Below, in pieces: positions 1 to 64,000 of a DNA stretch of 64,000 nt. Source of the DNA: Pyropia yezoensis (lineage: Eukaryota; Rhodophyta; Bangiophyceae; Bangiales; Bangiaceae); contig CM020618.1 of NCBI GenBank assembly GCA_009829735.1, positions 24,537,346-24,601,345 of the forward strand. Direction: 5' to 3'. The translations under genes and the position numbers were made by a program. Position 1 is the stretch's first letter, and every line of letters starts with the position of its first letter. The notes beneath the pieces are model-generated. The model had not been told where the DNA came from and searched no databases. It saw only the letters and a program-made list of their open reading frames with translations.

Positions 1-3000
1 GCCATACGCGGCAACCCAGTGATCTAGGAAGGCTGACACGACCGACATGGCCGTGATCTCTGCCAGTGGGATCGCTCGCGTAAGTTTCGTGAAGCGGTCA
101 CAGATGACCAGGAGGTACTGGTTGCCCTCCTCGGTCACTGGCAGTGGCCCAAGGATGTCCATCGCCAACGCGGCGAAGGGCTCCTTGGCCGGGAACAATA
201 GCATAGCCGTAGTAGGCCGCCGTTCCATCAGACGGTTCTGTGCACAACTTGTGCAGGCAGCCACCCAACTGTAGATGTCCACCACCATGGACGGCCAGTA
301 GTACCTGGTCCTCAGGGTCTGGTACAGTTTACTAGACCCCAGGTGTCCACCCGTGGGAGCGTTATGCTCCCTCTCAAGGATACTGTCCTTGAGGGATGCG
401 GGGACGACAAGTTGTTCGGTCCCCTGGAATACCCCCCTCCTCATGAGGAGGCCATCGTCTCCCAGGAAGAACCGCGTCTCCGCCACTGTATCCAGGGTAT
501 CCCTCTGCGACTTGCAGAAGGGATCCTCGGCCTGGGCCTTCACTACTTCGTCCAGGGACAGGGGCAAGTACTTCTTGTTCCCTGGCGCCTCGGGATTCAA
601 CGCCTGACCCGAGCGCGTGACTACCCCCACGATGGGGATGTCCTCATCGACTGGGGTGGTGTCCAGTCCCTCGGTAGGTACCCGAGAGAGGCCGTCGGCA
701 AGGGCATGTTGCCTGCCAGGTCGGTACTCAATATCAAAGTTGAAGGGTGCAAGTCGCACCCTCCACCGGTTGAGACGAGTGTTCGTACAGTCCGTCTTGA
801 AGATGAACTGCAACGCGCGGTGGTCGCAGCGGATGAGGAACTTCTCACCCTCTAGGTAGTGACGAAGTGACGTCACCGCCCATACCACTGCGAGTCCTTC
901 CAACTCGGTGACTCCGTAGTTCTTCTCGGCCGAGTTTAGCCCCTTGCTGAAGTATCCCACCGGCAAGTACTCCTTGTCCGGCTGTTGCTGAAGCAACACA
1001 CAACCAAGTTGGTCGTAGCTAGCGTCCACATCCAGGATGTAGTGGCCTCCCAACCTGGGAATAGCCAGGATAGGGGGCTTCAGCAGAAGGTCCCGAAGAG
1101 TCTCAAAGGATTCCTGCTCCACCCGACTTGGGGGAGGCAGGTTCTTCGGTAGCGTTGAGCTCACTAACTCATTCAACGGCTTCGCCACTTTGGCGAAGCC
1201 CTTAGTGAAACGTCGGTACACGTTACACATCCCGAGGAAGCTCCTCATCTGGGTCTGGGTCCGGGGGTACTGAGCCTTGCGGATGGCCCTCAAGTTTTTC
1301 TCGTTGACACTGAGACGCCCCGGACGGACAACATGTCCCAAGTACTCCACCTCTTGAGTGAAGAGGTGGCACTTACTCGCCTTCAGTGACACTCCGGCGT
1401 CAGCAAGTAGCTTGAACACCTGGCCAAGATGGCCAATGTGTTCCTCCGGACTTCGGGAGAACACAATGATATCGTCTAGGTACACGAGACAGATCTGCCA
1501 CCGTACTCCGGCCAGAATCATGTCCATAGCGCGCTGGAAAGTTGCCGGCGCGTTACACAGGCCAAACGGTAGGCGCTTGCACTGGTAGGTACCACAGTGA
1601 CAGGTAAAGGTAGTTTTATGCCTGTCCTCCGGGGCAATGGGAATTTGCCAGTACCCCGCGTTACAGTCCAGGGTAGAGAACACGTTTGCCTCCCCCAGAG
1701 AGTCCAGACAGTCATCCATCCGAGGTAGGGGATAACTATCCTTCACCGTGCTCTCGTTGAGCTTACGGTAGTCGATACAGAACCGGGGGGTCCCATCAAC
1801 TTTGGGGACGATCACCACCGGACTCGCCCACTCGGCGTTGCTGGCCTCGATCACATCGAGGGCCTCCATGCGAGCAACTTGCTCCTTAACGAGGGCCCTT
1901 GAACGGGGTCCCCCCCTATACGGTTGTTGGCGTATAGGGGGCGCACCGGGTTTCAACTCGATCCGGTGTTGGGTAGCTCTCATGAGTCCCAATTGACCAT
2001 CCCACAACTTGTGATATTGGTCCAAGAGGCGTTCAACTTGAACCCTCAACCTGGGTGGAACACCCTCCATGTTTACCTGGGGCCGAGGAGAGGCGGCCGA
2101 CTTGGCTTGATGCTTCTCCTTTCCGGACTGCGGGTCGCTACTTGCGCCCGCGCTGAGGGTGACCGCTACTACCGGTCCCTCGTGTTGGTCGATATAGCCG
2201 AACTTGGCCCCCGACTTGAAGAACTTGGGCGACGAGCTCAGGTTCATCACCTGGATCCTCCACGGGACTCCGGCTTTGGAGTCCATCGTGCCAAGGGCAA
2301 CATGCACTTGGTGCTTGCGAGCAAGACGGGGGTTAGGGTGCACCAACCCGTTCCCCGCATAATCAGTTACAACATCCACGTGCGCCACCGAGTTGGGGGG
2401 CAACATGACTTTACGGGCTAAACGCAGAGTAGCAGTAAACCCTTCCCTCACAGAACAAACAGGCTTCGACTGTGAAACTGTCACAGGAGCCACAGACTTT
2501 CCCTTACCAAGGATGGGGATAGTCTCCCCATTCATCAACTTGACCCAGTACTCAGGGCCACAAATCAAAGGCACTTGTGTTACGACATAAGGGGTACCCA
2601 GAAGCAGGGGTACCGATATATTCTCAACTACACCATAGGTCACGTCGACCTCATGGGTCCCCAACCGAGTTGGTAGGGTCACGGCACCAACGATGGGAAG
2701 TACCCCACCATTGATATCGATCAGATGGTCAGCTTTAGACTTCCAGCGTTGGAGCCTCATCCCCTTTGGTAATAGCGACTTGCGTATCAAGGAGGCTCCT
2801 GACCCGGTATCAAGTACGATACGGGCACAACAGGCGCGGCCGGGGGCAAGTTGCACCCGTCCAGCCACCTGGAAGTTCTCACCCGTCAGCACCGCGATGA
2901 CCCGACGTGGGTTTACGTTCTTGGGAAGTCCCACCCGAGGTGGGCGGACTCCCTTAGGTCGCCGCAGTATCCGACACGGTTGGTTCGTCCTCTTGGCCCA
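1..3000 (-). CDS. Pol, family X copy A, partial (runs off left edge)
   Basis: Pol of copy A. A retropepsin-type aspartic protease motif DTGSGAS reads on the minus strand near 2800-2840. Reverse transcriptase (LDCNAGYWQIP, PFGLCNAPATFQRAMD and the YLDD box) lies at about 1.2-1.8 kb, RNase H at about 0.75-1.1 kb, and the integrase zinc-binding and core region from about 0.45 kb to the edge. The first kilobase, read codon by codon, is open to the window edge. The upper limit is approximate because I did not fix the gag-pol boundary. Copy F at 61.3-64 kb is a close match. Confidence 0.75.
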
Positions 3001-3047
3001 CTTGGCCGAGGCTGCCGTTGTGAGCTTCGGACGACCAGCTCCAACGG

Positions 3048-4685
3048 TCATTCGTTTCCCGCCGACTTGGCGTCCGAATCTGAGGGCGAAGGGGACGACG
3101 ACGAGTCCGAGGACGACGTGTCCGCCCCCTCCGTCGAGGGTGTGGCGATCGCCACCACTGGTCGAGACCCACCCTCGCGGCGTGAACGCACTTCGTTCGT
3201 AGCCGACTTCTTACTCGCATTCCTAACAAGCTGTTGGATGCGTTTACTCAACTTGGGGCAATCATATGCCCAGTGACCATCGGAGTTGCAGTTCCAACAC
3301 CGATGATCAGTTCCCGGAGGGGTCTTCCCAACTGGGGAAGACGACGAGGTACCTTGGGAAGTTCCCACGGCAGCTACCACCCTCTCCTTGCGGATTCGGC
3401 GTGCCTCTCGCAACTCTCTGGCCTGGCGCGCCTCTTCCCGTTCCTTGGCCAACTCGGCCTGACGCTCCTGGCGTTGTTCCTCCCGCAACTTGCGGTAGGC
3501 CTCGCCTCTGCGGTAGGCGAACCTAGCCAACTCGGCCAGGGTCGCCCGGGCAGTGTTATGCTCCCGGGTCTCCATCCGGACTGACCAGTGGAGTCCTTCC
3601 ACAAACCGACTCTTCACCACAGCTTGTGGATGAAGAAACCCACAAAGATTGTTGAGCTTACGGACTCGCTCCGCAAAGGACAACTCGTCCTCCGCCTCTT
3701 CCTGATGGGCTTGCGTAAACTCCTCGACTTGAGAAGCCAACGCCGCTTCATCAACCATGGCCCTCAACAACCAGTTGACGAGCTCCAAATAGGACGTCAC
3801 CTCCCCAGCGCCTCCACTTGAGGAGCTGGGCATGACGGACATAAGTTCTGTCCGCAGGTCTCCCTTCGTAAACTCCTGTAGCATGTAAAAAGCCATGCCT
3901 TCACTTATGGCATTGTCGTCACAGGCTTTTGTGAAACGACGTAGGAACTCAAAGACACGGAGGGGGGGAGTTCCATCCCACTCCGCTTTGTGCCCAAAAG
4001 AGTGAAGTGCATTCTTCTTGGCACGGCCCATGGCTCGGGCCTGGTCAGGACCATACGCCACCGACTTGTTGTGGAGGGCGTAGGTCTCACAGTCAAAGAT
4101 CCTCTGGTAGACCGGGTTGGCTACCTGGATCTTGGGCGGCACCTCACGTTGAGGGAACAGCCGCTGTGGCACTGGGGTAAGTCCACCCTCAGTGCCTGTA
4201 GTCTGGTACGGCGAGCTTGGTGTAGCCGCCGGCGTTTCCGAGGGGAACTCCCCCGTGAAGGGCGTACGCCCCACCGCGTATGGTGTGGCTCCCTCGTTGG
4301 GAGTCACAGGTGTCGCCCCCAGTTCGGGGCGACCCGAGATAGGCGTGGGGAGGGATTCCCCCTGCGCCTGTGGGCTCGAAAGCCCCAATCCGGTCTGGAC
4401 ATTCAGGCCATCTGGCAAACTCGCTACAATCTGATTCAGAATAGTATTCGTCATCGTGACCACCAGGTCCGGCAAAGTCTGCCGCAACACATTGGTCGCC
4501 TCCCGACGGACAGTTTCCGCGAGGAGTGGATTGACGACTCCAGTTGAGTCTCGGTCCGCCTCCGGGAGTCCACCTGAGGGGTAACCACGTTCCTCAGGGG
4601 TCTCAACCGGGGGCATGGGCGCGAGCCCATCGCCGACCAACGGAGGTCCGCCGTCCTCCGAAAGCCTAGTTGGCGATGGCTCCAT
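3048..4685 (-). CDS. Gag, family X copy A
   Basis: Capsid/nucleocapsid gene of copy A. The open frame extends upstream to 4790 only through a GTG, so I place the start at the first in-frame ATG (4685-4683). The N-terminal third is Pro/Gly/Thr-rich. A capsid-like block opens with FDCETYALHNKS and contains EWDGTPPLRVFEFLRRFTKA. A single CCHC zinc knuckle (CWNCNSDGHWAYDCP) follows a long Arg/Glu-rich helix, and the end is a Ser/Asp-rich acidic tail. The DCETY and PPL-VFEFL blocks are shared with the gag genes of families W and Y, so the three are related. Confidence 0.85.
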   Translation of the reverse strand: MEPSPTRLSEDGGPPLVGDGLAPMPPVETPEERGYPSGGLPEADRDSTGVVNPLLAETVRREATNVLRQTLPDLVVTMTNTILNQIVASLPDGLNVQTGLGLSSPQAQGESLPTPISGRPELGATPVTPNEGATPYAVGRTPFTGEFPSETPAATPSSPYQTTGTEGGLTPVPQRLFPQREVPPKIQVANPVYQRIFDCETYALHNKSVAYGPDQARAMGRAKKNALHSFGHKAEWDGTPPLRVFEFLRRFTKACDDNAISEGMAFYMLQEFTKGDLRTELMSVMPSSSSGGAGEVTSYLELVNWLLRAMVDEAALASQVEEFTQAHQEEAEDELSFAERVRKLNNLCGFLHPQAVVKSRFVEGLHWSVRMETREHNTARATLAELARFAYRRGEAYRKLREEQRQERQAELAKEREEARQARELREARRIRKERVVAAVGTSQGTSSSSPVGKTPPGTDHRCWNCNSDGHWAYDCPKLSKRIQQLVRNASKKSATNEVRSRREGGSRPVVAIATPSTEGADTSSSDSSSSPSPSDSDAKSAGNE

Positions 4686-5113
4686 GCCAAAGTTGGCTCC
4701 AACCCGAGTGGAACTCGCGGGGACAGTCCTCACCCCTTGGGACGTTCCCGTTGAGTATACCACGCGGTGGCCAGACTTCGGCCCACCCACGTCAGAAGTG
4801 TCACCCGAGTGAACTCCCGACTGAGTCGGGGTGGCCTGTTGCCCGCCCGCACTTCCAGTCCTGCTGGCTTGAGGGACCTCTAGTCATTCTGCGACCCCAG
4901 GTAAACCCACCTGTGTCTCACCAGTATTCAAAGGCACTGAAGTACGTGCGTCACCCGTGTACTCCCCGGACGACGGGGGGTCCGAGCTAGCCATGTTGGC
5001 TAACGATCCGTATGACACGGTCCAAGTCCACCGTTCCTCTGAGACAGAGGGCCCCCTACACCCGGGTGCACCCGGAGGTAAAGTTTACCTCTGTCCCCTG
5101 CTGCTCCACCAAA
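4686..5113 (-). other. Leader and primer-binding region of X copy A
   Basis: Non-coding stretch between LTR and gag. Read in the element's direction, the LTR is followed directly by TTTGGTGGAGCAGC. A very similar TTGGTGGA block follows the 5' LTRs of families W and Y, so it is very likely the primer-binding site. I could not name the primer tRNA. No gene is seen in the rest. Confidence 0.55.
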
Positions 5114-5581
5114 TGTGGCAAAAACCACTCGCACACACAGTACCCAAGTTGGGGCGGTGTGCGAGGGCTGCCTCCCGTGTCGGGGGAACCGGAAGAAGTG
5201 CAAGTCGCACACACTCTATCCCTGTTGTGGGGCAATCCCCCCACGGACAAACAAGAAGATGGTGTGTGGTCCAACAGTTTCTTGGTCGGGACGGGGACGC
5301 AGGGCCAAGCCCCGCTGTCCCTCCCCTTATCCCCCCAGGGTCCACTCAGAATCTCGCCACTCAGAATCTCCCACCCCAGCACCTGCCCACCGGGCCACAC
5401 GAAAATTCAAGACGATAAATGCAGAAAACCCTCAAATCCAAGTTGGATTTACTACTAAGCTAACTATCCCGAACTTAGGGAATATGGACCCAAATGCAGG
5501 GGGAGGAACGGATCAGGCTAGTGGCCTGCCGCCCCTTGCATGGCACGTGTTGCCCCCTACCTGGGGGTCAATACTGCCACA
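5114..5581 (-). repeat. 5' LTR of X copy A (468 bp)
   Basis: Bounded by a 7-bp perfect inverted repeat, TGTGGCA at 5114 and TGCCACA ending at 5581. The same sequence occurs at 33797-34265 (469 bp) and, in two pieces, at 56417-57916, so the ends are fixed by three copies. Confidence 0.9.
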
Positions 5582-7467
5582 CGCAGGATGCGCTCGCTGG
5601 CCCGCTGCCTCAGACTGGCCCAGCGGAGTACTCCGTGCCATCCTCGTTTGGGCCTGCCTCGTCGTCTTCGCCCTATGAGTTTTTGGCCCGCCCACTGTAC
5701 CCGTTGCCAGCTGGCCCGCGGTCCTCCCAAGCTGATGTATCAACTTCATCGGGGCTGGGCTTGCTTCAAACTCCAGTGCCATCGTCGGCGCCTGCTATCC
5801 GCCGCCTGCCGCCGTCTCAGGCTTCTGCTTCGGCAGGCGCGCCGCCTGTTGGACCGCCGTCTTCGGTACCGTCACTCGTGGGGCTGTCGTCTCTGGACTC
5901 CGTCACGAAAGAACTGGTGGGCCCATTGCCGACTGCCGCTGGCCGCCCAACCATCGTGTCGCGGACGGTGGATGACATCGCCGGCAGGGCTGCTGAACGT
6001 GCGCCCCGGAAAGCGTCGGCGGAGGCACTGCCTGCGAGCGGCCCCGCCGACGCAACGTCAGCCGCTTTGGTACCTGACATGAAGCAGATGGCGTCCACAT
6101 TGACAGCTATCTACGACTCCTTCGCAGCGGTGCCCGTGAAGCTGTTCAACCTGACGGACGCTGTGTCAAGTGCGAACGCAAAGCTCGAGTCGCACGGTCA
6201 GGCGATCGCGAATTTGGGGTCGCTGGTCAGTGGTCTTCAGACTTCTGTGAACTCACTTAAGAGCAGCGTGCTGAAACGCTTGCCGGCAGGGACTGCTGCA
6301 AACGACGGGAGCGACGCCGAAGAGGAGGACACCAGCGCTGCTCTCTTGTTCAGCGACGAGGAGCCGAAAGAGCCCACGGAGGCATCCAAGGTTCGTCGTG
6401 TCGGTATCCATGCGGCTGATGTCAAGACGTTGTCGCTGCAGAAGGCATTCGTGAAGCAAGCCCAGGCTAAGGCGGACGCGCGTGTGCTGGAGATGAACAG
6501 CATGATTGCGATCCGCCGAGTGCTCAACGACACCTTGACTGTGTCGTTGTCGTCAGCGACGACAGCGGCCGCTGTGTACCGCGACAACGAAGCGTTTGCT
6601 GACTTGATACTGGAGTCGACTAAGCAGCACATGGGCAGCACGGACGCGGAGGCCAGAGCGTTCTTGAAGAGCACGATCAGTCAGCCGATGAAGCATAGGG
6701 GCGGGGCGGTCTACGACGGGTCGCCCTCTCTTGCCAGTTCTTCCAGCAGCGACGACACGAAGGCCATTCTGGGTGAAAAGCTTAAGGCCACGCCTGTGGC
6801 TGTCCGCGCCATCGTCCCCCTGCAAGCAGTACAGCCGCACCTCATCGAGGCCATCAAGAAGCGTGTTATCGTCGCTTTCTGTCGCCATGTCGGCCTGCCT
6901 GTTAGCAAGCTCACTTTGATGAAGGCGCTGGAGTGGATGTCCAAGCTCGAGTACACCAAGTCAGATGACGGACAGAAGGCGTTGTGTGCCGGCGTTGTCG
7001 TCATGTACAAGTACCTGGGAGCCACTGACCGTGTCCAGGCGGGGGGCGTCGGCAGTGGCAAGGTCGTGTCTATGTCGATTGGGCATTACGCGCTGGCTCT
7101 CTGCGTCGTGCGCCACTTCCTTGAGGCTGCAGTGAGCAGGGCCTGCAACAAGTCCACGCGCCGCACGGGCGCGGAGCCTGGCATGTACGTGCGTTGGCGC
7201 ACGTCGCTGCAGAGGGTTGACAAGTTCTTGCTTTCAGACGGTGAAGCGCACAACGGCATCATCCTCGTTGACGGCCCGGACCAGAACCGTGCCGTGCTGC
7301 ACTCGTCAGATGACGACATGGTGAATCGTCTCTACAAGATCCAGACAGATGATGACGAGCGCTATGAACGTCTACTGCAGCGGTTCAAAGCTGAGACGCT
7401 GACGCGGCTGACGCAGGCAGCCGCGACGGACGGCGACGTACCTGGGGTACTGGGAGGGCGCCAGTAG
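5582..7467 (+). CDS. Hypothetical protein, 5' end cut by X copy A
   Basis: Long plus-strand frame, open from the LTR edge to a TAG at 7465-7467 and not recognised as any family. Residues after the LTR are Pro/Ser/Ala-rich. From about 6080 (first in-frame ATG, MKQMASTLTAIYDSF) a heptad-like helical segment follows, including ANAKLESHGQAIANLGSLVS, then an acidic patch (DGSDAEEEDTSA). The C-terminal 350 residues are mixed-charge and helical and look like a folded domain, with regular codon use. The open frame begins exactly at the inserted LTR with no ATG for 500 bases, so the real 5' part probably lies beyond copy A, off-window. It may be a host gene or an unrecognised transposon ORF. Confidence 0.5.
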
Positions 7468-9094
7468 CAGCCAAGGCGGGTGCATGCACTGTCGCAGGCC
7501 GTGCGCAAGAGCTGGCGGCCGACGCGGTGCTGTGGAGGGGATTGCTTGCGGTGGTCGGGGCCGCGGGCATTGGGTGGCTGATATTCATGGTCGGGGTCCT
7601 CCCAGGCGGGGGAGTGAGGTGAAGGTGGAGAGACGATTTTGTTGACGCGTTGGGTGCATGAGTGCTTTTTGGTGTGTGTGACGAGACTTTTTTGTGACCT
7701 CTGTCGTCTTGGAGGGGGAGCGGAGCGCGAGTCATGGTGGTCGCAGTCGTGGTGGTCGTGCCTCTCCCAGTCGCGCTGGTGCTGGTGCCGCAGGTGGGCA
7801 CGGCCGTGGTGGCGCTGGACGGGGTGCGGGCGGCGGCCGCGTGCGTCGCCGGCGCGGTGCGGGCGGTGGCCGCGTGCGTCGCCGGCATGGTGTGGGTGGT
7901 GGCCACGTGCGTCGCCGGCAGGGTGCTGCTGGTGGCGCTGGTGGCCACGGCCATGGTGGTGCTGGACGGGGTAAGGGCGGCGGCCGCGTGCATCGCCGGA
8001 GCGGTGCTGCTGGTGGCGCTGGTGGCCACGGCCATGGTGGTGCTGGACGGGGTGTGGGCAGCGGCCGCGTGCGTCGCCGGCGCGGTGCTGCTGGTGGCGC
8101 TGGTGGCCACGGCCATGGTGGTGCTGGACGTGGTGTGGGCGGTGGCCGCGTGCGTCGCGGGCGTGGGGTGGGCGGTGGCCGCGTGCGTCGCCGGCGCGGT
8201 GTGGGCGGTGGCCGCGTGCGTCGCAGGCGGGGTGCTGCCGGTGGCGCTGGTGGCCACCGCCATGGTGGTGCTGGACGGGGTATGGGCGGCGGCCGCGTGC
8301 ATCGCCGAAGCGGTGCTGCTGGTGGCGCTGGTGGCCACGGCTATGGTGGTGTTGGACGGGGTGTGGGCAGCGGCCGCGTGCGTCGCCGGCGCGGTGCTGC
8401 TGGTGGCGCTGGTGGCCACGGCCATGGTGGTGCTGGACGGGGTGTGGGCGGTGGCCGCGTGCGTCGCCGGCGCGGTGCGGGCGGTGGCCGCGTGCGTCGC
8501 CGGCGTGGTGTGGGCGGTGGCCGCGTGCGTCGCCGGCGGGGTGCTGCTGGTGGCGCTGGTGGCCACGGCCATGGCGGTGCTGGACGGGGTATGGGCGGCG
8601 GCCGCGTGCGTCGCCGGCGCGGTGTGGGCGGTGGCCGCGTGCGTCGCCGGCGGGGTGCTGCTGGTGGCGCTGGTGGCCACGGCCATGGTGGTGCTGGACG
8701 GGGTGTGGGCGGTGGCCGCGTGCGTCGCCGGCGCGGTGTGGGCGGTGGCCGCGTGCGTCGCCGGCGGGGTGCTGCTGGTGGCGCTGGTGGCCACGGCCAT
8801 GTTGGTGCTGGACGGGGTGCGGGCGGCGGCCGCGTGCGTCGCCGGCCCGGTGCTGCTTGTGGCGCTGGTTTTCACGGCCGTGGTGGTGCTGGACGGTGTG
8901 TGGGTGGGGGGATGCAGCTGCTGGCGGTGATGGGCCACGGCACTATCGCGTCCGTGTTTGTGGGCTCGCGCTTGCCGGCACTGGTCGCTTGTTTTTTTGC
9001 TATCGTCGTCGTTTGTTCTCACGCTTGCTTGGTCTTCTGCGTAGACGCCGTGATGTTGTGCTTGCTTATCGTGTTGGTAAGCAGGGCGAGCCAC
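7385..9094 (-). CDS. Candidate mucin-like Ala/Thr/Ser repeat protein
   Basis: The minus frame across the minisatellite starts with an ordinary-looking N-terminus (MARPAYQHDKQAQHHGVYAE) and continues as repeats built from THAATAHTPSSTT and MAVATSATSS, then a Ser/Thr/Pro-rich tail. The composition would suit an O-glycosylated cell-wall or mucin-like protein. No signal peptide is evident. The 3' end overlaps the last 83 bases of the plus-strand hypothetical gene. Because the repeat period forces several frames open on both strands, I cannot show that this one is used; the plus frames are alternatives. Confidence 0.25.
   Translation of the reverse strand: MARPAYQHDKQAQHHGVYAEDQASVRTNDDDSKKTSDQCRQARAHKHGRDSAVAHHRQQLHPPTHTPSSTTTAVKTSATSSTGPATHAAAARTPSSTNMAVATSATSSTPPATHAATAHTAPATHAATAHTPSSTTMAVATSATSSTPPATHAATAHTAPATHAAAAHTPSSTAMAVATSATSSTPPATHAATAHTTPATHAATARTAPATHAATAHTPSSTTMAVATSATSSTAPATHAAAAHTPSNTTIAVATSATSSTASAMHAAAAHTPSSTTMAVATSATGSTPPATHAATAHTAPATHAATAHPTPATHAATAHTTSSTTMAVATSATSSTAPATHAAAAHTPSSTTMAVATSATSSTAPAMHAAAALTPSSTTMAVATSATSSTLPATHVATTHTMPATHAATARTAPATHAAAARTPSSATTAVPTCGTSTSATGRGTTTTTATTMTRAPLPLQDDRGHKKVSSHTPKSTHAPNASTKSSLHLHLTPPPGRTPTMNISHPMPAAPTTASNPLHSTASAASSCARPATVHAPALAATGALPVPQVRRRPSRLPASAASASQL
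7468..7620 (+). other. Possible transmembrane tail in another frame
   Basis: Directly after the stop of the preceding frame, a different frame stays open to a TGA near 7620 and reads ELAADAVLWRGLLAVVG followed by a hydrophobic stretch (AAGIGWLIFMVGVLPGGG). It would make a single membrane helix at the C-terminus if reached by splicing. No splice sites were settled, so this is only a suggestion. Confidence 0.2.
7790..8910. repeat. Coding-type minisatellite, 81-bp and 33-bp units
   Basis: About ten copies of an 81-bp unit (containing GTGGCCACGGCCATGGTGGT) with one to three copies of a 33-bp subunit (GCGTGCGTCGCCGGCGCGGT region) between some of them. Both unit lengths are multiples of three, so frames stay open through the array: plus 7694-9148 (Gly/Arg/Val), plus 7734-8930 (Ala/Val, hydrophobic) and minus 9094-7385 (Ala/Thr/Ser/His). 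Copies differ by only a few bases, suggesting recent expansion or homogenisation. Confidence 0.85.
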
Positions 9095-9114
9095 GGCGTA
9101 CGCCGCGTTGGTAG

Positions 9115-9970
9115 ATTTTGTAGTAGCGACCCCATGGTCCGGCGATAGCTTGCATGATTGTGTGTCTTCTTCGCGGTCCAGTGCACCAGTGCTCCCTAAC
9201 TATGGCACACTCGTGGGCTCCTCGGCAAGCCTGTCACCGTCGAAGCCGTGCGGCGCAGGCGCAGCCGCTGATCATGCGCGCCGGCTGGTGAGGGCGGCGA
9301 AGGGGAGAACCGGTCCCCAGGCAGCAACCAGGCGTGCAGTCGGGACCGGGACGACGGTGCGATCCGGCAGCAGCTGCACTCGGGCGTCGTGCTGTAAGTA
9401 ATACGGCAGCTCCCTTGGGAGATTTGGAGATATTTCTCCCATCTCGTCGTTGGGGGGGCCCCGCTTGGCCCATCGTATGTCCCATCCATGTACAACGCGC
9501 CGTCGCAACGATGGGGGAAATCGACCCCACCGTGTCTCATCGTGGCTCATCGTATCCCCGTCGCCCAGTACCGTCGTTGGGAAAAAGTACCTCTGTGACG
9601 ATCACAGCCTAGATAGGCGTTTTTGGTGCGTCGCTGACCTAACGCAACCTGCGGGCGATTTCGGCTTGGGGCAAATGTGACAATGCCCCCCTACCGAACC
9701 AGACGGGGCCGTCTTGGGGGGGGTTCGGGGGGGGCCGGGCAAACCAGGGGGGCGGGGAAAGGTGGCGGGGGGGGGGCCCGGTGCGACCGGTCCCCCCATC
9801 CCCCCTGTCACGACAAGCACGACACTGGGCGTCGGCCGGATTTGGAGTGGTGGGGCGGGGCGGGGGCGGCGGCGACGTGACCGGTCGCCCCCCAACGAAG
9901 AACCGGAAAAGGCCCGTCGCAACAGCTCCCCGCCACCGCCGCCTGCAAGAACAGACTGCCCCCCCCCCAC
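9115..9970. other. G-rich non-coding spacer
   Basis: No convincing gene. Several runs of 6 to 10 G lie at 9715-9780 and could form G-quadruplexes. A small palindrome CTGTGACGATCACAG is at about 9594-9608. Confidence 0.5.
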
Positions 9971-10113
9971 TTGTTCTGCTGACGTGCTTTAAGCCGTCGC
10001 GGGGCCTCCCCCTTCCCCGAGCTTGTTCTGCTGACGTGCTTTAAGCCGTCGTGGGGCCTCCCGCTTTCCCCCCCCCTGTTCTGCTGACGTGCTTTCAGCC
10101 GTCGCGGGACCTC
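9971..10113 (+). repeat. Three-copy tandem repeat, about 52 bp
   Basis: The block TTCTGCTGACGTGCTTTAAG followed by CCGTCGCGGGGCCTCCC occurs three times, starting near 9971, 10023 and 10077. The copies differ at a few positions and are separated by variable C-rich runs. No coding role is seen. Confidence 0.85.
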
Positions 10114-10626
10114 CCTGTAGCACAATAGGTATCCGCGGCACGTCCACTCTCAGGGAACACTCACCAAGGGGGATCGGCACCAACGTCACCGGGAGGCCAA
10201 GGTTGCTGTCCTTGGAGCGCAAGCCACGGGACCCAGATGGGAGCCCAAATGGGAGGGGTTTGTTGTTCTACCATGGCCGGCGTTGGATTCGCCGCCGGCC
10301 CCCTCGTTATAAACCCTCGGAGATACTACAGTACGTACGCGGATATATGACAGGGCCATCCGAGGAAGTAGCCCACTGATGTTCCAGCCCATGTTCCACT
10401 TGAACGGCACCGTACCGCACGTGTGTACACAGACTTAAGTTAAATCAATGGTATTTGGACTCCGGCAATACCGAGGGATGACAGGCAGCCGACCGAGTGT
10501 TCCGACCAAGTCAACGCAAGCAGGAGGTAGGTGCGGTGTGGGGCAGCTGGTGGAGCGTAGGGGGGGTGCGCCTGGAACGATTGAGGCACAAACTCGTCGA
10601 AGAATTGAGTAGCACACCAACTGGGC

Positions 10627-10748
10627 TTACTCTCCTTCCTCTACTCCACTCAGAACCATATCCACCGTCTCTTCAATGGCCTCGACATCGTCCTCGGCAG
10701 CGAGCCACCGACGCACAGCCCTCGCCTGGTCGGCGTCCCCAACCCCCT
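10627..10748 (-). pseudogene. C-terminal end of the split pogo-like transposase
   Basis: Reading on the minus strand from the W target duplication (10744-10748), the transposase frame continues in phase: after GEFEG come VGDADQARAVRRWLAAEDD, an acidic helix and a TAA at 10629-10627. About 38 codons lie here, 16.7 kb away from the main part. An acidic C-terminal tail is usual for Tigger-type transposases. The match of frame and the shared CCCCT show that this was one gene before W arrived. Confidence 0.8.
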
Positions 10749-11287
10749 TGTGGGAGATTGGGCCGGAATTCGGTACCAATACTTTGAAGATTCGGGTCAA
10801 GTGGACCTGACCGGAAGTCGAAATTCACCCGACCCACGATGGTGAAACTTCTGACTTCTGGACGGAAATTCGACTAGGACTTCCGACATACTAGAGCAGG
10901 GTAATGCTGCTGGTATTTGTTTCTTGGGATTTTTGCACGGGAGCCAGACGGATTTCTACGCTTTGAGTTCTTTGCATGTGGAGTGATATGATTGGTTTGT
11001 TTGAGGGTTCATTTTCTGAGTGTTTTGAGGGGTTGCGTGAGCGTGTGAGGAGGGTTGATAAGGAGGGACAGCAAGGCAGGGAGGGCCCACCTTGGCTGGC
11101 CAAGCAAGAAAACACCGTCTGGCTCCGACACATCTTGTTCGTGCCTTGGTGAGTGGACCCGCTCACCACACGCAAGTTCCGTGTTCGGCTGTGTGGAGGT
11201 GCTTGCTTCCGGTGTCCCAAGTTGGGATATCGGCAATACTCCTCTTCCTTCCCTGACTCGGGGTTGGTGGTTGGGAGTACTGCTACA
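10749..11287 (+). repeat. 5' LTR of W (539 bp)
   Basis: Starts TGTGGGAG and ends CTGCTACA; identical to 26919-27457. It is followed by GTTGGTGGATCAGCGGGGG, the probable primer-binding site. Confidence 0.95.
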
Positions 11288-11604
11288 GTTGGTGGATCAG
11301 CGGGGGAGAGGATATCGACTTTGGTACCTCCCTTGACCGGAGACGGGACCAAGTTGGCCCCTCTCCCCCTTCGGCACCGAGACTTCCGGTGACACGATCG
11401 ACTCGCCTACGTTCCGAGCGTTCGCTGGGTGACGAGGTTGGCCCCCGTGAGTCTTGGTGGGAGACCCGGAGTCTCGGGAAACCTCACCGCCTTCCTTGAG
11501 GCAGGTGGAGGGGTGGAACGTGCTCTAGGAACTCCCTAGCTGACGATCCCCGACTCTGGACACCGTTTGGTCGTTTTGGTTGACTCCACGTGACTCTTGT
11601 GGAG
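11288..11604 (+). other. Leader of W with primer-binding site
   Basis: Non-coding leader between the 5' LTR and gag. The primer-binding block TTGGTGGATCAGCGGGGG lies just after the LTR. The segment from about 11391 recurs at 17863 just after the N gap. Confidence 0.6.
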
Positions 11605-13368
11605 ATGGCTGGTGAGGGAGACCCCCCCATTGCGCCGAGTGTACCTGGGGAGGGGGAGCGTAGTCCTCCCCCGACGGGCGGAGTACCACCCAGGCCGGGC
11701 AGTGCGGATGTGGTGGGTCCAGAGGTTGGACCCCGACGGCGATCGGCCAGGTTCCTTCCCAGGCCGTCACCGGAAGAGACGGGCGGAGTTCGCCCTTCTC
11801 CGGTGGGAGCGCCGAGCCAGCGTCAGGCTCCGGCAACCTCTTCGGGGAGTGACGACACTCACTTCGGCATGGGACCGCCGACCGGCAGAGGTGACGGGAC
11901 AGGGAGTTCTGTACCCCGGGTTGGTGGGTCCGCGCCACGACTGGTGCCGGAAGGACCGGGTGGGAGCTCGAGTCAAGCTCCACCTGGATCATCCGGTATC
12001 GTGGATAACTCGGTGATGACTGCCATCGCACAAGTCGTGCGAGAGGAGGTGGGGAAGGCGTTGAAGGGGAGCACCCCTCCGCCTGAGCAGGCCTCGAGGC
12101 GTCAGAAGCGACGGGAGATTCGACGTACTCTCCGTCGTGAGGTGGACTCGGAGTCTGAGTCCTCTGCAAGTGGCAAGTCGGGTGAAGAAGATCTTACTCG
12201 ACATGGTCGTGTGACTCACACGGACCGTCTTGGGACTAGAGTCGTCCCAGGAAAGATCGTGGTGAATAATCCATTGTTCAAGGATGTCTTCGACTGTGAG
12301 ACATATGGGTTGGTCAACAAGTCGTTGACCTACTCAAATAGCCAGGCCCGTACCCTGGGCCGGCGCAAGAAACACGTTGCGCAATCCTTCGGGGTCCGTT
12401 CAGAATGGGACGGGACTCCACCCCTGAAGGTCTTCCAGTTTTTGCGGAAGTTCGCAAAAGCCTGCGATGACAATGATGTCTCTGAAGCTGAAGCGTTTTT
12501 CATGCTTCAGGACTTCACCAAGGAGCCACTCCGCTCCGAGGTGATGAACGTCATGCCAAGTCGGCATGGTGGGAATCCGGGTGAGGTGACCTCCTACCTG
12601 GAGTTGGTTAATTGGATCCTTCGTCTTCACGCAGACGAGGCTTCCTTAGCTGTGCAGGTTGAAGAGTTCAACCGCGCCACCCAGAGTAAGGGTGAAGAGG
12701 AACGGGAGTTCGCTGAACGACTCCGTCAGCTGAACGTCCTCTGTGGATTCCTATATCCCCAAGGAGTCATTAAGGGACGCTTTGTGGAGGGTGTCCACCG
12801 AGCAGCTCGAGCGACTGTGCGAGAGCGTAATACTCCGACCATGACTCTGGCGGAGTTGGCACGCATCGCCCAGACTAAGGGTGATGAGTACCGCTGGCTC
12901 GTGTCTGAGCAGCGGAAGGAACGAGAGAAAGAAGTTAAGGGAATGGAAGCAAGTCGCTTCCGCAGAACTGCAAGGGTGCCTTCCTACACGCGGACGTACC
13001 CTGCAGTACCTTCGTCCTCAACTCGAGAGACGGAAGGTATGGTGGCCGCCATCCCTGATAAGTCACAGGGAAAAGCGGGGCCATCGGCGTCGATGAGTGA
13101 TCGGCCGTGTTGGCAGTGTTCCAAGTCGGGACACTGGGCAGCCCAATGCCCCACTCTGGACGTTCGTTTGAGAGCCCTGTTGGCTCGTATTGGGAAGCTC
13201 GGTATTCCGAGGACTGATTCGGATACCCGGCCACACACCACACGTGTGACGGCCATGACTCAACCTAAGTCAGAGGATGAGTCCACGCTTGAGAAGGGGG
13301 AAACCTCTTCCCCCAGCTCAAGTGGCAAGGATACTCCATCATCCGAGTCGGATGAGGGAAACGCCTAG
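11605..13368 (+). CDS. Gag of W, first copy
   Basis: The frame is open from 11590 through a GTG; I take the first ATG at 11605. A Pro/Gly/Arg-rich N-terminus is followed by a capsid-like region (FDCETYGLVNKSLTYSN, then EWDGTPPLKVFQFLRKFAKA) and one CCHC knuckle (CWQCSKSGHWAAQCP). The end is a Ser-rich acidic tail. The related gag genes of X and Y share the DCETY block. The protein is identical to that of the second copy at 18079-19842. Confidence 0.9.
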   Translation: MAGEGDPPIAPSVPGEGERSPPPTGGVPPRPGSADVVGPEVGPRRRSARFLPRPSPEETGGVRPSPVGAPSQRQAPATSSGSDDTHFGMGPPTGRGDGTGSSVPRVGGSAPRLVPEGPGGSSSQAPPGSSGIVDNSVMTAIAQVVREEVGKALKGSTPPPEQASRRQKRREIRRTLRREVDSESESSASGKSGEEDLTRHGRVTHTDRLGTRVVPGKIVVNNPLFKDVFDCETYGLVNKSLTYSNSQARTLGRRKKHVAQSFGVRSEWDGTPPLKVFQFLRKFAKACDDNDVSEAEAFFMLQDFTKEPLRSEVMNVMPSRHGGNPGEVTSYLELVNWILRLHADEASLAVQVEEFNRATQSKGEEEREFAERLRQLNVLCGFLYPQGVIKGRFVEGVHRAARATVRERNTPTMTLAELARIAQTKGDEYRWLVSEQRKEREKEVKGMEASRFRRTARVPSYTRTYPAVPSSSTRETEGMVAAIPDKSQGKAGPSASMSDRPCWQCSKSGHWAAQCPTLDVRLRALLARIGKLGIPRTDSDTRPHTTRVTAMTQPKSEDESTLEKGETSSPSSSGKDTPSSESDEGNA

Positions 13369-13406
13369 CCGCTGGGACTAAGACTGACCCAAAGGCTCCA
13401 GCGGTA

Positions 13407-16400
13407 ATGAAGCGGGTTGCTTCACGCTCACCGACCCATGGGAGAGTGAAGGTCCTGACTCGACCTCGAGGGGTGAGACCTAGGGACAAGGCCCCTCCTC
13501 AGAAGCACGACCCGAGTCGGATTGTGTCAGTGCTGGTAGGGAGTAACTACCAGGTCGCAGCTCGACTCTGGCTGCAGGATGGATATGAGTTTACCTCTCG
13601 TGTCATAGTCGACACAGGCTCTGCTGCCTCTCTCATTAGGCAAGACTTATTGCCAGAGGGGACAGATGTGAGCCCCGCCGGCTCACCCGAGTGGCGTATG
13701 TTTGATGTCAATGGGGGACTCCTCCCCATTGTTGGGTCTATTGCATTGACTGTTTGCATTGGGTTCTACCAGACGCAGGTGAACTTTGGAGTAGTCTCCA
13801 ATATGTCAGTCCCCGTACTCCTGGGAACTGACTATCTGGACCTCCATGTCCCGGCCGTCTGTGGACCGGAAGGGATAATCCGAATGCGTAATGGAGAGAC
13901 TGTCCCCATATTGCGTAAAGGGAGGACTGTTTCCCCTACGACTCATCAACCTAGGGAAAACTCTCCCAAGGGTGGAGGCTCTACGACCCATGTACGAGTA
14001 TGTAAGGGTACGGTAGTCCCGCCCCGATCAAGGACCTTTGTGCGAGTACGCACACGGTTTCGAGGGAATGGACTTGTTTCCCCCGTGGACCGAGTCTATT
14101 ATACTCACCAAGTGCAAGTTGCTTGGGGCCCCATGACTTGTGGGGATGACCAAACCTGGTGGGTGGAGGTCCTCAACACGTCGGAGGAACCTCGACGACT
14201 CCCCGGAGGCATGAAGATTGCGTCGATCTCTACCTTTGAGGGGAATGTCGTTGCTGTGACTCAACAGCAATGGGAGGATATTGGAATGGCAGGCTCTGCC
14301 GACCAATCGAGTTCATCGACGGCTAAGTCGCCGACGGTACATCGGGAGAACATCCCGGAGTGTTTACATGGACGACTGGATGAGTTAATCCAGAAGCATC
14401 ACAAGTTGTGGAATGGTGACCTTGGGCTCATCAAGGCCACCGAACACAGAATCGTGTTGAAGCCAGGGGCTAGGCCAGTTCGCCTGAGTCCCTACCGTAT
14501 GGGACCAGACTCACGGGAACTCACCCGAGAGCAGGTCCAACGGATGCAAGACATGGGTGTCATTGAGCCTTGCTCAAGTGAGTGGGCCAGTCCCATAGTC
14601 TTGGTGCCCAAGTCAGACGGCACGATGCGGTTCTGCATCGATTATCGTAAGCTAAACGAGCGGACGGTAAGGGATAGTTACCCCTTACCCCGTATGGACG
14701 ATTGCCTTGACTCACTCGGTGAGGCACAGTACTTTTCCACGTTGGACTGCAACGCGGGGTACTGGCAGATACCCATCCGCAAGGAGGACAGACACTTGAC
14801 CACCTTCACGTGTCACTGTGGAGTTTATCAGTGTACACGGCTCCCTTTTGGGCTTTGCAATGCACCTGCGACTTTCCAGCGTGCTATTGACTTGATACTT
14901 GCCGGAGTCAAGTGGCAGATCGCCCTGGTGTATCTGGACGATATCATTGTGTTCTCCGGGACTGCCGAAGAACACTTGTCCCACTTGGACAGAGTCTTTA
15001 CCCTGTTGGGTGAAGCAGGAGTAACACTCAAACCTACGAAGTGTCACCTCTTTAGTAATGAGGTGGAGTACCTCGGCCATATAGTCCGGCCAGGTCGCAT
15101 TCTGGTCAATGAGAAGAACCTCATGGCCATCCGTCGGGCGAAGTTCCCCCAGACGCAGACACAACTCAGGAGCTTCCTGGGTATGTGTAACGTATACAGA
15201 CGCTTTGTGGCGAACTATGCCAAAGTGTCTGCACCGTTGAACCACTTGGTAAGTTCCAAGATGCCCAAGCGCTTGGATGCTCCCAAACCCCCGGAGCAAG
15301 AAGCGTTTGATAGGTTGCGAGAGCTCCTCTGCAACCCACCGGTGTTAGCGATCCCGAGACCGGGGGCTCACTACATCGTTGATGTGGACGCAAGTTACGA
15401 CCAACTCGGTTGTTGCTTACTCCAACAACAGCCTTCGGGGGAGTATTTACCCGTTGGCTATTTCAGTAAGGGACTCTCACCCGCCCAGAAGAACTATTCT
15501 GTGACGGAGGTAGAGGGTCTTGGCGTGGTATGGGCAGTCTCCATGCTACGGCCATACATCGAAGGAAGGAAGTTCCTCATTCGATGTGACCACAATGCTT
15601 TGAAGTGGATACTCACCACTACAGCCTGTACGAATAACCGACTCAATCGATGGCGACTCTGCCTCGCTGAGTTCGATTATGATGTTGAATATCGGCCAGG
15701 CCCGAAGCATGCGGTTGCGGACGCGTTGTCTCGCATACCGACGGATGGGAAAGACACTTCCCCTATCCCTGAGGAACTCCCTCATGTGGCAGTGACCACT
15801 CGCTCCGGAACTGTCCTCGACCCGAGGATGCCTGGCATGGCCAAATTATTACCCGTGTCTTTGGATGAGTTTGTCCAGGCACAGGAGAGCGACAAACTTT
15901 GTCGACGACTCAGGAAGGAGCTCGACCAGGCTCAACCGACTCGGTTCTTCCTGAATGACAACGGCATACTCTGCCGTAAGGGATATACCCAGGGGGACAA
16001 GCAAGTCGTCGTCCCCAAGGAGTTACGCAAGAGTATCCTCCAACGGGAGCACTCCTCACCGTTGGGTGGACACCCAGGGTCTACGAGGATGTATCAGACC
16101 CTACGTAAGAAGTACTATTGGCCATCACTCGTGGCTGATGTGTACGGATATGTAGCCGCATGCGCGACTTGCGCAAAGAATAGACTCATGGAGTCCAGGC
16201 AGACTTCTTCCATGAGACTCTTTCCTGCAACAGAGCCGTTTGCAGCGATAGCAGTGGACTTACTCGGTCCACTACCACGAACACCTGAAGGATATGAGTA
16301 CCTTCTGGTGATGTGTGATCGCTTCACTAAGCTCACACGGGTATCCCCACTCAAGGATATCACAGCCGTGGACGTTCTGAGTGAGTTACTCGACGTCTGG

Positions 16401-17362
16401 GTTGCCAGTTATGGCATCCCCGACTCTATCCTTTCGGATAACGGACCACAGTTTGCGTCCGTCCTGTATCAGGGAGTCATGAAGATGTTGGGGGTGCAGA
16501 CGAACTTCGCCACCCCTTACCATCCCCAGACTAATGGGCAGGTGGAACGATTCAACAGGACTCTAGTGCGCCAGTTGCGTCACTATGTCCATGACCATGT
16601 AGTCACATGGGCTCGTTATGCGTCACTACTCGTGACAGCATACAACTCCCAGGTACACAGTAGTACGGGAGAGGCACCGTTTGCCTTCGTCTGCCCCCGA
16701 CGACTTCCGTCAGTAGCTGTGGAGCGTCTCACCCAGACTGAGGGTGAGACTTCGACTCAAACACCGAGTCAGGCGAAAGCCTCCCTACTCCAGAGACTGG
16801 AGGAGATGATACCCCTTGTCCGGGCTACTATGGAGAAGGCCCAAGCCCGTTACAAGAGGTACTTCGATGTCCGAGTCAGACATCGTCGCGATCCGCTCCG
16901 AGTTGGAGATTGGATTTATGTTAACTCCCACGACAATAAGGGAGGGAAATTGGTCTTCAAGACTCTGGGACCATATCACATCCTTAAAACGGATGGACGT
17001 CGGTTAACCATCGAGAGTGATGATGGTATCCGGACAATAAATGGGAATCACGCGACTCGCGCACCCGAACCCCCAGAGGGAGATCCCGCTTGGGAAAGGG
17101 CTTTGCAAGCATGGAAAGTCCCATCCTTGCCGACCTCTTCCAATAAGCCATTGGAGGCGGTGTTCGACAAGTTTGTCGGGCACGGATATGATGAGTCGGG
17201 GCGACTCATGCTCCGAGTCAGGTGGTTCGGGTATGGACCAACTTCCGACACATGGGAGTTTGTAGAGGACCTACCAGTAGAGAAGGTCCGTAGATACTGC
17301 CAGACTGTGGGCATATCTATACGCCGACGTAGCACTCGTACGTCGGGGGATGAAGTCCCTGC
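13407..17362 (+). CDS. Pol of W, first copy, running into the N gap
   Basis: Starts 38 bases after the gag stop, in a different frame. Order by residue: protease DTGSAASLI at about 69; reverse transcriptase with LDCNAGYWQIPI, PFGLCNAPATFQRAID and YLDD at about 509; RNase H with DVDASYDQLGCCLL; integrase with an HHCC zinc-binding module at about 880-925 and the core with DNGPQ near 1011; and a chromodomain (LMLRVRWFGYGPTSDTWEFV) near 1270. The sequence stops at the N run, where the second copy continues with a normal 3' end. Confidence 0.92.
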
Positions 17363-17862
17363 NNNNNNNNNNNNNNNNNNNNNNNNNNNNNNNNNNNNNN
17401 NNNNNNNNNNNNNNNNNNNNNNNNNNNNNNNNNNNNNNNNNNNNNNNNNNNNNNNNNNNNNNNNNNNNNNNNNNNNNNNNNNNNNNNNNNNNNNNNNNNN
17501 NNNNNNNNNNNNNNNNNNNNNNNNNNNNNNNNNNNNNNNNNNNNNNNNNNNNNNNNNNNNNNNNNNNNNNNNNNNNNNNNNNNNNNNNNNNNNNNNNNNN
17601 NNNNNNNNNNNNNNNNNNNNNNNNNNNNNNNNNNNNNNNNNNNNNNNNNNNNNNNNNNNNNNNNNNNNNNNNNNNNNNNNNNNNNNNNNNNNNNNNNNNN
17701 NNNNNNNNNNNNNNNNNNNNNNNNNNNNNNNNNNNNNNNNNNNNNNNNNNNNNNNNNNNNNNNNNNNNNNNNNNNNNNNNNNNNNNNNNNNNNNNNNNNN
17801 NNNNNNNNNNNNNNNNNNNNNNNNNNNNNNNNNNNNNNNNNNNNNNNNNNNNNNNNNNNNNN
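17363..17862. other. Assembly gap of exactly 500 N
   Basis: 500 unknown bases. Sequence left of the gap is the end of pol copy 1; sequence right of it restarts in the leader of W. A fixed 500-base run is a usual placeholder between contigs. Confidence 0.98.
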
Positions 17863-20800
17863 GTGACACGATCGACTCGCCTACGTTCGAGCGTTCGCTG
17901 GGTGACGAGGTTGGCCACCGTGAGTCTTGGTGGGAGACCCGGGAGTCTCGGGAAACCTCACCGCCTTCCTTGAGGCAGGTGGAGGGGTGGAACGTGCTCT
18001 AGGAACTCCCTAGCTGACGATCCCCGACTCTGGACACCGTTTGGTCGTTTTGGTTGACTCCACGTGACTCTTGTGGAGATGGCTGGTGAGGGAGACCCCC
18101 CCATTGCGCCGAGTGTACCTGGGGAGGGGGAGCGTAGTCCTCCCCCGACGGGCGGAGTACCACCCAGGCCGGGCAGTGCGGATGTGGTGGGTCCAGAGGT
18201 TGGACCCCGACGGCGATCGGCCAGGTTCCTTCCCAGGCCGTCACCGGAAGAGACGGGCGGAGTTCGCCCTTCTCCGGTGGGAGCGCCGAGCCAGCGTCAG
18301 GCTCCGGCAACCTCTTCGGGGAGTGACGACACTCACTTCGGCATGGGACCGCCGACCGGCAGAGGTGACGGGACAGGGAGTTCTGTACCCCGGGTTGGTG
18401 GGTCCGCGCCACGACTGGTGCCGGAAGGACCGGGTGGGAGCTCGAGTCAAGCTCCACCTGGATCATCCGGTATCGTGGATAACTCGGTGATGACTGCCAT
18501 CGCACAAGTCGTGCGAGAGGAGGTGGGGAAGGCGTTGAAGGGGAGCACCCCTCCGCCTGAGCAGGCCTCGAGGCGTCAGAAGCGACGGGAGATTCGACGT
18601 ACTCTCCGTCGTGAGGTGGACTCGGAGTCTGAGTCCTCTGCAAGTGGCAAGTCGGGTGAAGAAGATCTTACTCGACATGGTCGTGTGACTCACACGGACC
18701 GTCTTGGGACTAGAGTCGTCCCAGGAAAGATCGTGGTGAATAATCCATTGTTCAAGGATGTCTTCGACTGTGAGACATATGGGTTGGTCAACAAGTCGTT
18801 GACCTACTCAAATAGCCAGGCCCGTACCCTGGGCCGGCGCAAGAAACACGTTGCGCAATCCTTCGGGGTCCGTTCAGAATGGGACGGGACTCCACCCCTG
18901 AAGGTCTTCCAGTTTTTGCGGAAGTTCGCAAAAGCCTGCGATGACAATGATGTCTCTGAAGCTGAAGCGTTTTTCATGCTTCAGGACTTCACCAAGGAGC
19001 CACTCCGCTCCGAGGTGATGAACGTCATGCCAAGTCGGCATGGTGGGAATCCGGGTGAGGTGACCTCCTACCTGGAGTTGGTTAATTGGATCCTTCGTCT
19101 TCACGCAGACGAGGCTTCCTTAGCTGTGCAGGTTGAAGAGTTCAACCGCGCCACCCAGAGTAAGGGTGAAGAGGAACGGGAGTTCGCTGAACGACTCCGT
19201 CAGCTGAACGTCCTCTGTGGATTCCTATATCCCCAAGGAGTCATTAAGGGACGCTTTGTGGAGGGTGTCCACCGAGCAGCTCGAGCGACTGTGCGAGAGC
19301 GTAATACTCCGACCATGACTCTGGCGGAGTTGGCACGCATCGCCCAGACTAAGGGTGATGAGTACCGCTGGCTCGTGTCTGAGCAGCGGAAGGAACGAGA
19401 GAAAGAAGTTAAGGGAATGGAAGCAAGTCGCTTCCGCAGAACTGCAAGGGTGCCTTCCTACACGCGGACGTACCCTGCAGTACCTTCGTCCTCAACTCGA
19501 GAGACGGAAGGTATGGTGGCCGCCATCCCTGATAAGTCACAGGGAAAAGCGGGGCCATCGGCGTCGATGAGTGATCGGCCGTGTTGGCAGTGTTCCAAGT
19601 CGGGACACTGGGCAGCCCAATGCCCCACTCTGGACGTTCGTTTGAGAGCCCTGTTGGCTCGTATTGGGAAGCTCGGTATTCCGAGGACTGATTCGGATAC
19701 CCGGCCACACACCACACGTGTGACGGCCATGACTCAACCTAAGTCAGAGGATGAGTCCACGCTTGAGAAGGGGGAAACCTCTTCCCCCAGCTCAAGTGGC
19801 AAGGATACTCCATCATCCGAGTCGGATGAGGGAAACGCCTAGCCGCTGGGACTAAGACTGACCCAAAGGCTCCAGCGGTAATGAAGCGGGTTGCTTCACG
19901 CTCACCGACCCATGGGAGAGTGAAGGTCCTGACTCGACCTCGAGGGGTGAGACCTAGGGACAAGGCCCCTCCTCAGAAGCACGACCCGAGTCGGATTGTG
20001 TCAGTGCTGGTAGGGAGTAACTACCAGGTCGCAGCTCGACTCTGGCTGCAGGATGGATATGAGTTTACCTCTCGTGTCATAGTCGACACAGGCTCTGCTG
20101 CCTCTCTCATTAGGCAAGACTTATTGCCAGAGGGGACAGATGTGAGCCCCGCCGGCTCACCCGAGTGGCGTATGTTTGATGTCAATGGGGGACTCCTCCC
20201 CATTGTTGGGTCTATTGCATTGACTGTTTGCATTGGGTTCTACCAGACGCAGGTGAACTTTGGAGTAGTCTCCAATATGTCAGTCCCCGTACTCCTGGGA
20301 ACTGACTATCTGGACCTCCATGTCCCGGCCGTCTGTGGACCGGAAGGGATAATCCGAATGCGTAATGGAGAGACTGTCCCCATATTGCGTAAAGGGAGGA
20401 CTGTTTCCCCTACGACTCATCAACCTAGGGAAAACTCTCCCAAGGGTGGAGGCTCTACGACCCATGTACGAGTATGTAAGGGTACGGTAGTCCCGCCCCG
20501 ATCAAGGACCTTTGTGCGAGTACGCACACGGTTTCGAGGGAATGGACTTGTTTCCCCCGTGGACCGAGTCTATTATACTCACCAAGTGCAAGTTGCTTGG
20601 GGCCCCATGACTTGTGGGGATGACCAAACCTGGTGGGTGGAGGTCCTCAACACGTCGGAGGAACCTCGACGACTCCCCGGAGGCATGAAGATTGCGTCGA
20701 TCTCTACCTTTGAGGGGAATGTCGTTGCTGTGACTCAACAGCAATGGGAGGATATTGGAATGGCAGGCTCTGCCGACCAATCGAGTTCATCGACGGCTAA

Positions 20801-23800
20801 GTCGCCGACGGTACATCGGGAGAACATCCCGGAGTGTTTACATGGACGACTGGATGAGTTAATCCAGAAGCATCACAAGTTGTGGAATGGTGACCTTGGG
20901 CTCATCAAGGCCACCGAACACAGAATCGTGTTGAAGCCAGGGGCTAGGCCAGTTCGCCTGAGTCCCTACCGTATGGGACCAGACTCACGGGAACTCACCC
21001 GAGAGCAGGTCCAACGGATGCAAGACATGGGTGTCATTGAGCCTTGCTCAAGTGAGTGGGCCAGTCCCATAGTCTTGGTGCCCAAGTCAGACGGCACGAT
21101 GCGGTTCTGCATCGATTATCGTAAGCTAAACGAGCGGACGGTAAGGGATAGTTACCCCTTACCCCGTATGGACGATTGCCTTGACTCACTCGGTGAGGCA
21201 CAGTACTTTTCCACGTTGGACTGCAACGCGGGGTACTGGCAGATACCCATCCGCAAGGAGGACAGACACTTGACCACCTTCACGTGTCACTGTGGAGTTT
21301 ATCAGTGTACACGGCTCCCTTTTGGGCTTTGCAATGCACCTGCGACTTTCCAGCGTGCTATTGACTTGATACTTGCCGGAGTCAAGTGGCAGATCGCCCT
21401 GGTGTATCTGGACGATATCATTGTGTTCTCCGGGACTGCCGAAGAACACTTGTCCCACTTGGACAGAGTCTTTACCCTGTTGGGTGAAGCAGGAGTAACA
21501 CTCAAACCTACGAAGTGTCACCTCTTTAGTAATGAGGTGGAGTACCTCGGCCATATAGTCCGGCCAGGTCGCATTCTGGTCAATGAGAAGAACCTCATGG
21601 CCATCCGTCGGGCGAAGTTCCCCCAGACGCAGACACAACTCAGGAGCTTCCTGGGTATGTGTAACGTATACAGACGCTTTGTGGCGAACTATGCCAAAGT
21701 GTCTGCACCGTTGAACCACTTGGTAAGTTCCAAGATGCCCAAGCGCTTGGATGCTCCCAAACCCCCGGAGCAAGAAGCGTTTGATAGGTTGCGAGAGCTC
21801 CTCTGCAACCCACCGGTGTTAGCGATCCCGAGACCGGGGGCTCACTACATCGTTGATGTGGACGCAAGTTACGACCAACTCGGTTGTTGCTTACTCCAAC
21901 AACAGCCTTCGGGGGAGTATTTACCCGTTGGCTATTTCAGTAAGGGACTCTCACCCGCCCAGAAGAACTATTCTGTGACGGAGGTAGAGGGTCTTGGCGT
22001 GGTATGGGCAGTCTCCATGCTACGGCCATACATCGAAGGAAGGAAGTTCCTCATTCGATGTGACCACAATGCTTTGAAGTGGATACTCACCACTACAGCC
22101 TGTACGAATAACCGACTCAATCGATGGCGACTCTGCCTCGCTGAGTTCGATTATGATGTTGAATATCGGCCAGGCCCGAAGCATGCGGTTGCGGACGCGT
22201 TGTCTCGCATACCGACGGATGGGAAAGACACTTCCCCTATCCCTGAGGAACTCCCTCATGTGGCAGTGACCACTCGCTCCGGAACTGTCCTCGACCCGAG
22301 GATGCCTGGCATGGCCAAATTATTACCCGTGTCTTTGGATGAGTTTGTCCAGGCACAGGAGAGCGACAAACTTTGTCGACGACTCAGGAAGGAGCTCGAC
22401 CAGGCTCAACCGACTCGGTTCTTCCTGAATGACAACGGCATACTCTGCCGTAAGGGATATACCCAGGGGGACAAGCAAGTCGTCGTCCCCAAGGAGTTAC
22501 GCAAGAGTATCCTCCAACGGGAGCACTCCTCACCGTTGGGTGGACACCCAGGGTCTACGAGGATGTATCAGACCCTACGTAAGAAGTACTATTGGCCATC
22601 ACTCGTGGCTGATGTGTACGGATATGTAGCCGCATGCGCGACTTGCGCAAAGAATAGACTCATGGAGTCCAGGCAGACTTCTTCCATGAGACTCTTTCCT
22701 GCAACAGAGCCGTTTGCAGCGATAGCAGTGGACTTACTCGGTCCACTACCACGAACACCTGAAGGATATGAGTACCTTCTGGTGATGTGTGATCGCTTCA
22801 CTAAGCTCACACGGGTATCCCCACTCAAGGATATCACAGCCGTGGACGTTCTGAGTGAGTTACTCGACGTCTGGGTTGCCAGTTATGGCATCCCCGACTC
22901 TATCCTTTCGGATAACGGACCACAGTTTGCGTCCGTCCTGTATCAGGGAGTCATGAAGATGTTGGGGGTGCAGACGAACTTCGCCACCCCTTACCATCCC
23001 CAGACTAATGGGCAGGTGGAACGATTCAACAGGACTCTAGTGCGCCAGTTGCGTCACTATGTCCATGACCATGTAGTCACATGGGCTCGTTATGCGTCAC
23101 TACTCGTGACAGCATACAACTCCCAGGTACACAGTAGTACGGGAGAGGCACCGTTTGCCTTCGTCTGCCCCCGACGACTTCCGTCAGTAGCTGTGGAGCG
23201 TCTCACCCAGACTGAGGGTGAGACTTCGACTCAAACACCGAGTCAGGCGAAAGCCTCCCTACTCCAGAGACTGGAGGAGATGATACCCCTTGTCCGGGCT
23301 ACTATGGAGAAGGCCCAAGCCCGTTACAAGAGGTACTTCGATGTCCGAGTCAGACATCGTCGCGATCCGCTCCGAGTTGGAGATTGGATTTATGTTAACT
23401 CCCACGACAATAAGGGAGGGAAATTGGTCTTCAAGACTCTGGGACCATATCACATCCTTAAAACGGATGGACGTCGGTTAACCATCGAGAGTGATGATGG
23501 TATCCGGACAATAAATGGGAATCACGCGACTCGCGCACCCGAACCCCCAGAGGGAGATCCCGCTTGGGAAAGGGCTTTGCAAGCATGGAAAGTCCCATCC
23601 TTGCCGACCTCTTCCAATAAGCCATTGGAGGCGGTGTTCGACAAGTTTGTCGGGCACGGATATGATGAGTCGGGGCGACTCATGCTCCGAGTCAGGTGGT
23701 TCGGGTATGGACCAACTTCCGACACATGGGAGTTTGTAGAGGACCTACCAGTAGAGAAGGTCCGTAGATACTGCCAGACTGTGGGCATATCTATACGCCG

Positions 23801-23835
23801 ACGTAGCACTCGTACGTCGGGGGATGAAGTCCCTG
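17863..23835 (+). repeat. Second copy of the W leader-gag-pol block
   Basis: Repeats 11391-17362 with a constant offset of 6474 bases. Gag proteins are identical, and pol is identical up to the gap. The few differences I saw lie within the first 70 or so bases beside the gap, as expected at a contig end. Either a very recent tandem duplication or, more likely, a duplicated contig end. Confidence 0.85.
18079..19842 (+). CDS. Gag of W, second copy
   Basis: Identical in protein sequence to the gag at 11605-13368 and placed the same way relative to pol. Its separate existence depends on whether the 6.47-kb repeat is real. Confidence 0.85.
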   Translation: MAGEGDPPIAPSVPGEGERSPPPTGGVPPRPGSADVVGPEVGPRRRSARFLPRPSPEETGGVRPSPVGAPSQRQAPATSSGSDDTHFGMGPPTGRGDGTGSSVPRVGGSAPRLVPEGPGGSSSQAPPGSSGIVDNSVMTAIAQVVREEVGKALKGSTPPPEQASRRQKRREIRRTLRREVDSESESSASGKSGEEDLTRHGRVTHTDRLGTRVVPGKIVVNNPLFKDVFDCETYGLVNKSLTYSNSQARTLGRRKKHVAQSFGVRSEWDGTPPLKVFQFLRKFAKACDDNDVSEAEAFFMLQDFTKEPLRSEVMNVMPSRHGGNPGEVTSYLELVNWILRLHADEASLAVQVEEFNRATQSKGEEEREFAERLRQLNVLCGFLYPQGVIKGRFVEGVHRAARATVRERNTPTMTLAELARIAQTKGDEYRWLVSEQRKEREKEVKGMEASRFRRTARVPSYTRTYPAVPSSSTRETEGMVAAIPDKSQGKAGPSASMSDRPCWQCSKSGHWAAQCPTLDVRLRALLARIGKLGIPRTDSDTRPHTTRVTAMTQPKSEDESTLEKGETSSPSSSGKDTPSSESDEGNA

Positions 23836-23870
23836 CTCCAAGTCAGAGCAGAGCGGCAAGCCAACCATGA
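19881..23870 (+). CDS. Pol of W, second copy, full length
   Basis: Full 1,329-residue pol with protease, reverse transcriptase, RNase H, integrase and C-terminal chromodomain in the order given for the first copy. The chromodomain lies at about 23,660-23,780, and the last residues (APSQSRAASQP) follow it closely. The chromodomain places the element among chromoviruses, which in other lineages direct integration to particular chromatin. The stop lies 129 bases before the end of the convergent extra gene. Confidence 0.93.
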   Translation: MKRVASRSPTHGRVKVLTRPRGVRPRDKAPPQKHDPSRIVSVLVGSNYQVAARLWLQDGYEFTSRVIVDTGSAASLIRQDLLPEGTDVSPAGSPEWRMFDVNGGLLPIVGSIALTVCIGFYQTQVNFGVVSNMSVPVLLGTDYLDLHVPAVCGPEGIIRMRNGETVPILRKGRTVSPTTHQPRENSPKGGGSTTHVRVCKGTVVPPRSRTFVRVRTRFRGNGLVSPVDRVYYTHQVQVAWGPMTCGDDQTWWVEVLNTSEEPRRLPGGMKIASISTFEGNVVAVTQQQWEDIGMAGSADQSSSSTAKSPTVHRENIPECLHGRLDELIQKHHKLWNGDLGLIKATEHRIVLKPGARPVRLSPYRMGPDSRELTREQVQRMQDMGVIEPCSSEWASPIVLVPKSDGTMRFCIDYRKLNERTVRDSYPLPRMDDCLDSLGEAQYFSTLDCNAGYWQIPIRKEDRHLTTFTCHCGVYQCTRLPFGLCNAPATFQRAIDLILAGVKWQIALVYLDDIIVFSGTAEEHLSHLDRVFTLLGEAGVTLKPTKCHLFSNEVEYLGHIVRPGRILVNEKNLMAIRRAKFPQTQTQLRSFLGMCNVYRRFVANYAKVSAPLNHLVSSKMPKRLDAPKPPEQEAFDRLRELLCNPPVLAIPRPGAHYIVDVDASYDQLGCCLLQQQPSGEYLPVGYFSKGLSPAQKNYSVTEVEGLGVVWAVSMLRPYIEGRKFLIRCDHNALKWILTTTACTNNRLNRWRLCLAEFDYDVEYRPGPKHAVADALSRIPTDGKDTSPIPEELPHVAVTTRSGTVLDPRMPGMAKLLPVSLDEFVQAQESDKLCRRLRKELDQAQPTRFFLNDNGILCRKGYTQGDKQVVVPKELRKSILQREHSSPLGGHPGSTRMYQTLRKKYYWPSLVADVYGYVAACATCAKNRLMESRQTSSMRLFPATEPFAAIAVDLLGPLPRTPEGYEYLLVMCDRFTKLTRVSPLKDITAVDVLSELLDVWVASYGIPDSILSDNGPQFASVLYQGVMKMLGVQTNFATPYHPQTNGQVERFNRTLVRQLRHYVHDHVVTWARYASLLVTAYNSQVHSSTGEAPFAFVCPRRLPSVAVERLTQTEGETSTQTPSQAKASLLQRLEEMIPLVRATMEKAQARYKRYFDVRVRHRRDPLRVGDWIYVNSHDNKGGKLVFKTLGPYHILKTDGRRLTIESDDGIRTINGNHATRAPEPPEGDPAWERALQAWKVPSLPTSSNKPLEAVFDKFVGHGYDESGRLMLRVRWFGYGPTSDTWEFVEDLPVEKVRRYCQTVGISIRRRSTRTSGDEVPAPSQSRAASQP

Positions 23871-23998
23871 GTACAAACGCATACCATGGTTCTTCAAAGA
23901 TTCTCTACTAACAAAGCCGACTATGGCACAATACAAAACGAGAAGAATACCCACCACTCTTCTCACCAAGGGAAGAACAAGTCGTTCGACCGCTGACT

Positions 23999-25915
23999 CT
24001 AGCGTTCCATATGGCCACCCCCACCACTATAGGGACCGCCCGACCACGAACCCCCAGGGTCGTAGGCCGGTAGCGGAGGGGCGTAACCCACTCGGGAGGG
24101 CCCCGGAGTGGAAGCACTGGGAGGGGCCCGCCGACTCGCGGACCCATCCCCGTCGTAAGATAGATGTCCGGAGGTACTCCCTCCGTGACGCGGAAGCTGC
24201 TGCTGAGTCGACAGCAGCCGTTGGACAAACTCGTGTCCAACCGCGAGGCGAGTGACCTCAGCTGCCAATGACTGTCGCGCCGTGGCTGAGTCGCCCGACG
24301 CGAGGAAGTGACTGACACGCCGGGTGACCCAAGCCAACGTGTCAAGGGAGGCCACGAGTGAGGCCTCCACCGTGGCGTCATACATGATGGCTCCCAAGTT
24401 GGGAAGCATCTCGCCAACGCCACGCGCAATCGGCATGGGTACCGGAGTTCGGACCCGTAGCGAACCCAACGCCACGTCGGGGAAGGGCTCGAGGAACTGG
24501 AAGGGTGGAGCCTGAGTCGGCTCCACACCCCCCGAGGTCGGAGTCGCGACCCGCGGGGAAGACGTCGGCACAGCTCGCCCGCGGCTTCGAGGGGCTCCTC
24601 GATGAGCACCACGACGAGTCGTCGCCGATGATGTCGCCCACCCAGAGCCAGGGGGCGACGTAGAGGGAGTAACCCCCTCTGCGTAGGGAAGGGAAGAGTC
24701 CCCCAACCCCTCACGCAAGAGCAGCTGCCCCTGCACCAGAGTATGGGTGACATGGACGAACTCCCGGGGTGGCTCACTCTCCAACCCCGGCTCTGGACGC
24801 TTGTTGCGGCGGAGGAAGGGTTCCAGCTGCGCCCAATCGAGTCGATTGTGCAGGGTGACCATACCCTTAAGGAGGAACGGAGCCAGGTCCCCCGCGCCCA
24901 AGGCTAACCAGTGGAAGCCAAGGGTTTCCATACCCTCCACCAGAGCCGGTGGGAGGTGCCACAGGTAACCCCGATGGACTACATCGGAGTACCAGCCCCG
25001 AGCCACCACGACCACCCAGTGCGTGGCGAGGTAGGCGAAGACCCGGTTACCCTCCGAGCTGGAGCGTAGCACGGAGCCAAAGTAGGCAACGAGGAGGGGG
25101 ATCCGAGCCGGAAACCCACAAGGTACCTCCACTGTCTCCCACCACCCTGGGAGAAAAGGGTACTGGTGCTCACGCTCCTCCAGAGGTACGTGGGTGAACT
25201 CCACCCGCGACCCGTGGATGAGGAAGCCCGAGGAGCCCCGGAGTCGGAACTCCTCTCGCACCACGCCGTGTTGGGCGTGGGCGTCCTCTCCGCCCAGGTA
25301 GGCACGGGGAAGGGCACACCACTCGGTAGACACAACCGCGTGGGTGTCGTCGATCTCCTTGTCGCCCGACCCCAAGGCGAGGGAGGTTGACAACGCCTGG
25401 ACTTCAGGCGCGTCCGCCAGGCAGAGTAGCGCTGGTAGGTCGCAGACCACCCCATCAGGTAGAGTCACCTGGTTGGGGTACCGACGAGTCCGGCGGTACC
25501 ATACGTCGGTCCGCCGTGGCTCGGGGATGATCAAGTAGACATCCTTGAGCTTGCAGTCGGGAAGCTCCCCGACTGACTTGGGAGGCGCCCAGGCTCGGGG
25601 CCCCATAGGAGGACGGGGCCGCGGCGGGAGTAGCAGCCGTGACTCAGGAAGGCGGGGGATGGGAGTCACATCCCCTTCCGCCACCGGGTTGGAAGACCCA
25701 TCCCCCGGTGGGACCACGGCCGAGGGGGCAGTAGGAGGTGATGGGGCGGGGACGGCTGAGGCGGCCGCCTCCGACCCTCGCCCGGGACGAGTCGTCTCCA
25801 TGGCCGACCCCCGGCTGAGAGACTCCTCAGTCCCGAGGGCCTCCTCTCCCGTCCGTCGCTTGTCCGACAGAGACGTCGGAGACGGGGACAAAGGCCGACT
25901 CGGCTCACCCGCCAT
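23999..25915 (-). CDS. Extra antisense gene of W (unknown function)
   Basis: Minus-strand gene between pol and the 3' LTR, convergent with pol. The frame is open from 26491 but its first 190 residues are low-complexity; I take the ATG at 25915 (MAGEPSRPLSPSPTSLSDKR), giving 638 residues. The N-terminal quarter is disordered and Ser/Pro-rich. A folded-looking core contains WWETVEVPCGFPARIPLLVA, YFGSVLRSSSEGNRVFAYLATHW and RGYLWHLPPALVEGMETLG. A later block reads LVQGQLLLREGLGDSSLPYA. The C-terminus is Gly/Ser/Pro-rich. The core aligns block by block with the antisense gene of family X at 58255-60198. No known domain recognised; not a gag, envelope or pol fragment as far as I can tell. Confidence 0.75.
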   Translation of the reverse strand: MAGEPSRPLSPSPTSLSDKRRTGEEALGTEESLSRGSAMETTRPGRGSEAAASAVPAPSPPTAPSAVVPPGDGSSNPVAEGDVTPIPRLPESRLLLPPRPRPPMGPRAWAPPKSVGELPDCKLKDVYLIIPEPRRTDVWYRRTRRYPNQVTLPDGVVCDLPALLCLADAPEVQALSTSLALGSGDKEIDDTHAVVSTEWCALPRAYLGGEDAHAQHGVVREEFRLRGSSGFLIHGSRVEFTHVPLEEREHQYPFLPGWWETVEVPCGFPARIPLLVAYFGSVLRSSSEGNRVFAYLATHWVVVVARGWYSDVVHRGYLWHLPPALVEGMETLGFHWLALGAGDLAPFLLKGMVTLHNRLDWAQLEPFLRRNKRPEPGLESEPPREFVHVTHTLVQGQLLLREGLGDSSLPYAEGVTPSTSPPGSGWATSSATTRRGAHRGAPRSRGRAVPTSSPRVATPTSGGVEPTQAPPFQFLEPFPDVALGSLRVRTPVPMPIARGVGEMLPNLGAIMYDATVEASLVASLDTLAWVTRRVSHFLASGDSATARQSLAAEVTRLAVGHEFVQRLLSTQQQLPRHGGSTSGHLSYDGDGSASRRAPPSASTPGPSRVGYAPPLPAYDPGGSWSGGPYSGGGGHMER

Positions 25916-26918
25916 CACGCGACCAACCTTGACCGACTCGGTGAGGTTGAGCACGGGGGGGGACACGACCCGCTCCCCCTCCGACGACAACCAACCTTGA
26001 CCGACTCGGTGAGGTAGAGCAAGGGGGGGGGACACGACCCACACCCCCCACCGACAACGAAGAAGCCCGACACAAGGGGCAGCGCGGGGAAAACACAACC
26101 CCGCCGACGAAGAGAAGGGGGGGGGAACACGACCCGCGCCCCCACCGACAACGAAGACGCCCGACACAGGGGCGGAAGGGGGAAGACACCACCCCAACCA
26201 ACGACACCAACCGCACGGCGGGAAGAGACAGACCCGCCGACGCGAGGGAGCAGCGGCGGGAAGGCACACACCCGCCCGCACACACGAAGGGGAGAGAAGA
26301 CCCCGCACCGGCGGCCGAGTCCCACCGCCGGCGACCGAGTGCAACACCCCCAACTCGGGGTGCGCACACCCCTCAACCCTGACTAGAAAGGGGGGGAAGG
26401 AGTGAGGAACACCCCGCAGAGAGCCAGCTGGGGGTGGATCGAGCTGAAGGGGGGGACACAACCCGACCCCCCGAGAGCAACCGTACCCCAACTGAAGGGG
26501 CAGGTGCAGGTCGACGTTCCGAGTGAGAACGTCGACGCCCTACTCCTCCAGTTGAGGGGCAGGGGGTGTGGCGGAGGTACGCCGACACCCAGGTTAGGGG
26601 GCTCACCCACACGTGAGTCCACCCGTGGAGCACCCTGACCAGGTGGGGGACGACTTTCCCCCACACCTGTTTCGCGTGGAGGGGGCTCCTCTACCCAGTG
26701 TCAGGGCAGAGAGCGCACCCCACGGAGAGGGACTGCCTCTCCCGGAGGGCCCCGCCGGACGCGAGTGCAACCCCGGCGTAACCCTGGTGCACGCTAGACG
26801 CCAGCGATGCACCGTACTTTGCATCTCAACTCGGGAATTGCATCCTCCTCTCCCGGTCACTGCGACTCGCGCTGATTGGACGTCCACCGGGACGGCTGGA
26901 CTTTTGAGAAGGGGGAAA
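25916..26918. other. Spacer of W with G-rich degenerate repeats
   Basis: About 1 kb between the start of the antisense gene and the 3' LTR. It holds repeated pieces such as CCTTGACCGACTCGGTGAGG (near 25926 and 25994), GGGGGACACGACCC and CCGACAACGAAG between about 25,920 and 26,180. It probably contains the promoter of the antisense gene. No separate gene is supported. Confidence 0.5.
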
Positions 26919-27457
26919 TGTGGGAGATTGGGCCGGAATTCGGTACCAATACTTTGAAGATTCGGGTCAAGTGGACCTGACCGGAAGTCGAAATTCACCC
27001 GACCCACGATGGTGAAACTTCTGACTTCTGGACGGAAATTCGACTAGGACTTCCGACATACTAGAGCAGGGTAATGCTGCTGGTATTTGTTTCTTGGGAT
27101 TTTTGCACGGGAGCCAGACGGATTTCTACGCTTTGAGTTCTTTGCATGTGGAGTGATATGATTGGTTTGTTTGAGGGTTCATTTTCTGAGTGTTTTGAGG
27201 GGTTGCGTGAGCGTGTGAGGAGGGTTGATAAGGAGGGACAGCAAGGCAGGGAGGGCCCACCTTGGCTGGCCAAGCAAGAAAACACCGTCTGGCTCCGACA
27301 CATCTTGTTCGTGCCTTGGTGAGTGGACCCGCTCACCACACGCAAGTTCCGTGTTCGGCTGTGTGGAGGTGCTTGCTTCCGGTGTCCCAAGTTGGGATAT
27401 CGGCAATACTCCTCTTCCTTCCCTGACTCGGGGTTGGTGGTTGGGAGTACTGCTACA
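26919..27457 (+). repeat. 3' LTR of W (539 bp)
   Basis: Same length and sequence as the 5' LTR. Its right edge joins the transposase gene at the CCCCT target duplication. Confidence 0.95.
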
Positions 27458-27462
27458 CCCCT

Positions 27463-29851
27463 CAAACTCCCCAGAGACAGCAGTGTTGGCCATCAGCGAG
27501 ATGATCTCGGACACGTCCATGTGGGCGTGGTCAAACGGAGTCACCACGCCGTGCGCCCGCCGGCGCACCTCCGCAATCGCCTCCGGCGGAAGCACGTTGG
27601 CTTTGAGCCAGCAGTTTGCCAGCTGCTCCGCGGGCGTTGCGCTCCACTCCTCGAGTATGATTCTCGCCGCGTCCATCAAACGGGCTTGGCCGCCGACGTC
27701 CAAACCCCCACCACGTGGCACACGGGGCGGCGGGGCTCCCGAGGCAACCAGCGCGTCAATGTTCGAAACCACCCGCTGTAGCAAGCAAAACTTGTACCGA
27801 CGCTTCAAAGCTGCTATCACCCCGGCATCGAGAGGTTGAAAGACAGCCGTCGTGTTGGGTGGCAGTTCGATAATCGTGACTTGTGGGTCCACAATGGCAC
27901 TGTGGCAGCCGAGGTTGTCCATTATGAGGTACACATGACTGGCCGTCCGCTGTCGAATCGCAGGCAAGAATACCTCCTTAAACCATCGCTGGAACACAGA
28001 GGAGTCCGTCCATGCAGAGCGTTGGGAGAAGTATGGCAGGGGGCAACGGTTACCCGGCCCCATGAAGCACAGTGGCTGCGCCGCCTTGCCAATCATAGTC
28101 ACCGGGAGCTTTACCGACCCTGTTGCAGTGCAACGCAAAGTGAGGGTCACGTGATCCTTGCTCTTCATCGCCTTCGACCCGCGCTCACGCCGACGGTCCT
28201 CCACTGGTACGTACGAGCGGGATGGCGAACCGCGGTACAGCAACCCAGTTTCGTCGACGTTGTAGATCAAATCAGGGTCTACGCCTCGTAGCTGGCGACG
28301 AATGTCGTCCATCCGCGCCGCTGCCTCCTCCACATTGGCTGAAGCGCCGGCGCCGTTTAAAGCAACGCTGGCCCATCCGAAGCGTCGTGCCCAATTCTGC
28401 AGGTAGCCATTGGAGGCCGAGAAATTGGTGACGCCCAGAGAAGTAGCAATCTGCAAAGCCTTGCACCGTAGAATCGCGAGGGAAAGCGGCGCACGTTTCC
28501 TGCCCCGGCCACGCACAGCGTGGCACCAAGCAGCCAGTCTCGAGTCAATTTCCGCGAAATCAGTCGTCTTCGTAGTCACGGCAGTGGCCGGCACCCCAGC
28601 CACAGCTCTCTCGAGGTAGACGCCACGACGCCGGTAGATGTTTCGCAGGGCGGTGTCGGAGTACGCCCCGCCTAACTGCCAGGAGATATAGCTCCATGTC
28701 TTGCCAGTGTCCCGCCAGCGGATCACGCGAAGCTTTGTATCGAGAGACATGGGGGTCCGTGCTCTCCGCCCCCCCCCCACAGCACGGGCCGGAACCCTGG
28801 CCCGCGGCGGTGTCGTAAGCACGGCGTGTGCGGTCACGGCTGCGACGTGGGCAGCCGCCCTTATCCCGCTCGACCACTCAGGCGGTCCGCCAGGATGTGC
28901 CAGAGCAACCGTGGCCTCGGCCGCTGCGGCGGCCGCGTCAACAGCACAAGCGATCGCGACGGGTGCTCGCTGGGTAGGCACCGGCGCGCACTGCAGGTGT
29001 CCCGCGGACGGCCCCGTCGGGGCGATCGCTGAGTCCGCCGCCGCGGCTGCGGGGGGCACGGACGCCGCCAACACAGGTCCTGCGGGCAGGGAGGCAGCCG
29101 ACTCAGGCACGGTGGCCAGGCGCGCCGACGTAGCCGCGGTCGCCATTAACACGCCCACAGGCTTCACTGGAGACAGGGCGTGCGCTGAGGCACTTCCCGG
29201 GTCTCTTAGCGGGGCGCCGGCTGGGGCCCGCCCCCTGCGAGCCCCCGGGGACGCCAAGGGAACGGCGGCATCCCGGGCCATCAGCCCGGGAGCCGGAGAG
29301 CTCCCCGCCGCGCCGCGTGGCGCAGCGGCCGCCCGCGTGCCCACCGTTGCCTGCGCCGTGTCGCTCTCGGAGCCAATATCGGGAATGGCGGCCACTGGTG
29401 TACGGGCAAGCCGCCCAGCCCGAGAAAGGGCTGTTGTGGCGGCTGGGGGTGGCGGGTGGGTCATCACACCAGCGCCAGCACGCAGGGCCCCGGCCCCAGA
29501 CCGGTCCGCGCAGCCGCCGATCCCGAGAGTAGCCGTCTCGCGCTCTCCCGGATCTGTCCTGTGACCCGGGCCGGGGGCCGTGCGCCGTCGCGATCCGCGC
29601 CCCCCCACCCCGCCGCGGCCCCGGCCGGGGGCCATACCGGCCGCGATCCGCGCCAAGCCGAAAGGCTGGTAATCAGGAAAGGGTAGAACGGCGTCGGTGA
29701 AAACAGGGGTAGCCCAATCGGGACGGTGGATGGGGATGAAGCGCAAGGAAAGCGTTACAAATGAACGAGGGTGGATACCGCACACGGTGCTCGGCAGGTG
29801 GGATCCGGGTGGCAGCGCCGCGTCGCGCCATGTGCGTTGGACGACAGCCAA
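27463..29851 (-). CDS. pogo-like DDE transposase, main part
   Basis: Transposase of the DNA transposon, cut by the W insertion. The recognisable core starts at an ATG at 28750 (MSLDTKLRVIRWRDTGKTWS), a helix-turn-helix of Psq/CENP-B type. A second DNA-binding block follows (SASNGYLQNWARRFGW), then the DDE_1 catalytic domain with all three acidic residues: NVDETGL near 28.25 kb, IMDNLGCHS near 27.91 kb and PLDAGVI near 27.83 kb, preceded by LPPNTTAVFQ. Upstream the frame is open to 29851 as an Ala/Pro/Arg-rich stretch; the true start is uncertain. The family cuts and pastes its element into TA sites. Coding is lost where W enters after GEFEG and resumes on the far side of W. Confidence 0.85.
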
Positions 29852-29954
29852 ATTTTTAGCTGTGCTTCCGCGTCAGTCCAATTAAATATCCTCTCAAATA
29901 TGTGCCCATGTTTGACGCGGAACATTCAGTCGGGCTGAGGACGCCTGTCGTGCG

Positions 29955-30002
29955 ATGTGCGGCTCGGTTATGTGACGGGGGTCATATAACCGAGCCGCAC
30001 AT
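29955..30002. repeat. Hairpin at the right end of the pogo-like transposon
   Basis: Inverted repeat of 21 bp arms with one mismatch around a 6-base loop (CGGGGG): ATGTGCGGCTCGGTTATGTGA at 29955-29975 against 29982-30002. It lies just inside the terminal repeat and may be a transposase-binding region. Confidence 0.8.
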
Positions 30003-30018
30003 AACCGAATACGCACTG

Positions 30019-30929
30019 TACTAACTACCCTCCACCCCAAGATGCAAGTCCCTCTGGTCACACGTAACTTATAGATACCGTGACCAATACGGACTCCCAA
30101 CTTGAAAGTTAAGGGTTAGAAGTAGTCCCCCTGTATTAGGGTCACAATACGGTCATCCATATTGCTACATATCCCCCCCTTAGATTCGGCCCGTCCTCGG
30201 GTCGTGTTGCATTCGGGTGTCCGAATGTAAGTGGGTCGCGCGACCGTTTACCAGTCGGGTGGGGCTTTGGGCCCTGTCGCAACAGACACCCCTTTTCCGG
30301 GTTGTCTGAGGGGGGTGCCCCCCTGTATCGGGCGGCACCGGCTCCGGTGGGAGCCGTGTCGGCTCCTGTGGCTCCTCTGGCTTCGCCAGTGTCACCTTCT
30401 GCCCCTGTCATGCCTGACGGGGGTCCCCGTCTATGGTATGAGAGCGTTGACGCCCTCGTTGCCCGCGAGCTGCGGGAGGGTCTCTCTGTTACCTGAGGGG
30501 ATATCCCCCCAGGTGCTGCGGTGATTGGTTCCGCGCGATGCTTCAGTGGTGTGCTGGACCGCCTCCAGATAGCTCTGGAGGAAATGGAGGCTGGCCGCAG
30601 CACCCTCGTGGAACTTTGCCCTTAGGTAACTCAGGTGATTGACCGTCGCGAGATTGCCGACCGGTGGAGTATGGAGGCGTACGCGTCTACGCGTGAGTGG
30701 CCTCCTTCGGGCAGCGGGGGTTCCCACTGAGGAGTGCTGTTGTTGTGGGGCAGAGGGACCCGGTGACCCTTGTGGTGGCCGGGTCGTAGTGAGTATGAAC
30801 TCATCCCCCGCTGGGGCGTTTGCATGATACGGATGGCTGCCTTTTGGGGAGTACCCCGTCTGCCTTAGCGGTGGCTTGCCTTGGTTTTTCTCGCGCCCCC
30901 AACCCATCCTGGTTGGTTAATACTCATGA
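30019..30929. other. Unassigned region between pogo-like element and Z
   Basis: Mostly unexplained. On the plus strand at 30,300-30,830 short open stretches such as ESVDALVARELREGL and GVLDRLQIALEEMEAGRSTL look like old coding sequence, perhaps the gag-like part of a decayed retroelement. No family can be named. Confidence 0.3.
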
Positions 30930-33796
30930 AGGTCAACCTTCCTCGGTCCGTCACTTGCCCCACGGATGAAGGTTTACCTTGGTGTAAGCCTCAGGTTACT
31001 TTGAAATTATCGGAGTTAGTCATCTCCTTCAAGTAAAACTTGTTAAAGGCAGTAGTCCACTTAGTGTGCCTAAGTCCGCTCCAACTTAGTGAACCTAAGT
31101 CTTGCCGAGTCCATGTGACACCCTACGTAGTAGGTATAAGCCTCACCCCCCAACAGCCGAAGTCGGTGTCGGTTGGGTTGTTACAGTGGGCGTCGTCGCC
31201 TCATGTAAGGCATGAGAAGTTGGCGGGGTATATTCGCCGCCTGTTCCCAGGTGGGTGAGTCGTATCCGACCCACATCACCTTGACGTACCAGGGTCCTGG
31301 TAGGTCCGGGTCGGTGTGTCCGACCACGCTCTCTACTTGGTATGGAATCCCATCCGGCCCCACCGGGTCATCTGACCGGTGGGTTGTAAGAGCTTCATGT
31401 AGCACTCCAGCCGGTACCCGCTGAGGCTGTTCCGGCTTCGGAGCAGGTGTCACATCATTGAGATTGATGCGTCGTATCTTCGTATCGGAGTGCATGATTA
31501 CAGAGTGATCATCTCTGTGTAGGATCTGGTACGGTCCCTTGACCGGTTGCATAAGCATGTTCCCTCGGAGCTTCTGGTGTCTGATGTAGACCCAGTAACT
31601 TGTTACCAGGGTTGCGTTGCGTACCCGTAGTCGGGCGTCGAAGTTCTTCTTGTATCGAAGTTGTGTACGGTCAAGGGCACCCTTGAGCTTAGGTATTATC
31701 CACGATAGCTTGGCCAACCAAGCTAAGTGGATCCGTTCGGCCGGTCGGCCCTTCGGTATGCCATACCGAGTGCATCTGCCCGGTGGCAGCGTCAGATTAC
31801 CGACGCCCATTGGCATGACCCATTCCAGTGGAGCAATGCTGGTACTTCGGTGGGGCCCGGCATTGTATGCCAGTTTCAATACGGACAGAAGCCTGTCCCA
31901 CCTGTTCTTGAGTTCCGCCACATAGCATTGGAGCCTCTTCACGATGGTGCGGTTGAACCGCTCCACCTGCCCGTTGGATTGCGGGTGGTAGTCGGATGCC
32001 CGACGTGGTTCGATACCGAACATGCCCATGACCTTAGTGCAGAATGCTGACGTAAGGTTTGCTCCGTTCTCGGAGAGGAGCTGCTTCATTTCTCCGTAAG
32101 CACCTATCCAGTGGTCAACGACTGCGTTCATGATCGTGTAGGCCGTGTCGTTCGGGATCGCTACTGCTCGTGGCAGCTTAGTAAAGCGGTCCGACATAAC
32201 CAGGATGTACCTGTTCCCTTCTTCCGTTACCGGAAGTGGCCTGAGTATGTCGATAGCGACTTGCTCGTTGGGCCCATCCGGGGGGAATAGTTTGATAGCG
32301 GATGCCCGGCGATGAAGACTCATACGATTCCGTGCACACGGGTGGCATCCCCGCACGTGGTCGACTACGTCGACGGCCATTGCTGGCCAGTAGAAGAACC
32401 TCCGCATTGCTGCGAACATGCGCGAACCCCCCGGGTGTCTGGCTGTAGGGTTCTCGTGTTCTCGTTCCATGACGGCTTGTCGTAAGGACACGGGAACCAC
32501 GACTTGATGCCGTCCATCGGGGGGTGCCCGCCGGTATATGAGTCCGTCCTCATTCTCGGAGAAGATGCCGGCCGTGCCGGCCAGGAGGTTAGCGCGATGG
32601 CGTCTACAGTCATCGTCATTGGCCTGTGCCTCGCGGAAGTCCGCGAGGGTTAATGGGCACGCAAGGTGTGCCATGCTATGGTCAACCATACCTTGGGTGG
32701 CATTACCCACCATGCAAACCGGTACAACAGGGATGTCCTCGTCCACCTTTCGGGTATCCCCGCTCGGTGTGTCGAGTCGCGACAGCGCGTCTCCCAGATG
32801 ATGGGTAGAGCCGGCCTTACATATGGTCCGGTAGCCGTGCTCGGCCATCTTCAGCCTCCACCGGGCTAGCCGTCCATGGCTGTCGGAATCCTTGTCACCG
32901 AGGTTGAGAAGCCATAGTAAAGGTTCGTGGTTGGACCTCACGATGAACCTGTATCCTTCCAGGTATGGCCGGAGCAGTTGCACTGCACATATAACTCCGA
33001 GGCACTCGCGCTCGGTGGCACTATAGTTATGCTCAGCCGGGTTGAGTGTCCTGCTACCCCTCCGGATGTCGGTCCGGGATAGCATTATGGGTACCGATGA
33101 TGGTCTCTCCCTGTAACAGTGTGCATCCCACTTGGGTATTGCAGGCATCGACGTCGATGACGAAGGTCCCGCGTCTATGCGGCAACGCCAGCACGGGTGG
33201 GGCTAGCAGAGCTTGCTGGAGCAGCTCGAATGCCTCTCCCTCGCTGGGCGAGGGAGGTTGGAGTACCTTTGGCAAGGCGCTGCTCGTCAGAACCGTTAAC
33301 GGTTTGGCTATACGAGCGAAGTCCTTGACGAACCGTCGGTATACGTTGCACATCCCCAGGAAGCTTTTCAGCTGTGTCTGGGTGGTTGGGTATCGCGCAT
33401 CCCGGAGTGCCCGGGTATTAGCTTCGAGCACTCCCAGTTTACCTTGTGTGATCTGGTGACCCAGATACTCGACGGTCTACTGAAAGAAGGCGCACATCTT
33501 GAGGCGCAGGGTTACCCCGGCGTTCCGCAAGAGGGTCAGTACCTCGTCGACATGTTGCACATGGTCATCCTTGTTACGCGAGAAGACGATGACATCGTCC
33601 AGGTACACCGGGAAGTTACGCCACTTCATTCCCGACAGAATAATGTCGATGGCCCGCTGGAATGTGGCGGGGGCGTTGGACAATCCGAAGGGCATCCTTA
33701 GGAACTCTTACACTCCACTGTGACAGACGACCGCCGTCTTGGGGATATCCTCCTCAGCCACTGGGATCTGCCAGTACCCAGCATTGCAGTCGATAG
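30930..33796 (-). mobile_element. Ty3/gypsy chromovirus, family Z, truncated copy
   Basis: Minus-strand 3' half of an element. From high to low coordinates: reverse transcriptase from the LDCNAGYWQIP region at the edge near 33.79 kb, RNase H near 32.9 kb, integrase with zinc-binding and DDE core at about 31.9-32.6 kb, and a chromodomain (YVKVMWVGYDSPTWEQA) at about 31.2 kb. About 250 bases after pol (from TGTAACAACC, minus strand) also occur after pol in the plus-strand Z copy and probably hold the 3' LTR, whose exact end I could not fix. The 5' part is lost where the X LTR starts at 33797. It is broken, with at least one break besides the truncation. Confidence 0.85.
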
Positions 33797-34265
33797 TGTG
33801 GCAAAAACCTCTCGCACACACGACACCCAAGTTGGGGCGGTGTACAAGGGCTGCCTCCCGTGTCGGGGGAACCGGAAGAAGTGCAAGTCGCACACACTCT
33901 ATCCCTGTTGTGGGGCAATCCCCCCACTGACAAAAAAAGAAAATGGCATGTGGTCCAACAGTTTCTTGGTTGGGACGGGGAAGCAGGGCCAAGCCCCGCT
34001 GTCCCTCCCCTTATCCCCCCAGCGTCCCCTCAGAATCTCGCCACTCAGAATCTCCCGCCCCAGCACCTGCCCACCGGGCCACACGAAAATTCAAGACGAT
34101 AAATGCAAAAAACCTCAAATCCAAGTTGGATTTACTACTAAGCTAACTATCCAAAACTTAGGGAATACGGACCCAAATGCAGGGGGAGGAACGGGTCAGG
34201 CTAGTGGCCTGCCGCCCCTTGCATGGCACGTGTTGCCCTCCTACCTGGGGGTCAATACTGCCACA
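33797..34265 (-). repeat. 3' LTR of X copy D (469 bp)
   Basis: TGTGGCA at 33797 to TGCCACA ending at 34265; matches the LTR of copy A. The five bases before it (GATAG) have no matching copy after the other end of the chimera. Confidence 0.9.
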
Positions 34266-37200
34266 CTCCCCTCTCCTCAGTTCCGATCGACCCGGTCGGC
34301 CCTGTGAGGGGGTGCGTAAACGCACGTCTCGGCGTTGGGGGCGCGACTTGCTGTCCCCCCTCGAGTACGTAACGTGGACGTGGAGGCGGTCACGTTGACC
34401 GCCCCTCTCCTCAAGCTTGCCTACTCGGCAGCTTGCTCTCTCCGGTTCTCACTTCACCACCACCAACACATCCCCTTCACCTTCCCCTTGGCCGCCCCAC
34501 GCTGGGGAGGCCACCCATCTACCCACGATCCGAGCCCCCCTCAACTCGAGGCGGGTCTCGTGCCGCTGCAACCAGGGCGTCTCTCCCCAACTTGGAAAGA
34601 GCCATGGCGACCCTGGGGGTTGAGACCGACTCTCTGGATGAACGTATGGAGGACACCTCCTACGGTGCAGCGCCCGCCGGGACTTCCGGCGGGGGCTCCG
34701 CGATCGCTCCGGGGGATGGGACTCCCGCGTCACCCGGCTTTGGGTTGACGGCGGTATCTCCCCCGGAGGCGGGACAAGTTGTCCCACGTGAGGCCTTGGG
34801 GCGGTGGTTCTACCCTGCTTGGCCTCTTGAATGAGGAGGGGTTGACTGTTCTTCGCTGTGGCCGACTTGGCACAGCGATGAGTCGGGCATGGGACTGCCT
34901 ACGGGAGAATTATCCCCGTAGGGTCGGGTTCCCTGCCGGCTTCAGGACGGACCAGTTTGTCTTCCTGGACGATGACGAAGTCGAAGACGTACAGCGGGCC
35001 AAGGCCATGGTGGACCGCGGGGGAACTACCCCGGGTCCCGGCGACTTGTCGACCTTTACTTGGGACGCGGTGGCAACTCGCCCCCCGTACCTTCACGAGG
35101 CCGATCCGCACACTCATCACTTTGATGTGCGGATGGAGAAGGACTTCCGACGAGGTCCCTACTTGGTGACCTCGGCTCAACTTGAGTTTCCGCAGCAGTC
35201 CGCAGCTAGTAAGAAGGAGCACTACCCCAAGAAGCCCGAGTGGTGACCTCAAGTTGAGGTCCCCTACGGGTTCCCTGCGTTGCTACCACGGTTGCTCGAC
35301 CACTTCGGCTCCGTCATGTTGACGGCTAGCCCGGATCACCTGGTGTGGGCCATGTTGGCAACTCAGGGGCTCCTCGAGGTCATGTCGACCTGAGTGTCTT
35401 GTGTCCAGCGGCGGGGATGCTCTTGCATCTTCCCCTTCGGCTTATCTAAGGATTGGAACAGCTCACCCCTCAGCTAGTTGCTGAGGGGTGCTCATCAGGA
35501 CAACTCACTCTACTTGAGGAGATGCTCCATCTCCACAAGTTCATCGAGTGGGAGAGCATCGAGCACAAGTTGCGCCGCCCCACCCGCGGGCCCAAGGACG
35601 ATGGCGCACTTCGCCAGATCGTATTGGTCGGTCGTGAACTTCACGACGGCCGTGTGGTACTACGAGAGGGGCTGGGCATCGGGGACTACCCGTATGCCCC
35701 GGGGGTGGATCGCCACACTGCGCCGCCCCCGGACAAGGCCATAGTAATGGCCGTGCCCTCTCACGATGACTATATGACTCAACCCACTGCGGGGGCCCCG
35801 AGCAGGAGTCGCAGTTACACTCGGGCACCGCCACCTCGGCGTGCCCCTCCGCTTCCTCCTGTTCCCTACCAGCCGCACGGGGACATCCCGATAAGCGTGG
35901 CCGTTGAGTCGTCCACTCCGGTGTCCCCCAACTTGAAGGCCACCGTTCTGACGGTTTATCCCCAGTTGGTGTTACCGGCCACGCCTCTGACCTCAGAGAT
36001 GATGATCACCACGTTGGTGCGCACCATTTCCTGGTTGGCCGCGTCAACCGCATCCCTTCAAGTTTCCGAGACTCCTCAACTTGAGGAGCGCGTTCGTACT
36101 GCGGTGGCGACCGCGAGTCGGTGGCGGGGTTTATAACGGCCGAGTTGGCTCTCATCGGGGCTATTGTGCCCCGACCAGCCTCACTTGGGCTTGGCAAACG
36201 TCGGGCGAGCCGGGCATACTCGCCTCCTCGCCGTCGTCGCCGACTCTCGCGGCGCTCTCCCTCCGTATCGGAAGACGAGTTGTCTTATTCCGTCTCGGAG
36301 TCCTCTACCCCGTCAGAGTCGGAGTCGGTCCGGCGTCTGCGTCGCCAACTTGCGCGCAAGACCAAGCAGAAGGGTAGCCGCGGTCGTCGCCACTTGCGCG
36401 ACCGTGAGGGGCGCGACGGTTCCGACTTGGAGCCGCCGGCCCCGCCGACTGGTGGGGAACGTTATCGGCGTGGGTCTCGCCGCTCGCCTCCACGTGAGGG
36501 CGAGGGCCGTGGGGTTGGAGAGTCTAGCATGCATGCCTAGTTGGCAGCTGCCTTCGTTGTGAGAGTGTGAGGGTTAGGGCTGTAGTTAAAAGTTACTCTG
36601 CGTACCACTTCGACTTGAAGCACTCTCCGGGCACTGTTACTCGGCCTTCCCTCCCGTTGAGGGGGGGCTGTTTGGGTCTATATCATTCCGGGCACAGTAT
36701 GCCCGGACCTTCTCAGCGGGAAGGTCCTCCACATATTCCCACGTATCATCCTTGGCCTTATAGCCGAACCAACGCACCCTCAACATGAGGCGGTTAGTGT
36801 CCTCATCCCAGCCGTGGTCGATGAACTTATCGAACACGTACTCCTGCGGACCATGTATGGCCGCAGGCAGCGAGGGCAGCCGCTACGCTTCCAACGCACG
36901 CGCCCAAGCTGGGTCGATTGCAGGCGGTGGTGCAACTTTGACCACGTCCTGTCCGTTTACTGTGCGGACCCCATCGTCACTTTCGATGGTGAACCGCCGC
37001 CCATCAGTACGAAGGACCTGGTACGGCCCCTTCGTCTGGAATACCAACTTACCCCCAGTTGGGGTGTGTGAGTGAACCAGTACTCAGTCTCCCTGCTCGG
37101 GGATATGCTTAGCATTACGCACCTTTTTGTCAAAGGTACGCTTGTAGCGCTTTTGTGCTTTGTCCATCTCAGCCCTGACTTTAGGGATGAGTTTTTCAAG

Positions 37201-38545
37201 CCTAGCAGCGAACTCCGCCTTACTCTCAGTAGGAGTAGGCGTACTGCCACCATCCTCCCTAGTTTGGAGCGGCCGCCGCACGGCGATAGACCGCACGCGA
37301 CGGGGAGTCACATAAGCGAGGGGTACTTCCCCGGTAGATGAGTGAACCTGCGAATTGTACGCAGTGGTAAGAATAGAAATGTATTGGTCCCACGTTTTCA
37401 CGTGCACACTCACATAGTAGCGCAGCTGCCGAACAATAGTTTTGTTGAAGCGCTCCACCTGCCCATTACTTTGTGGGTGGTATGGGGTAGCATAGTTTGC
37501 CTTAACCCCCAACATATCCAGCACTCCCTGAAACAGCACGGACGCAAATTGCGGTCCATTGTCCGATAGTGTACTATCCGGGATGCCATACGCGGCAACC
37601 CAGTGATCTAGGAAGGCTGACACGACCGACATGGCCGTGATCTCTGCCAGTGGGATCGCTCGCGTAAGTTTCGTGAAGCGGTCACAGATGACCAGGAGGT
37701 ACTGGTTGCCCTCCTCGGTCACTGGCAGTGGCCCAAGGATGTCCATTGCCAACGCGGCAAAGGGCTCCTTGGCCGGGAACAGTAGCATAGCCTTAGTAGG
37801 CCGCCGTTCCATCAGACAGTTCTGTGCACAACTTGTGCAGGCAGCCACCCAACTATAGATGTCCACCACCATGGACGGCCAGTAGTACCTGGTCCTCAGG
37901 GTCTGGTAGAGTTTACTAGACCCCAGGTGTCCACCGGTGGGAGCGTTATGCTCCCTCTCAAGAATACTGTCCTTTAGAGACGCGGGGAGGACAAGTTGTT
38001 CGGTCCCCTGGAATACCCCCCTCCTCAAGAGGAGGCCATCGTCCCCGATAAAGAACCGCGTCTCCGCCACCGTATCCAGTGCATCCCTCTGCGACTTGCA
38101 GAAGGGATCCTCGGCCTAGGCCTTCACCACCTCGTCCAGGGACAGGGGCAAGTACTTCTTGTTCCCTGGCGCCTCGGGGTTCAACGCCTGACCCGAGCGC
38201 ATGACTACCCCCACTATGGGGATATCCTCATCGACTGGGTTAGTGTCCAGCCCCTCGGTAGGTACCCGAGAGAGGCCGTCGGCAAGGGCGTGTTGCCTGC
38301 CAGGTCGGTACTCAATATCAAAGTTGAAGGGTGCCAGTCGCACCCTCCACCGGTTGAGACGAGTGTTCGTACAATCCGTCTTGAAGATGAACTGCAACGC
38401 GCGGTGGTCACAGCGGATGAGGAACTTCTCACCCTCTAGGTAGTGACGAAGTGACGTCACCGCCCACACCACTGCGAGTCCTTCCAACTCGGTGACTCCG
38501 TAGTTCTTCTCGGCCGAGTTCAGCCCCTTGCTGAAGTGTCCCACT
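33797..38545 (-). mobile_element. Family X copy D, 3' half fused to Y
   Basis: 3' half of an X element: 3' LTR 33797-34265, a decayed copy of the extra antisense gene on the plus strand (about 34.6-36.5 kb), then chromodomain (about 36.7 kb), integrase and RNase H on the minus strand up to about 38.54 kb. There it switches to family Y. Compared with copy F, both the antisense gene and pol are broken, with several breaks in all. The LTR sits inside the reverse transcriptase of the neighbouring Z copy. Confidence 0.85.
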
Positions 38546-41500
38546 GGCAAGCGCCGAGGGCTCACAAAAGTCATTGGGGCTACCCCAGTGCTCGAATGCA
38601 CCTGCATATTATATGCAGTCGTCAGGAGGGACACATAGCGATCCCATTCCCGCGGGTGCTCGGACGAATACGTCCGTAGCTGCCGCATGATTGTCTTGTT
38701 ATACCGTTCCACTTGACCGTTGGTCTGTGGGTGATACGGAGTCGTATAGTTTGTGGAGATCCCTAGGAGCCCCATGACTACTTGGAAATAGACGGCCGCA
38801 AACTGAGGTCCGTTGTCCGTCAGAGTAGAATCCGGGATGCCATAGGCAGCCACCCAATAATCGATAAACGCAGAGGCTACCCCAAGGGCAGTCGTGTCCG
38901 ATAGTGGGACCGCCCTCACCAGTTTGATGAACCGGTCGCACATCACCAGGAGCATGGTGTGCTCATTCTCCGTCTTCGGAAGAGGACCCAGCAAATCCAT
39001 GGCCACTGATTGGAATGGCTCATGGGCGGGGAAAAGCTTCATAGGAGACTTATGCCTCCTATCCGATATGCGGTTCTTGGTGCATCCTGGGCAGTTATAG
39101 ACATACCCGGATACATCCGCCACTAGGGCCGGCCAATAAAAATACTGGCGCATCGTCCTGTACATCTTCCGGGAACCTGGATGACCCGCCGTAGGCGCAT
39201 CATGATACATTTCCAGAACACGCTTCCGCAGCGATTCCGGGATGACCCATTGGTCATTCCCCCCGAGTAGGGAGTGGCGACTTAGTACACCATCGTCATC
39301 TTCAAAGAAGAAGGCGTTCCACTGCCAACGGGCATCCTTTGGAGGGATGAGAGGCCCCTCCATCCGGCGTTGCTTGCAAAATTCATCAGAGACCTGGGCC
39401 TCAATGAGCTCTCGAAGCGCAATCTTCCCGAGGCCCTTAGGGCTTCGGTCTGTGAGGGCCTTTGCTGACCGGGTCACCGCCAATACGGGTATCTGGTCTT
39501 CCAAAGGTGTCCTATCCAAGCCATCCGTGGGAAAGCGAGACAGGGCATCAGCCACTTTGTGGTCCTTCCCCGGTTTGTGCTTAATTTGGTACGAGAATTC
39601 CGCCAAGCGAAGCCTCCAGCCCGTAAGGCGTCGATTAGGGCTATTGCTTGTCATCACAGAAGTAAGAGCAGAATGGTCACAGCGCACCAGAAATTCGGAT
39701 CCTGCCAAGAAGGAACGCAGGTAGGTCACTGACCATACCACTCCGAGTGCCTCAATTTCTGTGGCACAATAGTTCCGTTCGGCCGGGGATAGACCCCGAC
39801 TAAAATACCCGACGGGGAGATACTCCCCGTCCTCTTGTTGTTGCAGCAAGGCACAGCCCAGCTGCTCATAGCTGGCGTCTACCTCCAAAATATAATGGGC
39901 TCCCTCCCGAGGGATGGCCAAAATAGGAGGCTTCAATAGGCAGTCGCGAAGCTCCTCGAACGCCGCTTGAGTCTCTTCCGTAGGAGGAGGTAGTTCCTTC
40001 GCTAGGTGCGTACTAGTCAGCACGTTCAGCGGTCGAGCGATACGGGCAAAATTCGGGACAAACCTTCGGTATACCCCGCACATGCCCAAGAAGCTCTTCA
40101 GCTGCGTTTGTGTACGCGGATAATGCAACCCCTTCAGGGCTTTGGTATTCTTCTCATTCACGGCCACCCGCCCTGGGCGGATGACATGTCCCAAATATTC
40201 GACCTCCCTCTGAAAGAGGTGGCACTTGGACGCCTTCAGCGACACGCCGTTCTCCTTGAGGAGACTCAAAACGTGTTCCAAGTGGTGCAGGTGCTCCTCG
40301 TCAGAAAAAGAAAAGACGATAACATCGTCTAAATATACGAGGCAGGTCTGCCACTTCACACCAGCCAGGATAATATCCATAGCTCTCTGGAACGTCGCTG
40401 GAGCGTTGCAGAGCCCAAAGGGCAACCGCGTACATTGCCATATGCCCTTATGGCACGTAGATGCCGTCAGGTGCTTATCCTCTGGTGCAATAGGAGTTTG
40501 CCAATATCCAGCGTTACAATCTAGGGTGCTAAACACCCTGGCCTCCCCTAGGGAGTCCAAGCATTCATCCATCCTTGGGATGGGATATGCGTCCTTCACC
40601 GTGACGAGGTTGAGCCGCCGGTAGTCAATACAAAACCGGGGCGTACCGTCCGACTTCGGGACGATTACTACGGGACTAGCCCACTCGCCCTCGGCGGGTT
40701 CAATAACGTCGAGTTTTCGCATCCGTTCCACTTGTTCCCCTTCCAACTGGCGATGCTTGTGCCCCGCTTTGTAGGGACGTTGCCTTACCGGGGTTGCCCC
40801 GGGATTTAAGCGCATACGGTGCACGGTATTCTTGATGAGTCCAAGAGTACCATCCCATAGGGATTTGTATTTCTCCACCAGCTCCAAGAGCTGGCCACGT
40901 AGGGCTTCAGGAACCTCTCCCAGGTCAACCTCAGAATGGGCGCCCTCCTCCTTCACCGCAGGACCTTCGCTCAGCTACTGCATCTCTTCTTGAGAGACGC
41001 TCAATATAGGTCCCAGATAAGATGATATTGACGCCACCACCGTCCCAACGGGAAGGCGGACCATCCTTGGCGTAGGATTCATCATTTGTACGGTGTACGG
41101 GGCGTCCCGGTTTAGCTCCGCGGGGCCGTTTGCCACGTAAACACCGTACTTGGAGGCGACACGGGGCTGCCCGGAAATAATCCCGTGGCCTTGGAAATTC
41201 CCTCGCACCTTCACATGAGAGATAACCCCAGGCTTCAGCCTCAACTTGTGACACAAGGTGAGTTTTGCGGTCTTGACCTGTGGACAAGCGCACACAGGGT
41301 TCCACTTAATGGGACCCGTTTCCACATCCTCCATATCCCGGAGAATCGGGACAACCATCCCTGTCTTGAGGGTCACCGTCTGGTCCTCACAGGAGATGGT
41401 TTTCACCTCGGTGTCACCAAATGAATAATTTCCTAATATGACGGGTACCGCCATATTATCGATCACTCCAAAGCAGACGTAGGAGACTTGGTCTCCCACT

Positions 41501-41809
41501 TGTACGCCCAAGCGTACAGTTCCTCGAATGGGGAGCCATCCCCCATTCAGGTCAAAGTACAATATATTCTCCAGCTCTCCTAGAGGCTGGAGCCCCATTC
41601 CCTTCGGGAGCAAGGAGCTTCGAATCAAGGAGGGCCCGCTGCCGGTATCCAGGACAGCGTGCAAATAATCGCGCAAATAACATTTTCCCGTTTGACCCCC
41701 TTAGGGAGTGCCAATAATGCAGGGATGTTCGTTGGGGGGCGGCGCAAAATCCTCTTAGGCCCCCCCGTATCAGGGGACGTAGTGGGAGAAGCTCTAGGGG
41801 GACCGCCCC

Positions 41810-43531
41810 TTACGCGTTTCCCGAAGATGAGGAATCAGAGGAACTCCCCTTGGGGGAACTCGGTCGATCTACCTTCCCCTTCGGGGAGGGCGTGACCGCA
41901 GCAATTGCCCCGCCAGTGCGGGCGGAGTCACGGGCCTCCTTGCGCTCCGCGCGCGCCTTGGCAATCTGTGCTCGAGTCGCCTCCGGGAGGTGTGGACAGT
42001 TTGACATCCAATGGGAGGTACTATTACAGACGTGGCAGGGGAAGAGTTCCCGCTTCCCGTCCGTCCATCTGGACCCCCCAGAGGGTCGATAATCCTTGCG
42101 GGAAGAGCCAGAGGCCTCCCCCACCTCCTGGGGTGACGTTGCAACTGCCGCCAGAGTCCGACGCGCCATGCGGCGAGCGTTACGCTCCGCGTCTTCTTTC
42201 GCCTTTAACTCCTTGGCGGCGGCTTGAACCCGCCGCCGGAAATCTCCTGCCCGTTGGGCATACTGTACCACCAGCTCAATAGGAGCATGAGGGTGGTCAG
42301 CTACGTAGTTCCGTACCTCGTGCCGAATTTCCCACCAGGTGCCCTGCATAAAGCGGGCTCGGACCTGGCCCGAGGTTTGTATATATCCACACTTCGCGTG
42401 GAGTTCCATGAGGCGGCGGTGGAACGCCGTCTCCATCTCATCCTCCTCTTGAGAGGCACCATTAAAAATGGCCTCCTGTTCATTCAGGAGATGCTCATCT
42501 GCGTATGCGCGCAGAAGCCAATTCACCAGTTCCAAATAGGAGGTCACCTCCCCAGTGCGCCGGCCGTCATCGACGGACGGGCGAATTCGATAAAGGCCCC
42601 TCTTCAAGGGATCCTTAGTAAATTCCGGGAGGAGAAGCAAAGCTCGCCCCTCTGAGAGGCCATTGTCATTTGCCGCTTTTACAAAGCGGTTGAGAAATTC
42701 GAAGACTCCCAGAGGAGGGTCTCCCCCCCATTCACAATCGCGACCAAATATACTGGCCAGGTCCTTTCGCTTCTTACCCAGGCCTTGGGCCTCGGCTCCC
42801 GATGCTCGGTTGTCTTTGTTCTTGAGAGCATATGTCTCACAGTCCAGCAGGCTCGCATAACGGTCGTATGCCGGAATAATTTTGGGGGGAATCTCCCGTA
42901 GAGGGACTCGCCCCGGTCCTGCCTGAGCGGAAACCGCTCGGACTACAGGTCGCGGGCGCCGACGGCGCTCGAGAGGCGAAGCCTCCCCTCTGGAATAATC
43001 CGAAGTCGACTCAGATGAAGAACTGGGCTGCCGGCCACGCTGGCGCTCCCGTTTCTGCACACTTTGCTCCACAAAACTCAACCGTTGGTTGAGTGGAGTC
43101 AGCAGGCCGCTAACAGCCTCCACCATCGCTTTCTTCCATTCCTCCGTAGGAGTATCCGATCCAGGGGCCACAAACGCTCGAGGTGTCTCCTTAGGAGACG
43201 ATGCCCCCGTGAGGGGAACCGGAGGGGTGGGCGTTCCCTCAGAATCCACCCCCGCAAAGGGGAGAATCCCAGGAAAATTGCCGAAGCCGGTTGAATGCCC
43301 TCCCTCGCGCTTCCCGCGCGGCTGGGAATACGGTTCGCCCGATGGGCCCTCCGAACCGATTGCCAGCGGGGGTAGCCGGGTATTCACCCTACGGGTGCCC
43401 AGGTCATCAATTCCAGCCCCTTGGGCGCGCGGAGGAGCAGCGCCTCCAATCGCGCTCTCCTTCGTCGCGGATGAACCGCCCTCCAGGACTCCCGTCTCCC
43501 CCTGAGGGGGATTCTGCTCGTTACCAGACAT
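41810..43531 (-). CDS. Gag of family Y
   Basis: Begins at the ATG at 43531 (MSGNEQNPPQGETGVLEGGS). The N-terminus is Pro/Gly/Ser-rich, with an Arg-rich patch before the capsid-like region (LLDCETYALKNKDNRASGAE, then PPLGVFEFLNRFVKA). A CCHC knuckle (CHVCNSTSHWMSNCP) precedes a Lys/Ser-rich acidic tail ending SSDSSSSGNA. It shares the DCETY and VFEFL blocks with W and X gag but is clearly more distant from both than they are from each other. Confidence 0.85.
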   Translation of the reverse strand: MSGNEQNPPQGETGVLEGGSSATKESAIGGAAPPRAQGAGIDDLGTRRVNTRLPPLAIGSEGPSGEPYSQPRGKREGGHSTGFGNFPGILPFAGVDSEGTPTPPVPLTGASSPKETPRAFVAPGSDTPTEEWKKAMVEAVSGLLTPLNQRLSFVEQSVQKRERQRGRQPSSSSESTSDYSRGEASPLERRRRPRPVVRAVSAQAGPGRVPLREIPPKIIPAYDRYASLLDCETYALKNKDNRASGAEAQGLGKKRKDLASIFGRDCEWGGDPPLGVFEFLNRFVKAANDNGLSEGRALLLLPEFTKDPLKRGLYRIRPSVDDGRRTGEVTSYLELVNWLLRAYADEHLLNEQEAIFNGASQEEDEMETAFHRRLMELHAKCGYIQTSGQVRARFMQGTWWEIRHEVRNYVADHPHAPIELVVQYAQRAGDFRRRVQAAAKELKAKEDAERNARRMARRTLAAVATSPQEVGEASGSSRKDYRPSGGSRWTDGKRELFPCHVCNSTSHWMSNCPHLPEATRAQIAKARAERKEARDSARTGGAIAAVTPSPKGKVDRPSSPKGSSSDSSSSGNA

Positions 43532-43646
43532 CACTACGACCGCGTTCCCTTAGGGAAGACAGAGCACAACCACAGAAGGAGTACAAAGAAGGGGTAGACC
43601 CCTTTGGCCAGAAGGAACCTAGTCCCTCCCCCGCTTATCCACCAAA

Positions 43647-44337
43647 TGTAGTGGTTTTACGTACCTTAGGCGCGTAGCACCCAGAACACACAGAGAAACA
43701 ACCCACCAAGAACGCGGGGAGACAGGAGAGATACCGAACCGCCGACCGCCTGGCTAGTTCACGCGGGGATCCGCGACCAGGACGACAGTGTTCAAGCACA
43801 CGCAAGTCTGTTTTTTTTCGAAGGGGGAAGCAACGCGCACCCCCACGCACACTCTTACCCTCTCTCACCCGCACACAGCAACCCTCCACACCGGGCCACG
43901 TGCGGGCCAATCAAAACCCTCCAACATGTCCGGAGGGCCCCCTCCCCCACGGATCATCCCTGCCAGCGGGGCAGGAACCTCCAAGATACAAGGAAGAGGA
44001 GCCCCGCCGGACATCAGTGCCAACACTCAAGATCTCCCCAATCTCACAATCACGCGAAATACACAATCAAAATCCAAACCCCAAATGCATCCCATCCCGG
44101 AATATTGACCAATGGCCAATTCCGGTCAGGGGAAATTCCCATACACTGGAAATCCCAACATGGGCTCCAGAACCAATGGCGACACGGTCCCATCTCCATA
44201 GGAGGGGACCAATCGGAAGCCAGTAAAATCCCAAGGGGCCAAATCGGCCCCGTTCTCCTCACTAGGAAGGTGGGCACAGGGGTACGACGCGATCTCTACG
44301 AGGTCCCTCCACGTGGGGGGCCCATAGGGTCCCTACA
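43647..44337 (-). repeat. Probable 5' LTR of Y (691 bp)
   Basis: The left edge is set by the primer-binding block and TGTAGTGG at 43647; the right edge by CCCTACA ending at 44337, giving a 5-bp TGTAG/CTACA inverted repeat. There is no second copy in the window, so the right edge is provisional. Confidence 0.5.
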
Positions 44338-46985
44338 GGTACCCTGCATACTCGGGTGCACCTTCATCAACGTTCACGTAGATGCAGTCCGGCCAGGCCG
44401 GAGGACCGTCGAGCTGCAAGAAGGCGACGGTACGAAGCGAGGAAGAAGCATTTAAGTCGCTTTAGCAAGCCCTGCTGTCCCCACCCGTGCTTTTGTTGCC
44501 GCATAGACGCGGGACCTTAGTCGTCGATGTCGATGCATGCGATGCCCAATTAAGATTCACATTGATACAGGGAGTGACGCTCATCGGTACCGATAACGCT
44601 ATCCCGGACCTACAATCCGTAGGATACATCAGGCGAACATTCAACCCAGTTGAGCGTAACTCTAGTGCCACCGAGCTCGAATGCCTCGGAGTGATATGGG
44701 CAGTACAACCGCTCCGTCCATACCTGGACGGATCCAGGTTCATCGCAAGGTCCGACCACGAACCTATACGATGGCACCTCAACCTTGGTGACTAGGATTC
44801 CGACAGCCATGGACGGCTGGCCCGGTGGCGGCTCAAGATGGCCGAGCATGAACACCGGACCCTGTATATGGCCGGGACCACCAACCATCTGGGAGATACT
44901 CTATCCCGCCTCGACACACCGAGCGGGGATACCCGCCCGGTGGACGAGGACATCCAGGTAGCAGCGGTATGCATGGTGGGTAATGCCTCACAAGGAAGGT
45001 ATGGTTCACCACACCATGGACCACACCGCTTGCCCTCTAACCCTCGCCGACTTCCGCGAAGCACATACTCATGATGATGACTGAAGGCGCCATCGCGCTA
45101 TCCTCCTGGCCGGAACGGCAGGCATCTTCTCCGAGAATGTGGACGAACTCATGCACCGGCGGGCACCCGCCGACGGACGACATCAAGTCGTGGTTCCCGT
45201 ATGCTTACGGCAAGCCGTGATGGAACGGGAACACGAGAACCCAACAGCCGGACACCCGGGAGGTTCAAGTATGTTCGCAGCCATGCGAAGGCTCTTCTAC
45301 CGGCCAGCAATGGCCGTCGACGTAGTCGACCACGTGCGGGGACGCCACCCGTGTGCACGGAATCGTGTGAGTCTTCATAGGCGGGCATCGGCTATGAAAC
45401 AACTACCCCCGGATGGGCCCAACGAGCAAGTCGCTATCGACATACGCGGGCCACTTCCGGTAACGGAAGAAGGGAACAGGTACATCCTGGTCATGTCGGA
45501 CCGCTTTACTAAGCTGTCACGAGCAGTAGCGATCCCGAACGACACGGCCTACACGATCATGAACGCAGTGGTTGACCATTGGATCAGTGCTTACGGAGTA
45601 ATGAAGCAACTCCTCTCCGACAAGGGAGCAAACCTTACGTCAGCATTCTGCACTAAGGTCATGGGCATGTTCGGTATCGAACCACGTCGGGCATCCGACT
45701 ACCAATCCAACGGGCAGGTGGAGCGGTTCAACCGCACCATCGTCAAGATGCCCCGATGCTACGTGGCGGAACACATGAACACGTGGGACAGGCTTCTGTC
45801 CGTATTGACCCTGGCATACAATGCCAGGCCCCACCGGAGCACCAGCATTGCACCACTCGAGTGGGTCATGCCAATTCGTGCGAAGGTTGTTCAACTTGCC
45901 AGCAATGGCCGTCAACGTCGTCGACCACGTACGGGGTTGTCACCCACGTGCACGACACCGTAAAAGTCGTCTTAGGCGGGCATCCGCTATGAAACTATTC
46001 CCACCCAAGGGGCCCAACCAGCAAGTCGCTCTCGACGTACTCGGGCCGCTTCTGGTAACGGAAGAGGGAAACGGGTATATACTGTTCATGTCTGGCCGCT
46101 GCACAAAGCTGTCACGAGCGGCAACCATTCCGGATGACATGGCAAATACTTTCATGAATGGATTGATAGGCGACCGGCCGAACGGACCCCCCGAGCTTGG
46201 TTGGCCAAGCTATCGTGGATGATCCCCAAGCTCAAGGGTGCCCTGGAACGAACTGAACTTCGGTACAAGAAGAACTTCGACGCCCGACTGCGGGTCCGCA
46301 ACGCGATCCTTGTACCAGGTGACAGGGTACGCATACGACAACAGAAATTCCGAGGGAACATGCTTATGCAACCGGTCAAGGGACCGTACCAGGTCTTGCA
46401 CAGAGATGACCACTCGGTCATCCTCCACTCCGATACGGAGATACAACGCATCAGTATGAATGATGCCACATCGGCACCGAAGCCGGAACAGCCTCAGCCG
46501 GTACCGGCTGGGTTGCTACATGAAGCTCTTACAACCCACCGGTCAGATGACCCGGTGGGGCCAGATGGGATTCCATACCAAGTAGAGAGCGTGGTCGGAC
46601 ACACCGACCCGGACCTACCAGGACCCTGGTACGTCAAGGTGATGTGGGTCGGATACGACTCACCCACCTGGGAACAGGCGGCGAATATACCCCGCCAACT
46701 TCTCATGCCTTACATGAGGCGACGCCGCCTACTGTAACAACCCAACCGACACCGACTTCGGCTGTTGGGGGGTGAGGCTTATACCTACTACGTAGGGTGT
46801 CACATGGATTCGGCAAGACTTAGGTTCACTAAGTTGCAGCGGACTTAGGCAAACTAAGTGGGCTACTGACTTTAACAAGTTTACTTGAAGGAGATGACTA
46901 ACTCCGATAATTTCAAAGTAACCTGAGGCTTACACCAAGGTAAACCTTCATCCGTGGGGCAAGTGACACCGGGGAAGGTTGAGCT
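44338..46985 (+). mobile_element. Ty3/gypsy chromovirus, family Z, plus-strand copy
   Basis: Second Z copy, opposite in orientation to the one at 30.9-33.8 kb. Clear homology runs from about 44,440 (end of reverse transcriptase and RNase H) through integrase to a chromodomain ending near 46,737, followed by the same 250-base post-pol block as the other copy. Part of the integrase region (about 45,310-45,570) is repeated in diverged form at about 45,900-46,165, so the copy is a mosaic. It is broken, with several breaks, and lacks gag and the front of pol. Confidence 0.85.
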
Positions 46986-47160
46986 TCCCCCGAACGTCAC
47001 GGCTATCCATCAACCATTGGACGCGTTCGTCATCTCGTGTGTCAGGCACCGATACAAGAAACGGCTGATATTGCTCGTCTTCCGCGCCCACGAGGATCGA
47101 CAGCGGCGCGCAGCGGATGCGCTCGCAGAAGCTGAGCGCGCGACGGCTGCGGCAGTGCCA
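46986..47160 (+). pseudogene. Fragment of a second DDE transposase
   Basis: Plus-strand frame reading KVELPPNVTAIHQPLDAFVI followed by SCVRHRYKKRLILLVF. This is the same block that carries the third catalytic Asp in the pogo-like transposase (LPPNTTAVFQPLDAGVIAAL) but differs enough to be another element. Everything upstream of this block is missing; the fragment starts right where the Z copy ends. Downstream an Ala/Glu/Arg-rich stretch remains open for a while without recognisable domains. Broken by truncation. Confidence 0.75.
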
Positions 47161-47302
47161 GCCGGAGGGGGAACGGGGCCAGCCCCCTCCGGCCTGCCAG
47201 GGGGTTTCAATTTGACAGTATTCTGTGTAGACTTTTTGTTCATACTTCCAGGGTCGTTGGTACCGGCGCGGATCCCCTGCGGATTTGGGATCGTGAAACA
47301 GC

Positions 47303-47780
47303 CTACGCGCGAGCGCCGCCGCGGCTGCCGCTGTCACCGCCAGTCGCGGGGTTCTTGTCGACCGCCGCGCTACCTCCGGCTACCCCACCGCTGCCGTCAC
47401 CGCTGCTGTTGCTGTCACTGGAACTGGCACCGCCGGCAGCGCCGGTGCTACCGCTGACGCTGTCGTTGCCACTGCCGCCGGTGGTGCCACCACGGGTAGC
47501 AGCCGACAGAGCGGCAGCGGCCCAGGCGTTGGGCGCACCCCCAGGCGGCAGTGCCGCAGCCGCCGAGGTCCGAAATGCAAACGACGCGAGCAGCACGTTG
47601 ACGGTCGACTGGGCCGTCGCCGCGGCGTCAGTGGTAGAAGGGTCTACAGGGCCCAGCAACCATTCATAGCCAGCCAGCAGCAGTACCCCTGACAGGTCCA
47701 CCACGCGTGCTCGCAACTGCTGCCACGCGTGCACATGTCCATGTGTCCTGGACGCGCACCATCGGGGCACCCGTGATAGC
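47303..47780 (-). CDS. Possible exon of an unrecognised gene
   Basis: The minus-strand frame ends at 47303 and contains a well-behaved stretch, QQLRARVVDLSGVLLLAGYE with WLLGPVDP, then AQSTVNVLLASFAFRTS, and a Gly/Ser-rich tail. A hydrophobic segment may be membrane-associated. Acceptor-like CAG sites lie on the minus strand near 47,720-47,760. A pyrimidine-rich tract ending TGGCTAG near 48,055 could be the acceptor of another exon. It lies downstream of the HOOK-domain gene on the same strand. No family recognised. Confidence 0.3.
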
Positions 47781-47849
47781 ATCCATCGGCATAACAATCG
47801 CCCAGAAGTGGGAGGGCGACTACGACGGGGAGGAATGCGACGAGGCACG

Positions 47850-48369
47850 CCCGTCTCCGTCTATGGGGTTCGGGGGACCCCGCACGCGGGGGAAGAGAGC
47901 TGTCCTCTCAGTGAGGGGGGTCCCCCGGGGGGGGGGGGTGGGGCGCGCCCCACGTCGACAGCGGGCACCGCGCCGAGCCAGGCGGCCAACGGGTCTCGCG
48001 GCCGCCGTTGGCGGCCTCGACGGGGGGCGCCGCAGCGCCAGCGGCATCGTCCTAGCCACCACCGCGGACACACAGGAAAACAAGCAGTAACGCAGCGGAG
48101 AAAAAAAAAAAGACGGCGGGTGGAGGTCCAGACAGCGGCGGGTACATACGTGCATACAGCTGGGCCGCCGCTGCCCCCCACCCACCCACCTCCCGGCACA
48201 CGATATACCCAGCGGTGCCCGGCGAAGCACCCCCCCCCCCCCCGACCTCATTCAACTCCAGCCACCCCGATGGCGCTCAACCCCCATGGCACCTCCCCCC
48301 CCCCCCCCCCCCGCCCCCCCCCGCCAGCCACCAACGCCGTCCCCCGGGTGCACACCGCCTGCCGGCCAC
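47850..48369. other. Spacer downstream of the HOOK-domain gene
   Basis: Contains runs of C and G, a 12-base A tract near 48,100 and C-rich stretches around 48,230-48,310. Several frames are open only because of composition. A possible exon near 47,940-48,055 (minus) is mentioned with the previous feature. Confidence 0.3.
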
Positions 48370-51300
48370 TCACTTGCCGCGCACCGCCGCCGCCGCTGCC
48401 GCGGGTGCGGGGGCCTTAGCACTAGCCGCCGCCGCCGCCGCCGCCGCCGCCGCGGCGCGACCCCCCGTGGGCGGCGCGCGCCCGCCCGCCGACGCGCCGC
48501 CGCCGCCACCGCCGGCCTTGGCCCCTGCCGCCGCGGCCTTGGCCGCCTTGGCACCTGCCGCCGCGCCGGCCCCCGTGGAGAACCCCCCGCCGGCCGCCCT
48601 ACCGCCCGTCGCCGAGCCGCCGGCGGGGCCCCCCTTGCCACCGCCGCCGCCTGCCACCTTGGCCGCCCCCGCGCCGTCCTTTTTGCCACCCCCCGCCGCC
48701 GCCGCCGCCGACGCTGCCGCCGTGCCACCGCCGCCACCCGGCCGCGGCGCGCCGCCCGCCGCCCACAGCCGCCGTGGCGCCACAAACCGGCGGCCCGCGG
48801 GGCCGACCGGGCGCGGCCCACCGACGCCACCGCCGCCACCCGCAGCAGCGACGGCGGCGGCGGCCGCCGCAGCGGCCGCCGCCGCCGCCGCCGTCGCGGC
48901 CGGCCGTGCCACCTGCTTTTCCAGCAGCCCCGCCCGGCGGGTGGCCTCGGCCAGCTGCCGACGGAGGGAGACGGCCTCACGCTTTTGGGCTTCCAACGCC
49001 GACCGCAGCGCCGTCCGCTCCCGTGCCGCCTCGCGCGACAGCGTGCTGCCGCCGCCCGACGTGGGGGGGGCCAGTGACGACCGGGGGGGGCCCGCCGCGC
49101 CACCCGCCCGGGAGGCCCCAGGGGTGGTGGTGGTCGGGGCGGCAGCGCCGGCGGGGGCGGTGGACAGTGACCGGCCAGTGGTCGCCGCCGCCTTGACGGG
49201 CGTCGTCGGCAGCGGCGGACGCGGCGGCGCGGTGGCACCCGCGGTGGCGGCGGCGCCGTCTGCAGCACCGCCGCCACCGCCAGCGGCGGACGCGCGGAGC
49301 TCTGCCAGCTCGGCCGCGAGGGCGTCACGCTCGGCCGTCGCGGCAGCGGCGGCGGCCTTGCCCGCCGCCGCCGCCGCCTCGTACTCGGACACGAGCGCCT
49401 CGAGGGCGTGCGTCTGGTCGCTCCAGTCGGCAATCTCCGCCTCGCGGGCGGCGAGCGCCGCCCGGCTCGACGCGAGCGCCGCGGACAGTGCCGCCACGTC
49501 TGCCACGGGGGGGGCGACGGGGGGAGCCGGCGGGGTAGGGGGCGGCGGCGATGGGGGGGGCGCCCCCCCCCCCGCCGCCCCGCCAGAGGTGTCGCCGAGG
49601 GTGGGGAAGGGCGGCGGCGCGGCCGCAGTAGCAGCATCAGGCCCCTCCTCTGCCCCTTCCGCATCCGGCGGCGGGCCCGACGCGTCCACCACCGACCCGC
49701 CCGTGACCGTTGATGATGCCGACGGGGCGCGACGGGGGGCGGCGCCCGCGGCGGCAGCGGCGGGGGGAGGGGGCGACAGCGCCCCCACCGTGGCCGACGA
49801 CGCAATTTTGGCCTCAATCGCCTCAATGACCTGCCGCGCACAGGGAGAGGTGCCGTCGTCACCGCCGGGTGCGCCGTCAGCAGCGGCGGTCACCGCTGCA
49901 CCCGCACCCGCACCCGCGGCGGCACAGTCGACTGCCCGAGGCGGCGGCGCGCCGCGCGCGACAGACGCGTCGGGCGCCGCCACTACCGCCGCCGCCCCCT
50001 CTGGTCCGGGGGCGCCGCCCCCCCCCCCGTTGGCACGCCCCAGCCATGACTGCCCGTCGACAACCGCCGCAGCACCGCCAGAGGCCGCCGTCACCGCCAC
50101 CGGTGCGGTCGCCGTCCCGACAGCCGCGGCGGGCCCATCGGACAACGGCACGCACTCGGCGTCCACGTCGCCATGACGCACTGCCCCGTCGGCAGCGTCC
50201 ACGCCGGCGGGCGCGTCGTCGGCCGCCGCCCGGGCGGGCGTGTCGTCAGCCGCCACCTCGACGGGCGCGTCGGCCACCGCGTCCGCGGCGGCGGGCAGCG
50301 ACGGCGGTGGTGTCATGGGTGGCGTCGACGACGGCACACTGCCCGCAGCTGCCGCGTCGGCACTGTCGGCACCGCCGCCACCACCGCCGGCGTCGGCCAC
50401 AACCGCCGCCCCCAGCAACTCCCCCGCCACGACGTTGTCCGGACCGACCTTGCGGCCAGCAGCACCAGCACCAGCACCACCGTCACCGTCACCGTCCCCT
50501 CTGCCGACGGCGCCATCGACTGGGGAGGTGGACGCAAAGCTGTCCCCCCCGTCGGGGACACCCAGGGACAGGTCCCCCGGGGGGGTGGTCATGCCACCCG
50601 CACCCGGGCTGTCGACGCCACCCCCCACCGCCACACCGCCGTCGCCGCCGCCACCGCCGCCGTCGCCGCCGCCGCCGCCGTCCCCGTCGGCCGCGACAGC
50701 AGCGGCGGCGGCGGCAGCGGCGGCGGCCTCCCCCTCCTCGTCCCGGAAGGAGATGCCAAGGCGGCTAAACTGTGCACCCCGGGGAGCCAAGAAATGGGGA
50801 AGGGGTTGTGGGATGGGGAAGCACACGTGGGAAGAGCAGAGGGCAGGGGAGGGCGGAGGAGCGAGGAGGGCAAAAAGAAAAAAAAAAAAAAAGGAAGAAG
50901 CAAAAACGCCAGACGGGCAGGTTGGCAACGCAGCGAGGGGGTGGGAAGGGGGACACGCCGGGCACAAGGAGGAGGGGAATGGGGAGAGCGTGGGACAGGG
51001 GCGGCGGCAGGACGGTGGGGGGGGGGGGGGGGGGGGGGGGGGTTCCCTCAAGCGCAGGGCGAGGCGGATCCCGCGGCAGCCACCGAACGACAGCGGGGCG
51101 TGGGATCAATGGGCGCGTCTGTCAGCAACGGGCTCGGGCTCGCCCCCACCGGGAACGCAGGCACGCGGCCGGGCAACGCCGACTCGGCCCCCCCCCCAAC
51201 GCCCGCTCCTCGTGCAGCCCCCCCCGCCAAGACCCCCTCCCCGTCCCACCCTGACCCCCCATCGACGGTGCCCCCCACCTCCCCCCCTCCCTGCCCCTAC

Positions 51301-52850
51301 AACACCCCCCTGCTGTCCCCAACAGCGAAATGTCCACACCCACGCACCCCTGCCCCACCACATCCCCGTCCCCCCCCCCCCCCCCCCCGCCCTCTCCCGC
51401 CGCGTCCCCCCCCCCCCCCTCACCTTCCCCGCCTTTCCCCATCCCCACCCTCCCCCCCCCCCCTCCCCCTCCACCTCCCCCTCCCCCCACCCCCCCCAAA
51501 GAAAAGCCTCTCAAACGTACCGCCCGCTTGACAACGCCGTCGAGCAGGTTCTGGTCTGCCTCCTCAAACGCCAGCAGCTGCCCGATAAACACGTCCTTCT
51601 CCTCACAGTGGCACGCCGCGGCAAGGACGTAGCCGCCCAGGTCCCACGCCGTCACCGCCGACCAGTCCACCGTCGACCCCCGGGGGACACCCGCCGGCGA
51701 CGGCGACGCGCCCGCCGCGTCCGCGGCGCCGCCCCCCCGCTGGGCCGCACCCCCCCCGCCGCCACCCCCCCCGCCCACACCGCCAGCCGCAGCCGCGGCC
51801 GCAGCTCCCCCCCTCCCCCTGGCTCCCCCCCCCCCCCCTCCCCCCCGCCCCCCCCTCCTCCGCCCCCTCCTCCTCCCCCTCCACGCCCCACGGAAACGCC
51901 GCGAGCGCGGCGCGGACGAGCCCCAAATTGGCCACCCCCACCGACGATGGCGCCGCCGCGTCCCGCCGCACCGCCGCCGGCGGCAGCAGCGCCGGCGCAA
52001 TCACAGCCAGCGCCTCGGCGAGCGCCACCCCGTTGCGGAGGTCCACGTCCGTCGGCGACAGCGCCGCCCCGCGGGAGGCGCGGAGGACAGCCAGCCACCG
52101 GGAGAGGGCGTCGAGTTCGGGCACGTCGGCGAGCATGGCGGTGGCGGTGAAGAGGGCCTTGGCCTCGGACGCGGGGAGGAATACCTCGGCGTCGCCGTCG
52201 TCGTCGCCGTCGCCGTCGCCGTCGGCGGCGACGGCGGCGGCGGCGGCGGGGGGGAGGGGGGAGGTGGGGGCGGCGGCGGCGGCGGCGGCGGGGGGGGGGG
52301 ACGACGGCGGCGGCGGGACGACCGTCCCGGCGGGGGCGGGGGGGGAGGCGGCGGCGGCGGCGGCTGGGCCGCCCGCGTCAGTGGCGGCAGTAGCGGTGGC
52401 GCCCTGCGGGTGCGGAGGGGGAGCGGCGGGGGCGGGGGCCCCCACCGGCGGGGCGGCCGCCGGTCGGCCGCCTGCGGCCGCCGCGGCTGCAGCGGCCGCC
52501 GCGTCGGCGGGCGGCAGGGGCGGTCCCCCCGGGGCGCCGCCCCGCGCAGCGCCCTCCCGCAGCGGCAGCGGCGACGGCGGCAGCAGCAGCCGCGACGCGT
52601 CCGCAGCGTCCACAGCGGCGGCGGCGGCGGCAGCAGCAGCAGCAGCAGCGTCAGCGGCAGCGGCAGCGTCAGCGGCAGCGGCAGTGGTGGTGGCAGGGCC
52701 GCCCCCTTTCCCCGGCGTGGGCGGGGAAAGATCCGCCCACGTGGGCGCGGCGGCCGCGTCGAGCTCCCGATCCAGCGGCCGGTGGTCCTGCTGCAGGGGG
52801 TGGTGCACGTTGCTGCCTCCCGCCGCGTCGCGGACGTGTGCGTCGCTCAT
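48370..52850 (-). CDS. HOOK-domain coiled-coil protein, three exons
   Basis: Proposed exons 52850-51885, 51739-51521 and 50769-48370; all junctions are GT-AG and phase 0, giving 1,194 residues. The start is MSDAHVRDAAGG. An Ala/Pro-rich N-terminal part (to about 230) is followed by a HOOK N-terminal (calponin-homology-like) domain: LDALSRWLAVLRASRG and DLRNGVALAEALAVIAPALL in exon 1, then WDLGGYVLAAACHCEEKDVF and IGQLLAFEEADQNLLDGVVK in exon 2. These match the two halves of animal HOOK N-domains (for example LG..L...L.C...K....I..I...EE). Exon 3 has an Ala/Gly-rich linker, two coiled coils (about 816-880 and 972-1016, SALEAQKREAVSLRRQLAEA) and a basic Gly/Ala/Lys tail. HOOK proteins link cargo to microtubule motors. 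A 5' non-coding or extra coding exon may lie upstream, with a donor-like CCAG/GTAGGG on the minus strand near 53,045. Confidence 0.75.
50770..51520 (-). other. Intron 2 of the HOOK-domain gene, with a 26-base G run
   Basis: 751-base intron, donor GCG/GTACGT, acceptor GTGCACAG. Strongly biased: purine-rich in its upper-strand left half, C-rich on the right, with 26 G in a row at 51017-51042. Large frames across it on either strand are composition effects. Confidence 0.65.
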
Positions 52851-53077
52851 CGGTAGGGGGGGCCCGGCCGGGGTGGGGGGGGGCGGGGGGCGGGGGGGGG
52901 GGGGGGGGGTGCGGGGTTGAGAGAGGGGTGGGGGGGTAGGGACAAAAAAGGGGGGGATGGGGAAAGGCAGGGGGAAGGAAGGGGTGTGGACTCCCCCAAC
53001 AGGGATACGCCGGTGCTCCCCCCGCACCACTCGGACCGTGCCCTACCTGGTCGGATGCACGGGCCGCCGCCGCCGCC

Positions 53078-53143
53078 GCAGCTGCCCCTGCTGACGCCGC
53101 CGCCGCCGCCGCAGCTGCCCCTGCTGACGCCGCCGCCGCCGCT
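53078..53143. repeat. Two tandem 33-bp units
   Basis: GCAGCTGCCCCTGCTGACGC with GCC repeats occurs at 53078 and 53111. On the minus strand it would code for Ala-rich repeats, possibly in an upstream exon of the HOOK-domain gene. Confidence 0.6.
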
Positions 53144-54112
53144 GCCGCCACTGCCGCCGCGGCCGCTGCTGCCAGGCAACGCGGTGGGAGGCAGCGGGAA
53201 GGGGGGCAGGGGAGGTGCGGCCCCGGGGACGTGCCGCCGCTACCCACCGCGGAGGAAGAAAGGAGGGAGGGGGGGGGGGGGGGGGGAAGCTTGGGAACGA
53301 CAACGACGACGGGGGTGTGGTAGGTAGGTAGGAGGAAACACGGGGGTTGGCCGGGGCAAGGACGCCGGGCGGCCGCCGCAACCAGACGCGCGGTGGTGGC
53401 GTCGGCGGCGGCAGGGCGGCACGCGCGGCGGCCGGGGCGGGGGACGCGACCGCGGCTGCAAGGCGGCACCCGCGGGGCCGGGCGGGCGGCCAATCCCGAC
53501 CCCCGCCGCCGCGGCTCGGCGGGAAGGGCCCCGTGTGCCGCGACGCGCGCGGGTGTGTCGGTGGGGGGGGGGGTCGTCGCCGACGCGGGTGGGAGGCACA
53601 CCCCGACGGCCAGGTCAGCCGTCGAGTCGGCGGCCCCGCCAGAGCACCGCAACGGGAAGGCTGGGGGGGGGGGAGTCCCGGGAGTGCGGAAGGGGGAGGC
53701 GGCGTCAGCGACAAAGGAGGGGCGTGTGCCTGCCGTGCCCCTTGCTCGGCGTTGGCGCCACCACCACCCCCACCCCCCCCCCTTCGCAAGGGTGGTGTAG
53801 CGTGGCCACGCACCGCCGTCTCCGCCCGCCACCCTCCGGTCCCCCCCCAAGGGGCCCCACCCCCCCGCCCGCCCACGCCCCGCCGCCAGTCTCCAGGGGG
53901 TGTTGGCAGGGCCGGCGGCCGCGGCCAGCCAGTGGCTGGCTTGGGGTGGGGGCACCCGGCGAACACCATTGGCTGTCCCCACCGCCGTGGCACCCCGTCG
54001 GGGGCGGTCGCGGTCCGTCCCCGGCGGGGCGCGTCTGCTGTCAGCGGCGCAACTGTCAGCAACAGATTGGGGCGGTGTGCACCCCCAGTTAAGGGCGGAC
54101 ATACAGGTCTAA

Positions 54113-54139
54113 CACGTGGCGAAAAAATCCCCGCCACGT
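54113..54139. promoter_or_regulatory. Inverted pair of G-box-like ACGT elements
   Basis: CACGTGGCG at 54113-54121 and CGCCACGT at 54132-54139 form an 8-bp inverted repeat with a 10-base spacer. CACGTGGC is the plant G-box bound by bZIP/bHLH factors. Its place between two divergent genes fits a promoter role, but this is inference. Confidence 0.3.
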
Positions 54140-54562
54140 TAATTTCCAGATGAATGCCGCGATCTCTCATCGGCGTGTCCCGCCGAGCTACCAGCGCGTC
54201 TGTTCCCCGCGGTTGCTCCATGGAACACCCTCCTCCTGCACGCTTCATTCTCTGACTGTATCGCCCACGCCGTCCCCCCAACATTTCCCCCGTCCGGTTA
54301 GACTGTACCATGTTGCCGCCACGTGCAGGAACCCCTGACGCTCCTGATTGTTTTTTTGTGCCCCCCCCCCCTCCACGGTACGTCTTTGCTTGCCCAAAAA
54401 GCAACCACCTAGCAAGCGCGCTGTGTTACCTACCTTCTTCTATGAGATAGAGCAGCTCACGGAGAGCAACTTGACTAACATCAGTACCCACTTTTTCTCA
54501 CTGCTCTGCCCACTATGGCTTGCTGACTGATTTTTTCTTTTTTTTCTCGGCCCACCCGTCAG

Positions 54563-56416
54563 ACACATCGCGTGTGTACGGGTAAACGAGGTTTTTATTG
54601 GCGCTGCTCCGGCTTTTGTGTGCGTGGTGTGCCTGCTGCCGTTTTTACGGCCGGGCCGTGGAACAGAGCGCTGGCAGAAGGCTGTACGAGCTGGCGTCAT
54701 CGGCGATGACGATGCCGTCCAGTTTTGCTCGTCTGTGTCTGTGCGGCGGTGCGTCCTCGCTGGTGGTAAGGACACGAACGGAGTGCGCCTCGGGACGTGC
54801 TCGGCTTGCTACTACAAGAATCCCCCAGCTGCTACGAGGAAGGGGTGCCCCAACCCGTGCCAATCTCTGGTGCACAAGCCTGGGTCATCCCCTCGGACGG
54901 CCGCGGCATCCCCTGGGCCGGCCTGCCTCCCCTTCCTGTGGAATCCTGATAAGGCCGACGTCCAACGCCAACTACCTCCCCGTCAGCGAGACAAGGTTTG
55001 CAAGGGTTGCAAGTCCAGAGCGGAACGAGCTAGTCGGTCGGCACCCCCTACCGCGTCCGCGGCACCCCCTCCCGCGCCCCCTTCCCCACGACGTCAGGTC
55101 TCACTGACAAGCGTGTCAGTGTCACCAGCAGTGGCACCAGCTCCCCATCAGCTCTCGATGGTGACGGGGCCCTCATTGACGATTGAACCAGACAGTCACA
55201 CCATCAAGGGGCTCATCGACGCCCATGTCGAGAAGACAAAGCCGGAGGAAATCCGTGTGACCTTTGTCAAGGGTGCAAGAAGGATCTACCGGCGGGTCAT
55301 CATTCCGAGAAAGGCCCTCGTTGGGGAGCGGCAGGACCGCCGACGGCGGGCCGACGCGATTGCCCAGGTGTCCACCACCCTGTGTGTCAAGCCAGCCGAT
55401 ATCGCATCGGTCATGGTCCCCATCCTGCGGAGGGCCCAATCGCAGGGGGCCGCGATTGCCCCGTTCCACTCCCTTTCCGTCCGGGAGCAGACGCGGCTCA
55501 AGGTGGCTAAGCGCATCAGCGGGGTCACTTGGGCCCACATACGGGCCTCTTTGGGCGGGGCATCAAGTGGCCTGGCGTGCCGAGAGGTCTTACGAACTGA
55601 CTTACTGGCGGCTGGGGCGGAGAGCGCGGCTCAAGTGACGGCGGATGCTACTGGGGCGTATCTTATCAGTCCTCGAGCGGCGGTCCAAGCATTGCTGGAC
55701 CAACTGGTGGCAGAGGACAACTTTGACGAGCGACCAGTGCACGTGTGCACGGCTGTACATGCCGGCGGCGCACCCGCGCGAGGCGGTGCTGACGCGATGG
55801 TACAGGTGGACCATGGCCCAGGGCTGCGCGCGGTCGAGTTGACTGTTGACGGGGTGGCCGATGCACCCCTGGGCTACAACCCAGCCGCAGGCACCCCCCC
55901 TCGCGCCGGCCCCGGCCGCCAGCCAATGGTGGTGGACACGGCGGCGGCGGCGGCGGCGGCGGTGGCGGAAGGGGCGGGTGCCGCCAGAGCCGCGGCGGCG
56001 GGTGGGGCGCGTGCCGCGGGAGCCGCGGCGGCGGGGGGGGCGCGTGCCGCGGGAGCCGCGGCGGCGGGGGGGGCGGCGGCGGGGGGGGCGGCGGCGGTGG
56101 GGGCGGCGGCGGGGGGGGCGGCGGCGGGGGAGGCGGCGGCGGGGGCAGCCGTGGCGGCGGCGGGGGCGGCCGCGGTGGCGACGGCGGTGGTGGCGGCAGC
56201 GGCGGTGACGGCGGCGGGGGCGGTGGCGGCGGCCGCGGGCAGGGCGGCGCCGGGAGCGCGCGCGACAGCGGGGGACGCCGTCGCCGGCACCGCGACGCCC
56301 GATGCGGCCAGCCCCACCGCGGCCAGCGCGGAAAGTAATGGCGGCCTTACCTCCGGATGTCCCCCCAAGCCACCCGTTCAACTGCTGTTTGGTATGGACA
56401 AGGGGGGAAACGAGAG
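54563..56416 (+). CDS. Cys-rich unknown protein, truncated by X copy F
   Basis: The frame is open from a probable acceptor at 54562/54563; the first exon(s) are not identified, and no good ATG opens this frame. The N-terminal part is Cys-rich with pairs typical of zinc binding: FVCVVC, then LGTCSACYYKNPPAATRKGC, then KVCKGCKSRAERASR. A Pro/Ser linker follows, then a basic helical region (RRIYRRVIIPRKALVGERQD) and a folded-looking block (LSVREQTRLKVAKRISGVTW, then HIRASLGG). From about 55,930 it is nearly pure Ala/Gly. The frame meets the X LTR at 56417, so the 3' end lies beyond copy F, off-window. Function unknown; DNA binding is a guess from the Cys pairs and basic region. Confidence 0.5.
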
Positions 56417-57916
56417 TGTGGCAAAAACCACTTACACACACGGCACCCAAGTTGGGGCGGTGTACAAGGGCTGCCTCCCGTGTCGGGGGAACCGGAGGAA
56501 GTGCAAGTCGCACACACTCGCCTCATGGGAACTGGATTATGTCCCAGCCAACTATTCCCATTGGCTGGGAACTAGGCAGTTCCCAGGGTGTGAGTTGTTG
56601 ATTGAATCCTTACAGTGCATGACCACTTGACTAGGTCAGTGGATAGTTCAGCAGTATACTTATCGAGTGGCATCATAGGGTGATGCTTCAATAGCGAACA
56701 TGGGTGTTTCATCTTTGAATGAACATTTTGACCAGAAGTAGTGCGGTCTCATCAACAAGTACGTACTTCGATGAGTTCGACACTTTAGCCGGTCGCAGCT
56801 GTGCGGTTGAGGCCTCTTCGTGTGGTCTTCCTCAAGCTCACCGAAGCTCACCGATGCTCACCACTACCCTCTGCGGGAACGGTCCTGTGCGTCTTCCCTG
56901 GAGTCTGCTCTCCCCAGCGGCAGTACCGGCGCGACCACGCACCCGTCGCGCGGTGGAGCGGGCACATTCGGTTCACGGCATGGCTGTGCCTCCGTAGGTA
57001 CCTACGGACGACGTCGTCAATATTGGGGCGCCTCCTCGTCGAGCTGCGGTACGCGCCCCCTCTGTCCGCCTCTGCCTGTTGCAGCGCCTACAGCTGATGC
57101 CATGTGCAACTGTTTGTGAACCCTGCCCTCCCCCTCCGCCCCCCCTCCCCCCTCCCCCCCGCCACCCCATGGCGCCACCTTGCCCCCGCCGCCCGCCGCC
57201 TTCGCGTCGGCGGCCGCGGTGGCCCCGCCCCAACGGCAGTGGCAACAGCGGGGACAGCAGCGGCGTGCCCCCCTCCCTGTCCCGCACCCGCTCCCGCGCC
57301 CGCCTCCTCCCACGAACGCACCTCCTCCCCCCCCGCTGTCGTCGCTACCACAGCCGCGCGCGGAAGAGAGGCGGGCGGAAAGATGCTTCGAAACTTCTGA
57401 AGAAACGTTCTGGGCTGAAAGCATCGTGTCGAACGCCTTAGAAGTTAAGTATTGCAACTAGGCAGTGCTGGCAGTGTTATTCTCCTGTTCACAGGGTACG
57501 TGCACAGCGGGCTACTTCCAGTTCCCAAGTACCTACAGGCCTTCACACTCTATCCCTGTTGTGGGGCAATCCCCCCACTGACAAACAAGAAGATGGTGTG
57601 TGGTCCAACAGTTTCTTGGTCGGGACGGGGACGCAGGGCCAAGCCCCGCTGTTCCTCCCCTTATCCCCCCAGGGTCCCCTCAGAATCTCGCCACTCAGAA
57701 TCTCCCACCCCAGCACCTGCCCACCGGGCCACACGAAAATTCAAGACGATAAATGCAGAAAACCCTCAAATTCGAGTTGGATTTACTACTAAGCTAACTA
57801 TCCCAAACTTAGGGAATATGGACCCAAATGCAGGGGGAGGAACGGATCAGGCTAGTGGCCTGCCGCCCCTTGCATGGCACGTGTTGCCCCCCTACCTGGG
57901 GGTCAATACTGCCACA
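56417..57916 (-). repeat. 3' LTR of X copy F, split in two
   Basis: First part 56417-56519, second part 57551-57916. Together they give the 469-base length of the copy D LTR. The CACACTC at 56513-56519 is repeated at 57544-57550 around the inserted DNA. Confidence 0.88.
56520..57543. mobile_element. Non-autonomous DNA insertion in the X LTR (1,024 bp)
   Basis: Flanked by 7-bp direct repeats CACACTC and lacking any transposase. The motif TGGGAACT occurs close to both ends: 56526-56533, 56566-56573, inverted at 56578-56585 and inverted again at 57520-57527. Ends show GCCT near the left and AGGC near the right. Subterminal repeated motifs are typical of hAT-like elements, which make 8-bp target duplications (here 7 certain). 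The interior has a C-rich stretch at 57,120-57,180 and no supported gene. Confidence 0.6.
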
Positions 57917-58254
57917 CTCCCCTCTCCTCAGTTCCGACCGACCCGGTCGGCCCTGTGAGGGGGTGCGTAAACGCACGTCTCGGCGTTGGGGGCGCGACTT
58001 GCTGTCCCCCCTCGAGTACGTAACGCGGGTGTGGAGGCGGTCGCGTTGACCGCCCCTCTCCTCAAGCTTGCCCACTTGGCAGCTTGCTCTCCCCGGTTCT
58101 CACTTCACCACCAGCACCACATCCCCTTCACCTTCCCCTGGGCCGCCCCACGCTGGGGAGGCCACCCGTCTACCCACGATCCGAGTCCCCCTCAACTCGA
58201 GGCGGGTCTCGTGCCGCTGTAGCCAGGGCGTCTCTCCCCAACTTGGGGAGAGCC
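57917..58254 (+). other. Spacer before the antisense gene of X copy F
   Basis: 338 bases between LTR and the antisense ATG. The same spacer is in copy D (34266 onward). Pyrimidine-rich, and likely to hold the promoter or leader of the antisense gene. Confidence 0.4.
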
Positions 58255-60198
58255 ATGGCGACCCCGGGGGTGGAGACGGACTCCCCCGATGAACGTATGG
58301 AGGACACCTCCTACGGTGCAGCGCCCGCCGGGACTTCCGGCGGGGGCTCCGCGATCGCTCCAGGGGATGGGACTCCCGCGTCACCCGGCTTTGGGTTGAC
58401 GGCGGGATCTCCCCCGGAGGCGGGACAAGTTGTCCCGCGTGAGGCCTTGGGGCGGTGGTTGTACCCCGCTTGGCCTCTGTATGAGGAGGGGTTGACTGTT
58501 CTTCGCTGTGGCCGACTTGGCCCAGCGATGGGTCGGGTATGGGACCGCCTACGGGAGAAGTATCCCCGTAGGGTCGGGTTCCCTGCCGGCTTCAGGACGG
58601 ACCAGTTTGCCTTCCTGGACGATGAGGAGGTCGAGGACGTTCAGCGGGCCAAGGCCATGGTGGACCGCGGGGGAACTATCCCGGGTCCCGGCGACTTGCC
58701 GACCTTTACTTGGGACGCGGTAGCAATTCGCCCCCCGTACCTCCACGAGGCCGATCCGCACACTCATCACTTTGATGTGCGGATGGAGAAGGACTTCCGA
58801 CGAGGTCCCTACTTGGTGACCTCGGCTCAACTTGAGTTTCCGCAGCAGTCCGCAGCTAGTAAGAAGGAGCACTACCCCAAGAAGCCCGAGTGGTGGCCTC
58901 AAGTTGAGGTCCCCTACGGGTTCCCGGCGTTGCTGCCACGGTTGCTCGACCACTTCGGCTCCGTCATGTTGACGGCTAGCCCGGATCATCTGGTGTGGGC
59001 CATGTTGGCCACCCAGTGGCTCCTCGAGGTCATGTCGACCTGGGTGTCTTGTGTTCAGCGGCGGGGGATGCTCTGGCATCTCCCCCTCCGGCTTATCCAA
59101 GGTTTGGAACAGCTCACCCCTCAGCTAGTTGCTGAGGGGTGCTCATCAGGACAACTCACTCTACTTGAGGAGATGCTCCGCCTCCACAAGTTTATCGAGT
59201 GGGAGAGCATTGAGCACAAGTTGCGCCGCCCCACTCGTTGGCCCAAGGACGATGGCGCACTTCGCCAGTTCGTATGGGTCGCTCGTGAACTTCACGACGG
59301 CCGTGTGGTCCTACGAGAGGGGTTGGGCATCGAGGACTACCCGTATGCCCCGGGGGTGGATCGCCACACTGCGCCACCCCCGGACAAGGCCATAGTTATG
59401 GCCGTGCCCTCACATGATGACCATATGACTCAACCCACTGCGGGGGCCCCAAGTCGGGGTCGCAGCTACACCCGGGTCCCGCCACCTCGGCGTGCCCCTC
59501 CGCTTCCTCCTGTCCTCTACCAGCCGCACGGGGACATCCCGATTAGCGTGGCCGTTGAGTCGTCCACCCCGGTGTCCCCCAACTTGGGGGCCACCTTCCT
59601 GACGGTATACCCCAAGTTGGTGTTACCGGCCACGCCTCTAACCTCAGAGATGATGATCCCCACGTTGGTGCGCACCATTTCCTGGTTGGCTGCGTCGACC
59701 GCAACCCTTCAAACTTCCGAGACTTCTCAACTCGAGGAGCGCGTTCGTACGGCAGTGGCGACCGCGAGTTGCGAGTCGGTGGCGGAGTTCATGACGGCCG
59801 AGTTGGCTCGCATTGGGGCTATTATGCCCCAGCCAGCCCCACATGGGCGTGGCAAACGTCGCGCGAGCCGGGCATACTCGCCTCCTCGCCGTCGTCGCCG
59901 ACGCTCGCGGCGCTCTCCCTCCGTGTCGGAAGACGAGTTGTCTTACTCCGTCTCGGAGTCCTCGACTCCGTCAGAGTCGGAGTCGGTCCGGCGTCTGCGT
60001 CGCCAACTTGCGCGCAAGACTAAACATAAGGGCAGCCGCGGTCGTCGCCACTTGCGCGACCGTGAGGGGCGCGACGGTTCCGACTTGGAGCCGCCGGCCC
60101 CGCTGACTGGTGGGGAGCGATATCGCCGTGGGTCCCGCCGCTCGCCTCCACGTGAGGGCGAGGGCCGTGAGGTTGGAGAGTCTAGCATGCATGCCTAG
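58255..60198 (+). CDS. Extra antisense gene of X copy F (unknown function)
   Basis: Plus-strand gene within a minus-strand element, convergent with pol and ending about 110 bases from it. The ATG at 58255 (MATPGVETDSPDERMEDTSY) is the first one with sense context; an open frame continues upstream to 58084. 647 residues: acidic Ser/Gly-rich N-terminus; core with WWPQVEVPYGFPALLPRLLD, HFGSVMLTASPDHLVWAMLA and RRGMLWHLPLRLIQGLEQL; then LHDGRVVLREGLGIEDYPYA; then LVRTISWLAASTATLQTSET. The C-terminus is very basic and Ser/Arg-rich (PPRRRRRRSRRSP, VRRLRRQLARKTKHKGSRGR), suggesting nucleic-acid binding or nuclear entry. The core is homologous to the W antisense gene. No known domain recognised. Confidence 0.8.
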   Translation: MATPGVETDSPDERMEDTSYGAAPAGTSGGGSAIAPGDGTPASPGFGLTAGSPPEAGQVVPREALGRWLYPAWPLYEEGLTVLRCGRLGPAMGRVWDRLREKYPRRVGFPAGFRTDQFAFLDDEEVEDVQRAKAMVDRGGTIPGPGDLPTFTWDAVAIRPPYLHEADPHTHHFDVRMEKDFRRGPYLVTSAQLEFPQQSAASKKEHYPKKPEWWPQVEVPYGFPALLPRLLDHFGSVMLTASPDHLVWAMLATQWLLEVMSTWVSCVQRRGMLWHLPLRLIQGLEQLTPQLVAEGCSSGQLTLLEEMLRLHKFIEWESIEHKLRRPTRWPKDDGALRQFVWVARELHDGRVVLREGLGIEDYPYAPGVDRHTAPPPDKAIVMAVPSHDDHMTQPTAGAPSRGRSYTRVPPPRRAPPLPPVLYQPHGDIPISVAVESSTPVSPNLGATFLTVYPKLVLPATPLTSEMMIPTLVRTISWLAASTATLQTSETSQLEERVRTAVATASCESVAEFMTAELARIGAIMPQPAPHGRGKRRASRAYSPPRRRRRRSRRSPSVSEDELSYSVSESSTPSESESVRRLRRQLARKTKHKGSRGRRHLRDREGRDGSDLEPPAPLTGGERYRRGSRRSPPREGEGREVGESSMHA

Positions 60199-60309
60199 TT
60201 GGCAGCTGCCTTTGTTGTGAGAGTGTGAGGGTTAGGGCTGTAGTTAAAAGCCACTCTGCGTACCAGTTCGACTTGAAGCACTCTCTTGGCACTGTTACTC
60301 GGCCTTCCC

Positions 60310-63300
60310 TCACGTTGAGGGAGGGCTGTTAGGGTCTATCTCATTCCGGGCACAGTATGCCCGGACCTTCTCAGCGGGAAGGTCGTTCACATACTCCCAC
60401 GTATCATCCTTGGCTTTGTAGCCAAACCAACGCACCCTCAACATGAGGCGGTCAGTGTCCTCATCCCATCCGTGGTCGATGAACGTATCGAACACGTACT
60501 CCTGCGGGCCCTGTTTGGCCGCAGGCAGCGAGGGGAGGCGCCACGCTTCCAACGCACGCGCCCAAGCTGGGTCGCCTGCAGGCGGTGGTGCAACTTTGAC
60601 CACATCCTGTCCGTTCACTGTGCGGACCCCATCGTCACTTTCGATGGTGAAGCGCCGCCCATCAGTGCGAAGGACCTGATACGGCCCCTTCGTCTGGAAT
60701 ACCAACTTACCCCCAGTTGGGGTGTGTGAGTGGACCAATACCCAGTCACCCTGCTCGGGGACATGCTTGGCGTTGCGCACCTTTTTGTCAAAGGTACGCT
60801 TGTAGCGCTTTTGTGCTTTGTCCATCTCAGCCCTGACTTTAGGGATGAGGTTTTCAAGCCTAGCAGCGAACTCTGCCTTACTCTCAGTAGGAGTAGGCGT
60901 ACTGCCACCATCCTCCCTAGTTGGGAGCGGCCGCCGCACGGCAATAGACCTCACGCGACGGGGGGTCACAAAAGCGAGGGGTACTTCCCCGGTAGATGAG
61001 TGAACCTGCGAATTGTAGGCAGTGGTAAAAATAGAAATGTATTGGTCCCACGTTTTCACATGCTCACTCACATAGTGGCGCAGCTGCCGAACAATAGTTT
61101 TGTTGAAGCGCTCCACCTGCCCATTAGTTTGTGGGTGGTAGGGGGTGGCATAGTTTGCCTGAACCCGCAGCATATCCAGCACTCCCTGAAACAGTACAGA
61201 CGCAAAATGCGGTCTATTGTCCGATAGTGTACTATCCGGAATGCCATACGCGACAACCCAGTGATCTAGGAAGGCTGACACGACCGACATGGCCGTGATC
61301 TCTGCCAGTGGGATCGCTCGCGTAAGTTTCGTGAAGCGGTCACAGATGACCAGGAGGTACTGGTTGCCCTCCTCGGTCACTGGCAGTGGCCCAAGGATGT
61401 CCATCGCCAACGCGGCAAAGGGCTCCTTGGCCGGGAACAATAGCATAGCCGTAGTAGGCCGCCGTTCCATCAGACGGTTCTGCGCACAACTTGTGCAGGC
61501 AGCCACCCAACTGTAGATGTCCACCACCATGGACGGCCAGTAGTACCTGGTCCTCAGGGTCTGTTACAGTTTACTAGACCCCAGGTGTCCACCTGTGAGA
61601 GCGTTATGCTCCCTCTCAAGGATACTGTCCTTGAGGGATGCGGGGACGACAAGTCGTTCGGTCCCCTGGAATACCCCCCTCCTCATGAGGAGGCCATCGT
61701 CTCCGAGAAAGAACCGCGTCTCCGCCACCGTATCCAGTGCATCCCTCTGCGACTTGCAGAAGGGATCCTCGGCCTGGGCCTTCACCACCTCGTCCAGGGA
61801 CAGGGGCAAGTACTTCTTGTTCCCTGGCGCCTCGGGGCTCAACACCTGACCCGAGCGCGAGACTACCCCCACGATGGGGATGTCCTCATCGACTGGGTTA
61901 GTGTCCAGCCCCTCGGTAGGTACCCGAGACAGACCGTCGGCAAGGGCATGTTGCCTGCCAGGTCGGTACTCAATATCAAAGTTGAAGCGTGCCAGTCGCA
62001 CCCTCCACCGGTTGAGACGAGTGTTCGTACAATCCGTCTTAAAGATGAACTGCAACGCGCGGTGGTCACAGCGGATGAGGAACTTCTCACCCTCTAGGTA
62101 GTGACGAAGTGACGTCACCGCCCACACCACTGCGAGTCCTTCCAACTCGGTGACTCCGTAGTTCTTCTCGGCCGAGTTCAGCCCCTTGCTGAAGTATCCC
62201 ACCGGCAAGTACTCCTTGTCCGGCTGCTGCTGAAGCAACACACAACCAAGTTGGTCGTAGCTAGCGTCCACATCCAGGATGTAGTGGCCTCCCAACCTGG
62301 GAATAGCCAGGATAGGGGGCTTCAGCAGAAGGTCCAGAAGAGTCTCAAAGGATTCCTGCTCCACCCGACTTGGGGGAGGCAGGTTCTTCGGTAGCGTTGA
62401 GCTCACTAGCTCATTCAATGGCTTCGCCACTTTGGCGAAGCCCTTGGTGAAACGTCGGTACACGTTACACATCCCGAGGAAGCTCCTCATCTGGGTCTGG
62501 GTCCGGGGGTACTGAGCCTTACGGATGGCCCTCAATTTTTTCTCGTTGACACTGAGACGCCCCGGACGGACAACATGTCCCAAGTATTCCACCTCTTGAG
62601 GGAAGAGGTGGCACTTACTCGCCTCTAGTGACACACCGGCGTCAGCAAGTAGCTTGAACACCTGGCCAAGATGGCCAATGTGTTCCTCCGGACCTCGGGA
62701 GAAAACAATGATATCGTCTAGGTACACGAGACAGATCTGCCACCGTACTCCGGCCAGAATCATGTCCATAGCGCGCTGGAAAGTTGCCGGCGCGTTACAC
62801 AGTCCAAACGGTAGTCGCTTGCATTGGTAGGTACCACAGTGAAAGGTAAAGGTAGTTTTATGCCTGTCCTCCGGGGCAATGGGAATTTGCCAGTACCCCG
62901 CGTTACAGTCCAGGGTAGAGAACACGTTTGCCTCCCCCAGAGAGTCCAGACAGTCATCCATCCTAGGTAGGGGATAACTGTCCTTCACCGTGCTCTCGTT
63001 AAGCTTACGGTAGTCGATACAGAACCGTAGGGTCCCATCAACTTTGGGGACGATAACCACCGGACTCGCCCACTCGGCATTACTGGCCTCGATCACATCG
63101 AGGGCCTCCATGCGAGCAACTTGCTCCTTAACGAGGGCCCTTGAACGGGGTCCTCCCCTATACGGTTGTTGGCGTATAGGGGGTGCACCGGGCTTCAACT
63201 CGATCCGGTGTTGGGTGGCTCTCATGAGTCCCAATTGACCATCCCACAACCTGTGATATTGGTCCAAGAGGCGTTCAACTTGAACCCTCAACCTGGGTGG

Positions 63301-64000
63301 AACACCCTCCATGTTCACATGGGGCCGAGGAGAGGCGGCCGACTTGGCTTGATGCTTCTCCTTCCCGAGCTTCGGGCCGCTACTCGCGCCCGCGTTGAGG
63401 GTGACCGCTACTACCGGCCCCTCATGTTGGTCGATATAGCCGAACTTGGCTCCCGACTTGAAGTACTTGGGCGACGAGCTCAGGTTCATAACCTGGATCC
63501 TCCACGGGACTCCGGCTTTGGAATCCATCGTGCCAAGGGCAACATGCACTTGGTGCTTGCGAGCAAGACGGGGGTGGGGGTGCACCAATCCGTTCCCCGT
63601 ATAATCAGTTACAACGTCAACGTGCGCCACCGAGTTGGGGGGCAACGTGACTTTACGGGCTAAACGCAGGGTAGCAGTAAACCCTTCTCTCACAGAGCAA
63701 ACAGGCTTCGACTGTGAGACTGTCACAGGAGCCACAGACTTTCCCTTACCAAGGATGGGGATGGTTTCCCCATTCATCAACTTGACCCAGTACTCAGGGC
63801 CACAAATCAAAGGCACTTGAGTTACAACATAAGGGGTACCCAGAAGCAGGGGTACCTATATATTCTCAGCTACTCCGTAGGTCACGTCGACCTCATGGGT
63901 CCCCAACCTAGGTTGTAGGGTCACGGCACCAACGATGGGAAGTACCCCACCATTGACATCGATCAGATGGTCAGCTTTAGACTTCCAGCGTTGGAGCTTC
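60310..64000 (-). pseudogene. Pol of X copy F, broken and partial
   Basis: Minus-strand pol. The C-terminal chromodomain reads LMLRVRWFGYKAKDDTWEYV near 60.4 kb. Integrase, RNase H, reverse transcriptase (SLPLRMDD-type start, LDCNAGYWQIPI, YLDD) and the approach to protease follow towards the edge. About one break is seen in the window. Integrase and RNase H are nearly the same as in copies A and D. Confidence 0.88.

Follow-up and report, generated by a model that had tools for sequence, protein, structure and literature searches.

Elements at the locus

The window (the whole stretch of DNA analysed, 64,000 nucleotides) comes from the red alga Pyropia yezoensis and contains two retrotransposons, W and X, each carrying an additional gene between pol and the 3' LTR on the strand opposite to pol. 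The features are:

10744-10748 and again 27458-27462: target duplication of W, 5 bp, CCCCT (flanks read)
10749..11287, plus: W 5' LTR, 539 bp, TG..CA, 100% identical to 26919-27457
11590-13368: second W gag copy, on the other side of a 500-N gap
18064..19842, plus: W gag ORF, 592 aa
19881..23870, plus: W pol ORF, 1329 aa, with RT, RNase H, integrase and C-terminal chromodomain (Pfam, PDB chains)
23999..25915, minus: W antisense gene, 638 aa (ATG 25915, stop 23999)
24650..25504, minus: conserved core shared with X, residues 138-422 of the W antisense protein (located by tblastn from the X protein at E 2.4e-42, and by BLASTP)
26907..26918, plus: purine-rich tract adjoining the W 3' LTR (read from the sequence)
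26919..27457, plus: W 3' LTR, matching the W 5' LTR
33797..34266, minus: LTR of X type belonging to the decayed X copy, 94.9% to 5114-5582
34604..36537, plus: decayed X antisense gene (DNA alignment to the X gene)
57544..57917, minus: X 3' LTR, truncated, 98% to 5210-5582
58255..60198, plus: X antisense gene, 647 aa, with an arginine-serine-rich C-terminal tail (ATG 58255, stop 60198)
58537..59379, plus: conserved core shared with W, residues 95-375 of the X antisense protein (BLASTP, tblastn)
60310..61530, minus: X pol end, integrase and chromodomain (Pfam; Heterochromatin protein one, E 2.6e-4)
61564..63816, minus: X pol, RT and RNase H, a separate ORF (Pfam); the X element extends beyond the window

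Judged by their sequences, W and X belong to the Ty3/Gypsy elements with a C-terminal chromodomain on integrase: they have LTRs with TG..CA ends, a Gag zinc knuckle and the order RT-RNase H-integrase, with protease left unscored. W pol follows this order and aligns to the Ty3 polyprotein over residues 324-1194 (E 9.9e-128). The zinc knuckle of W gag scores 20 bits, just below the Pfam cut-off of 20.8, and that of an X-type gag at 3048-4790 is above it. Pfam Chromo is placed at the integrase C-terminus below its cut-off (16.7 and 18.3 bits vs 25.1). The W chromodomain matches PDB chains of DNA (cytosine-5)-methyltransferase 1 (E 9.8e-5; the matched part is presumably that protein's chromodomain), CLR4 (8.3e-4) and Chromodomain Y-like protein 2 (0.011), and the X chromodomain matches Heterochromatin protein one (2.6e-4) and CLR4 (7.7e-4). 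The pol proteins of the two elements are about 60% identical. Since X pol in the window is broken into two ORFs, that X copy is not intact. In Ectocarpus, chromodomain Gypsy lineages are reported to be unrelated to chromoviruses (PMC12477816). A tandem gag-pol arrangement in W was rejected: the repeat (11389-17362 and 17863-23836, 99.95%) sits either side of exactly 500 N and is therefore treated as an assembly matter, not biology.

The antisense genes and their homology

Both frames lie where the earlier note had placed them. The other five frames of each gene region hold 5-25 stops, those on the pol strand 12-20, and none of the 2000 sequences simulated for each gene under a first-order Markov model was open along its whole length, which together rule out chance. 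The decayed X copy that had been claimed at 34.6-36.5 kb is real, and its gene differs from that of X by a 7-base gap and two 1-base indels; among 643 codon-matched positions, 3 are stops.

The W and X antisense proteins are homologous (BLASTP, 105/288 identical, 36%, E 4e-45), and this homology is confined to the core. The earlier note had described ordered blocks shared by the two proteins; these blocks are also visible in alignments with five and with eight further homologues, some partial. In the C-terminal segment the W-X alignment is not significant. That segment can be aligned between the W types and the homologue P0008.

Copies and arrangement in the genome

Copies were fetched through the antisense gene itself, taking the 30 W and 30 X copies that scored best by protein. 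The gene is convergent with pol and has an LTR upstream in all 30 of each, so the arrangement claimed for the window recurs in 60 of 60 fetched copies. The gap between gene and pol is 135 bp in W and 118 bp in X, each in 29 of 30. Counts of 30-mers in the genome reached 1,193 for the X gene and 1,180 for X pol, and 106 and 126 for W; reversed-pattern controls gave 0 in all four cases. The core is thus not limited to the two copies in the window. Of the 100 listed W pol places, 23 are without a listed gene partner.

Each genome search scored only about 70-150 places. Among the best-scored places no third family nearer to the homologues P0003, P0008 or P0014 was found: the top-ranked places were W copies or near their identity, X copies also turned up in one of the searches with those homologues, and lower-ranking families may lie beyond the places scored. 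The earlier note had concluded that the gene was inherited from a common ancestor. The same place, strand and core in families with so diverged a pol support this, and transfer by recombination is also compatible; inheritance from a common ancestral element is the simplest fit to the sequences.

Selection on the frame

In the 30 fetched X copies, shared variants of the gene comprise 75 nonsynonymous (N) and 160 synonymous (S) changes, an N/S of 0.19 of neutral; the value is 0.12 in the core (residues 94-376) and 0.23 in the adjacent pol. These ratios are lowered because the fetched copies are those scoring best by protein, as is seen in the singletons (0.54 in the X gene vs 0.85 in X pol). N/S is nevertheless lowest in the antisense frame (0.19 vs 0.32-2.82 in the other five), and in all four frame parts tested third positions vary and amino acids vary much less. 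The decayed X copy, chosen irrespective of protein score, gives dN 0.034, dS 0.144 and dN/dS 0.24. The X antisense frame is therefore kept by purifying selection as a protein gene. With the core present well beyond two copies, both conditions that the earlier note had named as refuting its claim have turned out in that claim's favour.

The W copies are too uniform, with too few variants, for W alone to say much on selection. Their 17 shared variants give an N/S of 0.51, vs 0.63 in the opposite-strand frame that shares third positions; dN/dS is 0.72 between W and copy L061 at a dS of only 0.023, and 0.34 for the older copy L062. W and X themselves (dS 1.75) are too diverged for a useful dN/dS. 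Conservation as a protein holds for the gene and is weak for W taken alone.

Features and relatives of the protein

Protein searches, which scored about 8,000 candidates each, returned relatives at 35-60% identity, the named ones from P. vietnamensis only; four of these are annotated as hypothetical proteins. With an E limit of 10, none of seven family members has a Pfam match, under HMMER filters that drop most weak matches, and a PDB profile search with the antisense protein gave no match. In NCBIfam, two families were each matched by one member (E 0.25 and 0.29), which is read as chance. TRP28 (PF04195) is matched by 0 of 7 members in Pfam, a result with which a remote relation below profile sensitivity is still compatible, and by nothing in the genome, in a search run without a positive control. 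Among viral contigs, 21 stretches matched a search pattern and none encodes a relative.

The linker that follows the core carries a net charge of +0.10 to +0.20 per residue in all six homologues that cover it, and the core -0.03 to 0. The X tail is basic and arginine-serine-rich, as had been noted (+0.15 per residue); the W-type tail and those of its relatives, at 0.00 to +0.03, lack this basic character. No transmembrane stretch was found in seven of seven homologues, two of them partial, the best 19-residue hydropathy mean being 1.57. Structure prediction gave a mean pLDDT of 36 for both the W and X proteins and so puts no fold behind any function.

Alternative explanations

Several other accounts of the gene have to be weighed. 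The protein could be a cytoplasmic structural or particle co-factor of Gag, serving packaging or particle maturation, or else a diverged second Gag; a core followed by an Arg-rich stretch does resemble a capsid with a basic tail in outline. This is unlikely, as the elements' own Gag is dissimilar (best BLASTP E 0.35, hhalign probability 0.09%) and a Pfam match, zinc knuckle included, is absent in all seven members; a Gag paralogue was rejected on these grounds. Considerably less probable is that the transcript rather than a protein is functional, annealing to the genomic RNA as double-stranded RNA and holding copy number down. An mRNA from this strand would be able to pair with the 3' part of the genomic RNA, and such a role is discussed for plant elements (PMC7264820). 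However, selection on X acts on codons in each of the four frame parts tested, and the core is kept between families at 36% identity. RNA as the only role is disfavoured, and an RNA role may exist beside the protein.

Even less credence attaches to a host gene recently picked up by W or X elements. The hypothetical proteins of P. vietnamensis could be read in this way, and a single host paralogue may be compatible with the limited number of places scored per genome search, but two diverged families carry the gene at one and the same position and orientation, pol and LTR lie beside it in every fetched copy, the protein has no Pfam family, and the divergence between W and X disfavours a recent capture. 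An envelope-like gene is close to refuted: the slot from pol to the 3' LTR is that of env, but the strand is the opposite one and a hydrophobic segment near transmembrane level occurs in none of the seven homologues, two of them partial. For these reasons the env-like candidate was rejected. Finally, long open frames are commoner in regions of 64-66% GC, as here, and the frame might have been a by-product of composition or of a sense-strand gene; the stops in the pol-strand frames, the simulations and the minimum of N/S in the antisense frame refute this.

A third gene with a possible nuclear role

The preferred explanation, to which a probability of roughly 0.6 is given, is that W and X carry a third protein-coding gene, kept by selection as the X copies show, whose product is a soluble accessory protein acting in trans, most likely in the nucleus. 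The nuclear role taken by itself is held at slightly under even odds. Transcription would start on the side of the 3' LTR and run towards pol, under a promoter that may be situated in the 3' LTR itself or in the 0.3-1.0 kb separating this LTR from the ATG of the gene. Its predicted product would consist of a low-complexity N-terminus, the conserved core of about 285 residues, the arginine-rich linker and a C-terminal part that is helical by low-confidence prediction. Working in trans inside the nucleus, this soluble protein would associate with nucleic acid or chromatin, and it could aid the element RNA or integration complex, or shield the element from host silencing.

The argument for trans action comes from W copies that have lost sequence. 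A shortening of 1,118 bp, of which about 560 bp or more must fall within the antisense gene, is common to 9 of the 100 listed W gene places. The shortened copies would equally be explained by a dispensable gene, or by one copy spread by other means; they are dispersed on three contigs and are for that reason counted for trans action.

Antisense genes in other retrotransposons

Antisense genes between pol and the 3' LTR are already known from Retand/Grande elements and Boty, so this kind of gene is not new. The Retand lineage of flowering plants is described as having an antisense ORF (aORF) with a TRP28 domain (PF04195), for which DNA binding is suggested, and as a non-chromovirus lineage of eudicots and Liliopsida (PMC11963269), whereas W and X are red algal chromodomain elements whose protein has no TRP28 match in the seven members. 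Grande gene23 and RIRE2 aORF-3R occupy the same slot on the antisense strand, and according to a review (PMC7264820) a promoter lying upstream drives transcription of the Grande gene, whose product is found in the nucleus. Those are plant elements, and the algal protein, which lacks a Pfam match, is set apart from theirs by description, not by sequence. The earlier note had rightly mentioned antisense ORFs in plant elements; it had left out brtn of Boty in the fungus Botrytis cinerea, an additional antisense gene reported by Zhao et al. in 2011 (cited in PMC7264820 and PMC8365987), which shares with W and X a non-plant host and is also compared by description only. A literature search largely without subscription journals turned up no description of this gene from red algae, Pyropia included. 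The protein family and the host group appear new for such genes, the nearest candidates having been compared by description.

A wider proposal, more doubtful than the reading above, sees in the antisense slot from pol to the 3' LTR a functional niche that has been occupied independently on three or more occasions, namely in plant Retand/Grande elements, in fungal Boty and in chromodomain elements of red algae. The occupants would be unrelated nuclear proteins acting in trans, each expressed from a promoter of its own, and would keep element chromatin or RNA unsilenced. The Pyropia family would then be a new such protein, with about a thousand copies in one element family. If unrelated lineages repeatedly fill the same slot, it may serve a need common to retrotransposons, and Pyropia, with published transcriptome data, offers a place to test the idea. 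The over one thousand 30-mer matches in the X family provide enough copies to measure selection directly, on a protein that matches no described family in the searches made. With W and X, the range of antisense accessory genes comes to include red algae and chromodomain Gypsy elements. Plant chromoviruses, also chromodomain Gypsy elements, reportedly carry extra ORFs as well (described by Steinbauerova et al. in 2011), which are said to be rare and to lie 5' of gag; the gene of W and X lies instead 3' of pol, in antisense.

The antisense gene in elements W and X

An antisense protein gene is carried by two families of Ty3/Gypsy elements, represented in the window by W (plus strand) and X (minus strand). 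In both, the gene sits between pol and the 3' LTR on the strand opposite pol, as the earlier note had placed it, and the length of about 640 codons given there is close to that found.

10749-11287 and 26919-27457: 5' LTR and 3' LTR of W, 539 bp each, identical, ends TG..CA
23999-25915, minus strand: W antisense frame, between pol and the 3' LTR, 638 codons
57544-57917: 3' LTR of X, truncated; X begins here in the window and runs off the window end
58255-60198, plus strand: X antisense frame, between pol and the 3' LTR, 647 codons

W is flanked by the 5-bp repeat CCCCT, a purine tract precedes its 3' LTR and its interior is interrupted by a 500-N gap; the pol of X is broken into two ORFs. The remaining five frames of each gene region contain 5-25 stops, and 0 of 2,000 simulated sequences were fully open for either gene. 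The two proteins align with 36% identity over 288 residues (E 4e-45), which bears out the proposed homology. At a tblastn cut-off of E 1e-4, the W and X proteins and five homologues, used as queries against the whole window, matched nothing but W, X and the decayed copy of X at 34604-36537, already reported in the earlier note. The antisense gene was not seen by tblastn near other Gypsy sequences at 31.2-33.8, 44.4-46.7 and 38.5-41.8 kb, although these are fragments and so no proof of its absence.

Copies in the genome

In the 107.5 Mb searched (three large contigs of 43.6, 34.3 and 29.4 Mb), the best 70 of 2,367 candidates for the W protein and the best 68 of 3,577 for the X protein included 59 and 54 stop-free matches, respectively; being the best-scoring candidates, they over-represent intact copies, and two of the 70 W matches are neighbouring pieces of one copy. 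Among 30 W and 30 X copies fetched, all 60 have pol convergent with the gene and an LTR upstream of it. The gap between gene and pol measures 135 bp in all but one of the 30 W copies and 118 bp in all but one of the 30 X copies; the LTR lies 337-341 bp from the ATG in all 30 X copies and 1,004-1,006 bp from it in 21 of the 30 W copies. Genome-wide, 30-mers (up to 3 mismatches) matched 1,193 times in the gene and 1,180 times in pol for X, and 106 and 126 times for W, whose pol count takes in a doubled stretch at the assembly gap; all four reversed-pattern controls gave 0 matches genome-wide. From these near-equal counts, the gene occurs roughly as often as the accompanying pol, and its core is not limited to the two copies in the window, the case the earlier note had set against its reading.

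A shortened subtype of W was found by comparing 100 listed gene places (of 106) with 100 listed pol places (of 126). The distance between the gene and pol 30-mers is 1,738-1,749 bp in 65 of the gene places, exactly 625 bp in nine and different in four; 22 have no partner among the listed pol places, and 23 listed pol places have no listed gene partner. The 625-bp type, in which both 30-mers match exactly, lacks 1,118 bp. By arithmetic on window coordinates, at most ~555 bp of this is intergenic or pol, so at least ~560 bp of the gene is gone. The nine places are dispersed over contigs C1, C2 and C3 (2, 5 and 2). If these copies moved on their own, the protein was supplied in trans or is dispensable.

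Selection on the antisense frame

Variants were counted in 30 X copies (9 with stops) and N/S was expressed relative to the neutral ratio from the same mutation spectrum. Variants shared by two or more copies (N 75, S 160) give 0.19 of neutral for the X gene, with 0.28 for residues 1-93, 0.12 for the core (residues 94-376) and 0.20 and 0.25 for the remaining parts. The other five frames give 0.32-2.82; the 0.32 frame lies on the opposite strand, has its third positions in common with the X gene and contains 20 stops. Singletons in the gene give 0.54, a value biased downward because the copies were chosen by protein score, and the adjacent integrase-chromodomain stretch gives 0.23 (shared) and 0.85 (singletons). 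The decayed X copy in the window, which was not chosen by protein score, has dN 0.034 and dS 0.144. Purifying selection on the X frame is clear. The earlier note had proposed codon-level selection tests among intact copies; such selection is found in X, but W alone does not settle it: its variation is low, with 17 shared variants giving 0.51 of neutral against 0.63 for the other-strand frame with common third positions. Between W and other genomic copies, dN/dS is 0.34 for the older L062 and 0.72 for L061 (dS 0.023).

Descent and relatives

W and X are ~60% identical in pol (63% in its C-terminal part), 43% in Gag (W compared with the X-type gag at 3048-4787) and 36% in the antisense core. This order is what one expects under joint inheritance of a fast-evolving accessory gene, and to that extent agrees with the common ancestry claimed in the earlier note; recombination between families could also have brought the gene. 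Searches of 5.8 billion database proteins (~8,000 candidates scored in each) found relatives down to 35% identity with the W (8), X (1) and W-X alignment (13) queries. The four that bear a name come from Pyropia vietnamensis, where they are annotated as hypothetical proteins; the others are nameless. An N-terminal LGTEES motif occurs in five of seven alignment rows and is missing from X and one homologue (P0008). No relative was found in Pfam with the antisense proteins, in PDB with their profile or in the viral contigs searched. An antisense gene in this slot is of an already known kind; what seems new, within the literature and database searches made, is the family of the protein, its presence in a red alga and its occurrence in chromodomain elements.

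Protein features and possible function

The N-terminus is rich in P, G, S and A, the core is near neutral in charge and an Arg-rich linker carries +0.10 to +0.20 net charge per residue in all six homologues covering it. The W-type tail is rich in G, S and P and not basic; the X tail is rich in R and S (+0.15 per residue), matching the SR-rich basic tail noted before. No transmembrane-like stretch was seen in the homologues. Structure models of both proteins are poor (pLDDT 36), so only the helical character predicted in both for the core and C-terminal part is drawn on, with caution. The gene would have its own antisense transcript, and the protein may act in trans. The basic linker, the X tail, the absent membrane segments and the analogy with the plant element Grande point to a possible nuclear role involving nucleic acid or chromatin. 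The Grande antisense product is nuclear according to a review (PMC7264820).

Other features of the window

Near-identical gag-pol copies of W (11389-17362 and 17863-23836, 99.95%) lie either side of exactly 500 N (17363-17862); this run is an assembly gap, so the doubling is probably not real. A transposase ORF at 27182-29851 (minus strand), with DDE_1 and Tc5-type HTH domains, overlaps the W 3' LTR; possibly W was inserted within this ORF or next to it. Inverted fragments of another Gypsy family, 87-92% alike, occupy 31199-33806 (minus) and 44439-46719 (plus). The pol of a further Gypsy family (36694-41751, minus; 52% to W) adjoins a truncated X copy, an arrangement in which one RNase H-integrase stretch occurs twice. 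Several overlapping ORFs of 450-890 codons lie on both strands at 48215-56630, three of which had 0 matches when scanned against Pfam. A repeat array at 7658-9031, whose steps are 15, 33 and 48 bp and sums of these, lies within long overlapping ORFs on both strands.
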